In this document: piece by piece, positions 1 to 43,806 of the stretch
How positions within the stretch are numbered: the stretch's first letter is position 1
Layout of the letters: every line of letters starts with the position of its first letter
Assembly: GCA_013141015.1 (NCBI GenBank)
Contig: JABFRT010000032.1
Span: 1 to 43,806, forward strand
DNA length: 43,806 bases
DNA from: Hyphomicrobium sp.
GTDB lineage: Bacteria; Pseudomonadota; Alphaproteobacteria; Rhizobiales; Hyphomicrobiaceae
Direction: 5' to 3'
Translations under genes and position numbers: made by a program
Notes under the pieces: model-generated
Databases searched by the model: none
What the model was told of the DNA's origin: nothing
Seen by the model: only the letters and a program-made list of their open reading frames with translations

Positions 1-651
1 CGCCAACTGGCAGACGAGAAGAAAAAGCGTGTTTACGTGTTCTGCGAGGATGTCGCCGCGTCGGGGCGGTTATTTCCTGGCCATTGCGGGCGATGAAATC
101 TATGCCGACCCCGTCGTCCATCGTCGGCTCCATCGGCGTCATCTCGTCGGGCTTCGGCGGCTTTGTAGACGCCATCGACAAGCTCGGCATCGAGCGGCGC
201 GTTTACGGCGGGCTTGAACAAAGAGCACGCTCGATCCGTTCCTGCCTGAGAAGGCCGAAGACGTGGCGCGGCTTAAGGCGCTGCGGCTCGATGTCCTGAC
301 GTGTTTATCGGCTTCGTCAAAGAGCGGCGCCTCGGCAAGCTCAAAGCGCCTGACGCCGAACCTTCTCCAGGCGCGTTCTGGGCCGGTGCCAAAGCCGCTG
401 ACTTCGGCCTGATCGACGGCATATCGGACGTGCGCTTTCAAAATGCGCGAGGGTGCGCACGGCGACAAGGTCGCTTTGCGCGTGTTCGAACCTGAAAACC
501 GGGTTTGCTCGGCGGATGCGCAAATTGTCGAGCACGGCGGGTGGGCATTGCCCTCCATTGTGTCAACGGACGGTGTTGGCCTTGCTTTCGCCAGCGATCT
601 GGTGTCGGCTATCGAAGCGCGCGCGCTGTGTGGTGGCGTTTCGGGCTTTAG
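1..651 (+). pseudogene. Decayed S49 family peptidase (SohB/SppA-like), 5' end outside window
   Basis: S49 peptidases are membrane-associated serine proteases that cut leftover signal peptides. The similarity is spread over all three forward frames: VYVFCEDVAASG in frame 1, GGYFLAIAGDEIYADP in frame 2 (the catalytic-Ser region SGGY spans this switch near base 65), SSIVGSIGVISSGFGG in frame 3 from about 113, LDPFLPEKAEDVARLK in frame 2 from 230, FIGFVKERRLGKLKAPDAE in frame 1 from 301, GDKVALRVFEPENR in frame 2 from about 443, and a natural-looking end WWRFGL-stop in frame 1 at 631–651. That makes at least six frame changes in 650 bases, so no functional product is possible as written. S49 genes are often found just upstream of glyQ in alphaproteobacteria. 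Either a true pseudogene or a stretch of poor consensus sequence would explain this; the frame changes stop abruptly before glyQ. Confidence 0.8.
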
Positions 652-706
652 GCCCAGCCTTTTGTGCCGCCCACACCCTTATGAGCCCAGCCTGAGGACG
701 AAACGG

Positions 707-933
707 ATGCCGCCTCTCGTATTTCTCGCTGTCGCTGGCGCCGGGTGCTGCCGGCTATAGGTTGTTTTCAAGCTGATCGCCCAGGCGCAAACGCCGAACC
801 AGTCAGAGGCAGACCGCGTCCGCCGCGAAGGCCAGAGGCGCAAACCGTGCCGCCGGCACCACGCGGGACCTCGGCGAACTCGGAATGGGACGAAAAGGTA
901 GAAGCGTCTACAAGCCAAAATCCTGGCGTCTGA
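707..933 (+). pseudogene. Frameshifted small gene between the S49 gene and glyQ
   Basis: Starting at ATG 707 the frame reads MPPLVFLAVAGAG and then stops. The continuation appears in other frames as AAGYRLF, then KLIAQAQTPNQSEADRVRRE (from about 769), then QTVPPAP (about 840), and finally VYKPKSWR (about 910). Put together, these give a short protein with one N-terminal hydrophobic segment and a charged tail, which is typical of the small unnamed gene that lies between the S49 peptidase and glyQ. At least three indels separate the pieces. I infer the original product only from the continuity of the pieces; its function is unknown. Confidence 0.55.
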
Positions 934-983
934 CAGCCGTTTCAGCCAAACATTTCCGCCGATTTGGGCCAGCGATATGGGGC

Positions 984-1011
984 GTGACACGAGGGTCCGA
1001 ACGCGTATAGT
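984..1011 (+). promoter_or_regulatory. Probable sigma-70 type promoter of glyQ
   Basis: GTGACA at 984–989 and TATAGT at 1006–1011 are separated by 16 bases and match -35 and -10 boxes closely. Transcription would begin near 1018. That excludes the longest possible glyQ start (977) and supports the ATG at 1034 or 1046. Confidence 0.5.
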
Positions 1012-1033
1012 GCGGCAGAATTCAAACCCGTAC

Positions 1034-2044
1034 ATGAGCGCCCGTATGCCAACCCTCGCGGCCAGTAAGTCTCCGGCCAAATCATCTCCTGTAGCTCCCA
1101 CCCTCCGCCCGAAAGAGTCATTCCAGGATCTGATCCTGACGCTGCAACAGTTCTGGGGCGCGCAAGGCTGCGTGATTTTGCAGCCCTATGACATGGAGGT
1201 CGGCGCCGGAACCTTCCATCCAGCAACCACCTTGCGCGCGTTGGGCCCCAAGCCCTGGGCCGCCGCTTACGTGCAGCCATCGCGCCGCCCGAAAGATGGC
1301 CGCTATGGCGAAAACCCCAACCGCCTGCAGCACTATTATCAGTTCCAAGTAATCATGAAGCCGTCACCGGCCAACATCCAGGAACTGTATCTCGCATCGC
1401 TCGACGCCATTGGCATCGACACGGCGAATAACGACATCCGCTTCGTCGAAGACGATTGGGAAAGCCCAACGCTTGGCGCCTGGGGTCTCGGCTGGGAAGT
1501 CTGGTGCAACGGCATGGAAGTCTCGCAGTTCACTTACTTCCAGCAAGTTGGCGGCTTTGATTGCAATCCGGTTGCCGGCGAAATCACTTACGGGCTTGAG
1601 CGTCTGGCCATGTACGTGCAGGGCGTCGACCGCGTGTTCGATTTGAATTTCAACGGCCGCACCGACGCGCGCCGCTTGAACTATGGCGATGTGTTCCTGC
1701 AAGCCGAACGCGAATATTCGCGCCACAACTTCGAGCACGCCAACACCGATATGCTGTTGCAGCACTTCAAAGACGCGGAAGCCGAGTGCCAATCGCTCCT
1801 GGAGAAGGGCTGGGGCGCGCCTTCCGGCCGGCTCCCTGCAGGGGAGTCGGAAGGCGCAAACAAAATGCATCTTATGGCCCTGCCTGCCTACGACCAGTGC
1901 ATCAAAGCTAGCCACGTCTTCAACTTGCTCGACGCGCGCGGCGTGATCTCGGTGACGGAACGTCAAAGCTATATTCTGCGCGTGCGCGAGCTGGCCAAAG
2001 CCTGCTGCGCCGCGTGGCTCACCACTGATGGAGGACGCGCATGA
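1034..2044 (+). CDS. glyQ: Glycine--tRNA ligase alpha subunit
   Basis: The alpha subunit of the heterotetrameric bacterial GlyRS carries the class II catalytic core that activates glycine; it works with the beta subunit encoded at 3625–5952. Family sequence is clear throughout: [105 protein letters not shown] and the C-terminal [21 protein letters not shown]. The start at 1034 is chosen because the likely promoter overlaps the earlier ATG at 977; ATG 1046 is also possible. The oddity is a 16-codon stretch (1817–1864, [16 protein letters not shown]) just before LPAYDQ, which is a palindromic repeat element read in frame. This site is a short variable loop in the family, so activity is probably kept. 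The stop overlaps the next start (ATGA). Confidence 0.97.
1816..1865 (+). repeat. Palindromic element copy A, inside glyQ in frame
   Basis: Outer arms GCGCCTTC (1817–1824) and GAAGGCGC (1850–1857) enclose an unpaired CGGC (1825–1828) and inner arms CGGCTCCC (1829–1836) and GGGAGTCG (1842–1849), with a short TGCAG loop. One inner pair is G opposite T. The 3' tail is A-rich (AAACAAAA). The 50 bases match 41151–41200 with one difference (T at 1837, C at 41172). It is read as exactly 16 sense codons in glyQ. Confidence 0.9.
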
Positions 2045-2325
2045 ACCAGGAATTGATCGCCGGACTTGTCGCGCTCGGCGTGCCGCTGTTCGCTGTCGGC
2101 TATTTGATGCTGCGCCGGAACGCCGGCGTGTTCCGCATGTTCGTTGCGATGCTGCTGATTGGCCTTGGCTACCTGACGGCAACTGGCGCGATGAACGACA
2201 TCGGCCGCAAGGTCATGGGAACGTACGGCCTGCCACCGCTGCCGCCGGTCCCTGCCGCCGCCCCAGCTGCACCCGCGCCTGCCGCTGCTCCGGCCACGAC
2301 AACCTCTCCCGGTGCAGCCCGTTAA
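2041..2325 (+). CDS. Small membrane protein of the gly operon
   Basis: This 94-residue protein has two hydrophobic segments (about residues 5–22 and 30–50, around [20 protein letters not shown] and [18 protein letters not shown]) followed by an Ala/Pro-rich tail from about residue 64. Its ATG overlaps the glyQ stop codon by four bases, so translation is probably coupled. A small membrane protein between glyQ and glyS is common in alphaproteobacteria, but I know of no assigned function. The low-complexity tail is probably flexible. It would normally be followed directly by glyS; here the Fic gene intervenes. Confidence 0.75.
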
Positions 2326-2329
2326 GTGG

Positions 2330-2429
2330 GCAAACGGTGTCAAAGTGCTGGTTTGTACGCTAAGTCGAAGTTGTGCAAACTCAAACTCTAGGTTTGTATC
2401 TAACTGCAAACCTAACAGTTCCGTTTGTA
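2330..2429. promoter_or_regulatory. Alternating GCAAAC / GTTTGTA half-site array before the Fic gene
   Basis: Six related half-sites alternate in 100 bases: GCAAAC at 2330, 2375 and 2406, and GTTTGTA at 2351, 2392 and 2423. The central pair forms a perfect 8-base inverted repeat, TAGGTTTG (2389–2396) and CAAACCTA (2407–2414), with a 10-base spacer. The stretch is AT-rich compared with its flanks and lies directly ahead of the Fic start at 2463. I infer an operator region, perhaps bound by the winged-helix C-terminus of the Fic protein itself; no regulator gene is adjacent. Confidence 0.55.
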
Positions 2430-2462
2430 CCAAAATCGCAAAACATACAATCTAGTAGTCCA

Positions 2463-3621
2463 ATGAAAACTCACGATTTCGCCCAATCTCCAAGCGGCCG
2501 GTTGGTACCCACAATTGGTGGGCGCCATGCATATGTGCCGAATGATCTGCCACCAAAAATCGAAATCGCATCATTGGTTAACAAACTTTCATCAGCCAAC
2601 CTTGCGCTTGGTGAGTTGAATGGGATCGCAAAGGACACTAAGAATCCTTACCTTCTGATCCGACCGCTGCAGGTCAAAGGAAGCGCTGACTTCATCTCTC
2701 ATGGAGGGAACCTACGCAACAGCTGATGATCTGTTGTTGGCAGATGCAGGCTTTGAGGGAAGTGAACTGGCATCTGACGCTCGCGAGGTCAGCAACTATG
2801 CTCGTGCGTTGAGGGAGGCTACCAAGTCGCTTGCGGACTTACCGTTGTGCTTGAGGACAATACGGAATGCACATGCTGAATTACTTAGAGGTGTTGCTCC
2901 AAACAGAGGAGCAACGGTGCGACCCGGTGAGTTCAAGCATGACCAAAATTGGATCGGTACTACGAACAAGATCAGCGACGCGAGATTTATTCCACCACCT
3001 GCGGCAGAGGCGCAGGAGGCAATGGGGCAGCTTGAAAAATACATTCAGCGGGAAACTCGCGAGGATACACCTGTCCTGCTCGACTCCGCACTAATCCATT
3101 ATCAGTTTGAAGCAATTCATCCTTTTTCAGATGGGAACGGGCGTGTAGGACGAATGCTTATCACGCTGCATCTGACGGAGCGAGGAGCGCTAAAAGCACC
3201 GCTGCTATACATGAGCCCATACTTAGAAGCTCACAAGCAAACTTACATCGACTTAATGTATAGCGTGTCGAAGTTCGGCAATTGGATCGAGTGGGTAGAC
3301 TTTTATCTCACGGCCGTTCTCGAAACATGTAAGGAGACCGTTCGAACCGCAGACAGGCTTTCCGAATTGCGGGATCAAACGAAGGAGAAACTGCGAGCCA
3401 GCGGAAGATCTGCCGGATTGCTGCTTCTCGCAGATTACATATTCCTGCATCCAGTGTTCTCCATCCCTCAGCTTGCAGAATATCTCTCCGTTACGTATCG
3501 ATCTGCGCAGGCGAATATCGAGGTGGCTATGGAAGCCGGAGTGCTGAGGTTGGTTCCAAAGACAACACAGCCGAAATACTATGTCGCACCACAGGTTATG
3601 AAAGTGATCTTTGAAAGTTAG
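2463..3621 (+). pseudogene. Fic family protein, split by a one-base frameshift
   Basis: Fic enzymes usually transfer AMP to protein hydroxyls. The 5' part (ATG 2463 to about 2680) encodes the Fic N-terminal region (RLVPTIGGRHAYVPNDLPP .. LLIRPLQVK). An extra A near 2679–2681 then shifts the frame; deleting it would give LQVKEALTSSLMEGTYAT, restoring the inhibitory helix motif SxxxEG. The remaining ORF, 2701–3621 (306 aa), starts at MEGTYAT and carries the complete catalytic motif HPFSDGNGRVGR (residues 140–151 of that ORF) and a C-terminal winged-helix-like segment (SIPQLAEYLSVTYRSAQANI). So the catalytic half is intact, while the N-terminal domain and the Ser of the inhibitory motif are cut off. 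Codon use is AT-richer than the flanks, which suggests transfer into the operon. A sequencing error is the main alternative. glyS starts three bases after this stop. Confidence 0.85.
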
Positions 3622-3624
3622 TCT

Positions 3625-5952
3625 ATGTCAGAACTTCTCCTTGAACTGTTTTCCGAAGAAATCCCGGCCCGCATGCAGGTCAAGGCGGCGGACGATTTGC
3701 GCCGCCTGGTCAGCGAAGGCTTGAAAGCCCGCGGGCTTGAGACGGGCGAGGCCAAAAGTTTTTCAACGCCGCGCCGCTTGGCGCTGGTGATCGCAAAGGT
3801 GCCAGCCAAATCACCGGCCATTTCAGAAGAAAAGAAGGGCCCGCGCGTCGGCGCGCCGGAACAAGCGGTCGCCGGATTTCTCAAATCCGCCGGCCTCGCG
3901 GCGCTGTCTGACGCCGAGATCGTCAAGGACGACAAGAAGGGCGACTACTACGTCGCGAAAATTGAAAAAGCCGGCCGCCCCGCCGCTGACATCATCGCGG
4001 AAACGGTGCTCGACGTGATGCACAAATTCCCGTGGCCGAAAGCCATGCGCTGGGGCTCAGAACCGTTCCAGTGGGTGCGCCCGCTGCAATCGATCATCTG
4101 CTTGCTCGGTGGCAAAGTCGTGCCGCTCAATATCGCGGGCATCGAAAGCAGCAATGAAACGCGCGGCCACCGCTTCCTTGGGCCAGAGACGTTCAAGGTC
4201 AAAGATTTTGCCGATTATCAAGATAAGCTCGAAAAGCATCATGTGATGTTAGACCCCGCGCGCCGCGTCGCGTCGATTGGCGGGCAGGCGCTGGCGCTGG
4301 CCAAGACAGCCAAGCTCGAACTGGTCGAAGATGAAGCACTGCTCAATGAAAACGCTGGCCTAAACGAATGGCCCACCGTGTTAATCGGCACGTTCGATAC
4401 GGCGTTCCTCGATGTGCCGGGTGAATGCCTGACGACGTCGATGAAGGCTCATCAGAAGTGTTTTTCGCTGCGCGATCCGAAAACCAAAAAGCTCGCCAAC
4501 AAGTTCTTGATGGTCTCGAACCTGATCGCCAAGGATGGCGGCGATCTGATTACGGCTGGCAATGAAAAGGTCATCCGCGCGCGTCTGTCAGACGCCAAGT
4601 TCTTCTGGGACCAGGACTTGAAGAAGCCACTTGACGAAATGGCGAGCCAACTGCGCGGCATCACGTTCCACGAAAAGCTCGGCAGCCAGTGGGAGCGTGT
4701 GCAGCGCGTCGAGGAACTCGCCTTCCAGATCGCGGGCGCGGTTGACGCGAACCCCGAAGATTCCCGCCGCGCCGCCCAAATCTGCAAAGCCGATCTCGTG
4801 TCTGGCATGGTCGGCGAATTCCCTGAGCTGCAAGGTTTGATGGGCCGCTACTACGCCGAACGCGCGGGCGCGAAGCCTGAAATCGCGCGCGCCATTGAAC
4901 TGCACTACAAGCCGAAAGGCCCGACCGACGTGGTGCCGCGCGAAGACGCCGGCGACAGCGTCGCCATTGCCGTCGCGCTCGCCGACAAACTCGATACGCT
5001 TGTGGGCTTCTGGGCCATCAACGAAAAGCCGACCGGGTCCGGCGACCCCTACCAGCTCCGCCGCGCCGCCCTCGGCGTGATCCGCATCGTGATCGAGAAT
5101 GATCTCAGGGTGCCGTTGGGAAAATGGTTCGAAAAACACGTTTCTAACTACGTATTTCCCGCTTCAAATCCGGGGCGCTCGTCCGGTTCTGTCTTCTGGG
5201 TAGAAATGGACAGACGTGATCGCGGAGGGCGGGCGGTGCGTGTAGAAAATGCAACGCAGTTTTCTGCTCCTCCGGATTGGGCAGAAAAAGTTGTACGGCA
5301 TCCAAGTTTTCTGGGGCCAGCGGATTGGGGTGATCCGCTAGATTCAAAGAGTGCGGTATTGGATGTTGATATCCGAAAATACCTAGGTGAAATGCTGTGT
5401 GTTTTTGATTTGCCCACTTTGATATCACGTGACCTCCTCTCCTTCTTCGCCGACCGCCTCAAAGTCTTCCTCAAAGACCAGGGAAAGCGCCACGATCTGA
5501 TCGACGCGGTGTTCTCGCTCGGCGGCCAAGATGACCTGGCGCTCATCGTCAAGCGTGTCGATGCCTTGGACGCATTCCTCACGACAGACGACGGTGCCAA
5601 CCTGCTGGCCGGCGTCAAGCGCGCCGCCAACATCCTCTCAATCGAGGAAAAGAAGGACAAGAAATCCTACGCCGGCAGCTACGATCTCAAACTGCTCAAA
5701 GAGAACGAAGAAGTCGCGCTTGCCGCAAAGATCGAAGAGATCAAGCAGGACACGGTCGCGGCCATCAACGTCGAAAACTTCGCTGGCGCCATGCGCGCGC
5801 TCGCTGAATTGCGCGCACCCGTTGACGCATTCTTCGACAAGATCCTGGTCAATGACGCGGACCCGAAAATCCGCGAAAACCGGTTGCGCATGTTGTCCGA
5901 AATCCGCGCCACCACATTGACGGTCGCCGACTTCTCCAAAATCGCGGGTTGA
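3625..5952 (+). CDS. glyS: Glycine--tRNA ligase beta subunit, with an AT-rich internal expansion
   Basis: The beta subunit binds tRNA-Gly for the alpha subunit. The 775 residues open with the family signature ELLLELFSEEIPARMQ and include FSTPRRLALVI, PKAMRWG, NEWPTVLIGTFD, FFWDQDLKKPL, an HD-like region (DAGDSVAIAVALADKLDTL, GSGDPYQLRRAALG) and a C-terminal DALR-type anticodon-binding region (AGAMRALAELRAPVDAFFDKIL). Between NDLRVPLG (about 5100–5125) and DLLSFFADRLKVFLKDQG (from 5431) lies a segment of about 100 residues, AT-richer and using codons such as CTA that are rare nearby; family members usually have a much shorter linker here. It stays in frame. The start is three bases after the Fic stop and has only a weak ribosome-binding site, so translation may be coupled to the frameshifted upstream gene or rely on a poor initiation site. 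Confidence 0.96.
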   Translation: MSELLLELFSEEIPARMQVKAADDLRRLVSEGLKARGLETGEAKSFSTPRRLALVIAKVPAKSPAISEEKKGPRVGAPEQAVAGFLKSAGLAALSDAEIVKDDKKGDYYVAKIEKAGRPAADIIAETVLDVMHKFPWPKAMRWGSEPFQWVRPLQSIICLLGGKVVPLNIAGIESSNETRGHRFLGPETFKVKDFADYQDKLEKHHVMLDPARRVASIGGQALALAKTAKLELVEDEALLNENAGLNEWPTVLIGTFDTAFLDVPGECLTTSMKAHQKCFSLRDPKTKKLANKFLMVSNLIAKDGGDLITAGNEKVIRARLSDAKFFWDQDLKKPLDEMASQLRGITFHEKLGSQWERVQRVEELAFQIAGAVDANPEDSRRAAQICKADLVSGMVGEFPELQGLMGRYYAERAGAKPEIARAIELHYKPKGPTDVVPREDAGDSVAIAVALADKLDTLVGFWAINEKPTGSGDPYQLRRAALGVIRIVIENDLRVPLGKWFEKHVSNYVFPASNPGRSSGSVFWVEMDRRDRGGRAVRVENATQFSAPPDWAEKVVRHPSFLGPADWGDPLDSKSAVLDVDIRKYLGEMLCVFDLPTLISRDLLSFFADRLKVFLKDQGKRHDLIDAVFSLGGQDDLALIVKRVDALDAFLTTDDGANLLAGVKRAANILSIEEKKDKKSYAGSYDLKLLKENEEVALAAKIEEIKQDTVAAINVENFAGAMRALAELRAPVDAFFDKILVNDADPKIRENRLRMLSEIRATTLTVADFSKIAG

Positions 5953-5986
5953 GGCACACGCTGCGCACCACTCTCTCCCCATTGTC

Positions 5987-6062
5987 ATCCCGGCGTCGCG
6001 GCACGCGATCGTGCGGCACGCACGACAGGCCGGGACCCAGACAGGCTTCCCCGCAGGGAATG
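5987..6062. repeat. Intergenic hairpin repeat (TCCCGGC..GCCGGGA type)
   Basis: TCCCGGC at 5988–5994 pairs with GCCGGGA at 6029–6035, with an inner GTGC..GCAC pairing. This is the outline of a dispersed repeat often seen near alphaproteobacterial gene ends. It follows the glyS stop and precedes the IS element. Confidence 0.6.
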
Positions 6063-6137
6063 TCGCGTATTGTGCTGCGGCCTCAATGAGGCTCACCGTA
6101 ACGGTCACTAAGTTGATGTTTGACTGGATCCCCTAAG

Positions 6138-7163
6138 TTCACAAACGAAGTGCAACACCTTGTGGGTGAGGTGTTGCCATGGGAACCGCCTACAAACAAC
6201 TGTCACTTGAGGACCGGTGCCAGATTGCCCGTCTTCACCAAGACGGGTGTTCGATCCGCAAAATCGCGGCAAGTTTGGATCGCGCGCCATCGACGATTGC
6301 TCGCGAACTGAAGCGCAACACCGGCCGCAAGGTCGGCTACAAACCGGCCTACGCCAGCGAACAAACCAAAGCCCGGCGCTGGAAGGGCTCAAAGCTCGAA
6401 CGTCAGTAGGCGTTGCGCCAAGATGTCCTTGCCCGCCTGACCGCCGGGTGGTCGCCCGAGCAAATCGTTTAGCCGCATGGCGCGCGACAACGGCGGTACA
6501 TCCGTCAGCTACGAAACCATCTATCGCTTCATCTATGCTGAAATTGCACGCACAAAAGACTTCTCCTGGCGGCACTATCTGCCGCGCGCAAAAAGCAAAC
6601 GCGGCTGGCGCGGGCGGCCCGGCGGAAGCCCTGCCAGCTTCATCGAAAAGCGTGTTTCCATTGATCAACGCGGCGCTGACGCCGATGATCGTGCAAACCC
6701 AGGTCATTGGGAGGCCGATCTCATGGGCTTTGCAAAATACGGCCAGAACGTCCTCGCGCTGCACGAGCGCCACTCGCGTTTTCTTATGGCAACCCGCCCG
6801 CAAAATAAAACCGCCGGTCTCATTGCACGCCATCTCGAAAGCTTGCTCGCCCCGCTGCCACCTGAACTCCGCAGATCGCTGACCTTCGATAATGGGACCG
6901 AATTTGCGCGCCACTATTGGCTGCACGAAATCGGCCTCGAAACCTTTTTCTGCGACCCATACTCGCCCTGGCAGAAGGGCGGCATCGAAAACGCTATCGG
7001 TAGGATGCGAAGGCTTCTACCGAGGAAAACCGACCTCGATACGATCTCCGAAAAGCGCTTCCTGGCCTTCATCAAGGCCTACAATCGAACGCCGCGCAAA
7101 TGCCTTGACTACAGAACGCCCGCAGAGCTTATTCTCGAAAAACTGTTGCACTTCGAATGTGAA
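6138..7163 (+). mobile_element. IS30-family insertion sequence, degenerate
   Basis: The terminal inverted repeats are visible: TTCACAAACGAAGTGCAAC at 6138–6156 and the complement of 7145–7163, TTCACATTCGAAGTGCAAC, which differ at two positions. Length is about 1.03 kb, as usual for IS30-type elements, and the single transposase gene between them has the IS30 layout. I could not define a target duplication. The right end abuts a hairpin repeat (7168–7189), which fits the known preference of IS30 elements for palindromic targets. Confidence 0.85.
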
Positions 7164-7190
7164 TCCACATCCCGGCCTTCGCCGGGATGA
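6179..7190 (+). pseudogene. IS30-family transposase, interrupted
   Basis: The N-terminal part (6179–6409) holds the IS30 helix-turn-helix region: YKQLSLEDRCQIARLHQDG and SIRKIAASLDRAPSTIAREL. It is cut by TAG at 6407–6409 and again by TAG at 6470–6472, and the frame then shifts by +1 near 6470. The C-terminal ORF (from ATG 6477) carries an intact DDE triad region: HWEADLMGF, LTFDNGTEFARH and QKGGIENAIGRMRRLLPR. The DNA-binding and catalytic parts are therefore on separate frames and the element is probably inactive unless helped in trans. The C-terminal ORF runs past the right inverted repeat and takes its stop codon at 7188–7190 from the adjacent hairpin repeat. Confidence 0.88.
7168..7189. 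repeat. Hairpin repeat abutting the right end of the IS
   Basis: ATCCCGGC (7169–7176) and GCCGGGAT (7181–7188) form a perfect 8-base stem around a CTTC loop. This is the same type as the hairpin before the IS (5987–6062). Confidence 0.65.
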
Positions 7191-7685
7191 CGGGTGTGGG
7201 AGCATGCAGCTGGTGTGATCGGCGCCTGGGATTTTGAAGATCGAATGCGGCGCGTGCCGCCCGGGCCAATTGAGTGGCCGCAGGCGTTGGCACGCGCCAT
7301 CCCCCTAACCAGCATCTCAGGTTTGCGTTTGATTGACCGTGCTTCCGGCTTCAGTGATTTCCGGTTTGATGACCTGTGGTCAACCGCAGTTCAGCGGCAC
7401 CCAGCACTGAAAAACACAGCGAACCCAACGTCCTGAAAAATTCAAAGGGAGCTGACGCGACAGACCATCAAGCCCTCACCGGATGGCGCGACACCCCGCG
7501 GCACGCGATCCCATCAGCTCCCCTACCGTCTATTAACCAAGCCCCGCCGCTGATGATACCAGCTTCGCGGGATAGGTGTTTCTCACACACATCGCTTGAT
7601 TGATTCTGCGAAAAAATCCCGCGCGATAAAGTTATGGAAAAAAATCTGACGCTTGTTCAGAGAGCCGACTGCTATCACGCGCGCC
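7191..7685. other. Intergenic stretch between IS and mrp, no credible gene
   Basis: About 500 bases without an ORF that looks coding. A 9-base inverted repeat GGGAGCTGA (7447–7455) and TCAGCTCCC (7514–7522) flanks 58 bases that include GCGGCACGCGATC, a string also present at about 5998 upstream of the IS. This suggests repeat remnants rather than a gene. Confidence 0.5.
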
Positions 7686-9242
7686 TCACTCCCTCGCCAA
7701 CCCCTTCGCCGCCAGCTCATCAAGATACGCGGCCCAACGCTGATCTTTTTCGCGCCCCAGCAGATGCAGATAGCCCCAGGTATAGAGCCCCGTGTTGTGG
7801 CCATCATCGAACGCGATGCGCGTGGCGTAATTTCCAACCGGCGCGAGGCTTGAAATTTTGACGTTCTTCTTGCGCGGCACCGTCACGCGTTGATCGGGCG
7901 AATGGCCCTGCACTTCGGCGGACGGGCTCATCACGCGCAGCATCTCGGCTGAATATTCAAACGTCCGGCCATCAGGGAACGCGGCCTTCAAGGTTTTGTC
8001 ACTGTCGGTCACGTCAAGCACCGGCGGTGGCGTCAGCGTGCCCTTGGCGCGTTCCACCTCGCTCCACACTTTCGCGGCCAGCTCGCGGAAAATCGCGGCG
8101 TGGGCGCTATCGGGCTGTGTCACGGTCACCGGCTTGCCGCTGTCGGATGTCTCGCGGATGTCCATATGCAATGGCACTTCGCCAAGGAACGCAACGCCGA
8201 GCTTGGCTGCTTCATCGCGCGCGCCGCCGTGGCCGAAAATATCAGACCGCGTGCCGCAACTCGGGCACAGGAAGTAGCTCATGTTCTCGACAATGCCGAG
8301 GATCGGCACTTCGACCTTCTTGAACATGGCGATGCCCTTGCGCGCGTCGATCAGCGCCAGATCCTGCGGCGTCGAGACGATGACCGCGCCGGCCAGCGGC
8401 ACGTTCTGCGAAATGGTCAGCTGAATATCGCCGGTGCCGGGCGGCATGTCGATGACCAGCACATCAAGATCGCCGGTGTCGCCCGCCCAATCGGTGTCGC
8501 GCAGCATCTGGCCGAGCGCGTTGACAACCATCGGCCCGCGCCACACCACGGGCGTGCCTTCGTCAACCAGAAAGCCCATCGACATGACCTTGAGGCCCCA
8601 GCCAGGCAAGGGTTTGATGGCCTTTCCTTTGGTGATTTCGGGTTGGCCTGAAATGCCAAGCAGGCGCGGCTGAGATGGCCCATAGATATCGGCGTCCACA
8701 ATACCGACTTTCAAGCCAATGGCCTGCAGGCCAAGCGCGAGGTTGACGGTGACCGTGGATTTACCGACGCCGCCCTTGCCGGACGCTACCGCGATCACGT
8801 GCTTGACGCCGGGCACCGCCTGGATCTGCTTTTGCCCGGCCCCTGTTGGCCCACCACCTGATGGCCCGGCTGCCGCCTGACGAGGGCCCGCGCCATCGCC
8901 CGTTGCACCCTTGGCACGGGCCTCCGCCACGCGCGGATGCTCGGGCACCGCGGCCCCCGATGTTTTGACCGGCATTGCGCGCGCCGCACCTGGCGCCGCA
9001 TCTGCGGTCAACACGGCCGTTACGCCCGCCACGCCGTCAACGCCAGAGACCACCTTTTCGGCCGCCTTGCGCAACTGTTCCAGTTCTTCGGCGCGGCTGG
9101 CTGGGATGGTGATCGAGAAATAGACGCGCCCGTCCTTGATCAAGACTTCCGAGACTAAGCCAAGATCGACGATGTTGCCTTCAAGGTCAGGTCCCTTGAC
9201 CCGCCGCAACGCATCGAGAACCTGGGACTTTTCAACGGACAT
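7686..9242 (-). CDS. mrp: Mrp/ApbC iron-sulfur carrier ATPase with C-terminal DUF971 domain
   Basis: Members of this family carry and deliver Fe-S clusters. The start is ATG at 9242 (MSVEKSQVLDALRRVKGPDL), which gives 518 residues; the longer frame upstream to 9641 runs through mobA and is not credible. Domains in order: MIP18/DUF59-like region (residues 1–75), an Ala/Gly/Pro-rich linker, the P-loop NTPase with the deviant Walker A SGKGGVGKST (154–163) and the cluster-binding CPSC (326–329), and a DUF971-like domain (about 410–505, FPDGRTFEYSAEMLRVMSPS .. GHNTGLYTWGYL). Plain bacterial Mrp proteins are about 270–380 residues. This MIP18–NTPase–DUF971 order is that of plant plastid HCF101. It is divergent from mobA, with 127 bases between the starts. 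Confidence 0.93.
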   Translation of the reverse strand: MSVEKSQVLDALRRVKGPDLEGNIVDLGLVSEVLIKDGRVYFSITIPASRAEELEQLRKAAEKVVSGVDGVAGVTAVLTADAAPGAARAMPVKTSGAAVPEHPRVAEARAKGATGDGAGPRQAAAGPSGGGPTGAGQKQIQAVPGVKHVIAVASGKGGVGKSTVTVNLALGLQAIGLKVGIVDADIYGPSQPRLLGISGQPEITKGKAIKPLPGWGLKVMSMGFLVDEGTPVVWRGPMVVNALGQMLRDTDWAGDTGDLDVLVIDMPPGTGDIQLTISQNVPLAGAVIVSTPQDLALIDARKGIAMFKKVEVPILGIVENMSYFLCPSCGTRSDIFGHGGARDEAAKLGVAFLGEVPLHMDIRETSDSGKPVTVTQPDSAHAAIFRELAAKVWSEVERAKGTLTPPPVLDVTDSDKTLKAAFPDGRTFEYSAEMLRVMSPSAEVQGHSPDQRVTVPRKKNVKISSLAPVGNYATRIAFDDGHNTGLYTWGYLHLLGREKDQRWAAYLDELAAKGLARE

Positions 9243-9369
9243 GCAACTGGTCTCCTGATCGGTATTTCTGATCCTGACATGACGCCTTGCCGCCTCAAGC
9301 GCAAGGGGACTGAGCCGCGTCAAGCGCGACTTGCCTTGATCGCTGCGATCTTCGGGCTTACATCGGGGT

Positions 9370-10020
9370 ATGGCTAGTGATCTGTTCGGCGGCGCCCATA
9401 TCCTCGGTGTGATCCTCGCAGGCGGTGCGGCGCGCCGCATGGGCGGTGGTGATAAGGGCCTTCGTCCGTTTGCCGGGGATACGCTGCTTGGCCACGTAAT
9501 CCAGCGTTTCGGCCCGCAGGTGCACCGGCTGATATTGAACGCTAACGGTGATCCGGCGCGGCTTGAACGCTTTGGCTTGCCCATTGTCGCAGACCTCGAT
9601 GGAAAGTCGCTCGGGCCTCTGGCCGGGCTTCTGGCGGCCATGGATTATGCCGGGCGAACGCCGCCGCCACCAATTGGCGCCTTCACCCATATCGCGGCGG
9701 TCTCGACCGACGTGCCCTATTTGCCGCTGGACTTGATTGAACGCCTTGCCGCCGCCGCTGGCAGCGGTGCAGCCATTGCCGTTTCTGACGGGCGCCGCCA
9801 CCCAACCATTGGCTTGTGGCCCCTGTCCCTCAAGGCCAGCCTGATGCACGCCATCGCCCACGGAGAATTGAGCGCCAATGCGTTTGCCGCCCATCACGGC
9901 GCAGTTGAAGTTACCTTCCCATTCAGCGAAACTGACGGCATGCTGGTCGATCCATTCTTAAACGTAAACACCCCGCAAGACCTGGAGATCGCCCGCCGTC
10001 TCGCCGCCCGCCCTTTGTGA
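9370..10020 (+). CDS. mobA: Molybdenum cofactor guanylyltransferase MobA
   Basis: MobA adds GMP to molybdopterin to make the MGD cofactor of DMSO-reductase-family enzymes. The 216 residues begin with the nucleotidyltransferase signature GVILAGGAARRMGGGDKGL (about residues 13–31) and contain ADLDGKSLGPLAGLLAAM, a metal-site region STDVPYLP, and a C-terminal DPFLNVNTPQDLEIA, all typical of MobA. Length is normal. It is followed after 21 bases by mobB, so the two are probably co-transcribed. No molybdoenzyme gene is in the window. Confidence 0.93.
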   Translation: MASDLFGGAHILGVILAGGAARRMGGGDKGLRPFAGDTLLGHVIQRFGPQVHRLILNANGDPARLERFGLPIVADLDGKSLGPLAGLLAAMDYAGRTPPPPIGAFTHIAAVSTDVPYLPLDLIERLAAAAGSGAAIAVSDGRRHPTIGLWPLSLKASLMHAIAHGELSANAFAAHHGAVEVTFPFSETDGMLVDPFLNVNTPQDLEIARRLAARPL

Positions 10021-10041
10021 GCAGAACCCGAAAGAGAGATC

Positions 10042-10602
10042 ATGGCCACCAGCACACGAGCAACGCCACCCGCCACGCCCATGATCGGCGTTGCCGGATG
10101 GTCGAACGCGGGCAAGACCACGCTGATCGAAAAGCTGACGCGGCATTTCACGAGCCAGGGTTTGCGCGTCGCGACCATCAAGCATACCCACCACAAATTC
10201 GAGATCGACAAACCCGATAGCGACACCACGCGCCACCGTATGGCGGGTGCTGCTGAAACAGCGATTGTGTCGGGCACGCGCGTTGCGGTGATCGAAGAAA
10301 TCGACACGCGCGGCGAGCCGACGCTGGAAGAGATCGCAACCCGCTTGAAGCCCGCCGATATCATTCTGGTCGAAGGCTACAAGTCCGCCGCCATTCCGAA
10401 AATCGAAGTGCGCCGCGCGGTGGTTGCTGCAGAAAAATTATTGGCGTCGGCGGATCCCTTGGTGATCGCCATCGCCGCCGACTATGAACTCGACGGCAAC
10501 GGCAAACCGGTGTTCGATCTCGATGATATTGCCGGCCTCGCTGGCGTCATCGAAGACACCTGCGGGCCGTTTGATGTTTTGCGCCGCCGCGCTGCCGGTT
10601 GA
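10042..10602 (+). CDS. mobB: Molybdopterin-guanine dinucleotide biosynthesis adaptor MobB
   Basis: MobB is a GTP-binding partner of MobA that improves MGD formation. The 186-residue protein has a P-loop GWSNAGKTTLIEKL near residues 19–32, followed by VATIKHTHHKFEIDKPDSDT and RHRMAGAAETAIVSG, which are strongly conserved in MobB, and ADIILVEGYKSAAIPKIEV. A likely ribosome-binding site (GAGAGA) precedes ATG 10042. Confidence 0.93.
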   Translation: MATSTRATPPATPMIGVAGWSNAGKTTLIEKLTRHFTSQGLRVATIKHTHHKFEIDKPDSDTTRHRMAGAAETAIVSGTRVAVIEEIDTRGEPTLEEIATRLKPADIILVEGYKSAAIPKIEVRRAVVAAEKLLASADPLVIAIAADYELDGNGKPVFDLDDIAGLAGVIEDTCGPFDVLRRRAAG

Positions 10603-10642
10603 GCGTGAGCCGCCGCCGGTGATGGTTTGGGTGCTTCCGCCG

Positions 10643-10706
10643 AAAAGGCGGCCAACAAAAAAAGGCGGCCAATAAAAAAAAAGGCGGCCATATAAAAAAG
10701 GCGGAG
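10643..10706. repeat. Tandem AAAAGGCGGCC units downstream of mobB
   Basis: Three A-rich units ending in AAAAGGCGGCC (10643–10656, 10657–10673, 10674–10693) are followed by a fourth, partial AAAAAAGGCGGAG. On the minus strand each unit reads GGCCGCC plus a T run, like the 3' half of a terminator repeated in tandem. The last unit is the 3' arm and T run of the ABC-F terminator. Confidence 0.75.
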
Positions 10707-10733
10707 AGGGTTTTGCAACCTTCCATCCGCCTT
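10690..10733 (-). terminator. Rho-independent terminator of the ABC-F gene
   Basis: On the minus strand AAGGCGGA (complement of 10726–10733) pairs with TCCGCCTT (complement of 10698–10705), and a run of T follows (10692–10699). It lies about 170 bases after the ABC-F stop. Confidence 0.7.
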
Positions 10734-10797
10734 CTCCGACCATATCCAAATATTAGCACAGCAGCGTTGCGCTGTCCAATGATCTTTATGCTTACCA

Positions 10798-10819
10798 ACA
10801 AAACGAGCGTTCGTTTTGT
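10798..10819. promoter_or_regulatory. Palindrome ACAAAACGA-4-TCGTTTTGT, possible operator
   Basis: Perfect 9-base arms at 10798–10806 and 10811–10819 around GCGT. The form AAACGA..TCGTTT resembles operators of TetR-type repressors, but no such regulator or divergent promoter is nearby. It lies between two convergent gene ends. Confidence 0.4.
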
Positions 10820-10904
10820 TTGGCGCATTTGGGTTTGCGCTGCCGATCCGCGTTCCGCGAACCGGCCTGATCCGCTGCAGCAGCAAGCAAGTTGTGAGCG
10901 CACC

Positions 10905-12800
10905 TCACGCCTCGCCAGCAGTCGCATCCTCATAGGCTTCGCTGGCGGCAAGCCACGCGTCTTCGGCATCACTCAAGCGCTTTGCAATCTGCCCGCGCTC
11001 CAGTGCCGCCTTTTGTGCGCGCCCAGGATCGCTGGTATAAATCGCCGTGTCGGCCAGCACCCCGTCGATCTTTGCGATCTCGGCGTTGAGCTTCTCGACC
11101 GACTTCTCCGCGGCCTGCATCGCCTTCTTCAAAGGCGCGAGTTCCGCACGGCGGTCAGCTGCGGCGCGCCGTTGATCGGTACGGCTGATGCTCGCCTCGC
11201 TATCGTCCCGCGTGCGCTCGCGGCCCTTGCCGCCGCGTTCCGACAATAGCAACTCGCGATAGGTCTCCATGTCGCCGTCGTAGGTTTTGACCGTGCCGTC
11301 CTTCACGATCCAAAGCCGGTCGGCGGTCGCTTCCACCAAATGCCGGTCATGGCTGATCAGGATGACCGCGCCGTCGTATTCCATCAACGCGCGGATCAAG
11401 GCTTCGCGGCTGTCGACGTCCAAATGGTTGGTCGGCTCATCCAGGATTAACAAGTGCGGCCCGTAGAACGCGGTCAAGGCCAACAGCAGCCGCGCCTTCT
11501 CGCCGCCCGACAGGTTGCAGCACTTGGTGTCGGCCTTAAGCGCCGAAAAGCCGAATGTGCCGAGCTTAGTGCGGCGCTGCGCTTCGGTCGCGTCGGGCAG
11601 AAATTCAACCATGTACTCATACGGCGTCTCGTTGGGGTTGAGATCGTCGAGTTGATGCTGCGCAAAGTATCCAACATCGACTTTCTGCGCGCCAAAGACT
11701 TTGCCGGTCAGCGGCGTCAGGCGGCCAGCGATTAGCTTGGCAAAAGTCGACTTGCCGTTGCCGTTCTGGCCAAGCAGTGCGATCCGGTCATCCTGATCGA
11801 TGCGCAAATCGAGCCCGCGCAGAATAGGCTTATTGGCTTCATATCCCGCGCTTGCGCCTTCCAAACGAAGCAGCGGGCTGGCGATCATCTTTTGCGGTTG
11901 CGGAAACAGAAACGGTATGACGCGGTCATCAACCTGCGCCGCAATCGGCTGCATCTTGGCGAGCGCCTTGACGCGGCTTTGCGCTTGCGAGGCCTTGCTG
12001 GCTTTGGCCTTGAACCGGTCAATGAACTTTTGCAAATGGCGGCGTTGATCGTCCTGCTTCTTCATCAGCTTCAAATCGAGGCGCTGCTTTTCGCGCCGCG
12101 TCTCTTCGAAGTCGTCATAGCCGCCGGTGTACAGCGTCAGCTTGCCCTTATCGAGATGCAAGATCGATCCAACCGCGCGGTTCAGCAAATCGCGGTCGTG
12201 GCTGACCATCAGCACGGTGTGGGGATAGGCGCGCAAGTGCGTCTCAAGCCACAGCGTGCCTTCAAGGTCGAGATAGTTGGTCGGCTCGTCGAGCATCAAC
12301 ACTTCGGGTTCGAGAAACAAAATTGAAGCGAGCGCCACGCGCATCCGCCAGCCGCCCGAGAATTCGCGGCACGCGCGCCGCTGTGCGTCATCGTCGAAGC
12401 CGAGGCCTGACAGAATTTGCGCGGCGCGTGCGGGCGCTGAATGGGCGTCGATGTCGGTCAATCGAATTTGAATTTCGGCAATCCGGTGCGGGTCGGTCGC
12501 GTGCTCGGCTTCGTCCAACAGGCTGGCCCGTTCGGTATCAGCCGCCAGAACCCACTCGATCAGTGTCGCGTCGCCGCCCGGTGCTTCCTGCGCAACGTGT
12601 CCGATGCGCACGCCGCGCGGCGTTGAAATGGAGCCGTCATCGGGCGCAATCTCGCCTTTCAGCAGCCGCAGCAGGGTTGTCTTGCCCGCGCCGTTGCGCC
12701 CGACCAAGCCGACCTTGTGGCCATCGGGAATGGCGGCGGTCGCGCCGTCGAGGATCAGGCGGCCTTCAATCCGGTATGTCAGATCATTGATATGCAGCAT
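10905..12800 (-). CDS. ABC-F family ATPase (duplicated ATP-binding cassette)
   Basis: ABC-F proteins are soluble twin-cassette ATPases that act on the ribosome, for example by relieving stalls. The 631 residues have two Walker A motifs (GLVGRNGAGKTTLL; ALLGQNGNGKSTFAKL), two signature motifs (FSGGWRMRVALA; LSGGEKARLLLAL), two Walker B motifs (VLMLDEPTNYLDL; LLILDEPTNHLDV), the charged linker between cassettes (about residues 235–290) and no membrane segments. A coiled C-terminal tail (about residues 550–610) is present. The arrangement fits the YheS/Uup-like housekeeping group rather than a known antibiotic-resistance type; I do not assign the subgroup firmly. Confidence 0.92.
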   Translation of the reverse strand: MLHINDLTYRIEGRLILDGATAAIPDGHKVGLVGRNGAGKTTLLRLLKGEIAPDDGSISTPRGVRIGHVAQEAPGGDATLIEWVLAADTERASLLDEAEHATDPHRIAEIQIRLTDIDAHSAPARAAQILSGLGFDDDAQRRACREFSGGWRMRVALASILFLEPEVLMLDEPTNYLDLEGTLWLETHLRAYPHTVLMVSHDRDLLNRAVGSILHLDKGKLTLYTGGYDDFEETRREKQRLDLKLMKKQDDQRRHLQKFIDRFKAKASKASQAQSRVKALAKMQPIAAQVDDRVIPFLFPQPQKMIASPLLRLEGASAGYEANKPILRGLDLRIDQDDRIALLGQNGNGKSTFAKLIAGRLTPLTGKVFGAQKVDVGYFAQHQLDDLNPNETPYEYMVEFLPDATEAQRRTKLGTFGFSALKADTKCCNLSGGEKARLLLALTAFYGPHLLILDEPTNHLDVDSREALIRALMEYDGAVILISHDRHLVEATADRLWIVKDGTVKTYDGDMETYRELLLSERGGKGRERTRDDSEASISRTDQRRAAADRRAELAPLKKAMQAAEKSVEKLNAEIAKIDGVLADTAIYTSDPGRAQKAALERGQIAKRLSDAEDAWLAASEAYEDATAGEA

Positions 12801-12908
12801 GGGGCCAGCCGATAGCGTGGATTGGCGCGGCTGTCACGGGGCTCAACGTCACGCCGGTGCTGACGGCGCTTCCGGCCGGCGCGACGAAGGCGTGTCGTCA
12901 GCGACCAA

Positions 12909-13259
12909 CTAGAGAGCAACTCCAAACCGGCCCAGAATCCAGATCATCGCGAGGTAGGCGGCGAATGTCAGTGCAGACGACACAGCGAGGCTCGCCCAAA
13001 AGCCGAGGCCGTTATGCAGAAGTATGGGCAGCGCAATAAACAGCACCAGCGACGGCAGCACGTACCAGAAAATGCTTTGCGACAGCGCCGCGATTTTTGC
13101 CGTGTCTCCGGTCTCGCCGTAAATCCAGAAAAACGCCAGCAGCGATGTCAACGGCAGCGAAGCGATCAACGCCCCGAACGCGCTCGACCGCTTGCCGATT
13201 TCAGAAATGGCAACAACCAGCACAGCTGTGATCAGCACCTTCAAGGCCGTGTACAGCAT
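12909..13259 (-). CDS. DUF3147-type small membrane protein
   Basis: The 116 residues form four hydrophobic segments (MLYTALKVLITAVLVVAISE; AFGALIASLPLTSLLAFFWI; FWYVLPSLVLFIALPILL; LAVSSALTFAAYLAMIWIL). The pattern and length match the DUF3147 family, which has no established function. It sits alone between the ABC-F gene and the GYF-domain gene, on the same strand as both. Confidence 0.75.
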   Translation of the reverse strand: MLYTALKVLITAVLVVAISEIGKRSSAFGALIASLPLTSLLAFFWIYGETGDTAKIAALSQSIFWYVLPSLVLFIALPILLHNGLGFWASLAVSSALTFAAYLAMIWILGRFGVAL

Positions 13260-13321
13260 GACTGAGCCTAGCTCTTGAGAGAAACCAAAACGAGAGCTGA
13301 TTCCAATTTAACGGAACCCGC

Positions 13322-13485
13322 CAAACTTTTCCTCTCCCTTGGGGAGTGGACGTCACGCCCGGCGTGATAGCGCCAAAACAGGCGGGACAGGTGAGGGGCT
13401 TCCCGCAACAATGGAGCCGGTGGCCAGCCCCTCATCCGGTCCTTCGGACCACCTTCTCCCCAAGGGAGAAGGAAACCTAGCAAGT
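13322..13485. repeat. Composite repeat with outward inverted copies of a CTCCCTTGGGGAG hairpin
   Basis: CTCTCCCTTGGGGAG near 13332–13346 and TTCTCCCCAAGGGAGAA at about 13454–13470 are inverted copies of one hairpin type. Between them lie a TCACGCC/GGCGTGA hairpin (about 13353–13367) and the string CCCTCATCCGGTCCTTCGG. It fills the gap between two co-directional genes. Confidence 0.7.
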
Positions 13486-13507
13486 TTCCGTATCACGGGA
13501 ATAAGCT

Positions 13508-14881
13508 CTAGCCCGTCACGACCGGCTTCAAAGTCTCGAACAACAAGCGGTCCTGTACGGCTTTATCCTTGACCGCGAGATGGGCGACGAACCATTCGAG
13601 CACCATTTTGCAGACTTGCTCCGGCGCGCGCTTCGACAGCAGGCGCGGATTGGAGAAGGTTTGCAGGTCCTCTTCCTTCCAGCCGATCTTGCCGAGTTCC
13701 TTGATCAGTACGTCATAGTCGCTCTTGACGGCGGACGCATGCTTGGCTGGTGTCTTGCCACCTTCAGCAATCGCTTCGAATATCGCGGTAACCTGCGCAT
13801 GAAACGCGGTCGCGCTTTCAGGCTGCTGCATCAGCTGCACAACTGCCGGGCTCGTCTCGCCTTTCGAGATGAAGCCATAGCAGGCGCTGACGCCCTGGCT
13901 TTGCAGTGATTTCAAATTATCGAGAAAAGCTGATGCCACGCGGCGCAGTTTCTCCGGGCTCGCGGCCAGCGCTTTGTCGGCATGCTGACGGCGCAGCGCC
14001 ACCAGTCCTTGCGCCAAATGCAGGGCCACGTCGCCTTCCGGGCGCTTGTCGCTGATCATCTTTTCAGCGGCCGCAATATGACCGACATACCAGTCTGGAA
14101 AATCCTTCTTGATCATCACCCAGGCAGGAATCTTCTGCAGGCGCACGTCCAGCTGCGAGCCTTCGATCGACGGTGGCGCGGGTGGCACATCCGGTGTCAG
14201 AGCTGCCGTCTTCACTTCAGGCGCGGTTTGGGGCGTCGCATCGGCAGGTGTGGCCGTTGCTTGTGCGGGCGCCGCGGTGCTGCCGGCAGGCAGCGGTGCA
14301 TTCGGGTTTGGTGAAAATGCGGTTTCAGGTGCGGCGGCTGCAGTCTCGGTTGGCTTTGCGGCGTCTGGCGCCGTATCAGCAGTTGCCGCCGGTGGGGCTT
14401 CAACGGGCAGCTCTGCCTTGACCACAGGCGGCTTAGCTGCCGGTTTGCCCGCGACCAGTTGCATCAACGGTTCGCGATACGTGGCAAATGCAAACGCTCC
14501 GCCGCCGATGACGGTCAATACGACAGCGGCTGTTGCCAACCGGCGCGCGACGCCGCGTGGCGGCTTTGCGTCCTCGGCTTCGGCTTCGTCGAAATCCGAA
14601 GATAGCGGGGATGCTTTCTCAGCACCCGGTGCGGGGGCGGCCGCTGGAGCGGCGGCGGGCTGCGGCGTTGGGGCAGCTGCTGGCGCGGCTGGCGCTGGGA
14701 AAACGGCCGGGAACACCTGCGGCGCGGGCAGCCACTCGGCCATGCCAGGGCGCCAAATCAAATCGGTCACGCGCAGATAGCTGTGCGCCACGAACGTGCG
14801 CATTTCGATATCTGTCAGCGGCCCGTGCTGTTTGCCTTCACGGGCGATGTACCACTGCGTTTCGGTAACTGGTCCGTTCAT
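13508..14881 (-). CDS. GYF-domain (DUF4339) single-pass membrane protein
   Basis: Starting at ATG 14881 the protein has 457 residues. Residues 8–57 form a GYF_2/DUF4339 domain (QWYIAREGKQHGPLTDIEM .. DLIWRPGMAEWLPAP), usually cytoplasmic and thought to bind peptides. A Pro/Ala-rich stretch follows to about 90, then an acidic patch, one membrane segment at about 114–134 (TAAVVLTVIGGGAFAFATY) and a second Pro/Ala/Thr-rich linker to about residue 240. The C-terminal part is a helical domain of about 210 residues with Cys in SQGVSACYGF and EQVCKMVLEW. I do not recognise the C-terminal domain; by topology it should be periplasmic. The upstream in-frame ATG at 14971 is possible, but its extra 30 residues look like leader sequence. 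Confidence 0.75.
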   Translation of the reverse strand: MNGPVTETQWYIAREGKQHGPLTDIEMRTFVAHSYLRVTDLIWRPGMAEWLPAPQVFPAVFPAPAAPAAAPTPQPAAAPAAAPAPGAEKASPLSSDFDEAEAEDAKPPRGVARRLATAAVVLTVIGGGAFAFATYREPLMQLVAGKPAAKPPVVKAELPVEAPPAATADTAPDAAKPTETAAAAPETAFSPNPNAPLPAGSTAAPAQATATPADATPQTAPEVKTAALTPDVPPAPPSIEGSQLDVRLQKIPAWVMIKKDFPDWYVGHIAAAEKMISDKRPEGDVALHLAQGLVALRRQHADKALAASPEKLRRVASAFLDNLKSLQSQGVSACYGFISKGETSPAVVQLMQQPESATAFHAQVTAIFEAIAEGGKTPAKHASAVKSDYDVLIKELGKIGWKEEDLQTFSNPRLLSKRAPEQVCKMVLEWFVAHLAVKDKAVQDRLLFETLKPVVTG

Positions 14882-15062
14882 AGCCGCTTCTTCGCACCAC
14901 TGGGGCCCACTTGGCCCGATCTTCCCCGTACACACCAGCGCAAAACAACCGTGCTCACAGGCATTCTCCACGACAATTAAGCGAATTCGGCGTCGCTGTC
15001 TCGGCTAAGCTGTTGTGCGACAGGCAACTTATGGCCCCCTTTCGCATGCGGCTTAGGCGCGC

Positions 15063-15091
15063 TTGTGGCGTTCCGGGGGCGGGGCTATAAC
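15063..15091 (+). promoter_or_regulatory. Probable promoter of ndk
   Basis: TTGTGG (15063–15068) and TATAAC (15086–15091) with a 17-base spacer lie 41 bases before the ndk start. Confidence 0.5.
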
Positions 15092-15132
15092 GCCCGCAAA
15101 TCCAGCCAAACCCGCGAAAGTGAGACCGACTT

Positions 15133-15555
15133 ATGGCCATCGAACGTACCTTTTCCATCATCAAGCCGGACGCCACCCGCCGCAATTTGACTGGCAAGAT
15201 CAACGCCGTCATCGAAGCCGCGGGCTTGCGCATCGTGGCCCAGAAGCGCGTCCAGTGGACCCGCGCCCAGGCCGAGAAGTTCTATGAAGAGCATAAGGCG
15301 CGGCCTTTTTACGGCGAACTTTGCGATTTCATGACGTCGGGCCCGATTGTCATGCAGGTTCTGGAAGGCGAAGGCGCAATCGCCAAGTACCGCGAAGTGA
15401 TGGGCGCCACCGACCCCAAGGAAGCCGCGGCCGGCACCATCCGCAAGCTGTTCGCTGAATCGAAGGGTTCGAATTCGACCCACGGATCTGACAGTGCTGC
15501 AGCTGCAGATCGCGAAATCAACTTGAACTTCCGCCTCGACGAAATCGTCGGCTGA
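15133..15555 (+). CDS. ndk: Nucleoside diphosphate kinase
   Basis: NDK moves the gamma phosphate from ATP to other nucleoside diphosphates through a phospho-histidine. The 140-residue protein starts [20 protein letters not shown] and has the active-site region NSTHGSDS, with the catalytic His at residue 117, and the family ending EIVG. Length is normal. It has its own promoter-like sequence and a strong terminator, so it is probably monocistronic. Confidence 0.97.
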
Positions 15556-15600
15556 GCGGGTTCGCGCGTCTGAATTGAAGCCGATTATTCCGAATACGAA

Positions 15601-15632
15601 AAGGCCCCGTCAATCGCGGGGCCTTTTTTTTG
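15601..15632 (+). terminator. Rho-independent terminator of ndk
   Basis: AAGGCCCCG (15601–15609) pairs with CGGGGCCTT (15617–15625) across a 7-base loop, followed by a run of T. Confidence 0.93.
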
Positions 15633-15682
15633 TTGGGGTGCGCGTTCTATTTTTGCTTGAAGTGACAACGCGCTCCGCTCTG

Positions 15683-15705
15683 TCCCCCTCCCTGCGGGGA
15701 GGGGT
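15683..15705. repeat. CCCCTCCC..GGGGAGGGG hairpin repeat
   Basis: A G/C-only hairpin of the same type as those at 16263, 38931, 39097 and 40977. It lies in the 245 bases between the ndk terminator and the broken small gene at 15878; no gene is visible there. Confidence 0.6.
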
Positions 15706-15877
15706 TAGGAAATGAGGGAGAAGAGGCGGAGGAGAGATGGCGGGGGTTGAGGCGAAGCTGAAGTTGCTCTGAGGCGAAAATTGTTCAGTGGTCTCGCTCT
15801 GAGCTGCTTAATATAGGTCGTATTGCTCAAACCCTGGCGATCATTTTGCGTGAAATTAGGAAGCGAAAAGTCGTGTT

Positions 15878-16138
15878 TTATCTATCCTTCGCCATTGCCC
15901 AATCGAACAGTCCGAAGAGGGTGTCTTCCGGCATAGAAAGAGCGTTTTTGATTTCCTCAAATGGCTCTTGAGCTATGCTCTTGTCATTCTGCCAAAGTCC
16001 TGACAACAACTTGAACGGGATTATTAGCACGGAGTATCCGACTGAGAGCAGCGCGTATTACAGGCTAAGTGCCAGAACCAACGGCGCGTAAACAATCGCG
16101 ACTGGCATGCGAAGCGCAACGACAAGTGCACGCCACAT
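15878..16138 (-). pseudogene. Small hydrophobic protein gene with an in-frame stop
   Basis: On the minus strand AGGAGACAATCC precedes ATG at 16138, a good ribosome-binding site. The frame reads MWRALVVALRMPVAIVYAPL .. LSL, then TAA at codon 27 (16058–16060), and continues in the same frame as YALLSVGYSVLIIPFKLLSG .. FDWAMAKDR to a TAA at 15878. Ignoring the internal stop, it would encode 86 residues with two hydrophobic segments and a short charged tail. I do not recognise the family. The smooth continuation after the stop suggests a recent nonsense mutation, a sequencing error, or just a 26-residue peptide. Confidence 0.5.
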
Positions 16139-16262
16139 GGATTGTCTCCTACTACCGCTGAAATCTTTTTTTTCAACTATATCTTTAAGCGGACGATGTG
16201 CAAGCCACTAACTATCGTATTGTCGATGCTCGCCACTGGCACCTCCCTCCACCATCCCGCCC

Positions 16263-16297
16263 AGCCTTTCACCCCACCTAACCCCTCCCTGAGGGGG
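16263..16297. repeat. CACCTAACCCCTCCCTGAGGGGGG repeat downstream of dctA
   Basis: CCCCTCCCT..AGGGGGG can form a hairpin just past the dctA stop (minus-strand gene ending at 16325). It belongs to the same loose class as 15683–15705. Confidence 0.45.
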
Positions 16298-16324
16298 GAT
16301 ATGAGCGGCGCAAGGGCGTGATCC

Positions 16325-17641
16325 CTACCCGCCCAACTCCCTCTTAAACACCGCCTCATCTAACGCGCCTTCGGACTTGGCGATCACGACGGTTGCGACG
16401 CCGTTGCCGACGAGGTTGGTGAGCGCACGGGCTTCCGACATGAAGCGGTCGATGCCGAGGATCAGCGCGATGGATGCGACGGGTATAGTGCCGGTTGACG
16501 CTAACGTGGCGGCCAGCGTGATGAAGCCCGAGCCGGTGACACCGGCCGCACCCTTCGACGTTAACAGCAATACGCCGAGGATGCCGAGCTGTTGCATGAA
16601 ACTCAGATCGGTGTTGGTCGCCTGCGCCAGGAACAGCGCGGCCATGGTCAGATAAATACAGGTGCCGTCGAGGTTGAACGAATATCCGGTCGGGATCACC
16701 AGTCCGACGACGCTCTCCTCGCAGCCGAGCTTTTCCATCTTGGCGATCATGCGCGGCAGCACCGTTTCAGACGACGACGTGCCCAGCACGATCAGCAGTT
16801 CTTCCTTGATGTAGGCGATGAACCGCACAATCGAAAAGCCGTTCCACCACGCGACGAGCCCCAGCACGCCAAACACGAACAGCAGGCAGGTCAAATAGAA
16901 TGAGCCCATCAGCAACGCCAGGCTTTTGAGCGAGCCAAGCCCGTACTTGCCGATCGTAAACGCCATCGCGCCGAACGCGCCGATGGGCGCGAACTTCATG
17001 ATGAAGCCGACGATCTTGAACAGCACGTGCGCCACTTGATCGATCAGGTTCAAAAGCGGCGCGCCCTTTTGGCCCAGGCTCTGCAATCCGAACGCGAACA
17101 AAATTGCAACCAGCAGCACCTGCAGAATATTGCCTTCGGCTATCGCGCCGAACAGTGTCGATGGGATGATGTCGAGCAGGAACGCGGTCGTGCTCTGGTC
17201 CTTCGATTTGGCGACGAAGCCGGCAATGTCCTTGGTGTCGATGCCGGCCGCATTGATGTTCATGCCGGCGCCGGGCTGCACGACGTTGGCGACGATCAGG
17301 CCAATCGCCAGCGCGACAGTTGTGAGCACTTCGAAATAAATGAGCGCCTTGACGCCGACGCGCCCCACCTTTTTCAGATCGCGCATGGACGCGATGCCGT
17401 GCACCACGGTGACAAAGATAATCGGCGCGATCACCATTTTGATGAGTTTGATGAAGCCGTCGCCGAGAGGCTTCATGGCTTCGCCAAGACTTGGATTGAA
17501 ATAGCCAAGCATCGCGCCGGCAATAATCGCGGCGATCACTTGGAAATAGAGATGCGCGTAGAACGGTTTGCGCGCCTCTTTGGTGTCGATTGCATCGATC
17601 CCGGCGTCCATGTCCATGCCCCGCGCTGACGTTGTTGCCAT
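16325..17641 (-). CDS. dctA: Dicarboxylate/amino acid:cation symporter (DctA-like)
   Basis: This 438-residue SDF-family protein takes up C4-dicarboxylates or acidic amino acids with protons or sodium across the inner membrane. Family sequence is visible: [25 protein letters not shown], the serine-rich re-entrant loop [17 protein letters not shown], the conserved [21 protein letters not shown], and [21 protein letters not shown]. Eight membrane helices plus two hairpin loops are expected. DctA and GltP cannot be separated with confidence by eye; the length and the SSSETVLPR loop favour DctA. A terminator for the upstream small gene lies about 50 bases before the start, so little room is left for a promoter unless a later start such as 17617 is used. 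Confidence 0.9.
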
Positions 17642-17685
17642 CAGTCTTACGCGGGCGCGGTCTGCCTGTCAGGTGCTGGCGAATG

Positions 17686-17720
17686 AAATAAAAAAGGCGC
17701 AGCCATCGGTTGGCTACGCC
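17686..17720 (-). terminator. Rho-independent terminator between the small ORF and dctA
   Basis: On the minus strand GGCGTAGCCA pairs with TGGCTGCGCC (one mismatch) around a 5-base loop and is followed by TTTTTTATT. It could end the small gene at 17845–18030 or act as an attenuator for dctA. Confidence 0.75.
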
Positions 17721-17844
17721 TGGGCGCAGATGAGGGAGTTCGCGCCGATGGCCGAGTAGCGAGTGGGGGAACTGCTACGCGCCACAATTGTGCTTATTGA
17801 AGTCAATGTCCGCATTCGATTTCGAGCGCGGACGCAGATCGCCT

Positions 17845-18030
17845 TCAGGCGGATGCAACCCAGCTGCCAGAGACAAAGCCGAAAGCAACGGCGTCAGGAT
17901 TGCGGCGTGCGGTTTCAAGCAATTTTTCAGGTGCTTCAACTTCAAAGGACTTGCCGACTTTGCGGCTGACCTTTGTGCCGGTCAGCAGAAATACTGGCTT
18001 TCCGAGCAATACTGTCTTCACCGACTCCAT
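17845..18030 (-). CDS. Small hypothetical protein, 61 aa
   Basis: GGGAGG lies 7 bases before ATG 18030, a strong ribosome-binding site, and a terminator follows downstream. The protein is basic and has no membrane segment: MESVKTVLLGKPVFLLTG .. KSFEVEAPEKLLETARRNPD. After SGSW the frame ends at TGA 17845. A one-base shift there would continue as HPPEGDLRPRSKSNADIDFN to a stop at 17775–17777, close to the terminator, so the true product may be about 83 residues. Family not recognised. Confidence 0.55.
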   Translation of the reverse strand: MESVKTVLLGKPVFLLTGTKVSRKVGKSFEVEAPEKLLETARRNPDAVAFGFVSGSWVASA

Positions 18031-18060
18031 GGTGGGGGCCTCCCGGAGTTGAACAAAAAA

Positions 18061-18383
18061 CTAAATGAAACGCAGACTTAGGTGTCGTCAAAAACGCGAC
18101 GGTTACTGAACTAGTGGCCTAAGACGAAGGTATTATGACATTGGCGCGGCGCAATAGCGACGGGGCAGGTTCGCAGCTGCGAAATCGCGCATCACGCCTA
18201 AGACATTTCGTGAGCAATTCGCCGAGTCAACACGGCGCACGCAGTGCAATTTGCTCCTGTGGATAACAGATGCAGATGCGCATCGAAGGCACCCTATTGA
18301 TGCGCTGCACGCGCCAAACTTCAACAGTTTAGCGCGTGCAACGGTGATCAAGATTCAATTGATGTGGCGCGCTTTCGCTAACG
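18061..18383. other. Intergenic stretch beside the P450 gene, nothing clear
   Basis: No ORF with a ribosome-binding site, no strong hairpin and no repeat of the classes seen elsewhere. The stretch is somewhat AT-richer than its neighbours. Confidence 0.5.
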
Positions 18384-19745
18384 TCAGCTCAGCTCTCTGA
18401 TCCGGAACGGCAGGCCGCCCTTCGGCGTCAGCGTGACGGTGGCGTTGAGTCCGGCCGGGCCCTCGCCTGCGTACTCAGGCCGGAAGCGGCGCAACAGCAG
18501 CGATAGCGCAAGCGTGTTTTCGACCTGGCTCATCGCGCCGCCGATGCACGAGCGTTTGCCGGCACCGAACGGAATGTAGCTGTATTTCACCTGTTTCTTG
18601 GCATTGCCAGCCATCCAGCGCTCTGGCCGGAATTCTTCCGGATTGTCCCAGAACTTGGCATTGTGATGCGCGCCATAGCTGAACAGTACCACGCGATCAC
18701 CGGCCTTGATTTCCTTGCCGCCGATCACGTCGTCTTCGACTGCGACGCGAATTAACCCCCAGACCGGCGGATAGATGCGCATGGTTTCCTGGATCAGGGC
18801 GCGCGTGTAGGCGAGTGCTGAATAATCGTTGGCGGTCGGTTCCCGGTCACCGTAAACCTCTTCGCCTTCGCGGCGGATGCGTTCAGCCATTTCAGGGTGG
18901 CGAGACACTTCGTACAGCGCCCACGACAGCGTCAGTGCCGTCGTCTCGGTGCCGGCCCACAAGTATTGCTTGATTTCATCAATTGCCTGCTGCGTGTCGA
19001 ACTCGGGCAGGTTTGGATCGTCGGTTGCGGCTTCGATCAGCTTCAGAAGTGTCTTTTCGCGGTCGTCGTGTGGATTAGCGGCCATCACGGCCGGCGGCAC
19101 AGCCCACCACGCGCCAACGGCTTTGGCGGTATCTTCTTCTGTAATCTCGACCACTTCGCCGGCTTGTTTGCGCAGGCGGAGATCCTTGTGTTCCATCACG
19201 TCGGTGTAGGTTTTGACGTACTTAAAGACGACGTGCGGATTGAACGGCATGTCGCGGTCAAACAGCGCCTTGCAGATCATATCGGCAGCCAGTGTCCAGG
19301 TCTGCTCAACCATTTCGAAGGTCTCGCCTGACTTGGCGAGCTTGGCCCACAGATCCATCTTGGCGTGAATGGCCTTGAGGAAATAGGGAATGTATTCGGC
19401 GAACATGTCCGGGTGGAACGCCGGTTGCTGCGGCATGCGGATTTTCTGCCAGAGCGCGCCGTCGTTGGTGATCATCGACTTGCCGAAGATCGGCTTCAAG
19501 CCATCGAAATACTTGATGTAGTTGTCGGCCTTGGTGACCAGAACGTGCTTGAAATATTCAGGCTCGGAAATCAGCACGATGCGCTGTTTGGCGAGGTTCA
19601 CCGGAATGACGGGGCCATAGCGCTCGGCCATGTGCATGAGAATCCGCATCGGGTTTTCAGGATCGCCGCGCAGAAGCGGTGTCAGCTTGAACCAGATGCT
19701 GTTTTCCTCGCCGAGGCCTTGTGTCTGGCTGGCGGTCGTGGTCAT
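18384..19745 (-). CDS. Cytochrome P450
   Basis: A heme-thiolate monooxygenase of 453 residues without a membrane anchor, so a soluble bacterial type that needs separate electron-transfer partners. Diagnostic motifs: I-helix AGTETT (264–269), K-helix ETMR (320–323), PERW region (FRPERWMAG, about 373–380) and heme-binding FGAGKRSCIGG (393–403) with the axial Cys at 400. The substrate cannot be told from sequence. No ferredoxin or reductase gene is adjacent, so partners must be elsewhere. It is divergent from nothing obvious; purN follows upstream on the same strand 238 bases away. Confidence 0.95.
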   Translation of the reverse strand: MTTTASQTQGLGEENSIWFKLTPLLRGDPENPMRILMHMAERYGPVIPVNLAKQRIVLISEPEYFKHVLVTKADNYIKYFDGLKPIFGKSMITNDGALWQKIRMPQQPAFHPDMFAEYIPYFLKAIHAKMDLWAKLAKSGETFEMVEQTWTLAADMICKALFDRDMPFNPHVVFKYVKTYTDVMEHKDLRLRKQAGEVVEITEEDTAKAVGAWWAVPPAVMAANPHDDREKTLLKLIEAATDDPNLPEFDTQQAIDEIKQYLWAGTETTALTLSWALYEVSRHPEMAERIRREGEEVYGDREPTANDYSALAYTRALIQETMRIYPPVWGLIRVAVEDDVIGGKEIKAGDRVVLFSYGAHHNAKFWDNPEEFRPERWMAGNAKKQVKYSYIPFGAGKRSCIGGAMSQVENTLALSLLLRRFRPEYAGEGPAGLNATVTLTPKGGLPFRIRELS

Positions 19746-19983
19746 TCGCTACACTCCAAAGTCGGTCGCCGTCATGATGCCGGGCGCGCGCACCCCGCGT
19801 GGTGCAGTGATAAATTCAGTGCCGCAAGCTGCCGTGCAGGCTCGTTTTCACGCCGGCCGTTCCTTGCAAGTCCTAGTCCAAAAATCTAAAGGCAAACCCT
19901 CGTCCGCCGGGCCGGATCATAAGGGTCGCGCAAGCCCTGTCTATGCGGCGCCCCGCCCGTCGCATTGATCTATGTCTTGTGGC

Positions 19984-20643
19984 TTATTCGACCTTTGGCG
20001 AGAATAGCACGGATGAATCGTTAGCTTCTTGATAAATATGTACTTTTTCATTTTTACAGGTGATGCGGCCCGAGGCCAGAAGGCGCAATGCCGCGGGATA
20101 AAGCCTGTGTTCGGCTGAAAGGACGCGGGCGCCGAGCGTTTCCGCCGTGTCGCCGGACAGTACCGGGACCGCAGCTTGCGCAATTATGGGACCGGCATCC
20201 ATTTCAGCGCGCACAAAGTGAACCGTGCACCCGGCGACTTTCACGCCCGCCGCCAGGGCCTGCTCGTGCGTATGCAACCCTTTGAAGTTCGGCAGCAGCG
20301 AGGGGTGGATGTTGATCATCCGCGTCTGCCATTTGGCGACAAATGCGGGCGTCATCAGCCGCATGAAACCGGCAAGCGCGACGATTTCGGCTTTGACCTC
20401 GTGCAGCGCTTTATCAAGTTCGGCTTCAAAGGCTTCGCGCGTTTTGAAGGCCTTGTGGTCGATCACGCGTGTGGAGATGCCCTGTGATTTCGCCCAGGCA
20501 ATCCCTGCCGCTTCAGGCCGGTTCGAAATCACAGCCACGATCTCCGCCGGATAATCGGCGGCGCGCGCGGCCTCAACCAGGCTCATCATGTTCGAGCCGC
20601 GCCCCGAGATCAGGATGGCGGTTGGAATTTTCGGCTGTGTCAT
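19984..20643 (-). CDS. purN: Phosphoribosylglycinamide formyltransferase
   Basis: PurN transfers a formyl group from 10-formyl-THF to GAR in purine synthesis. From ATG 20643 the protein has 219 residues: MTQPKIPTAILISGRGSNM at the start, then ISNRPEAAGIAWAKSQG, the catalytic region ALAGFMRLMTPAFV and the loop MINIHPSLLPNFKGLHTHEQALAAG with the catalytic Asn/His. GCTVHFVRAEMDAGPIIAQAAV follows. The last 20 residues (NEKVHIYQEANDSSVLFSPK) extend beyond the usual end. In many alphaproteobacteria purN lies next to purM; here 2.7 kb of envelope genes separate them. Confidence 0.96.
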   Translation of the reverse strand: MTQPKIPTAILISGRGSNMMSLVEAARAADYPAEIVAVISNRPEAAGIAWAKSQGISTRVIDHKAFKTREAFEAELDKALHEVKAEIVALAGFMRLMTPAFVAKWQTRMINIHPSLLPNFKGLHTHEQALAAGVKVAGCTVHFVRAEMDAGPIIAQAAVPVLSGDTAETLGARVLSAEHRLYPAALRLLASGRITCKNEKVHIYQEANDSSVLFSPKVE

Positions 20644-20744
20644 GGGTCGCCCCATAGCACGGCCCCGGGGCCGGATGCATCAGGCGATGGCGTTAACCCT
20701 CAGTTATTCGGCGTGCCGCCGCGACGTCCCTTCAGCCAATGCCA

Positions 20745-21356
20745 TCATTTAAAATGGTAGGTGAGCCCTGCGCGCCAGACCACATGCGATAGATCGACGG
20801 TTGCAGACGCGGCGGCATACGGAGGGCTCGCAGCAAAGTCGAATTGCTCTTTGCCGGGGTCGAAATACAGACCTTCCGCACGAATCGACAAGTTTTGCGA
20901 CAGCATTGACTCAAGGCCGCCACCCACAACGATGCCGGTAAGGGTTTTATCGATCCTTTGACCGGTGCCCAGATGCTGCAAATATCCTTGCTCAGTTCCA
21001 ATGCCTAAAGTGCCGTAGATCATAGACTGACCAAACGTCCATCCAGCGCGTGCGCGCGCAGTCATGAAGTCAGACGGTTCGCTGCTTAAGTTTCGCATCC
21101 AATCGATTTCGGCACCGACGACAAATGCGCCAAGCTGCCAATTGTAGCCGCCGAACGCACCTGCCACGGCTTCGTTATTCGAATCGGTGCGCGATGCTTG
21201 GCGGTTCAAATCGACAAGCTGGATATCGGCCAGAGCTTCTCCTCCTGCCAAACCCACGTAAAAGCCTTGCCAGTTGGTGGCGGGGGTCGCGTCTTGGGCG
21301 AAGACTGCGCTCGCACCCACCACACACCAGCCGACGGTCGCGATTATGAAACGCAT
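20745..21356 (-). CDS. Omp25/RopB-like outer membrane beta-barrel protein
   Basis: GGAGGAAAC precedes ATG 21356, so the start is well supported and the protein has 203 residues. A signal peptide (MRFIIATVGWCVVGASAVFA) is followed by NWQGFYVGLAGGEAL, a porin-family opening, then repeated amphipathic strands (FGGYNWQLGAFVVGAEIDW; ARARAGWTFGQSMIYGTLGI; GIVVGGGLESMLSQNLSIRA) and the C-terminal WRAGLTYHFK. This is the outline of a small eight-stranded barrel of the OMP_b-brl/Omp25 group. Probable role: outer membrane integrity. It is divergent from the L,D-transpeptidase gene, which also acts on the envelope. Confidence 0.85.
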   Translation of the reverse strand: MRFIIATVGWCVVGASAVFAQDATPATNWQGFYVGLAGGEALADIQLVDLNRQASRTDSNNEAVAGAFGGYNWQLGAFVVGAEIDWMRNLSSEPSDFMTARARAGWTFGQSMIYGTLGIGTEQGYLQHLGTGQRIDKTLTGIVVGGGLESMLSQNLSIRAEGLYFDPGKEQFDFAASPPYAAASATVDLSHVVWRAGLTYHFK

Positions 21357-21728
21357 GTTTCCTCCCCCTACGCCGCACACCGCGACCTGCTGAAGGCGAC
21401 ACGCGCGTTGCGCATGGCGGCCACCAGTTGAGCAGACAACGGCTGATGCGCTCGCTATATTCCGGCCACGCGCGTAAGCTGCACATTGGCTATGTCCTCA
21501 GACACACTCCGGCATGTAAACCAGGATTTGAGCAGATCTCGCCTTCGGCCGCCGGACTTCACCGAGCCGCTGCCAGCCCTTGCGATGAACTCCAATTCAT
21601 AAACCATTTCCGCGAGATAACACGCGACGCGTCACACATTTGCCATGCCTTTGACGACATCGCCCTTCACTCTCTCCTCCCAGGCCGCCGTAGGGTTGGC
21701 ATTGGCGCGAGGACGAGGGTTTTCAATC

Positions 21729-22763
21729 ATGGGTTTGCGGGTTCCGGTGAGAAGCCTTGTTGCGGCTGTCACAGTGCTTCTAGCGGCTGCAGGCGGCGCG
21801 CCAGTCGCCTCCGCGCAAGGCTACGGCTATCGCGACTATGATCGCTTTGATGGCCCACGGTATAGTCCGCGCTGGGACCGGGGCCCTTACCGTGGCCGCT
21901 ATGATCGCTATGACGACGTCGAGCCTAATTTCCCGCGCCGCGCCCGCCGCTGGCGCGATCAGCCGGTCGAGGACAACGAAGACTTCATTGAATACCAAGA
22001 CGGCACGCGCGTGTATCGCGACCCTGACGCGCCGGCTCAGCAAGCCCGGCCACAGCCGCTACCACGACCACGACCGCAGCCGGTTCCTGAGCAGCGCCGC
22101 AGCGTCGATGACGACTTTGATGAACCTGATGGCGGCGACGAAATTCTGCGCCGCCGTGCCCGCCGCGACACTGCTCGGGAGCCAGCTTTTGACGACGAAC
22201 AAGCCAAGGCGCCAGGCTTAAATGGCGGGCCACAGCCGTCTATTGAACCCGTCGCGCCGCCGCGTGTGGCGTTCGCGGGCGGGTTCGTGCCGGGTTCCAT
22301 CGTCATCGATACCAGCCGCCGCAAGCTTTACTACGTCACGGGCATGACCTCGGCTTACGCCTATCCGATTGGCGTCGGGCGCGAAGGGTTCTCATGGAAC
22401 GGCGCTGAAAAAGTCTCCCGCGTTGCCGATTGGCCGGATTGGTATCCGCCTGCTGAAATGCGCAAACGCAAACCCGAGTTGCCGGAAAAAATGACCGGTG
22501 GACTTAACAATCCGCTCGGCGCCAAGGCGATCTATCTCGGCAATACGCTATATCGCATTCACGGCACGAATGATCCGAAATCGATTGGCAAGGCCGAGAG
22601 TTCCGGTTGCTTCCGCATGCTGAACCAGCACGTCACCCACTTGGCGAGCCTCGTGCAAACCGGCACGCCTGTGACTGTTGTGCAGTCTCTGGCGCCGAAA
22701 AAAGTTGCCGCGAAACTGCCAGCCAAACCGCGCATCAGTGGCGGCGAACGTTCAACGCGCTAA
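21729..22763 (+). CDS. L,D-transpeptidase (YkuD domain)
   Basis: L,D-transpeptidases cross-link peptidoglycan stems or anchor outer membrane proteins to it. The start at ATG 21729 places a signal peptide at the N-terminus (VPVRSLVAAVTVLLAAAGGA); an in-frame ATG at 21645 would put 28 residues before it. Residues about 31–160 are Tyr/Arg/Asp- then Pro/Gln/Arg-rich and likely disordered. The YkuD domain follows (GSIVIDTSRRKLYYVTG .. YPIGVGREGFSWNGAE) with catalytic His 278 in YRIHGTND and Cys 294 in SSGCFRML, 16 residues apart as in the family. The neighbouring outer membrane protein is divergent. In alphaproteobacteria such enzymes can attach Omp25-like proteins to peptidoglycan, so a functional link is plausible but inferred. 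Confidence 0.92.
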   Translation: MGLRVPVRSLVAAVTVLLAAAGGAPVASAQGYGYRDYDRFDGPRYSPRWDRGPYRGRYDRYDDVEPNFPRRARRWRDQPVEDNEDFIEYQDGTRVYRDPDAPAQQARPQPLPRPRPQPVPEQRRSVDDDFDEPDGGDEILRRRARRDTAREPAFDDEQAKAPGLNGGPQPSIEPVAPPRVAFAGGFVPGSIVIDTSRRKLYYVTGMTSAYAYPIGVGREGFSWNGAEKVSRVADWPDWYPPAEMRKRKPELPEKMTGGLNNPLGAKAIYLGNTLYRIHGTNDPKSIGKAESSGCFRMLNQHVTHLASLVQTGTPVTVVQSLAPKKVAAKLPAKPRISGGERSTR

Positions 22764-22852
22764 TTTGTGGCCGATAGCGAATGGCGCGCGGTACGATCCG
22801 CGCGCCTTTCTATTTTGGCCAAGGCTATCGATCAGCCCAACGGCGCGATCAT

Positions 22853-23278
22853 TTAATTATTGGGTGTCCGGTCTGAAGTTCCGCCTTTGGTTTGACCGGC
22901 ATCCGTGCCGGAGGCACCCGTATTGCTCGCGCCGGGTGTCCGGTCAGTAGCACCTTCCGGCGTGCGGTCTGACGTCTTGCCACCCGGCGATGCCGGTGCT
23001 TGGACGGCAGCTGACTTGATCAAGCCAGTGTTGCAACCGTCCATCCATTCTTTGGATTGCAGCTTGCCGTCGGCGTTCACATCGACCTTTTTGAAATCAG
23101 CCGCATATGGCGCCGCCTTGGTCATGGCCAAGTCGCCGGTGTCGCTGCCGAGCGCCTGTTTCCAGAGCGCTTCGCACTGCGCTGCAGATAATTTTCCGGC
23201 AGCGGCCGGTGTCGTCTCGGCAATTGCTGCTGACGCAGAAAACGCCAGAGCAGTCGCACATACGATGTGTCTAAGCAT
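22853..23278 (-). CDS. Secreted EF-hand protein with TSDRTP repeats
   Basis: From ATG 23278 the protein has 141 residues: a signal peptide (MLRHIVCATALAFSASAAIA), a helical region with one Cys (LSAAQCEALWKQALG), an EF-hand loop DVNADGKLQSKEW, and a low-complexity tail in which (T/S)DRTP occurs three times (KTSDRTPEG, ATDRTPGA, TSDRTPNN). Calcium binding is probable from the loop, which has D, N, D, G and E at the expected positions. Function otherwise unknown; location should be periplasmic. Confidence 0.8.
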   Translation of the reverse strand: MLRHIVCATALAFSASAAIAETTPAAAGKLSAAQCEALWKQALGSDTGDLAMTKAAPYAADFKKVDVNADGKLQSKEWMDGCNTGLIKSAAVQAPASPGGKTSDRTPEGATDRTPGASNTGASGTDAGQTKGGTSDRTPNN

Positions 23279-23397
23279 GTGAACCTCGCGTTGTTGGTTT
23301 CCGGCGAGCCGGTATCTCAATGCAACACGAGCGCGTGAGAAACGTTCCGGAGGTTCACCGAAACGTGTGCCGCGACATTCGCTTGGAGAGCGTCGAT

Positions 23398-24528
23398 TTA
23401 AGCGGTACGAAGCCGCCCCTCAACCTTCACGGCGTTCGACTCGCCCTTGCCTTTGGCATCGGATTTTTCGCCCCAGGGGGCAATCACGCCGCCGATGATG
23501 ACGGGCGCTTCGCCAGCAGCTTTCAGCGCGGCCATCACGTCGCCAGCGCGCGCTCTTTCCGCAATCACCACCATGCCGATGCCGCAGTTGAAGGTGCGCA
23601 GCATTTCAGCGTCATCGAGGCTGCCGGTTTTTTGCAGCCAGCCGAATACGGCCGGCATTTCCCATGCCGAGAGATCGACGCGCGCCGCCGCATGATCCGG
23701 CATGATGCGCGGCAGGTTTTCAGCGAGGCCGCCGCCGGTGATGTGCGACAAGGCTTTGATCGCGACTTTGGGGCCAGAGCCGCCGGTCGCGCGGATGGCA
23801 GCCAGCAGCGGCTTCACATAGATGCGCGTCGGCTCAATCAGCACGTCTGCCATTGTCTTGCCGGGCGCGAAGGGAGCTGCCGCGTCCCACGTCGTGTTGG
23901 CGTGTTCAACCAATTTGCGGACCAGTGAATAGCCGTTCGAATGGACGCCCGACGATGGCAATCCAATCAGCACGTCGCCAATTGCGATATCATTGCGAGG
24001 CAGAATTTCGCCGCGCTCGACGCAGCCGACCGCGAAGCCCGCGAGGTCATAGTCGCCCGCCTTATACATGCCTGGCATTTCAGCAGTCTCGCCGCCGATG
24101 AGCGCCGCGCCCGCTTGTTTGCAGCCGTCTGCAATACCGGCGATCACGTCGCGTGCCGTCGGCACATCGAGTTTGCCGACTGCGAAGTAATCGAGAAAGA
24201 ACAGTGGCTCGGCGCCCTGTACAACAAGATCGTTGACGCACATCGCGACCAGATCAATGCCGATGGTCGCGTGCCGCCCGGTGTCGATGGCGATTTTGAG
24301 TTTGGTGCCGACGCCGTCGTTGGCCGCCACCAGAATGGGATCGCGATAGCCGGTTCGCTTTAGGTCGAACAAACCGCCGAAGCCGCCGAGATCGACATCC
24401 GCGCCCGGGCGGCTGGTCGCTTTAGCCAGCGGCTTGATGGCGCGCACCAGCGCGTTGCCGGCGTCGATATCGACACCCGCCTGAGCATATGTGATCGGCG
24501 ATTGCGGCGGCGTTTTGGAGGCGGGCAT
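23398..24528 (-). CDS. purM: Phosphoribosylformylglycinamidine cyclo-ligase
   Basis: PurM closes the imidazole ring to give AIR in purine synthesis. The 376-residue protein has the family opening [28 protein letters not shown], the nucleotide-binding region [81 protein letters not shown] and [19 protein letters not shown]. It is divergent from the DUF2066 gene with 151 bases between the starts. Confidence 0.97.
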
Positions 24529-24679
24529 CGGTCCTCGGAGAAGTCGAATATATGAAGATGCGGGTCTAGCGGCGCGTCCGCATTAAACTCACTTTTGCCC
24601 CATTGCCAGAGCGTGTTGGGGGTCGTAGCAGCTAGAACCTGATGCGGCAATCACTGCGGTACTTTCTGGGGAGAACACG

Positions 24680-25858
24680 GTGCGGGCTTTTGCGCAAGGA
24701 TGGGTTGCCGTCGCGGCCTTTGGGCTGGTTTGCGGCCTGAGTGCTGTCCTGGGTGCGACCGCTGGTCATGCCGCCCGTGCTGATGCCGCCTATACGGTTG
24801 CCAACTATCCGGTGGAAGCGTCCGACAAAAGCGCGGTTGCGGCTAAGGAAAAGGCGCTTGCCGACGGCCAGAAGGCTGCGTTCCGCTCGTTGCTGAAGCG
24901 GATTGTGCCGGTCACGTCGTACAAGAAAATCTCGCGCCTGTCGGCGGTCAAGGCCGGTGATCTTGTATCGGGCGTTTCGGTGCGGTCGGAGCGCAACTCG
25001 CCAACCGAATATATCGCCAGTCTCGATTTCTCGTTCCAGCCGGAGGCCGTGCGTCAGGTTCTGCAGCGTGAAGGCATTTCATTCGTCGATGCGCAAGCTG
25101 AAGCCGTGACCATTGTGCCGGTACTGCGCCAGGGCAATCCGCCCGAAGCCAAATCTGATAGCGGGCAATGGCGTGCGGCGTGGACCGGCCTTGATCTCGC
25201 GCACACGTTGACGCCGGTAAAGCTCGATGACTTAAAACCCGTCATCCACAGCGACACCGTCAAAATGCTGACCGAGGGCGATGACAATGGCCTGCGGATC
25301 TTAGCGGGCGAATACAAAAGCGACCGGGTGGTGCTGGCGATTTTCGAGCCTGACCTCGCGGCCAAGAAAGTTATCGTCACACTGGCTGGCCAGGATGCCG
25401 TCGGGCCACTACTGCTCAAGCGCACCTACCGGGTCAGCGACGGCGATCTGGGATATACGTCAGAACTGGCAGCCGTCGTCGCCCTGGGCGTGCTCGAAGG
25501 CCGTTGGAAAGCCGTCAAGGCACCCGCCGCAGGCGGCGCGGACGCGGCGTATGCACCGGCCGGGTCGCCGTCCGATCAACCCGCGTGGGCGGCGGGAGGT
25601 TCGACGAACTCCGCAGGCGGCGAAGCGGTGTCGTTTACGGCCGAATTCACCAGCCTCGCCCAATGGAATGATATCCGCACCCAGTTGCTCGATACGCCCG
25701 GCGTCGATGACGTCAATATCTCGACCATGTCGGCCCGTTCAGCAGACGTGGCGCTGCGCTATCCTGGCGGCCTGCAGGGCCTTGCCAATGCGGTCGGCGG
25801 GCGTGGCCTTACTCTGGTCAACAACGGCACCGGCTGGGTCTTGAGGCCAGGATATTAG
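24680..25858 (+). CDS. DUF2066 domain secreted protein
   Basis: The start is GTG 24680. A signal peptide (VAVAAFGLVCGLSAVLGATA) leads into a DUF2066 region with YTVANYPVEASDKSAVAAKEKALADGQ-like sequence, AFRSLLKRIVP and FSFQPEAVRQVLQREGISFVD. The C-terminal part (SFTAEFTSLAQWNDIRTQLL .. VDDVNISTMSARSADVALRY) looks like a small alpha/beta domain. DUF2066 proteins have no firm function. In alphaproteobacteria the gene commonly precedes the CDP-alcohol phosphatidyltransferase and AI-2E permease genes, as here. Confidence 0.85.
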   Translation: MRAFAQGWVAVAAFGLVCGLSAVLGATAGHAARADAAYTVANYPVEASDKSAVAAKEKALADGQKAAFRSLLKRIVPVTSYKKISRLSAVKAGDLVSGVSVRSERNSPTEYIASLDFSFQPEAVRQVLQREGISFVDAQAEAVTIVPVLRQGNPPEAKSDSGQWRAAWTGLDLAHTLTPVKLDDLKPVIHSDTVKMLTEGDDNGLRILAGEYKSDRVVLAIFEPDLAAKKVIVTLAGQDAVGPLLLKRTYRVSDGDLGYTSELAAVVALGVLEGRWKAVKAPAAGGADAAYAPAGSPSDQPAWAAGGSTNSAGGEAVSFTAEFTSLAQWNDIRTQLLDTPGVDDVNISTMSARSADVALRYPGGLQGLANAVGGRGLTLVNNGTGWVLRPGY

Positions 25859-26096
25859 GGCCCGGATATTAGGGCGGATCGCGGGCCGAGTTTCGCGCTC
25901 TGCGTGTGGCCAGCAGCGGAATGGCTTGTTCTGTCGCGGCTTACCGTCTTAACCGGCAGACAAAACTGGCGGACAATCCTGGAATTGTCCGGCAATGCTC
26001 TCGACGGGGTAAACCCAGAGAGGCTAGTCTTTCACGGCGCAATCCAGCAGCTGGCCTCTTGCGGCCGGTTGCCTTGAAACACGGGAACGATACGGC
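25859..26096. other. Short gap with a duplicated GGATATTAGGGC
   Basis: GGATATTAGGGC occurs twice in a row (25851–25862 and about 25864–25875); the first copy contains the stop codon of the DUF2066 gene. This looks like a small local duplication. Nothing else is apparent. Confidence 0.5.
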
Positions 26097-26651
26097 GTGA
26101 GCATTCCTAATCTCATTACGCTTGGCCGGGTGATCCTTGTTCCGATCGTATTTTGGCTTCTCCTCAACGGCCAGCTGCAAGCGGCCTTCCTGGCGTTCGT
26201 GGTGGCCGGCATCTCAGACGCAGTCGATGGCTTCCTCGCCAAACGCTTCGGCTGGGAGACGGAACTTGGCGCCTATCTTGATCCAATCGCTGATAAGCTG
26301 TTGATTGTCTGCATTTTCCTGGCGCTCGGTGTAACGGCGCGACTGCCGTCGTGGTTGGTGATCCTGGTTGTCTCGCGCGATGTGCTGATCGTCATCGCTA
26401 TTGTTCTGTCTTGGCTGCTCAATCACCCCACGCCGATGAAACCGCTGGCGGTCAGTAAAATGAACACGGTCGCCCAGATCGTTTTGGCGGCGACGGTGCT
26501 GGCGCACGAGGCTTTCGATCTCAATCTCAGCGGCGCAGTGATTGCGCTCATCTGGCTGACGGCTGCGACGACTCTCGCGTCGCTTGTGGCTTATCTGCGC
26601 ATCTGGCTGCGCCACATGACGCTTTACGAGACGACAGGGTCGAAATCCTGA
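26097..26651 (+). CDS. CDP-alcohol phosphatidyltransferase (PgsA-like)
   Basis: GTG 26097 starts a 184-residue inner membrane enzyme that moves a phosphatidyl group from CDP-diacylglycerol to an alcohol. The signature D-x2-DG-x2-A..G-x3-D-x3-D is present as DAVDGFLAKRF .. ELGAYLDPIADK, with Lys in place of the usual Arg after A, a common variant in these proteins. Five or six membrane segments are visible. By size it may be glycerophosphate phosphatidyltransferase or a related enzyme; I cannot choose. Confidence 0.88.
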   Translation: MSIPNLITLGRVILVPIVFWLLLNGQLQAAFLAFVVAGISDAVDGFLAKRFGWETELGAYLDPIADKLLIVCIFLALGVTARLPSWLVILVVSRDVLIVIAIVLSWLLNHPTPMKPLAVSKMNTVAQIVLAATVLAHEAFDLNLSGAVIALIWLTAATTLASLVAYLRIWLRHMTLYETTGSKS

Positions 26652-26722
26652 TCCGGGACTGCTAGGAGGAACCGGTCCGCCCGTCCGCCCGAAGGCGACG
26701 AGCATATCGGGGAGATTGTCTT

Positions 26723-27796
26723 ATGCAGATTGAACGCCATGCGCTTTTCTGGGTTCTGGCGGCGCTCGTTTTCGGCGGTCTGTTGGCTCTTCTCGCACCC
26801 GTGCTGCTGCCGTTCGTGGTTGGGCTGGTGCTTGCCTATTTTCTCAATCCATTGGTCGACGGTTTGAGCGCTCTCTCGATCCCGCGCTGGCTGTCGGCGG
26901 TCATCATCCTGGTGCTCTCGACCTTATTGCTGGTTGCGCTGTTCGTGTTTCTCGTGCCTGTGTTGGCGCAGCAAACCGACGGCTTGATTGCAACGCTGCC
27001 CGGCGAGATTGCGCGCCTCAAGGGCCTGCTCGAAACATTTGCCCGCGAGCGCTTGGGCGCGCGCTTCCCGGAAGCCGAAGCTGCGATCTCGCGCGGGCTG
27101 AACGGTATGCAAGACTCGCTCCCCGGCATGCTTTCAGGCTTTGCAAAGGCGCTCTGGAGCCAGGGCACCGCCGCATTCAACTTTTTCTCGCTGATGCTGG
27201 TTACGCCTCTCGTGTTCTTCTACGCCCTCGTTGATTGGCCGCAAATGGTCGCCAAGGTCGATAGCTGGTTGCCGCGCAAGCACGCGCCCACCATCCGCGC
27301 GTTGGCCACAGAAATCGATAGCCGCGTGTCGGCCTTCATTCGTGGCCAAGGAATGGTCTGCATCGTGCTCGCGCTGTTTTACGGCATCGCGTTAAGCCTG
27401 CTCGGCCTGCGCTATGGCCTGCTGATTGGCTTGTTGACCGGTATATTGAGCTTCATCCCGTTTGCCGGCTGGGCGCTGGGTTTGATCACCGCGACCGCAC
27501 TCGCGGCCGTGCAGTATTGGCCGGACATGACCAGCATTCTCTTGGTGCCCGGTGTATTTCTCGCCGGTCAAGCGCTTGATGCGGCTGTCTTGAGCCCGCA
27601 AATTGTTGGCCAGAAAATCGGTTTGCATCCAGTCTGGCTGATCTTTGCGCTGCTGACCTTCAGCTACTTGTTCGGCTTCCTAGGGCTACTGGTTGCGGTG
27701 CCCGTTGCCGCCGCGATCGGCGTGCTGGTGCGCTTTGGCTTACGCACGTATCTTGAGAGTTCCGTCTATCACGGTCACGATGCGGCCAAAGGCTGA
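26723..27796 (+). CDS. AI-2E family transporter (PerM-like permease)
   Basis: The 357-residue membrane protein has the AI-2E/UPF0118 arrangement: three N-terminal hydrophobic segments (HALFWVLAALVFGGLLALLA; VLLPFVVGLVLAYFLNPLVD; AVIILVLSTLLLVALFVFLV), a central soluble stretch (about residues 85–150), and a C-terminal bundle with PFAGWALGLITATALAAV and GLHPVWLIFALLTFSYLFGF. Members are exporters or permeases of varied substrates, so the substrate is unknown. It sits just upstream of the Hda-like gene, as in many alphaproteobacteria. Confidence 0.88.
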   Translation: MQIERHALFWVLAALVFGGLLALLAPVLLPFVVGLVLAYFLNPLVDGLSALSIPRWLSAVIILVLSTLLLVALFVFLVPVLAQQTDGLIATLPGEIARLKGLLETFARERLGARFPEAEAAISRGLNGMQDSLPGMLSGFAKALWSQGTAAFNFFSLMLVTPLVFFYALVDWPQMVAKVDSWLPRKHAPTIRALATEIDSRVSAFIRGQGMVCIVLALFYGIALSLLGLRYGLLIGLLTGILSFIPFAGWALGLITATALAAVQYWPDMTSILLVPGVFLAGQALDAAVLSPQIVGQKIGLHPVWLIFALLTFSYLFGFLGLLVAVPVAAAIGVLVRFGLRTYLESSVYHGHDAAKG

Positions 27797-27811
27797 GGCC
27801 ATCACCTCACG

Positions 27812-28486
27812 ATGAGCGATTCTCCGCAGCAACTGGCGTTTGATTTGCCGCACCGGCCCGCGCTCGGTGTCGAAGATTTTCTGGTCTCGCATTCCAACGC
27901 GGCAGCCGTCGCGCTGGTTGATCGCTGGCCCGATTGGCCGGTGGGGGCCGCCGTCATCTCAGGTCCTGCCGGCTCGGGCAAAAGCCATCTCGCCAATGTT
28001 TGGCGCTTGCGATCGCATGCGGCAATCGTCCGCGCTGCAGATTGCACGACCGCGAGTGTGCCAGAACTGGCGAGCCACGGTGCGCTGGTCGTTGAAGACA
28101 TTGGCGACCGTGACGATGAACAGGCCTTGTTCCACCTGCTCAACCTGGTGCGCGAGCAACGTCTTGCTATGCTACTGACGTCGAACGCCGCGCCAGGCGA
28201 CCTTAATGTTGTGCTACCGGATTTGCGTTCGCGCCTCAAAGCTCTGCCATTCGCGGCCATCGCGACGCCTGATGAAGCGCTGTTGCGTGTGGTGCTGGTC
28301 AAATTGTTCGCCGACCGTCAGTTGGCTGTTGATCCGCAGATCATTGCCTACCTTTTGTTGAGGATGGAGCGCTCAATGGAAGCGGCCCGGCGCATCGTCG
28401 CCGAGGTTGACCGGCAAGCCTTGATGTTAAAACGTGGCGTCACGCGCACGGTTGCAGCTGCGGCACTGGAACGGTTGGGCTATTAG
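27812..28486 (+). CDS. hda: Hda-like DnaA-related replication regulator
   Basis: Hda acts with the sliding clamp to make DnaA hydrolyse ATP after initiation. The 224 residues begin MSDSPQQLAFDLPHRPALG; QLAFDL fits the clamp-binding QLxL/F motif of Hda. A P-loop GPAGSGKSHL follows near residue 51, a Walker B-like ALVVEDIGD and a C-terminal AAA lid with RLKALPFAAIATPDEALLRVVLVKL. It lacks the DnaA domain IV DNA-binding part. It follows the permease gene by 15 bases, so is probably co-transcribed. Confidence 0.88.
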   Translation: MSDSPQQLAFDLPHRPALGVEDFLVSHSNAAAVALVDRWPDWPVGAAVISGPAGSGKSHLANVWRLRSHAAIVRAADCTTASVPELASHGALVVEDIGDRDDEQALFHLLNLVREQRLAMLLTSNAAPGDLNVVLPDLRSRLKALPFAAIATPDEALLRVVLVKLFADRQLAVDPQIIAYLLLRMERSMEAARRIVAEVDRQALMLKRGVTRTVAAAALERLGY

Positions 28487-28528
28487 AGAAAAATCCCGAT
28501 GATTGCAGCGCTTGGCGGTGACGCTGTG

Positions 28529-28546
28529 GTGTCATGCGTGTGTTAC
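28529..28546 (+). promoter_or_regulatory. Possible Pho box upstream of ppk
   Basis: GTGTCAT (28529–28535), a 4-base spacer and GTGTTAC (28540–28546) have the 7-4-7 direct-repeat layout of PhoB sites (CTGTCAT twice); the first half matches 6 of 7, the second 4 of 7. It lies 45 bases before the ppk start. Confidence 0.35.
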
Positions 28547-28590
28547 ATTCGCCGCTGATCCCTTTGGATTAGAGGGATTTGGAGAACAAT

Positions 28591-30762
28591 ATGGCTTCCG
28601 TCCGGGGCAAGACCGCAGACAAGAAATCAGTAATCGCCGCGCCAACCGGTCCGGATCGCTTCTACAACCGTGAGCTTTCCTGGCTGCAGTTCAATCGCCG
28701 CGTTCTTGAAGAGGCGGGAAACCGCAACCATCCGGTGCTGGAGCGGCTGCGCTTCCTGTCGATCTCGGCGTCGAACCTTGATGAATTCTACATGGTCCGC
28801 GCCGCCGGCATTTACGGCCAGGTCAAGGCTGGTGTGACGACACTGTCGCAAGATGGTTCGACGCCGGTGCAACAGCTCGTCGCGATCAATAAATTTGTTG
28901 CCGTTCTCGTCGCCGACAAACAAACGGCGTGGCGCGCTCTGAAAACCGAAATGTCTGCCAGCGGCCTGCATGTCGTGCAGCCCGAGGATGTGACGGCAAG
29001 CGAGCGCGCGGCGCTTGAAAAGCTGTTCATGACTCACGTGTTCCCAATCCTGACGCCCATCGCCGCTGATCCTGCGCATCCATTCCCGTTCATTCTCAAT
29101 AAGGCGCTGACCATCGCTGTCGAAATGCAGCGCAAGACGGACGGCAAGGCCATGAACGGCCTGATCCCGATCCCCGGTCAGCTTGAGCGCTTTATTCGCC
29201 TCGAAGCCGACGAGGCACGCCCGAAAGACATCCGCTTCATTCAGCTGGAAAGCATGATCGGCATGTTCTTGAGTGAGCTGTTCACCGGCTTTGCCATCAA
29301 GAGCCAGGGTGCATTCCGCCTGCTGCGCGACAGCGATATCGAATTGCAGGAAGAAGCCGAAGATCTGGTGCGCTCGTATGAAAGCCAGCTGAAGCGGCGC
29401 CGCCGTGGCAACGTGATCCGGCTCGAACTCGAAGCCCGCATGCCTGAGCGGTTGCGCAAGTTTGTGGTGGAAGAGCTAGAAGTGCGCGAAGAAAGCGTGT
29501 TCGTGAAAGATGGCCTGCTGGCGCTTGCCGACACCGCGCAGCTGATCGTCGCCGACCGCCCTGATCTGGTGTTCAAACCATTCACGATCCGCTTTCCGGA
29601 GCGTATCCGCGAATTCAGCGGTGATTGCTTTGCGGCCGTGCGCAAGAAAGATATCGTCGTTCATCATCCCTATGAAAGCTTCGACGTGGTCGTGCAGTAC
29701 CTGCGCCAAGCGGTTGCCGACCCGAACGTGATGGCGATCAAATGGACGCTCTACCGCACGTCGCGCGACAGCCCGATTGTGCAGGCGTTGAAGGAGGCGG
29801 TTGAGGCTGGCAAGTCCGTTACGGCCGTCGTTGAATTGAAAGCCCGTTTCGATGAAGCCGCCAATATCCGCTGGGCCCGCGATTTGGAAAGCGCCGGCGT
29901 TCACGTCGTCTACGGCTTCACGGAACTGAAAACCCACGCCAAACTCGGCTTGATTGTGCGCCGTGAGGGCACCGAACTCACCACCTATTGCCACATCGGC
30001 ACCGGCAACTATCACCCGCAGACAGCGCGCGTTTACACCGACCTGTCGTTGTTCACGACCAACCCGATCATTGCCCGCGACGTGACCCGCATTTTGAACT
30101 TCGTCACCGGGTACGGCGAGCCGGCGGAACTCGAATGCATGGCCGCCAGTCCGCACGGTATCCGCAACCGCATCATGACGCACATTGCTGACGAAGCCAA
30201 AAATGCGCGCGCAGGTAAACCGGCGGCGATTTGGATGAAAATGAATTCGCTTGTCGATGCGCAAATCATTGGGGCGCTGTATGACGCGAGCATTGCGGGC
30301 GTTGAAATCGATCTCGTTGTGCGCGGCGTGTGTTGTTTGCGGCCGGGCATTCCTGGCATGTCGGAAAATATTCGCGTCAAGAGCATCATCGGCCGCTTTC
30401 TCGAGCATGCCCGCATCTACTGTTTCGGTAACGGCGAGCCCTTGCCATCGGCCAACGCCAGCGTCTACATCAGCTCCGCCGATTTGATGCCGCGCAATCT
30501 CGACCGGCGGGTCGAAGCTATGCTGCCGGTGTTGAATGCGACGGTGCATGAACAGGTGCTCAATCAGATCATGGTCGCCAATCTCAAGGACAATCAGCAG
30601 AGCTGGCGCATCAACGGCGATGGATCGGCAACACGTCTCGTGCCGGCGGTTGGCGAAGAACCGTTTAATGCGCATCAATACTTCATGACCAACCCGTCGC
30701 TGTCCGGGCGTGGCCAATCGTTGAAAGAGAACTTCCCGCCGCGTTTCGAACAACCGGCATGA
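28591..30762 (+). CDS. ppk: Polyphosphate kinase 1
   Basis: PPK1 builds inorganic polyphosphate from ATP through a phospho-histidine intermediate. ATG 28591 is preferred because GGAG lies 8 bases upstream; a TTG at 28579 is also in frame. The 723 residues start [20 protein letters not shown] and include [34 protein letters not shown], and the active-site [18 protein letters not shown] with His at residue 449, [20 protein letters not shown] and [17 protein letters not shown]. It is followed by ppx, the matching exopolyphosphatase, 31 bases downstream. Confidence 0.97.
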
Positions 30763-30793
30763 AGAACAGCAGCACGACGATGAGGAACATCTT

Positions 30794-32329
30794 TTGACAC
30801 GGCTCAATGAATTGCTAGGCAGCGAGCGGCGCTTGTCCGACCTTGAGCCGATCGGTGTGATCGATATCGGCTCTAACTCGGTGCGTCTTGTCGTCTACGA
30901 GGGCGCGGTGCGGGCACCCACGCCTGTGTTCAATGAAAAAGTGCTGTGTGGTCTCGGCCGCTCAGTTGCATCAACGGGCACCCTCGCCCCGGACGCGGTT
31001 GAACGCGCCATCCACGCGCTGACACGCTTCAAAACCATCGCCCATGTGCTTGGCGTCAAGAACTTGAAAGCCATTGCCACTGCCGCTGTTCGCGAGGCCA
31101 GCAATGGCCGCGAATTCCTGCGCCGCGGCGAAGAGGCCGCCGGTTGTAAAATCGACGTACTGTCGGGCGAGGTCGAGGCGCAGCTTGCCGCGCAAGGCAT
31201 TATGATGGGCTTTGTCGATGCCGACGGCATTGCTGGCGACCTTGGCGGCGGCAGTCTCGAATTGATCGACTTGGCTGCTGGCCGCCTGCACGATGCGATG
31301 ACCTTGCCGCTCGGCGGATTGCGCCTGATCGACACCACCGGCAACAAACTCGAGAAAGCCGTCGATGTGATCGATCAGGCCATCGCCGGCGTGCCGTGGT
31401 TGAAAAAGGGCCAGGGGCGGGCTTTCTATGCGGTTGGCGGTACGTGGCGCGCGCTTGCCAAGCTGCATATGGAAGCATCCAACTATCCGCTGCGCGTGAT
31501 GCAGGGGTACGTCATCCAGACCCGCGCCGCGATCGACTTTTCTGAATTGGTGCGCCGGACCAAGAAGCCGCAAATGCTGGCGGGAGGTGCGGCTATCGCA
31601 CGGGCGCGCCGCGAAGTTCTGCCGTTTGGAGCGCTTGTTCTTGAACGCTTGCTGCGCCAGTTGCAGCCAAGCGAAGTTATCTTCTCCGTCTTCGGCATCC
31701 GCGAAGGGCTCATCTACGGTCTGCTGCCGGCCATCGAACAAAGGCGCGATCCGCTGATCAGCTTCTGCGAGGACTACGCCAGCCTGCGCGCCCGCTCGGT
31801 TGAGCACGCGCGTGAGCTGTGCCGCTGGACCGATCAATTGTTTGCCCTTCCCGACCTTGTGGAAACGGCGGATGAGTGCCGCCTGCGCCATGCGGCCTGC
31901 CTTTTGTCGGACGTCGGCTGGCGGGCCCACCCCGATTATCGCGGTGAGCAGAGCCTCAACACCATCGCCCACGCCGGCCTCGGCGGCGTTGATCACGCCG
32001 GGCGGATCTTTCTGGCGTTGGCGGTTTATCATCGCCATGAGTCGTCGGAAGAGGACGGCGAGCAATTGTCTGAGCGGTTGCGCGCACTGGTCACCAAACG
32101 CGTGCAGAAGCGGGCCAAGATTGTCGGAGCGGCCGTCCGCACTGCGCACATGCTGTCAATCGGCACCGCCGGCGTCATCGATGAAACGCGGCTGATCTAT
32201 GAGGGGGACAAGCTGGTCCTCGAGATCCCGCAACAATATGCCGGTCTGGACGGCGAACGGCTGCGCCGCCGGTTTGAACAATTGGCGGCACTCGTTGGCA
32301 AGACAGGTGCCATCCGGCTTGGCGGTTAA
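30794..32329 (+). CDS. ppx: Ppx/GppA exopolyphosphatase
   Basis: TTG 30794, preceded by GAGGAA, starts a 511-residue member of the actin-like ASKHA phosphatase family that releases phosphate from polyphosphate or pppGpp. Motifs: IGVIDIGSNSVRLVVYEG (phosphate-1), ATAAVREASNGREFL, GIAGDLGGGSLELIDL (phosphate-2), the TLPLGGLRLID region and YAVGGTWRALAKLHM. The C-terminal half includes an HD-type region (RHAACLLSDVGWRAHPDYRG .. FLALAVYHRHES). Adjacent to ppk, so polyphosphate synthesis and breakdown are encoded together. Confidence 0.95.
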   Translation: MTRLNELLGSERRLSDLEPIGVIDIGSNSVRLVVYEGAVRAPTPVFNEKVLCGLGRSVASTGTLAPDAVERAIHALTRFKTIAHVLGVKNLKAIATAAVREASNGREFLRRGEEAAGCKIDVLSGEVEAQLAAQGIMMGFVDADGIAGDLGGGSLELIDLAAGRLHDAMTLPLGGLRLIDTTGNKLEKAVDVIDQAIAGVPWLKKGQGRAFYAVGGTWRALAKLHMEASNYPLRVMQGYVIQTRAAIDFSELVRRTKKPQMLAGGAAIARARREVLPFGALVLERLLRQLQPSEVIFSVFGIREGLIYGLLPAIEQRRDPLISFCEDYASLRARSVEHARELCRWTDQLFALPDLVETADECRLRHAACLLSDVGWRAHPDYRGEQSLNTIAHAGLGGVDHAGRIFLALAVYHRHESSEEDGEQLSERLRALVTKRVQKRAKIVGAAVRTAHMLSIGTAGVIDETRLIYEGDKLVLEIPQQYAGLDGERLRRRFEQLAALVGKTGAIRLGG

Positions 32330-32433
32330 CGGGCCACACACAGCCGCCCTGTCGCGCGCTTTGCCACCCCTATGCCGCACAATCCTGCTAGTCTGTTGTT
32401 GAATTCGTGCCAGAGCGCGATTAGATCGGGGCC

Positions 32434-33363
32434 ATGTCCGATAATCTCTATGACATACTCGGGGTAACGCGCCGCGCCTCGGAAGATGAAATTCGCCAGG
32501 CTTTCCGCAAGCTGGCGAAGGAGCATCACCCTGACATGAATTCCGGCAACGCTGCGGCCGCCGAGAAATTCAAGAAAATTTCGGCAGCTAACGAGATCCT
32601 GAGCGATCCTGAGCGCCGCCGTCAGTACGATTCAGGCGAGATCGATGGCAAGGGCGATCCGCGCGCACCTCAATACCGGGCCCGTCCAGGTGCCCAACAG
32701 CGCGGCCGGGGCCCGGCTGGCGGGTTCGACGACATGGGCTTTTCCGACATCTTTTCCGACGTCTTTGGTGCTCGCGGCGGACCAGGCGGTATGGGCGGGG
32801 CGTTCGCTGGCGGCAGAGCGGGCCGCGGCGGGCCGCAGCGCGGCCAGGATTTGCGCTACACATTGGAAGTCGATCTCATCGAAGCGGTGGCGGGCGCGAA
32901 GAAGCGCGTCACCCTGCCGGAAGGCGGCACGCTCGATTTGGCCGTGCCCGAAGGCGTAACCGATGGTCAGGTTCTGCGGCTCAAGGGACGGGGCACGGCG
33001 GGGCAGCCGGGCGCTGAAGCTGGCGACGCGCTTGTTGAAATCAAGATCAAACCGCATGCCCAGTTCAAGCGCCAGGGCGACGATATTCTGATCGAGTTGC
33101 CGATCACGATTGACGAAGCTGTGCTTGGCGCCAAGGTCGAAGTGCCGACGGTGACAAGCCGCGTGCAGTTGTCGATCCCGAAGGGCACCAGCTCCGGTAA
33201 AACCTTCCGCTTGAAGGGCAAGGGCGTGAAGACAAAGACCGGTGGCTACGGCGACGAACTGGTCACGGTGCGCATTGTGATGCCTGACGCCATCGACGAA
33301 AGCCTGTCGTATTTCTTCTCAGAATGGCGCCAGAAAAACGCTTATGATCCGGGCCGGAAGTAG
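32434..33363 (+). CDS. DnaJ-type co-chaperone without zinc finger (CbpA-like)
   Basis: DnaJ proteins stimulate DnaK. The N-terminal J domain (residues 4–67, YDILGVTRRASEDEIRQAFR .. HHPDMN .. LSDPERRRQYD) holds the essential HPD motif. A Gly/Arg-rich linker follows (about 75–140). The C-terminal substrate-binding domains are typical (DLRYTLEVDLIEAVAGAKK; DDILIELPITIDEAVLGAKV; GYGDELVTVRIVMP). The cysteine-rich zinc finger of DnaJ is absent, which makes this a class B protein. It sits between ppx and rnd. Confidence 0.93.
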   Translation: MSDNLYDILGVTRRASEDEIRQAFRKLAKEHHPDMNSGNAAAAEKFKKISAANEILSDPERRRQYDSGEIDGKGDPRAPQYRARPGAQQRGRGPAGGFDDMGFSDIFSDVFGARGGPGGMGGAFAGGRAGRGGPQRGQDLRYTLEVDLIEAVAGAKKRVTLPEGGTLDLAVPEGVTDGQVLRLKGRGTAGQPGAEAGDALVEIKIKPHAQFKRQGDDILIELPITIDEAVLGAKVEVPTVTSRVQLSIPKGTSSGKTFRLKGKGVKTKTGGYGDELVTVRIVMPDAIDESLSYFFSEWRQKNAYDPGRK

Positions 33364-33413
33364 CGCCCCTCGACAATCACAACGGGTGTACACGGGACGG
33401 ACGAAGATACCGC

Positions 33414-34583
33414 CTATGCGGTAACCGCCGTCTTCGGCGATGGCACCACGCGGACTTCGCCTTTGACGAGCGTCAGGGCCAATTCGCCGCGCTTCAGGCG
33501 CAACGCGTCTTCGCCAAACAACTTGCGCCGCCAGCCCTGGAGTGCCGGAATATCTGGCTCATTCTCAGTTGCCAGTGTTTCCAAGTCATCGCTATCAGCG
33601 ATCATGCGCGGCGCCACGCGGTGCTCAGCGGCGGCTGATTTCAACAGCACTTTGAGCAGTTCGAGTGTCGCGGTTGCCTCGGCCGACAAGGATTCGTTGC
33701 GTTCCAGTTTCGGCAGCGTTTTCGGATCGCGCGCCATGCCGGTCTTGACGGCTTCGATGATTTCGCGGGCCCGCGCCGAACGGCCAAAACCATCGGACAG
33801 CGTGCGCAATTGGCCAAGCGCATCCGGCGTCACCGGCATTTGATTGGCGATATCATACAGCGCGTCGTCGCGCAGAATGCGGCCACGCGGTACGTCTTGT
33901 GCCTGCGCCAAGCGTTCGCGCCACGCGGCGAGTTCAACCAGTACGGCAAGCGATTTCTTGTTCTTGACGCGCAGCTTCAAGCGCTGCCACGCCTTTTCGG
34001 GATCAGTATCGTAGGTCCCGGGGTTGGTCAGCGTGTCCATTTCCTCCGCCAGCCAACCGGTACGGCCGGACTTTTCGAGATCAGCTTTCAAGGCGGCATA
34101 AACATCGCGCAGATGGGTGACGTCGCCGAGCGCGTAGACCAGCTGCTTTTCCGACAGGGGACGGCGGCTCCAATCGGTGAATCGCGACGACTTATCGATA
34201 TCCGCGCCGGAGATCCGCTTGACCAGATTGACGTAGCTGATGCTCTCGCCAAAGCCGCAGACCATTGCGGCGACCTGCGTGTCGAACACCGGCGACGGCA
34301 CTACGCCCGTCTTGGTGTAGACGATTTCAATATCCTGGCGCGCCGCGTGGAACACTTTCACCACGCGCTCGTCGGCCATCAGTTTGTAGAACGGCGCCAG
34401 ATCAAGGCCCGGATGCAGCGGGTCAACGACCGCCTCAGCCTCGGGACCGGCGAGCTGGATCAGACACAGCTGCGGCCAGAAGGTTGATTCGCGCAGAAAT
34501 TCCGTGTCGACAGTGACGTGGTCGCTGCCGCTCAGTTTCTCGCAAAGGATGTGCAAGTCGGATGTGGTGGTGATGACGTCCAT
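33414..34583 (-). CDS. rnd: Ribonuclease D
   Basis: RNase D is a 3'-5' exoribonuclease that trims tRNA precursors. The 389-residue protein has the DEDD exonuclease residues in VTVDTEFLRESTFWP, HAARQDIEIVY and the conserved YALGDVTHLRDVY, followed by an HRDC-type region (about residues 205–285; AAWRERLAQAQDVPRGRIL). It is convergent with dnaJ, so it is transcribed opposite to the flanking ppx–dnaJ and aspS genes. Confidence 0.94.
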   Translation of the reverse strand: MDVITTTSDLHILCEKLSGSDHVTVDTEFLRESTFWPQLCLIQLAGPEAEAVVDPLHPGLDLAPFYKLMADERVVKVFHAARQDIEIVYTKTGVVPSPVFDTQVAAMVCGFGESISYVNLVKRISGADIDKSSRFTDWSRRPLSEKQLVYALGDVTHLRDVYAALKADLEKSGRTGWLAEEMDTLTNPGTYDTDPEKAWQRLKLRVKNKKSLAVLVELAAWRERLAQAQDVPRGRILRDDALYDIANQMPVTPDALGQLRTLSDGFGRSARAREIIEAVKTGMARDPKTLPKLERNESLSAEATATLELLKVLLKSAAAEHRVAPRMIADSDDLETLATENEPDIPALQGWRRKLFGEDALRLKRGELALTLVKGEVRVVPSPKTAVTA

Positions 34584-34876
34584 GAGGGGTGCCTATAGCG
34601 CATGGCTTTTGCCTTGTCGCCCCCGCCAAGCGACAATTCCGCCGCGTCAAATGTCCAATCCGCACCGGTGTGTGGCTCCGCACCATCTCCCGTCCAACCG
34701 GCGGCTGCCGGGCAAATCCAGCTGAATGAGCCGGATTTGTAGCATTTTATAGGTTTCATAAACCGGGAGTTAGCCTGCGGCCGACTATAGTTCCCCTCGC
34801 GCTCCAGGTGGTCCAAGCCGTGATTTATCCCATTTCATGGCTCCATATCGCGGGCTTCTGATTCGCGAGGGACCTG
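34584..34876. other. Divergent promoter region of rnd and the CAP–RTX gene
   Basis: 293 bases separate the two starts. A short hairpin GGTTT/AAACC lies at about 34752–34764. I see no clear -35/-10 pair. Confidence 0.35.
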
Positions 34877-36244
34877 ATGGCCACCTTTACCGCCTACGAA
34901 CAGCTGCTGCTGGAACTCATGAACCGTGCGCGGCTCGATCCGCTCGGCGAGGCGGCGCGCCTTGGTATCGACCTCAACGCGGGCTTGGCGCCGGGGACGA
35001 TTACATCTGCCACTAAGCAGGCCCTGGCACCGAATAACAGCCTGGTAACGGCGTCGCGCGCCCACAGCCAGCACATGATCAACACCGATAAGTTCAACCA
35101 CGATGGCATCGGCGACGGCACGCCAACATCGCGTATGACGGCGGCGGGATACACCCTTACCGGCACCTGGATGACGGGCGAAAACATTGCGTGGACCGGC
35201 ACGACGGGCACCGCCGATATGTTGTCTTTCACAACTCAGATCGCAGACAACCTGTTCCGCAGCGCAGGCCACCGCGAAAACACGCTGAACGGCGGCTTCC
35301 GCGAAGCGGGCACAGGCGTTGTCAGCGGCACATTTACGACAACGCGCGACTGGAATGCCGTCATGGCGACCGAAAACTTCGGCTTGTCCGGCTCGAAAGT
35401 ATTCGTCAGCGGTGTCGCTATCAACGACACCAACGGCAATGATTTCTATGACGTGGGTGAAGCCCGCGCCAACGTCAAGGTGGCCGTATCGACGGGCGGT
35501 ATCGCGGATGGAACCGATATCAGCGAAGCCGCCGGAGGGTATAGCGTTGCGACCGATACCGGCACGCACGTCATTACATTCTCGGGCGGCGGCCTTGCGG
35601 CACCCGTCACCGCAACGCTTTATGGCGAAGGATCGAACGTCAAAGCCGATCTTTCTGGCAGTAATGAAATTCTGAGTTCCGTCACGACGGTGCTTGGCGC
35701 GGGCGCCAAAGATTTGCGGCTGCTCGGCGCGGTCGTGGCCAACGGCTTTGGTAACGCGCTCGACAACGCCTTGGTTGGCAGCAAAGCCGCCAACGTGTTG
35801 AGTGGTGCGGCTGGCAACGACACGATCTATGGCGGCGCCGGCAACGATGTTATCGCCGGCGGTGCGGGCCGTGACATCATGATCGGCAGTCTTGGCGCCG
35901 ACCGTTTCGATTTCAATGCCATCAGCGAAACCAGCATCATCGCATCGGCGCGCGATGTGATTACCGACTTCACACACAACAACACGCTGGCCTTGTCTGA
36001 TCGCATCGACCTGCAAACCATCGACGCCAACGGCGCACTTGCAACCAGCGCTGCATTCTTTTGGCTGGGCACCGCGGCGTTCAACGGGGCGCCGGGGCGC
36101 TTGCGCTACTATCAAGAAGACCCGGCCGCCACGGTCAGCGACAAAACCATCGTCGAAGGCGACATCAACGGCGACAAGGCCGCGGATTTCCGGATCGAAC
36201 TGAGGGGCCTCAAAGCACTCGTGGCCGCGGATTTCGTGCTCTAG
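34877..36244 (+). CDS. Secreted CAP-domain protein with RTX calcium-binding C-terminus
   Basis: The 455 residues begin with a CAP/SCP domain (about 8–180): LLELMNRARLDPLGEAARLG, ASRAHSQHMINTDKFNHDG, GENIAW and FRSAGHRENTLNGGFREAG, with the conserved His and Glu. A beta-sandwich-like region (about 180–285, VAINDTNGNDFYDVGEARAN) follows, resembling SdrD B-like repeats. The C-terminus has RTX nonapeptides GGAGNDVIAGGAGRDIMIG and a serralysin-like end (GADRFDFNAISE .. ALVAADFVL). There is no N-terminal signal peptide, and such proteins usually leave through a type I secretion system by a C-terminal signal. Its substrate or target is unknown. No type I transporter is in the window. It lies between rnd and aspS, which are usually adjacent in this class. 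Confidence 0.9.
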   Translation: MATFTAYEQLLLELMNRARLDPLGEAARLGIDLNAGLAPGTITSATKQALAPNNSLVTASRAHSQHMINTDKFNHDGIGDGTPTSRMTAAGYTLTGTWMTGENIAWTGTTGTADMLSFTTQIADNLFRSAGHRENTLNGGFREAGTGVVSGTFTTTRDWNAVMATENFGLSGSKVFVSGVAINDTNGNDFYDVGEARANVKVAVSTGGIADGTDISEAAGGYSVATDTGTHVITFSGGGLAAPVTATLYGEGSNVKADLSGSNEILSSVTTVLGAGAKDLRLLGAVVANGFGNALDNALVGSKAANVLSGAAGNDTIYGGAGNDVIAGGAGRDIMIGSLGADRFDFNAISETSIIASARDVITDFTHNNTLALSDRIDLQTIDANGALATSAAFFWLGTAAFNGAPGRLRYYQEDPAATVSDKTIVEGDINGDKAADFRIELRGLKALVAADFVL

Positions 36245-36379
36245 ACGAGGCGCCGCACCACCCCGCTTTTGCACGTTGCGCCAGCATCCCCGGCCAATCC
36301 GCCCCGCGCCTTGACTTTCTAAGCCCCGCGTGGCCATTTCCGCGTCGATTTCCATGATATTCGATGAGGATGACCGGCT

Positions 36380-38194
36380 ATGGCCGACGCGAAACTGCAC
36401 CGTTACCGCTCGCACACCTGCGGGGCTCTCCGGAAGAGCAACGTTGGCCAGGATGTCCGCCTGTCGGGCTGGGTCCATCGCGTGCGCGACCATGGCGGCG
36501 TGCTGTTTATTGATTTGCGCGACCACTACGGCCTGACGCAGATCGTCGCCGATCCGGATTCGAAAGCCTTCAAAGCGGCCGAAGCCGTGCGTTCGGAGTG
36601 GGTGATCCGCGTCGACGCCAAGGTGCGCGAGCGCCCGGCAGGAACAACCAACGCCGATTTGCCGACCGGCGACGTCGAACTTTATGCGACCGAAATTGAA
36701 GTGCTGTCTCAGGCCAAGGAACTTCCGGTTCCAGTTTTCGGCGAGCCCGACTATCCGGAAGACCTGCGCCTCACCTACCGCTTCCTCGATCTCCGGCGCG
36801 AGTCGCTGCACGCCATCATCATGAAGCGCTTGGCAATTACGCGCGACATCCGCGAGCGGATGCATGCTGCCGGCTTCAACGAATTCCCGACGCCGATTTT
36901 GACCGCGTCTTCGCCTGAAGGCGCGCGCGACTTCCTGGTGCCATCGCGCATTCACGCGGGGAAGTTCTACGCGCTGCCGCAAGCGCCGCAGCAGTATAAG
37001 CAGCTCCTCATGGTGTCGGGCTTCGACCGCTATTTCCAGATCGCGCCGTGCTTCCGCGATGAAGATCCGCGCGCCGACCGCTTGCCGGGCGAGTTCTATC
37101 AGCTCGACGTTGAAATGAGCTTCGTCGAGCAGGAAGATATCTTCCAGACGATGGAGCCGGTCATCACCGGCGTGTTTGAAGCGTTCGCGGGCGATATGCC
37201 GGTCACCAAAACATGGCCGCGCATTCCGCACGAAGAAGCCATCCGCAAATACGGTTCCGATAAGCCCGATCTGCGCAACCCCATTGAAATGCAGGACGTG
37301 ACCGAGCACTTCAAAGGCTCGGGCTTCAAAGTGTTCGCCGGCATGATTGAGAAGGATCCGAAGGTGCGCGTGTGGGCGATCCCGGCACCAACCGGCGGCA
37401 GCCGCGCGTTTTGCGACCGCATGAACGCCTGGGCGCAGAAGGAAGGCCAGCCGGGTCTTGGTTACATCATGTTCAAGGATGGCAAGGGCCAGGGGCCGAT
37501 TGCCAACAACATCGGGCCGGAGCGGGTTGCGGCCATTGGCGCGCAAATCAACGCCAAGGATGGCGACGCTTGCTTCTTTGCAGCCGGCGATCCCGCCAAG
37601 TTCTATAAGTTCGCAGGCCTTGCGCGCGATCAGATTGGCCGCGAGTTGAAACTCGTCGATGAGTCCCGATTCGCACTCGCCTGGATCGTCGACTTCCCGT
37701 TCTACGAATGGAACGAGGAAGATAAGAAAATCGATTTCTCGCACAACCCGTTCTCGATGCCGAAGGGTGGCCGCGAGGCGCTTGAAGCCGCCGAGAAGTC
37801 CGGCCGCGATGCGCTGTTGGCATTGAAAGCCAATCAGTACGACATCGTTTGCAACGGCTATGAAATCGCGTCCGGCTCGGTGCGTAACCATGTGCCGGAA
37901 ACGATGGTCAAAGCGTTCGAGATCACCGGTCTCAGCCAAGCCGATGTCGAGGAGCGTTTCGGCGGTCTCTATCGCGCGTTCCAATATGGCGCCCCGCCGC
38001 ACGGCGGTATGGCGGCTGGCATCGAACGCATGGTCATGCTGTTGACGGGTTGTAAGGCCGTGCGCGACGTGGCGCTGTTCCCAATGAACCAGCAGGCTCA
38101 AGACCTGCTGATGGGCGCGCCCGCCGACGTGATGCCCAAGCAGCTGCGCGAACTGTCGCTGCGCGTCATGCTGCCCGAGGCGAAGAAGGCTTAA
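36380..38194 (+). CDS. aspS: Aspartate--tRNA ligase
   Basis: Class IIb synthetase of 604 residues. GAGG lies before ATG 36380. The OB-fold anticodon-binding domain is at the N-terminus ([20 protein letters not shown]). Class II motif 2 is [19 protein letters not shown], the bacterial insertion domain follows (about 290–430), and motif 3 is [16 protein letters not shown]. Length is normal for bacterial AspRS. It is followed by a MEKHLA-domain gene. Confidence 0.97.
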
Positions 38195-38227
38195 ATCGCA
38201 AACGTGCGTGCGGCGGAGTTGCCTGTC

Positions 38228-38713
38228 ATGATCGAGCGTGATCTTGCAGACTTGGCTCCGCCGCTTCGCCACCGCTTCATTGCGCGCACGCAAGAGATTC
38301 TCGACAGCTATCGCCAGCATCTCGGCCACGAGTTGATTGTGCGCAGTGGCGATGCTGAGGACGAAGCATGCCGGTTGTTCGCTGCGCCGTTCGCTGTGCT
38401 GTCGCACGGGTTCGAAGCCGATCCGGTTTTGAACTACGGCAACGCAATTTCGCTCAAGCTGTTTGAGATGAGTGCGGACGGGCTCACCCGCATGGCCTCG
38501 CGGCTTACGGCCGAACCTATGAACCAGGCGGCGCGCGAAATCTTCATGCAGCAAACCCGCGCGCAAGGGTTCGCGACCGGATATGACGGCGTGCGCATCA
38601 GCGCGTCGGGCCGCCGCTTCCGGATCGAAGATGCAACGTTGTGGAATGTGGCCGATGCGCCGGGCGCACCGTCCGGTCAAGCCGCCACTTTCGCGCGCTG
38701 GACGATGCTGTGA
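38228..38713 (+). CDS. MEKHLA domain protein
   Basis: ATG 38228 gives 161 residues; an earlier GTG at 38204 is possible. It has the MEKHLA family pattern: FAAPFAVLSHGFEADPVLNY, GNAISLKLFEMSADGLTRMA, YDGVRISASGRRFRIEDATLWN and the ending GQAATFARWTML. MEKHLA is related to PAS-type sensory domains and has no settled function. The stop codon lies within a 15-base tandem repeat (38704–38748). Confidence 0.8.
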   Translation: MIERDLADLAPPLRHRFIARTQEILDSYRQHLGHELIVRSGDAEDEACRLFAAPFAVLSHGFEADPVLNYGNAISLKLFEMSADGLTRMASRLTAEPMNQAAREIFMQQTRAQGFATGYDGVRISASGRRFRIEDATLWNVADAPGAPSGQAATFARWTML

Positions 38714-38748
38714 GTCCGGATGCTGTGTGCCCAGATGCTGTGATTGTG
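38704..38748. repeat. Three tandem 15-base units, GATGCTGTG core
   Basis: GATGCTGTG begins at 38704, 38719 and 38734, an exact 15-base period with imperfect remainders. The MEKHLA stop codon is in the first unit. In the next frame the units read DAVSP DAVCP DAV. Confidence 0.7.
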
Positions 38749-38930
38749 GCCGCCGTGGGCTATCGCGCCACGCATAAGCCGGCGGGGAGCATTGCTGCTC
38801 CCGGCCGGTCAGTACCTCGCGGCACCTAACGAACGCTGTTGCATTCGTCTGAAGTGAAAACGCCGCGCACCAACTTCGGTTCCAATTTTCTGATCCCGCG
38901 CCATTCGCGATCATGCCGATGCCCGATATT

Positions 38931-39135
38931 TTCCCCCTGCCTTCTGGGGAGGGGTAAGGACGAGAGACCGGTGTTTCAATTTTGAATTCACGGCTGAGGC
39001 TCCCGGACCTGTTTGTGCTCGCACGTCAATTGCAGTCGAACATATGAACCGGCCTGAACTGTGCGCACCTTTGACCACCTGTTTCGCGTATTCTCCCCAT
39101 CCCTAACCCCTCCCCGCTGGGGAGGGGAAATCAGA
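38931..39135. repeat. Two CCCCTCCCC/GGGGAGGGG-type repeats
   Basis: CCCCCTGCCTTCTGGGGAGGGG at about 38934–38956 and CCCCTCCCCGCTGGGGAGGGG at about 39108–39127 are two degenerate copies of one hairpin repeat. The bases between them carry no gene. Confidence 0.55.
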
Positions 39136-39178
39136 CATCGCAACAACCCATCACCCTTCGCGCCGAAGGCGCGCGCGA

Positions 39179-39212
39179 AAGGCGGCTGGCTCGCGCCTTC
39201 GCGAGTCGCCTT
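39179..39212 (+). repeat. Palindromic element copy D (divergent)
   Basis: Outer AAGG (39179–39182) and CCTT (39209–39212), an unpaired CGGC (39183–39186), inner TGGCTCGCG (39187–39195) and CGCGAGTCG (39200–39208), loop CCTT. G opposite T is retained as in copies A–C. The tail is A-rich (CAATCAATAAAG). Confidence 0.55.
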
Positions 39213-39683
39213 GAGCAATCAATAAAGCAAAGGGACGGGGCGGCGAGGCCTCGATCTTTGTTCTTTGTAGTCGGATGCAGCCTTCGCCACCCCGCGTCAT
39301 GCCAAGTCTGCTCCATCGTCCCTGTCCAGCGGCTTTACGGTTGAACAGGGTGTTCGCATTCCTGAGCGGGTCACCTCATGACAAGGCGGCCGCGTCGAGA
39401 CGTTGACCCCACCATCCGCCCCTGCATCTCGAATATCGAGGAGGCGTTGTACCTCGCTGCCGCTGACGGCTCGGCGAGGCCGGCAGAAATCCCCAGGCGC
39501 GCTGAGCCCGCTGGCATCCCGGCATGCTCGCACCCCTCACAGAAACACAGCTATAGTCTGCGCCCTTTGCACGGCGTGCGATGGCGGCATGATGCGCGCG
39601 GCAAAGGGGGGCGGGGATAAGTTTTTTTGAGAATTGTTTTGGGTTTGGTTAGCGGCGCTGCTCCGCGCGTCTCCTGGCGCTCC

Positions 39684-39731
39684 GCGCATGGCGGCCGGCT
39701 CCCGGAAGGAGAGTCGCCATGCGCCAACAAG
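39684..39731 (+). repeat. Palindromic element copy C
   Basis: Outer arms GCGCATGG (39684–39691) and CCATGCGC (39717–39724), unpaired CGGC (39692–39695), inner CGGCTC (39696–39701) and GAGTCG (39711–39716). Tail CAACAAG. The outer arm differs from A and B but both sides changed together, so pairing is kept. Confidence 0.75.
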
Positions 39732-39760
39732 TGCGGCGGGGATCAGGTGTTCACCCCGTC

Positions 39761-39807
39761 ATCCTCAAACCGTGTGCGCCTCTACCGGCGCATCACGGTT
39801 TGAGGAT
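39761..39807. repeat. Large hairpin ATCCTCAAACCGTG..CACGGTTTGAGGAT
   Basis: 14-base perfect arms (39761–39774, 39794–39807) with an inner TGCGCC/GGCGCA pairing. It is followed by GGATCCAGCG and GCTGGATCC sequence, a dispersed-repeat style ending. Confidence 0.8.
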
Positions 39808-40043
39808 CCAGCGTAAAATGCGCCGGAGGCACAAAAGAACTTTTGCGATAGTGGTTCTGCGCTGGATCCCCGCGCTTCCCGCGTGAGTGCAGGGCACGCG
39901 TTCGCGCAAGGATGACGGCTGTGGGAAGAACGGCGCGCAAATCTCTCCGCTTGCAGTCCCGGGCGAGTAACGGTGCGATGCGCCGATGCGAAGACCCGGG
40001 ACCGCGTGGGGCGCCGTTTGAGTGCGATGCCGATGGGACGTGA

Positions 40044-40085
40044 TCCCGGCTCTGCGATGCGCTGCCAGCGCATCTGCGGCCGGGA
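40044..40085. repeat. Hairpin TCCCGGC..GCCGGGA with AGCGCATC inner stem
   Basis: CCCGGC and GCCGGG close an inner GATGCGCT/AGCGCATC stem with a GCC loop. It is the same outline as 5987–6062 and 7168–7189. Confidence 0.65.
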
Positions 40086-40162
40086 ACGCAACAATGGATG
40101 ATGGCTGTGTTCGTCAACCAACGTCTTTGTTTTGATTGATCTGGTTTTCGCGAGTTGGATAA

Positions 40163-40624
40163 TTAGGGGTTGAAATAGAATGCAGCACAAAAATCCGCTT
40201 TCGGCATTGCTGCACACATGCGGTCTAAACGGCCAACTTGGCGATCACCATTTCGAGCTTTTGCCCAACCAATGACCTCGTCGTCGGTCATAAGAAGTTG
40301 AAGCATCACGTGTACTGTCTGGATATCGCCTTTGCGACGTACAGCCACAAGCTCATTGTTCTCTTCCGATGAGACTACAACTACGATGTCGCCCTTCTTT
40401 AAGAAGGAACATTGCCCCGTGGAGCCAAAGTGCTTAATTGCCTTCTGAGCAGCTTCTTTGTCGCCCTGCTTGAAGAACAGTAAAATATCATGCAATTGGG
40501 AATGCGTTCGGCATGCGAGGGCTCCATCACGAATGATTGCTGCAGAGCGACCAGCGGGCACCGCAACGCGGGCAAATGCAAACTGCGGTATGGCCATCAA
40601 AAGTATGGCGATAATTATCCGCAA
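40163..40624 (-). CDS. Small secreted protein, unknown family
   Basis: The likely start is TTG 40624; an in-frame TGA lies shortly upstream and no ATG precedes the signal peptide. The 153-residue product has a signal peptide (RIIIAILLMAIPQFAFA), then about 130 residues with Cys in ALACRTHSQ, GQCSFLKKGDIVVVVSS, RMCAAMPKADFC. The region GQCSFLKKGDIVVVV .. VAVRRKGDIQTVHV looks like an SH3-like beta fold. Its codon use is AT-richer than the housekeeping genes and it is flanked by repeats on both sides, so it may be a recent arrival. Function unknown. Confidence 0.65.
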   Translation of the reverse strand: MRIIIAILLMAIPQFAFARVAVPAGRSAAIIRDGALACRTHSQLHDILLFFKQGDKEAAQKAIKHFGSTGQCSFLKKGDIVVVVSSEENNELVAVRRKGDIQTVHVMLQLLMTDDEVIGWAKARNGDRQVGRLDRMCAAMPKADFCAAFYFNP

Positions 40625-40976
40625 AACGTTGTTGCTTTTCCCAAAGTGTCACGAGGCGGGGGGGGCACTCTTCGTGAGACCAGCAGAATTAGTTCAACCA
40701 GCCTAGGGTCTACTCCGTAAGCTGATTTAGTCAAGTTGCTTGGGTCTCTTTGCTCCCCCCTTGCCTCCCCGCCGCGCCTAGCCTATAGAACGGCCATTCG
40801 ACGCCACTGTCGGATAGATCAAGAGGAAGATCGGCGGGTTGGGACTTGCGAAGCGCAAGCCCGAATTTGACCCGCAGGCCAAGCGGCCCATCACGGTGGC
40901 ATCACACTCATCCAGACCTCCGGCCTTTGCAGGTTGGCTTTGCCGTTCGCGGGGAAGCTTCCGGCGCGGGCCGTAT

Positions 40977-41092
40977 TTTTCCTTCTCCCCTCGGGGAGAA
41001 GGTGCCCTGAAAGGGCGGATGAGGGGGCTTTGCCGGAGTAGCGGTATCAGCCCCCTCACCCCAGCCCTCTCCCCGAGGGGAGAGGGAGTTTC
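40977..41092. repeat. Composite repeat: two TCCCC/GGGGA hairpins in opposite arrangement
   Basis: CCTTCTCCCCTCGGGGAGAAGG at 40980–41001 and CCCTCTCCCCGAGGGGAGAGGG at about 41068–41089 flank GCCCTGAAAGGGC, GGATGAGGGGGC and GCCCCCTCACC. It is the same composite repeat class as 13322–13485. A GCCCGCG/CGCGGGC hairpin follows at about 41108–41127. Confidence 0.75.
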
Positions 41093-41150
41093 ACTATTGC
41101 TTCAACCGCCCGCGTTTTCGCGCGGGCCTCAACAGCGCTTTGAAATGTTC

Positions 41151-41202
41151 CGCGCCTTCCGGCCGGCTCCCCGCAGGGGAGTCGGAAGGCGCAAACAAAA
41201 AA
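41151..41202 (+). repeat. Palindromic element copy B in the rpsA leader
   Basis: Outer arms GCGCCTTC (41152–41159) and GAAGGCGC (41185–41192), unpaired CGGC (41160–41163), inner CGGCTCCCC (41164–41172) and GGGGAGTCG (41176–41184), loop GCA, tail AAACAAAAAA. It ends 20 bases before the rpsA start codon. Confidence 0.9.
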
Positions 41203-41221
41203 GCCCCGCCTAGGAGAAATA

Positions 41222-42937
41222 ATGTCGACTGCAACCAACAAAGACTATTCGCCGAGCATGGAGGATTTTGCATCCCTTCTGGCCGAAAGCCTCGCCAAGG
41301 ATGACCTGTTCGAAGGCTCCGTCGTCAAGGGCAAGATCGTATCCATCGTCAAGGACATGGCCGTCATCGACGTCGGCCTGAAGATGGAAGGCCGCGTGGC
41401 GGTCAAGGAATTCTCGTCACCCGGCAAGCCCGACGTCAAGGTCGGCGATACGGTCGAAGTTTACCTGGAGCGCGTCGAAAATGCGCTCGGTGAAGCGGTT
41501 CTCTCGCGCGATAAGGCGCGCCGCGAAGAAAGCTGGACGCGTCTCGAGCGTCTGCACGAGAAGGGCGAGAAGGTTACCGGCGTGATCTTCAACAAGGTCA
41601 AGGGCGGCTTCACGGTCGACCTCGTCGGCGCTGTTGCGTTCTTGCCGGGTTCACAGGTTGATATCCGCCCCGTGCGCGATATCGGACCGCTGATGCATCA
41701 GCCGCAGCCGTTCCAGATTTTGAAAATGGACCGCCGCCGTGGCAACATCGTGGTTTCTCGTCGCAGCGTTCTGGAAGAGAGCCGCGCCGAACAGCGTACC
41801 GAAATCGTTGCCAAGCTGGCTGAAAACCAGGTCATCGACGGTCTGGTCAAGAACATCACCGACTACGGTGCGTTCATTGATTTGGGCGGCATCGACGGCC
41901 TGCTGCACGTGACAGACATGGCCTGGCGCCGCGTCAATCATCCGTCCGAAATCCTCAACGTCGGCGATACCGTGAAGGTGCAGATCATCCGCATCAACCC
42001 GGAAACGCAGCGTATTTCGCTCGGTATGAAGCAGCTGCAGTCTGACCCGTGGTCGGCAATCGCCGAGAAGTATCCGGTCGGCGCCAAGATCAAGGGCAAC
42101 GTCACGAACATCGCCGACTACGGTGCGTTCGTTGAACTTGAGCCGGGCGTTGAAGGCTTGATCCACGTCTCGGAAATGAGCTGGACCAAGAAGAACACCC
42201 ACCCAGGCAAGATCGTCTCGACCAGCCAGGCTGTTGAAGTACAGGTTCTCGAAGTCGATCCGCAGAAGCGCCGCATCTCGCTTGGCCTCAAGCAGACCCA
42301 GGACAACCCGTGGGATTCATTCCTGACGCAGCATCCGAAGGGTTCGACCGTTGAAGGCCCGATCCGCAACATCACCGAATTCGGTTTGTTCGTCGGTCTC
42401 GATAACGGCGTTGATGGCATGGTCCACCTCTCTGACCTCGATTGGCAGAAGCCGGGCGACGAAGCCATCAAGGACTATAAGAAGGGCGACACCGTTAAGG
42501 CCGTCGTGCTCGACGTTGACGGCTCGAAGGAGCGCATCTCGCTTGGCATCAAGCAGCTCTCCGGCGATCCGGTTGACGCGATGGGCAAGTTCAAGAAGGG
42601 CGACACCGTCACCTGCACCGTCACCGCGGTTCAGGACGGCGGCATCGAAGTGAAGGTTGCCGACACCGATCTGACAGCGTTCGTGAAGCGCTCCGATCTG
42701 TCGCGTGACCGCGCTGAACAGCGCCCGGAACGCTTTAACATCGGCGACAAGGTCGATGCGGCCGTTCTGACCGTCGATAAGGCGGCGCGCCGCCTGACCG
42801 TCTCGATCAAGCAGCTCGAAATCGCCGAAGAGAAGCAGGCCGTCGCCCAGTTCGGTTCGTCCGATTCAGGCGCGTCGCTCGGCGATATCTTCAAGGCCGC
42901 GATCAAGAAGCGCGAGACCTCGGACGACGCGGAGTAA
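41222..42937 (+). CDS. rpsA: 30S ribosomal protein S1
   Basis: S1 holds mRNA on the small subunit. AGGAG (about 41212–41216) precedes ATG 41222. The 571 residues contain six S1 repeats (roughly 30–95, 112–178, 199–267, 284–354, 371–441, 456–525), recognised by GDTVEVYLERVENALGE, GVIFNKVKGGFTVDLVG, NITDYGAFIDLGGIDGLLHV, NIADYGAFVELEPGVEGLIHV, NITEFGLFVGLDNGVDGMVHL and VTAVQDGGIEVKVADTDLTAF. Length is normal for a six-domain S1. The usual upstream neighbour cmk and downstream ihfB are absent. Palindromic element B lies in the leader and a terminator follows, so it is likely monocistronic. Confidence 0.97.
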   Translation: MSTATNKDYSPSMEDFASLLAESLAKDDLFEGSVVKGKIVSIVKDMAVIDVGLKMEGRVAVKEFSSPGKPDVKVGDTVEVYLERVENALGEAVLSRDKARREESWTRLERLHEKGEKVTGVIFNKVKGGFTVDLVGAVAFLPGSQVDIRPVRDIGPLMHQPQPFQILKMDRRRGNIVVSRRSVLEESRAEQRTEIVAKLAENQVIDGLVKNITDYGAFIDLGGIDGLLHVTDMAWRRVNHPSEILNVGDTVKVQIIRINPETQRISLGMKQLQSDPWSAIAEKYPVGAKIKGNVTNIADYGAFVELEPGVEGLIHVSEMSWTKKNTHPGKIVSTSQAVEVQVLEVDPQKRRISLGLKQTQDNPWDSFLTQHPKGSTVEGPIRNITEFGLFVGLDNGVDGMVHLSDLDWQKPGDEAIKDYKKGDTVKAVVLDVDGSKERISLGIKQLSGDPVDAMGKFKKGDTVTCTVTAVQDGGIEVKVADTDLTAFVKRSDLSRDRAEQRPERFNIGDKVDAAVLTVDKAARRLTVSIKQLEIAEEKQAVAQFGSSDSGASLGDIFKAAIKKRETSDDAE

Positions 42938-42980
42938 GGGCAACTTAGCCGGGACGGACGTTAATATATGAATATATGAG

Positions 42981-43012
42981 CGCGCGGCGGGGAAACCTTC
43001 CGCGCGTTTTTT
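42981..43012 (+). terminator. Rho-independent terminator of rpsA
   Basis: CGCGCGG (42981–42987) pairs with CCGCGCG (43000–43006), followed by TTTTTT. Just upstream is ATATATGA twice (about 42964–42979). Confidence 0.85.
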
Positions 43013-43160
43013 ATTGGTGATGCAGTGGTGGAGTTGGCTGGCTCCGTCCGTCCCCCTCCCTTTGACGGAGTGGGCCTGCCGCGCTGACGGCCAAGAACAA
43101 TTGGGAGGGGGAAAGAGCTAAGCGGAAAATGGTGGTGAAGGCCAGTAGCAGACGTACTCC

Positions 43161-43806
43161 TCAATGCGGCGCTTCGCGTTCTTCGAAAGTGTACGGTGTG
43201 AAGTCGTGCAGCATAGCGGGTGACCCAATTTCTAGGTTACTCTTGATTGAAGCTCGATAGAGGCAGCCTTTTGTGGCCCAGACGATCGAGTTTCGATCCC
43301 AATCTGCCCACTCCCAATTATTGCCATCAATACTTGCACCGGATTGGGTGTTGATAAGCTCGTGCTCGTCCCAACTAAGGCCGCGACCTCTTTCGGATTT
43401 GGCGGTGTACTTTCCGCGCAAATGCTTCCGCAGTATCCAGCCGCAAGGTAGCAGCTTATCAAATACCTTCTCTTGGCCTGTTAGCCGCTGCCAGCCGTCG
43501 CGCTTCAATCTCGCAAAGTATACGGGAAGATCGCCTGTGCCATCTATCTCAGGGCCGGAGTTATCGTCACGGACAAGGGAGCTGGCTTTCTTTCGGGTGC
43601 GTCCCGCCCAAATGGCGTGCAACTTGTAGCTGGCGTCCGAAAGAAATAGACCGCCACCTTCATAGGTGCCGAGGCCGGAGTACAAATCTAAGGACTCTAA
43701 GAAGGGCGTTCTGGAGATCGCTGTCCAAGTATCCCAGCACTTCAAGTCGGCGGCAAAGTAGAGGAGATGCTGGCCATCTGGCGACAGGTCTGAGCTCGTT
43801 CGTAGA
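43161..43806 (-). CDS. C-terminal part of a beta-propeller-like protein (PD40/TolB-like), continues beyond window
   Basis: The frame is open to the window edge, so the 5' end lies outside. The apparent start near 43745 is a TTG with no special support; upstream in frame the protein reads LSPDGQHLLYFAADLKCWDT, and SPDG.hlLYF is the PD40/TolB-type propeller blade signature. Downstream it contains Trp-rich blade-like strands (LHAIWAGRTRKKASS; NWEWADWDRNSIVWATKGCLY). The stop is TGA at 43161. I cannot assign a function. It is convergent with rpsA and its codon use is AT-richer. Confidence 0.6.
   Translation of the reverse strand, partial: LRTSSDLSPDGQHLLYFAADLKCWDTWTAISRTPFLESLDLYSGLGTYEGGGLFLSDASYKLHAIWAGRTRKKASSLVRDDNSGPEIDGTGDLPVYFARLKRDGWQRLTGQEKVFDKLLPCGWILRKHLRGKYTAKSERGRGLSWDEHELINTQSGASIDGNNWEWADWDRNSIVWATKGCLYRASIKSNLEIGSPAMLHDFTPYTFEEREAPH

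Follow-up and report, generated by a model that had tools for sequence, protein, structure and literature searches.

The CGTC REPs of alphaproteobacteria are short palindromes that occur mostly as head-to-head dimers and have no dedicated transposase (Di Nocera 2013, PMC3733652). REPs of both kinds are found within uvrA/uvrB and tRNA synthetase genes (PMC3733652), and the main text of that study mentions neither Hyphomicrobium nor gene transfer agents (GTAs). Palindromic repeats inserted in frame are best known from Rickettsia, where the elements (RPEs) are described as 105–146 bp or about 150 bp long (PMC2229807, PMC10969869). The first of these reports describes the Caulobacter CIR as an intergenic repeat of ~110 bp with two arms (PMC2229807). 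The repeats described here are a covarying, many-copy family in Hyphomicrobium. Five copies lie in the window, i.e., the whole stretch of DNA analysed (43,806 nt), all of them on the plus strand:

977..2044, plus strand: glyQ ORF hosting copy A (NF006827, 500 bits; TIGR00388), with a gene start by codon score at 1046
1816..1865, plus strand: copy A (73.0 bits), in frame within glyQ (glycyl-tRNA synthetase alpha)
12864..12913, plus strand: copy E (37.7 bits, E 5.2e-8), divergent
39174..39224, plus strand: copy D (42.7 bits, E 1.8e-9), divergent, intergenic
39683..39732, plus strand: copy C (66.6 bits, fold z -3.60), with the outer arm GCGCATGGC/GCCATGCGC
41151..41200, plus strand: copy B (76.0 bits, fold z -4.03)
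41222..42937, plus strand: rpsA (30S ribosomal protein S1; NF004955, 1018 bits), 3′ of copy B, with its start codon 22 nt beyond the final base of that copy

The original prediction, made from the window alone, was of four palindromic elements, two of them near-identical. These are present: A and B differ at a single base, and the scores of C and D place them in the family. The count of four was too low, as it overlooked copy E, which overlaps by 5 nt the 3′ end of a minus-strand ORF (12909–13259), and 103 covariance-model matches were found in the 3.9-Mb genome at E ≤ 1 (100 of these at E ≤ 0.0013). The single orientation attributed to the elements applies to all five window copies but not genome-wide, where the 103 unique hits divide into 56 on the plus strand and 47 on the minus strand. 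Similarly, the common fold plan is predicted for A and B (an outer stem of 10 bp, a left bulge of 4 nt, an inner stem and an A-rich tail), while C is predicted to form an uninterrupted outer stem of 12 bp, with a small internal loop instead, and the folding of D is not better than that of its own shuffles (z -1.10).

Across the family, the unit is a 42–50-nt hairpin with an A-rich 3′ tail. The core is conserved, with a GGCC bulge on the left and an inner stem carrying a fixed G·T pair, and the outer stem is free in sequence but paired. In the 37 copies of the seed alignment (23 of the 60 first copies were left out), 92.7% of pair cells were paired, compared with 72.7% after shuffling and 36.0–44.8% for slid structures. 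Double-changed cells in the outer arms numbered 95 against 27.7 in shuffles, and the outer helix showed changes on both sides at 7 of 10 pairs, with a score reached by none of 500 shuffles. The wider set of 287 unique hits was obtained from 388 alignment rows by removing duplicates and truncated contexts, with some weak and opposite-strand echo hits retained. In this set, Watson-Crick pairs filled 2391 of 2534 ungapped cells of the outer nine pairs. The search model, having been trained on well-paired copies, is biased towards finding paired ones. Inner pair 11 was G·T in 253 hits and A·C in 2, and pair 13 was G·T in 30 and A·C in 4; among outer-stem mismatches the excess was modest (39 G·T, 24 A·C). 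The covariation in shuffle tests, together with the number of genome matches, excludes chance similarity.

Searching the genome and its relatives with a covariance model, as had been suggested from the window, gave many matches, scattered over unrelated loci and with arm changes that compensate each other, rather than four isolated copies lacking covariation and spread. All 22 genomes of the genus had matches, as did 6 of 14 from other genera of the family and 2 of 24 from the remainder of the order (each a weak single match); in an order-wide sample, 10 of 297 genomes had matches. Spread by plasmids was rejected, since none of 72,556 plasmid records matched copy B, and spread by phages likewise, since 50,697 phage records gave a single weak, partial match. 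Genomic contexts were assigned for 100 of 107 own-genome matches, omitting three duplicates and four weak or echo hits. These were located between tandem genes of either direction (26 and 15), between convergent (16) or divergent (9) genes, and inside ORFs (8 antisense, 3 sense), with 23 unclassed where a called gene was missing on one side. The hairpins were not taken for transcription terminators because the tail is A-rich on their own strand and copies also occur in genes and divergent spacers.

In-frame copies were found in glyQ, uvrA, trmFO, mazG and ileS, each with protein-family matches flanking it on both sides. Copy A encodes approximately residues 258–273 of GlyQ (window 1046–2041). 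In a structure model, residues 257–277 are without assigned secondary structure and lie between helices at 234–256 and 278–297, and the mean pLDDT of the insert is 51 at residues 261–270. The glyQ site is empty in a second strain, no model hit was found in glyQ of 80 named relatives, and the glyQ loci of the other genus genomes have no family copy inside. Because the best empty site falls within a variable loop, the ends of the element are uncertain by several bases, and the empty-site comparison established no target duplication. Copies within genes would persist where the frame is kept and the loop is exposed, acting as peptide linkers, which in GlyQ would amount to about 14 extra codons.

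The family is concentrated roughly 20-fold in GTA loci, with 63 copies in eight loci picked by capsid only (151 kb) and 4 in 192 kb of control sequence. Within GTA loci, 74 of 117 copies were in the sense orientation. In-frame copies occur in the GTA terminase and portal genes of 13 of 13 genomes. In all 13 loci, as read by eye, a single open frame links the conserved terminase stretches that flank the inserts, and likewise for portal; because these frames were selected for being open, what counts as evidence is that the conserved stretches on either flank share one frame. In 11 of the 13 genomes, the codons of the terminase Walker A motif follow 18–27 nt after the end of a plus-strand copy, and in a twelfth a copy was found at the same position by reading. 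One terminase site compared across 12 species had 30 double-changed cells (9.8 in shuffles), indicating compensatory change. A core-pattern scan of IMG/VR gave at least 120 stretches at no fewer than 80 loci. Among the 80 loci listed, 11, from 10 contigs, matched the model at E ≤ 0.001, and 10 of these 11 carry GTA genes; since every IMG/VR entry is a virus-like region, this supports the GTA link without being independent evidence for it.

A general tolerance of hairpins by GTA loci was rejected, as other inverted repeats (stem of at least 9) are not enriched there (42 over 270,622 nt, compared with 48 over 291,577 nt). A generic preference for prophages was set aside as well: of two further HK97-like regions in the genus, L250 holds 1 copy and L251 holds 0, although copies are dense in a phage-like region from another genus (G033:C133) whose terminase match is distant. 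An integron-like array was dropped as an account of the dense clusters because copies point in both directions and the genes belong to the GTA cluster.

Taken together, these repeats are probably a REP-like palindrome family of the Hyphomicrobiaceae that spread in trans in the past and is now mostly inherited vertically, with in-gene copies serving as linkers. The past spread would have been that of a non-autonomous element using an enzyme supplied in trans, which would recognise the single strand in its folded form by the core, so that the outer arms would need only to pair. Most copies today would reflect vertical inheritance with local changes in number. In a triad of species 91–95% alike, all five sites of one genome were filled in the second and four of five in the third, the sole difference at two sites was how many neighbouring copies they had, and the comparison showed no clean recent insertion at the base-pair level. 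Since close species share nearly all of these copies, current mobility looks low. The non-autonomous mobile element first proposed is supported by dispersal and covariation, but weakened by copies that are almost all common to the triad.

Other readings of the same evidence were weighed. The hairpins could be a working part of the Hyphomicrobium GTA, with the genome-wide copies as spill-over of a GTA-linked repeat; they may then tune GTA expression, prevent packaging of the GTA locus, or supply a linker that terminase and portal need. The recurrent seat near the terminase Walker A motif, with arms that change in compensation, speaks for this, and the many copies in genus genomes with no detected GTA-type capsid (96 in G021, 51 in G020) against it, and we regard it as unlikely. 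Selection at the RNA level, on a hairpin for processing, stability or translation control that spread to many transcripts, also seems rather unlikely. The inner-stem G·U at pairs 11 and 13 is kept on one strand only, copy B is directly upstream of rpsA, GTA-locus copies are more often sense, and the terminase site shows compensatory changes. However, own-genome copies occupy every context, including antisense positions in ORFs, the outer-stem G·T excess is smaller than expected for an RNA stem, and Rfam gave nothing above its gathering cut-off within the window. A conserved RNA structure, the second possibility originally raised, has compensatory pairing in its favour and gene contexts of every kind, both strands within genes, and the modest G·T excess against it.

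The hairpins are very unlikely to be DNA landmarks read by CcrM, the methyltransferase of the cell cycle, a role proposed for the Caulobacter CIR repeats. GANTC sites are present in 219 of 287 copies (220 sites; a single shuffle gave 32), but the other 68 copies have none, a GTGTC variant (25 copies) retains the hairpin plan without the site, and CIRs are described as having two arms and spanning ~110 bp (PMC2229807). That the family is an ordinary GTAG REP/REPIN moved by a Y1 transposase of the REP-associated type (RAYT) is scarcely credible. Hairpin size, bulge and head-to-head pairs agree with it, and the window's own genome encodes one intact Y1 protein (L143). On the other hand, this is the 1 genome of 22 in the genus with a Y1 match, as a search with the L143 protein itself agrees; among the 21 without are four single-contig genomes with copy numbers of at least 55 to 100. 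The 3.3 kb surrounding the Y1 gene is free of family copies, and GT[AG]G was found at the 5′ end of 3 of 287 copies (7.0 in shuffles) and at the tail end of 16 (18.4 in shuffles).

Hyphomicrobium has cultured, free-living members, and is a setting in which insertion, tolerance and effects on enzymes such as GlyQ become testable. The density in GTA loci and the seat at the terminase ATPase motif join the spread of REPs without a transposase to the evolution of domesticated phage genes. Annotators should be warned that protein linkers of this kind are repeat-derived.

Compared with known families, the REP-like Hyphomicrobiaceae repeats resemble RPEs in being inserted in frame in unrelated conserved genes and read as extra peptide, but have a 42–50-nt unit and belong to another lineage, going by published descriptions of RPEs. 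They share with the Caulobacter CIR an alphaproteobacterial host and GANTC in many copies, but are shorter and lie also inside genes, a distinction drawn from the published CIR description. The bulged hairpin and head-to-head pairs are those of GTAG REP/REPINs with RAYT, from which they differ by an unenriched GT[AG]G tag and by the genus genomes that lack a Y1 match. As with CGTC REPs, the unit is a short palindrome with uvrA and tRNA synthetase genes among its hosts. Neighbours within 150 nt include 23 head-to-head and 2 tail-to-tail pairs, which would suit the CGTC dimers, but also 29 in the same direction, and the one transposase family searched, Y1, was matched in 1 of the 22 genus genomes. 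Unlike in CGTC REPs, an unpaired CGTC is not enriched at the two ends (8 of 287 copies against 9.6 in shuffles, and 3 of 287 against 10.2), the stem is longer and in two parts with a conserved bulge, the tail is A-rich rather than CCA, and copies are dense in GTA genes.

The four palindromes of the original prediction (copies A to D) are all present in the window, A and B differing at a single base, and a fifth copy that the prediction lacked lies at 12864–12913. These copies, all in one orientation, and two other repeats beside them are as follows:

1816–1865, copy A, within glyQ.
12864–12913, the fifth copy.
39174–39224, copy D.
39683–39732, copy C.
39757–39917, beside copy C: an inverted pair of CGTCATCC-type motifs with arms that pair, resembling CGTC REPs (a family name taken from PMC3733652).
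40985–41082, just 5′ of copy B: a further GC-rich inverted repeat of the CTCCC...GGGGAG type, for which Rfam gave only sub-threshold microRNA look-alikes.
41151–41200, copy B.

The fold claimed for all four copies was recovered in A and B, where the outer stem is 10 bp long, the left bulge measures 4 nt, the inner stem opens with G·U, and the tail is A-rich. Copy C, when folded by itself, takes a somewhat different form, and D is at the level of shuffled sequence. The single orientation holds within the window but not for the family, since matches in the window's own genome divide into 56 plus and 47 minus, and the common orientation is therefore a coincidence of the window.

The original observation, of a family of four, is real and was understated. 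Copy A as a BLAST query found 47 matches in its own genome, and the covariance model proposed as a check, built from 37 copies, found 103 at E ≤ 1. Compensatory arm changes were also found (95 double-changed cells versus 27.7 in shuffled alignments), and the covariation score was reached by none of 500 shuffles; the model was trained on well-paired copies and so is biased towards paired matches. Three alignments pooled gave 287 unique matches, in which the nine outer pairs comprise 2391 Watson-Crick, 39 G·T, 24 A·C, 80 other and 49 gapped cells, and G·T occupies inner pair 11 in 253. By these counts almost any sequence serves as outer stem if it pairs perfectly, and the fixed, strand-specific features sit in the core. 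At one locus (L032:1369–2473) copies occur within a 386 bp repeated unit, at 1496, 1882 and 2268.

Judged by its best named glyQ hits, the host resembles Hyphomicrobium, and one genome of the genus shares a locus at 100% identity with a Hyphomicrobium MAG. Matches were found in all 22 genus genomes surveyed (a single one in G004), in 6 of the 14 genomes belonging to other Hyphomicrobiaceae genera and in 2 of 24 from the remainder of the order, the last two being weak, single matches; counts per genome cover up to 100 scored candidates. A survey of 297 genomes across the order, with stricter filters and 20 candidates scored per genome, gave 10 positives at E ≤ 1e-5 (five from the genus, four from the family and one from another family). 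The last of these carries one strong copy (G114:C17:19475–19524, 72 bits), reflecting either transfer or contamination.

The part that should surprise specialists is a concentration of copies at a gene transfer agent (GTA) locus. The densest clusters of five genomes are one and the same locus, encoding terminase, HK97 portal, prohead protease, capsid, connector and tail proteins together with TIGR02217 and TIGR02218 proteins, which are named after the Rhodobacter-type GTA. Thirteen genus genomes have a capsid match of at least 76% identity, and as those five had been chosen for density, the remaining eight were used for the test. Their GTA loci hold 63 copies in 150,622 nt, compared with 4 in 191,577 nt for a control of ten stretches surrounding glyQ, taken from ten genus genomes. 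A second yardstick, around glyQ in three species, has 19 copies in 771,715 nt; the window, itself selected because it contains copies, has 5 in 43,806 nt. Every one of the 13 GTA loci has at least two copies, although these are not independent events because the species have common ancestry. Other hairpins are not enriched in the GTA loci. The window's own GTA locus contains, some 5 kb away from the main portal gene, another portal ORF that is partial and carries a copy (L209, G000:C15:14902–15426). A phage-like region in another genus (L217 and L218, G033:C133) is also dense in copies, with a terminase that matches the GTA one only distantly.

Copies in the 13 GTA stretches (of two from the window's own genome, L210 alone was counted) fall in terminase (35), portal (27) and elsewhere (51). 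In 13/13, a single open frame links the conserved terminase sequence on either side of the inserts, and in 13/13 the open frame of the portal contains copies. The end of a plus copy falls 18–27 nt 5′ of the Walker A codons in 11 genomes; L215 has one at the equivalent place, its motif missed by the script's pattern, and L237 has minus copies only. One to four copies precede Walker A, in variable number and orientation. Among 26 terminase loci from the family's other genera, three have clear matches and two weak ones, and three match-free loci in which the stretch could be read by pattern have a short loop there.

The pre-Walker A copy, aligned from 12 genomes, has 30 double-changed cells versus 9.8 when shuffled, which may represent compensation in place, or replacement by conversion or re-insertion. 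At one site in three related species (91–95% alike; 280, 280 and 212 kb), orthologues differ by a C-G to T-A pair change, favouring change in place there. The five sites of one of these genomes are all filled in the second (5/5) and nearly all in the third (4/5; site S1 was paired by left flank and match positions only), which argues against high present activity. One site is a tandem duplication of a 58 bp unit (copy number 2, 1 and 3), and the other number-variable site has 1, 1 and 3 copies that are unlike each other. A search for Y1 transposases in 22 genus genomes gave a match in only one, and the mechanism of spread is one that we infer. The window's own genome has a second Y1 transposase relative (G000:C35:3741–4211), 73% identical to the first and with two TAG stops. 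The proposal that the hairpins are a working part of the Hyphomicrobium GTA is made slightly less likely by the many copies in genomes without a detected GTA capsid.

Residence in genes extends beyond the GTA. Opposite 33 residues of the glyQ product containing copy A, the Hyphomicrobium relative L035 has LLEKGRGDDGHLLALPAYD; model searches of glyQ in 80 named loci, and of the genus's other glyQ loci, found no copy inside the gene. The L035 MAG has five divergent copies in a row 5′ of glyQ (758–1023, spaced about 53 nt), and a Rhizobiaceae MAG (L076) has an unrelated, PPPLEGEVARRAGG-like in-frame insert in the same GlyQ loop. AlphaFold2 models the GlyQ insert as a loop lacking secondary structure, flanked by two helices, and the best PDB matches of the model are GlyRS alpha subunits. 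A second glyQ region in the same MAG as the window is 94.7% identical and lacks the element, and G000:C11:1–11000 (L207) is a second version of window 1–10824, about 94–96% identical, so the bin may combine sequence from two strains. Further in-frame copies occur in uvrA, trmFO, ileS and mazG (a head-to-head pair) and, less certainly, within a C-terminal extension of uvrB. In the window's own genome, 11 of 100 matches lie in ORFs predicted by a simple codon score (8 antisense, 3 sense). The ileS gene at L025:835–3018 has a second in-frame insert, SPRGEAGAARAGEG... PHPNPLPKGRG, resembling another GC-rich repeat, and a second dense cluster surrounds uvrA in L221 (G007:C1:1244001–1264000; 12 copies in 20 kb).

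In behaviour the family resembles REPs or MITE-like repeats, and it tolerates residence in genes. Within the open-licence literature searched, no Hyphomicrobium family of such repeats was found, nor any link between them and GTA genes. Neither the GTAG nor the CGTC tag is enriched, which places the family outside both superfamilies, and it is not assigned to the RPEs. Di Nocera 2013 (PMC3733652) already reports REPs inside repair and tRNA synthetase genes.
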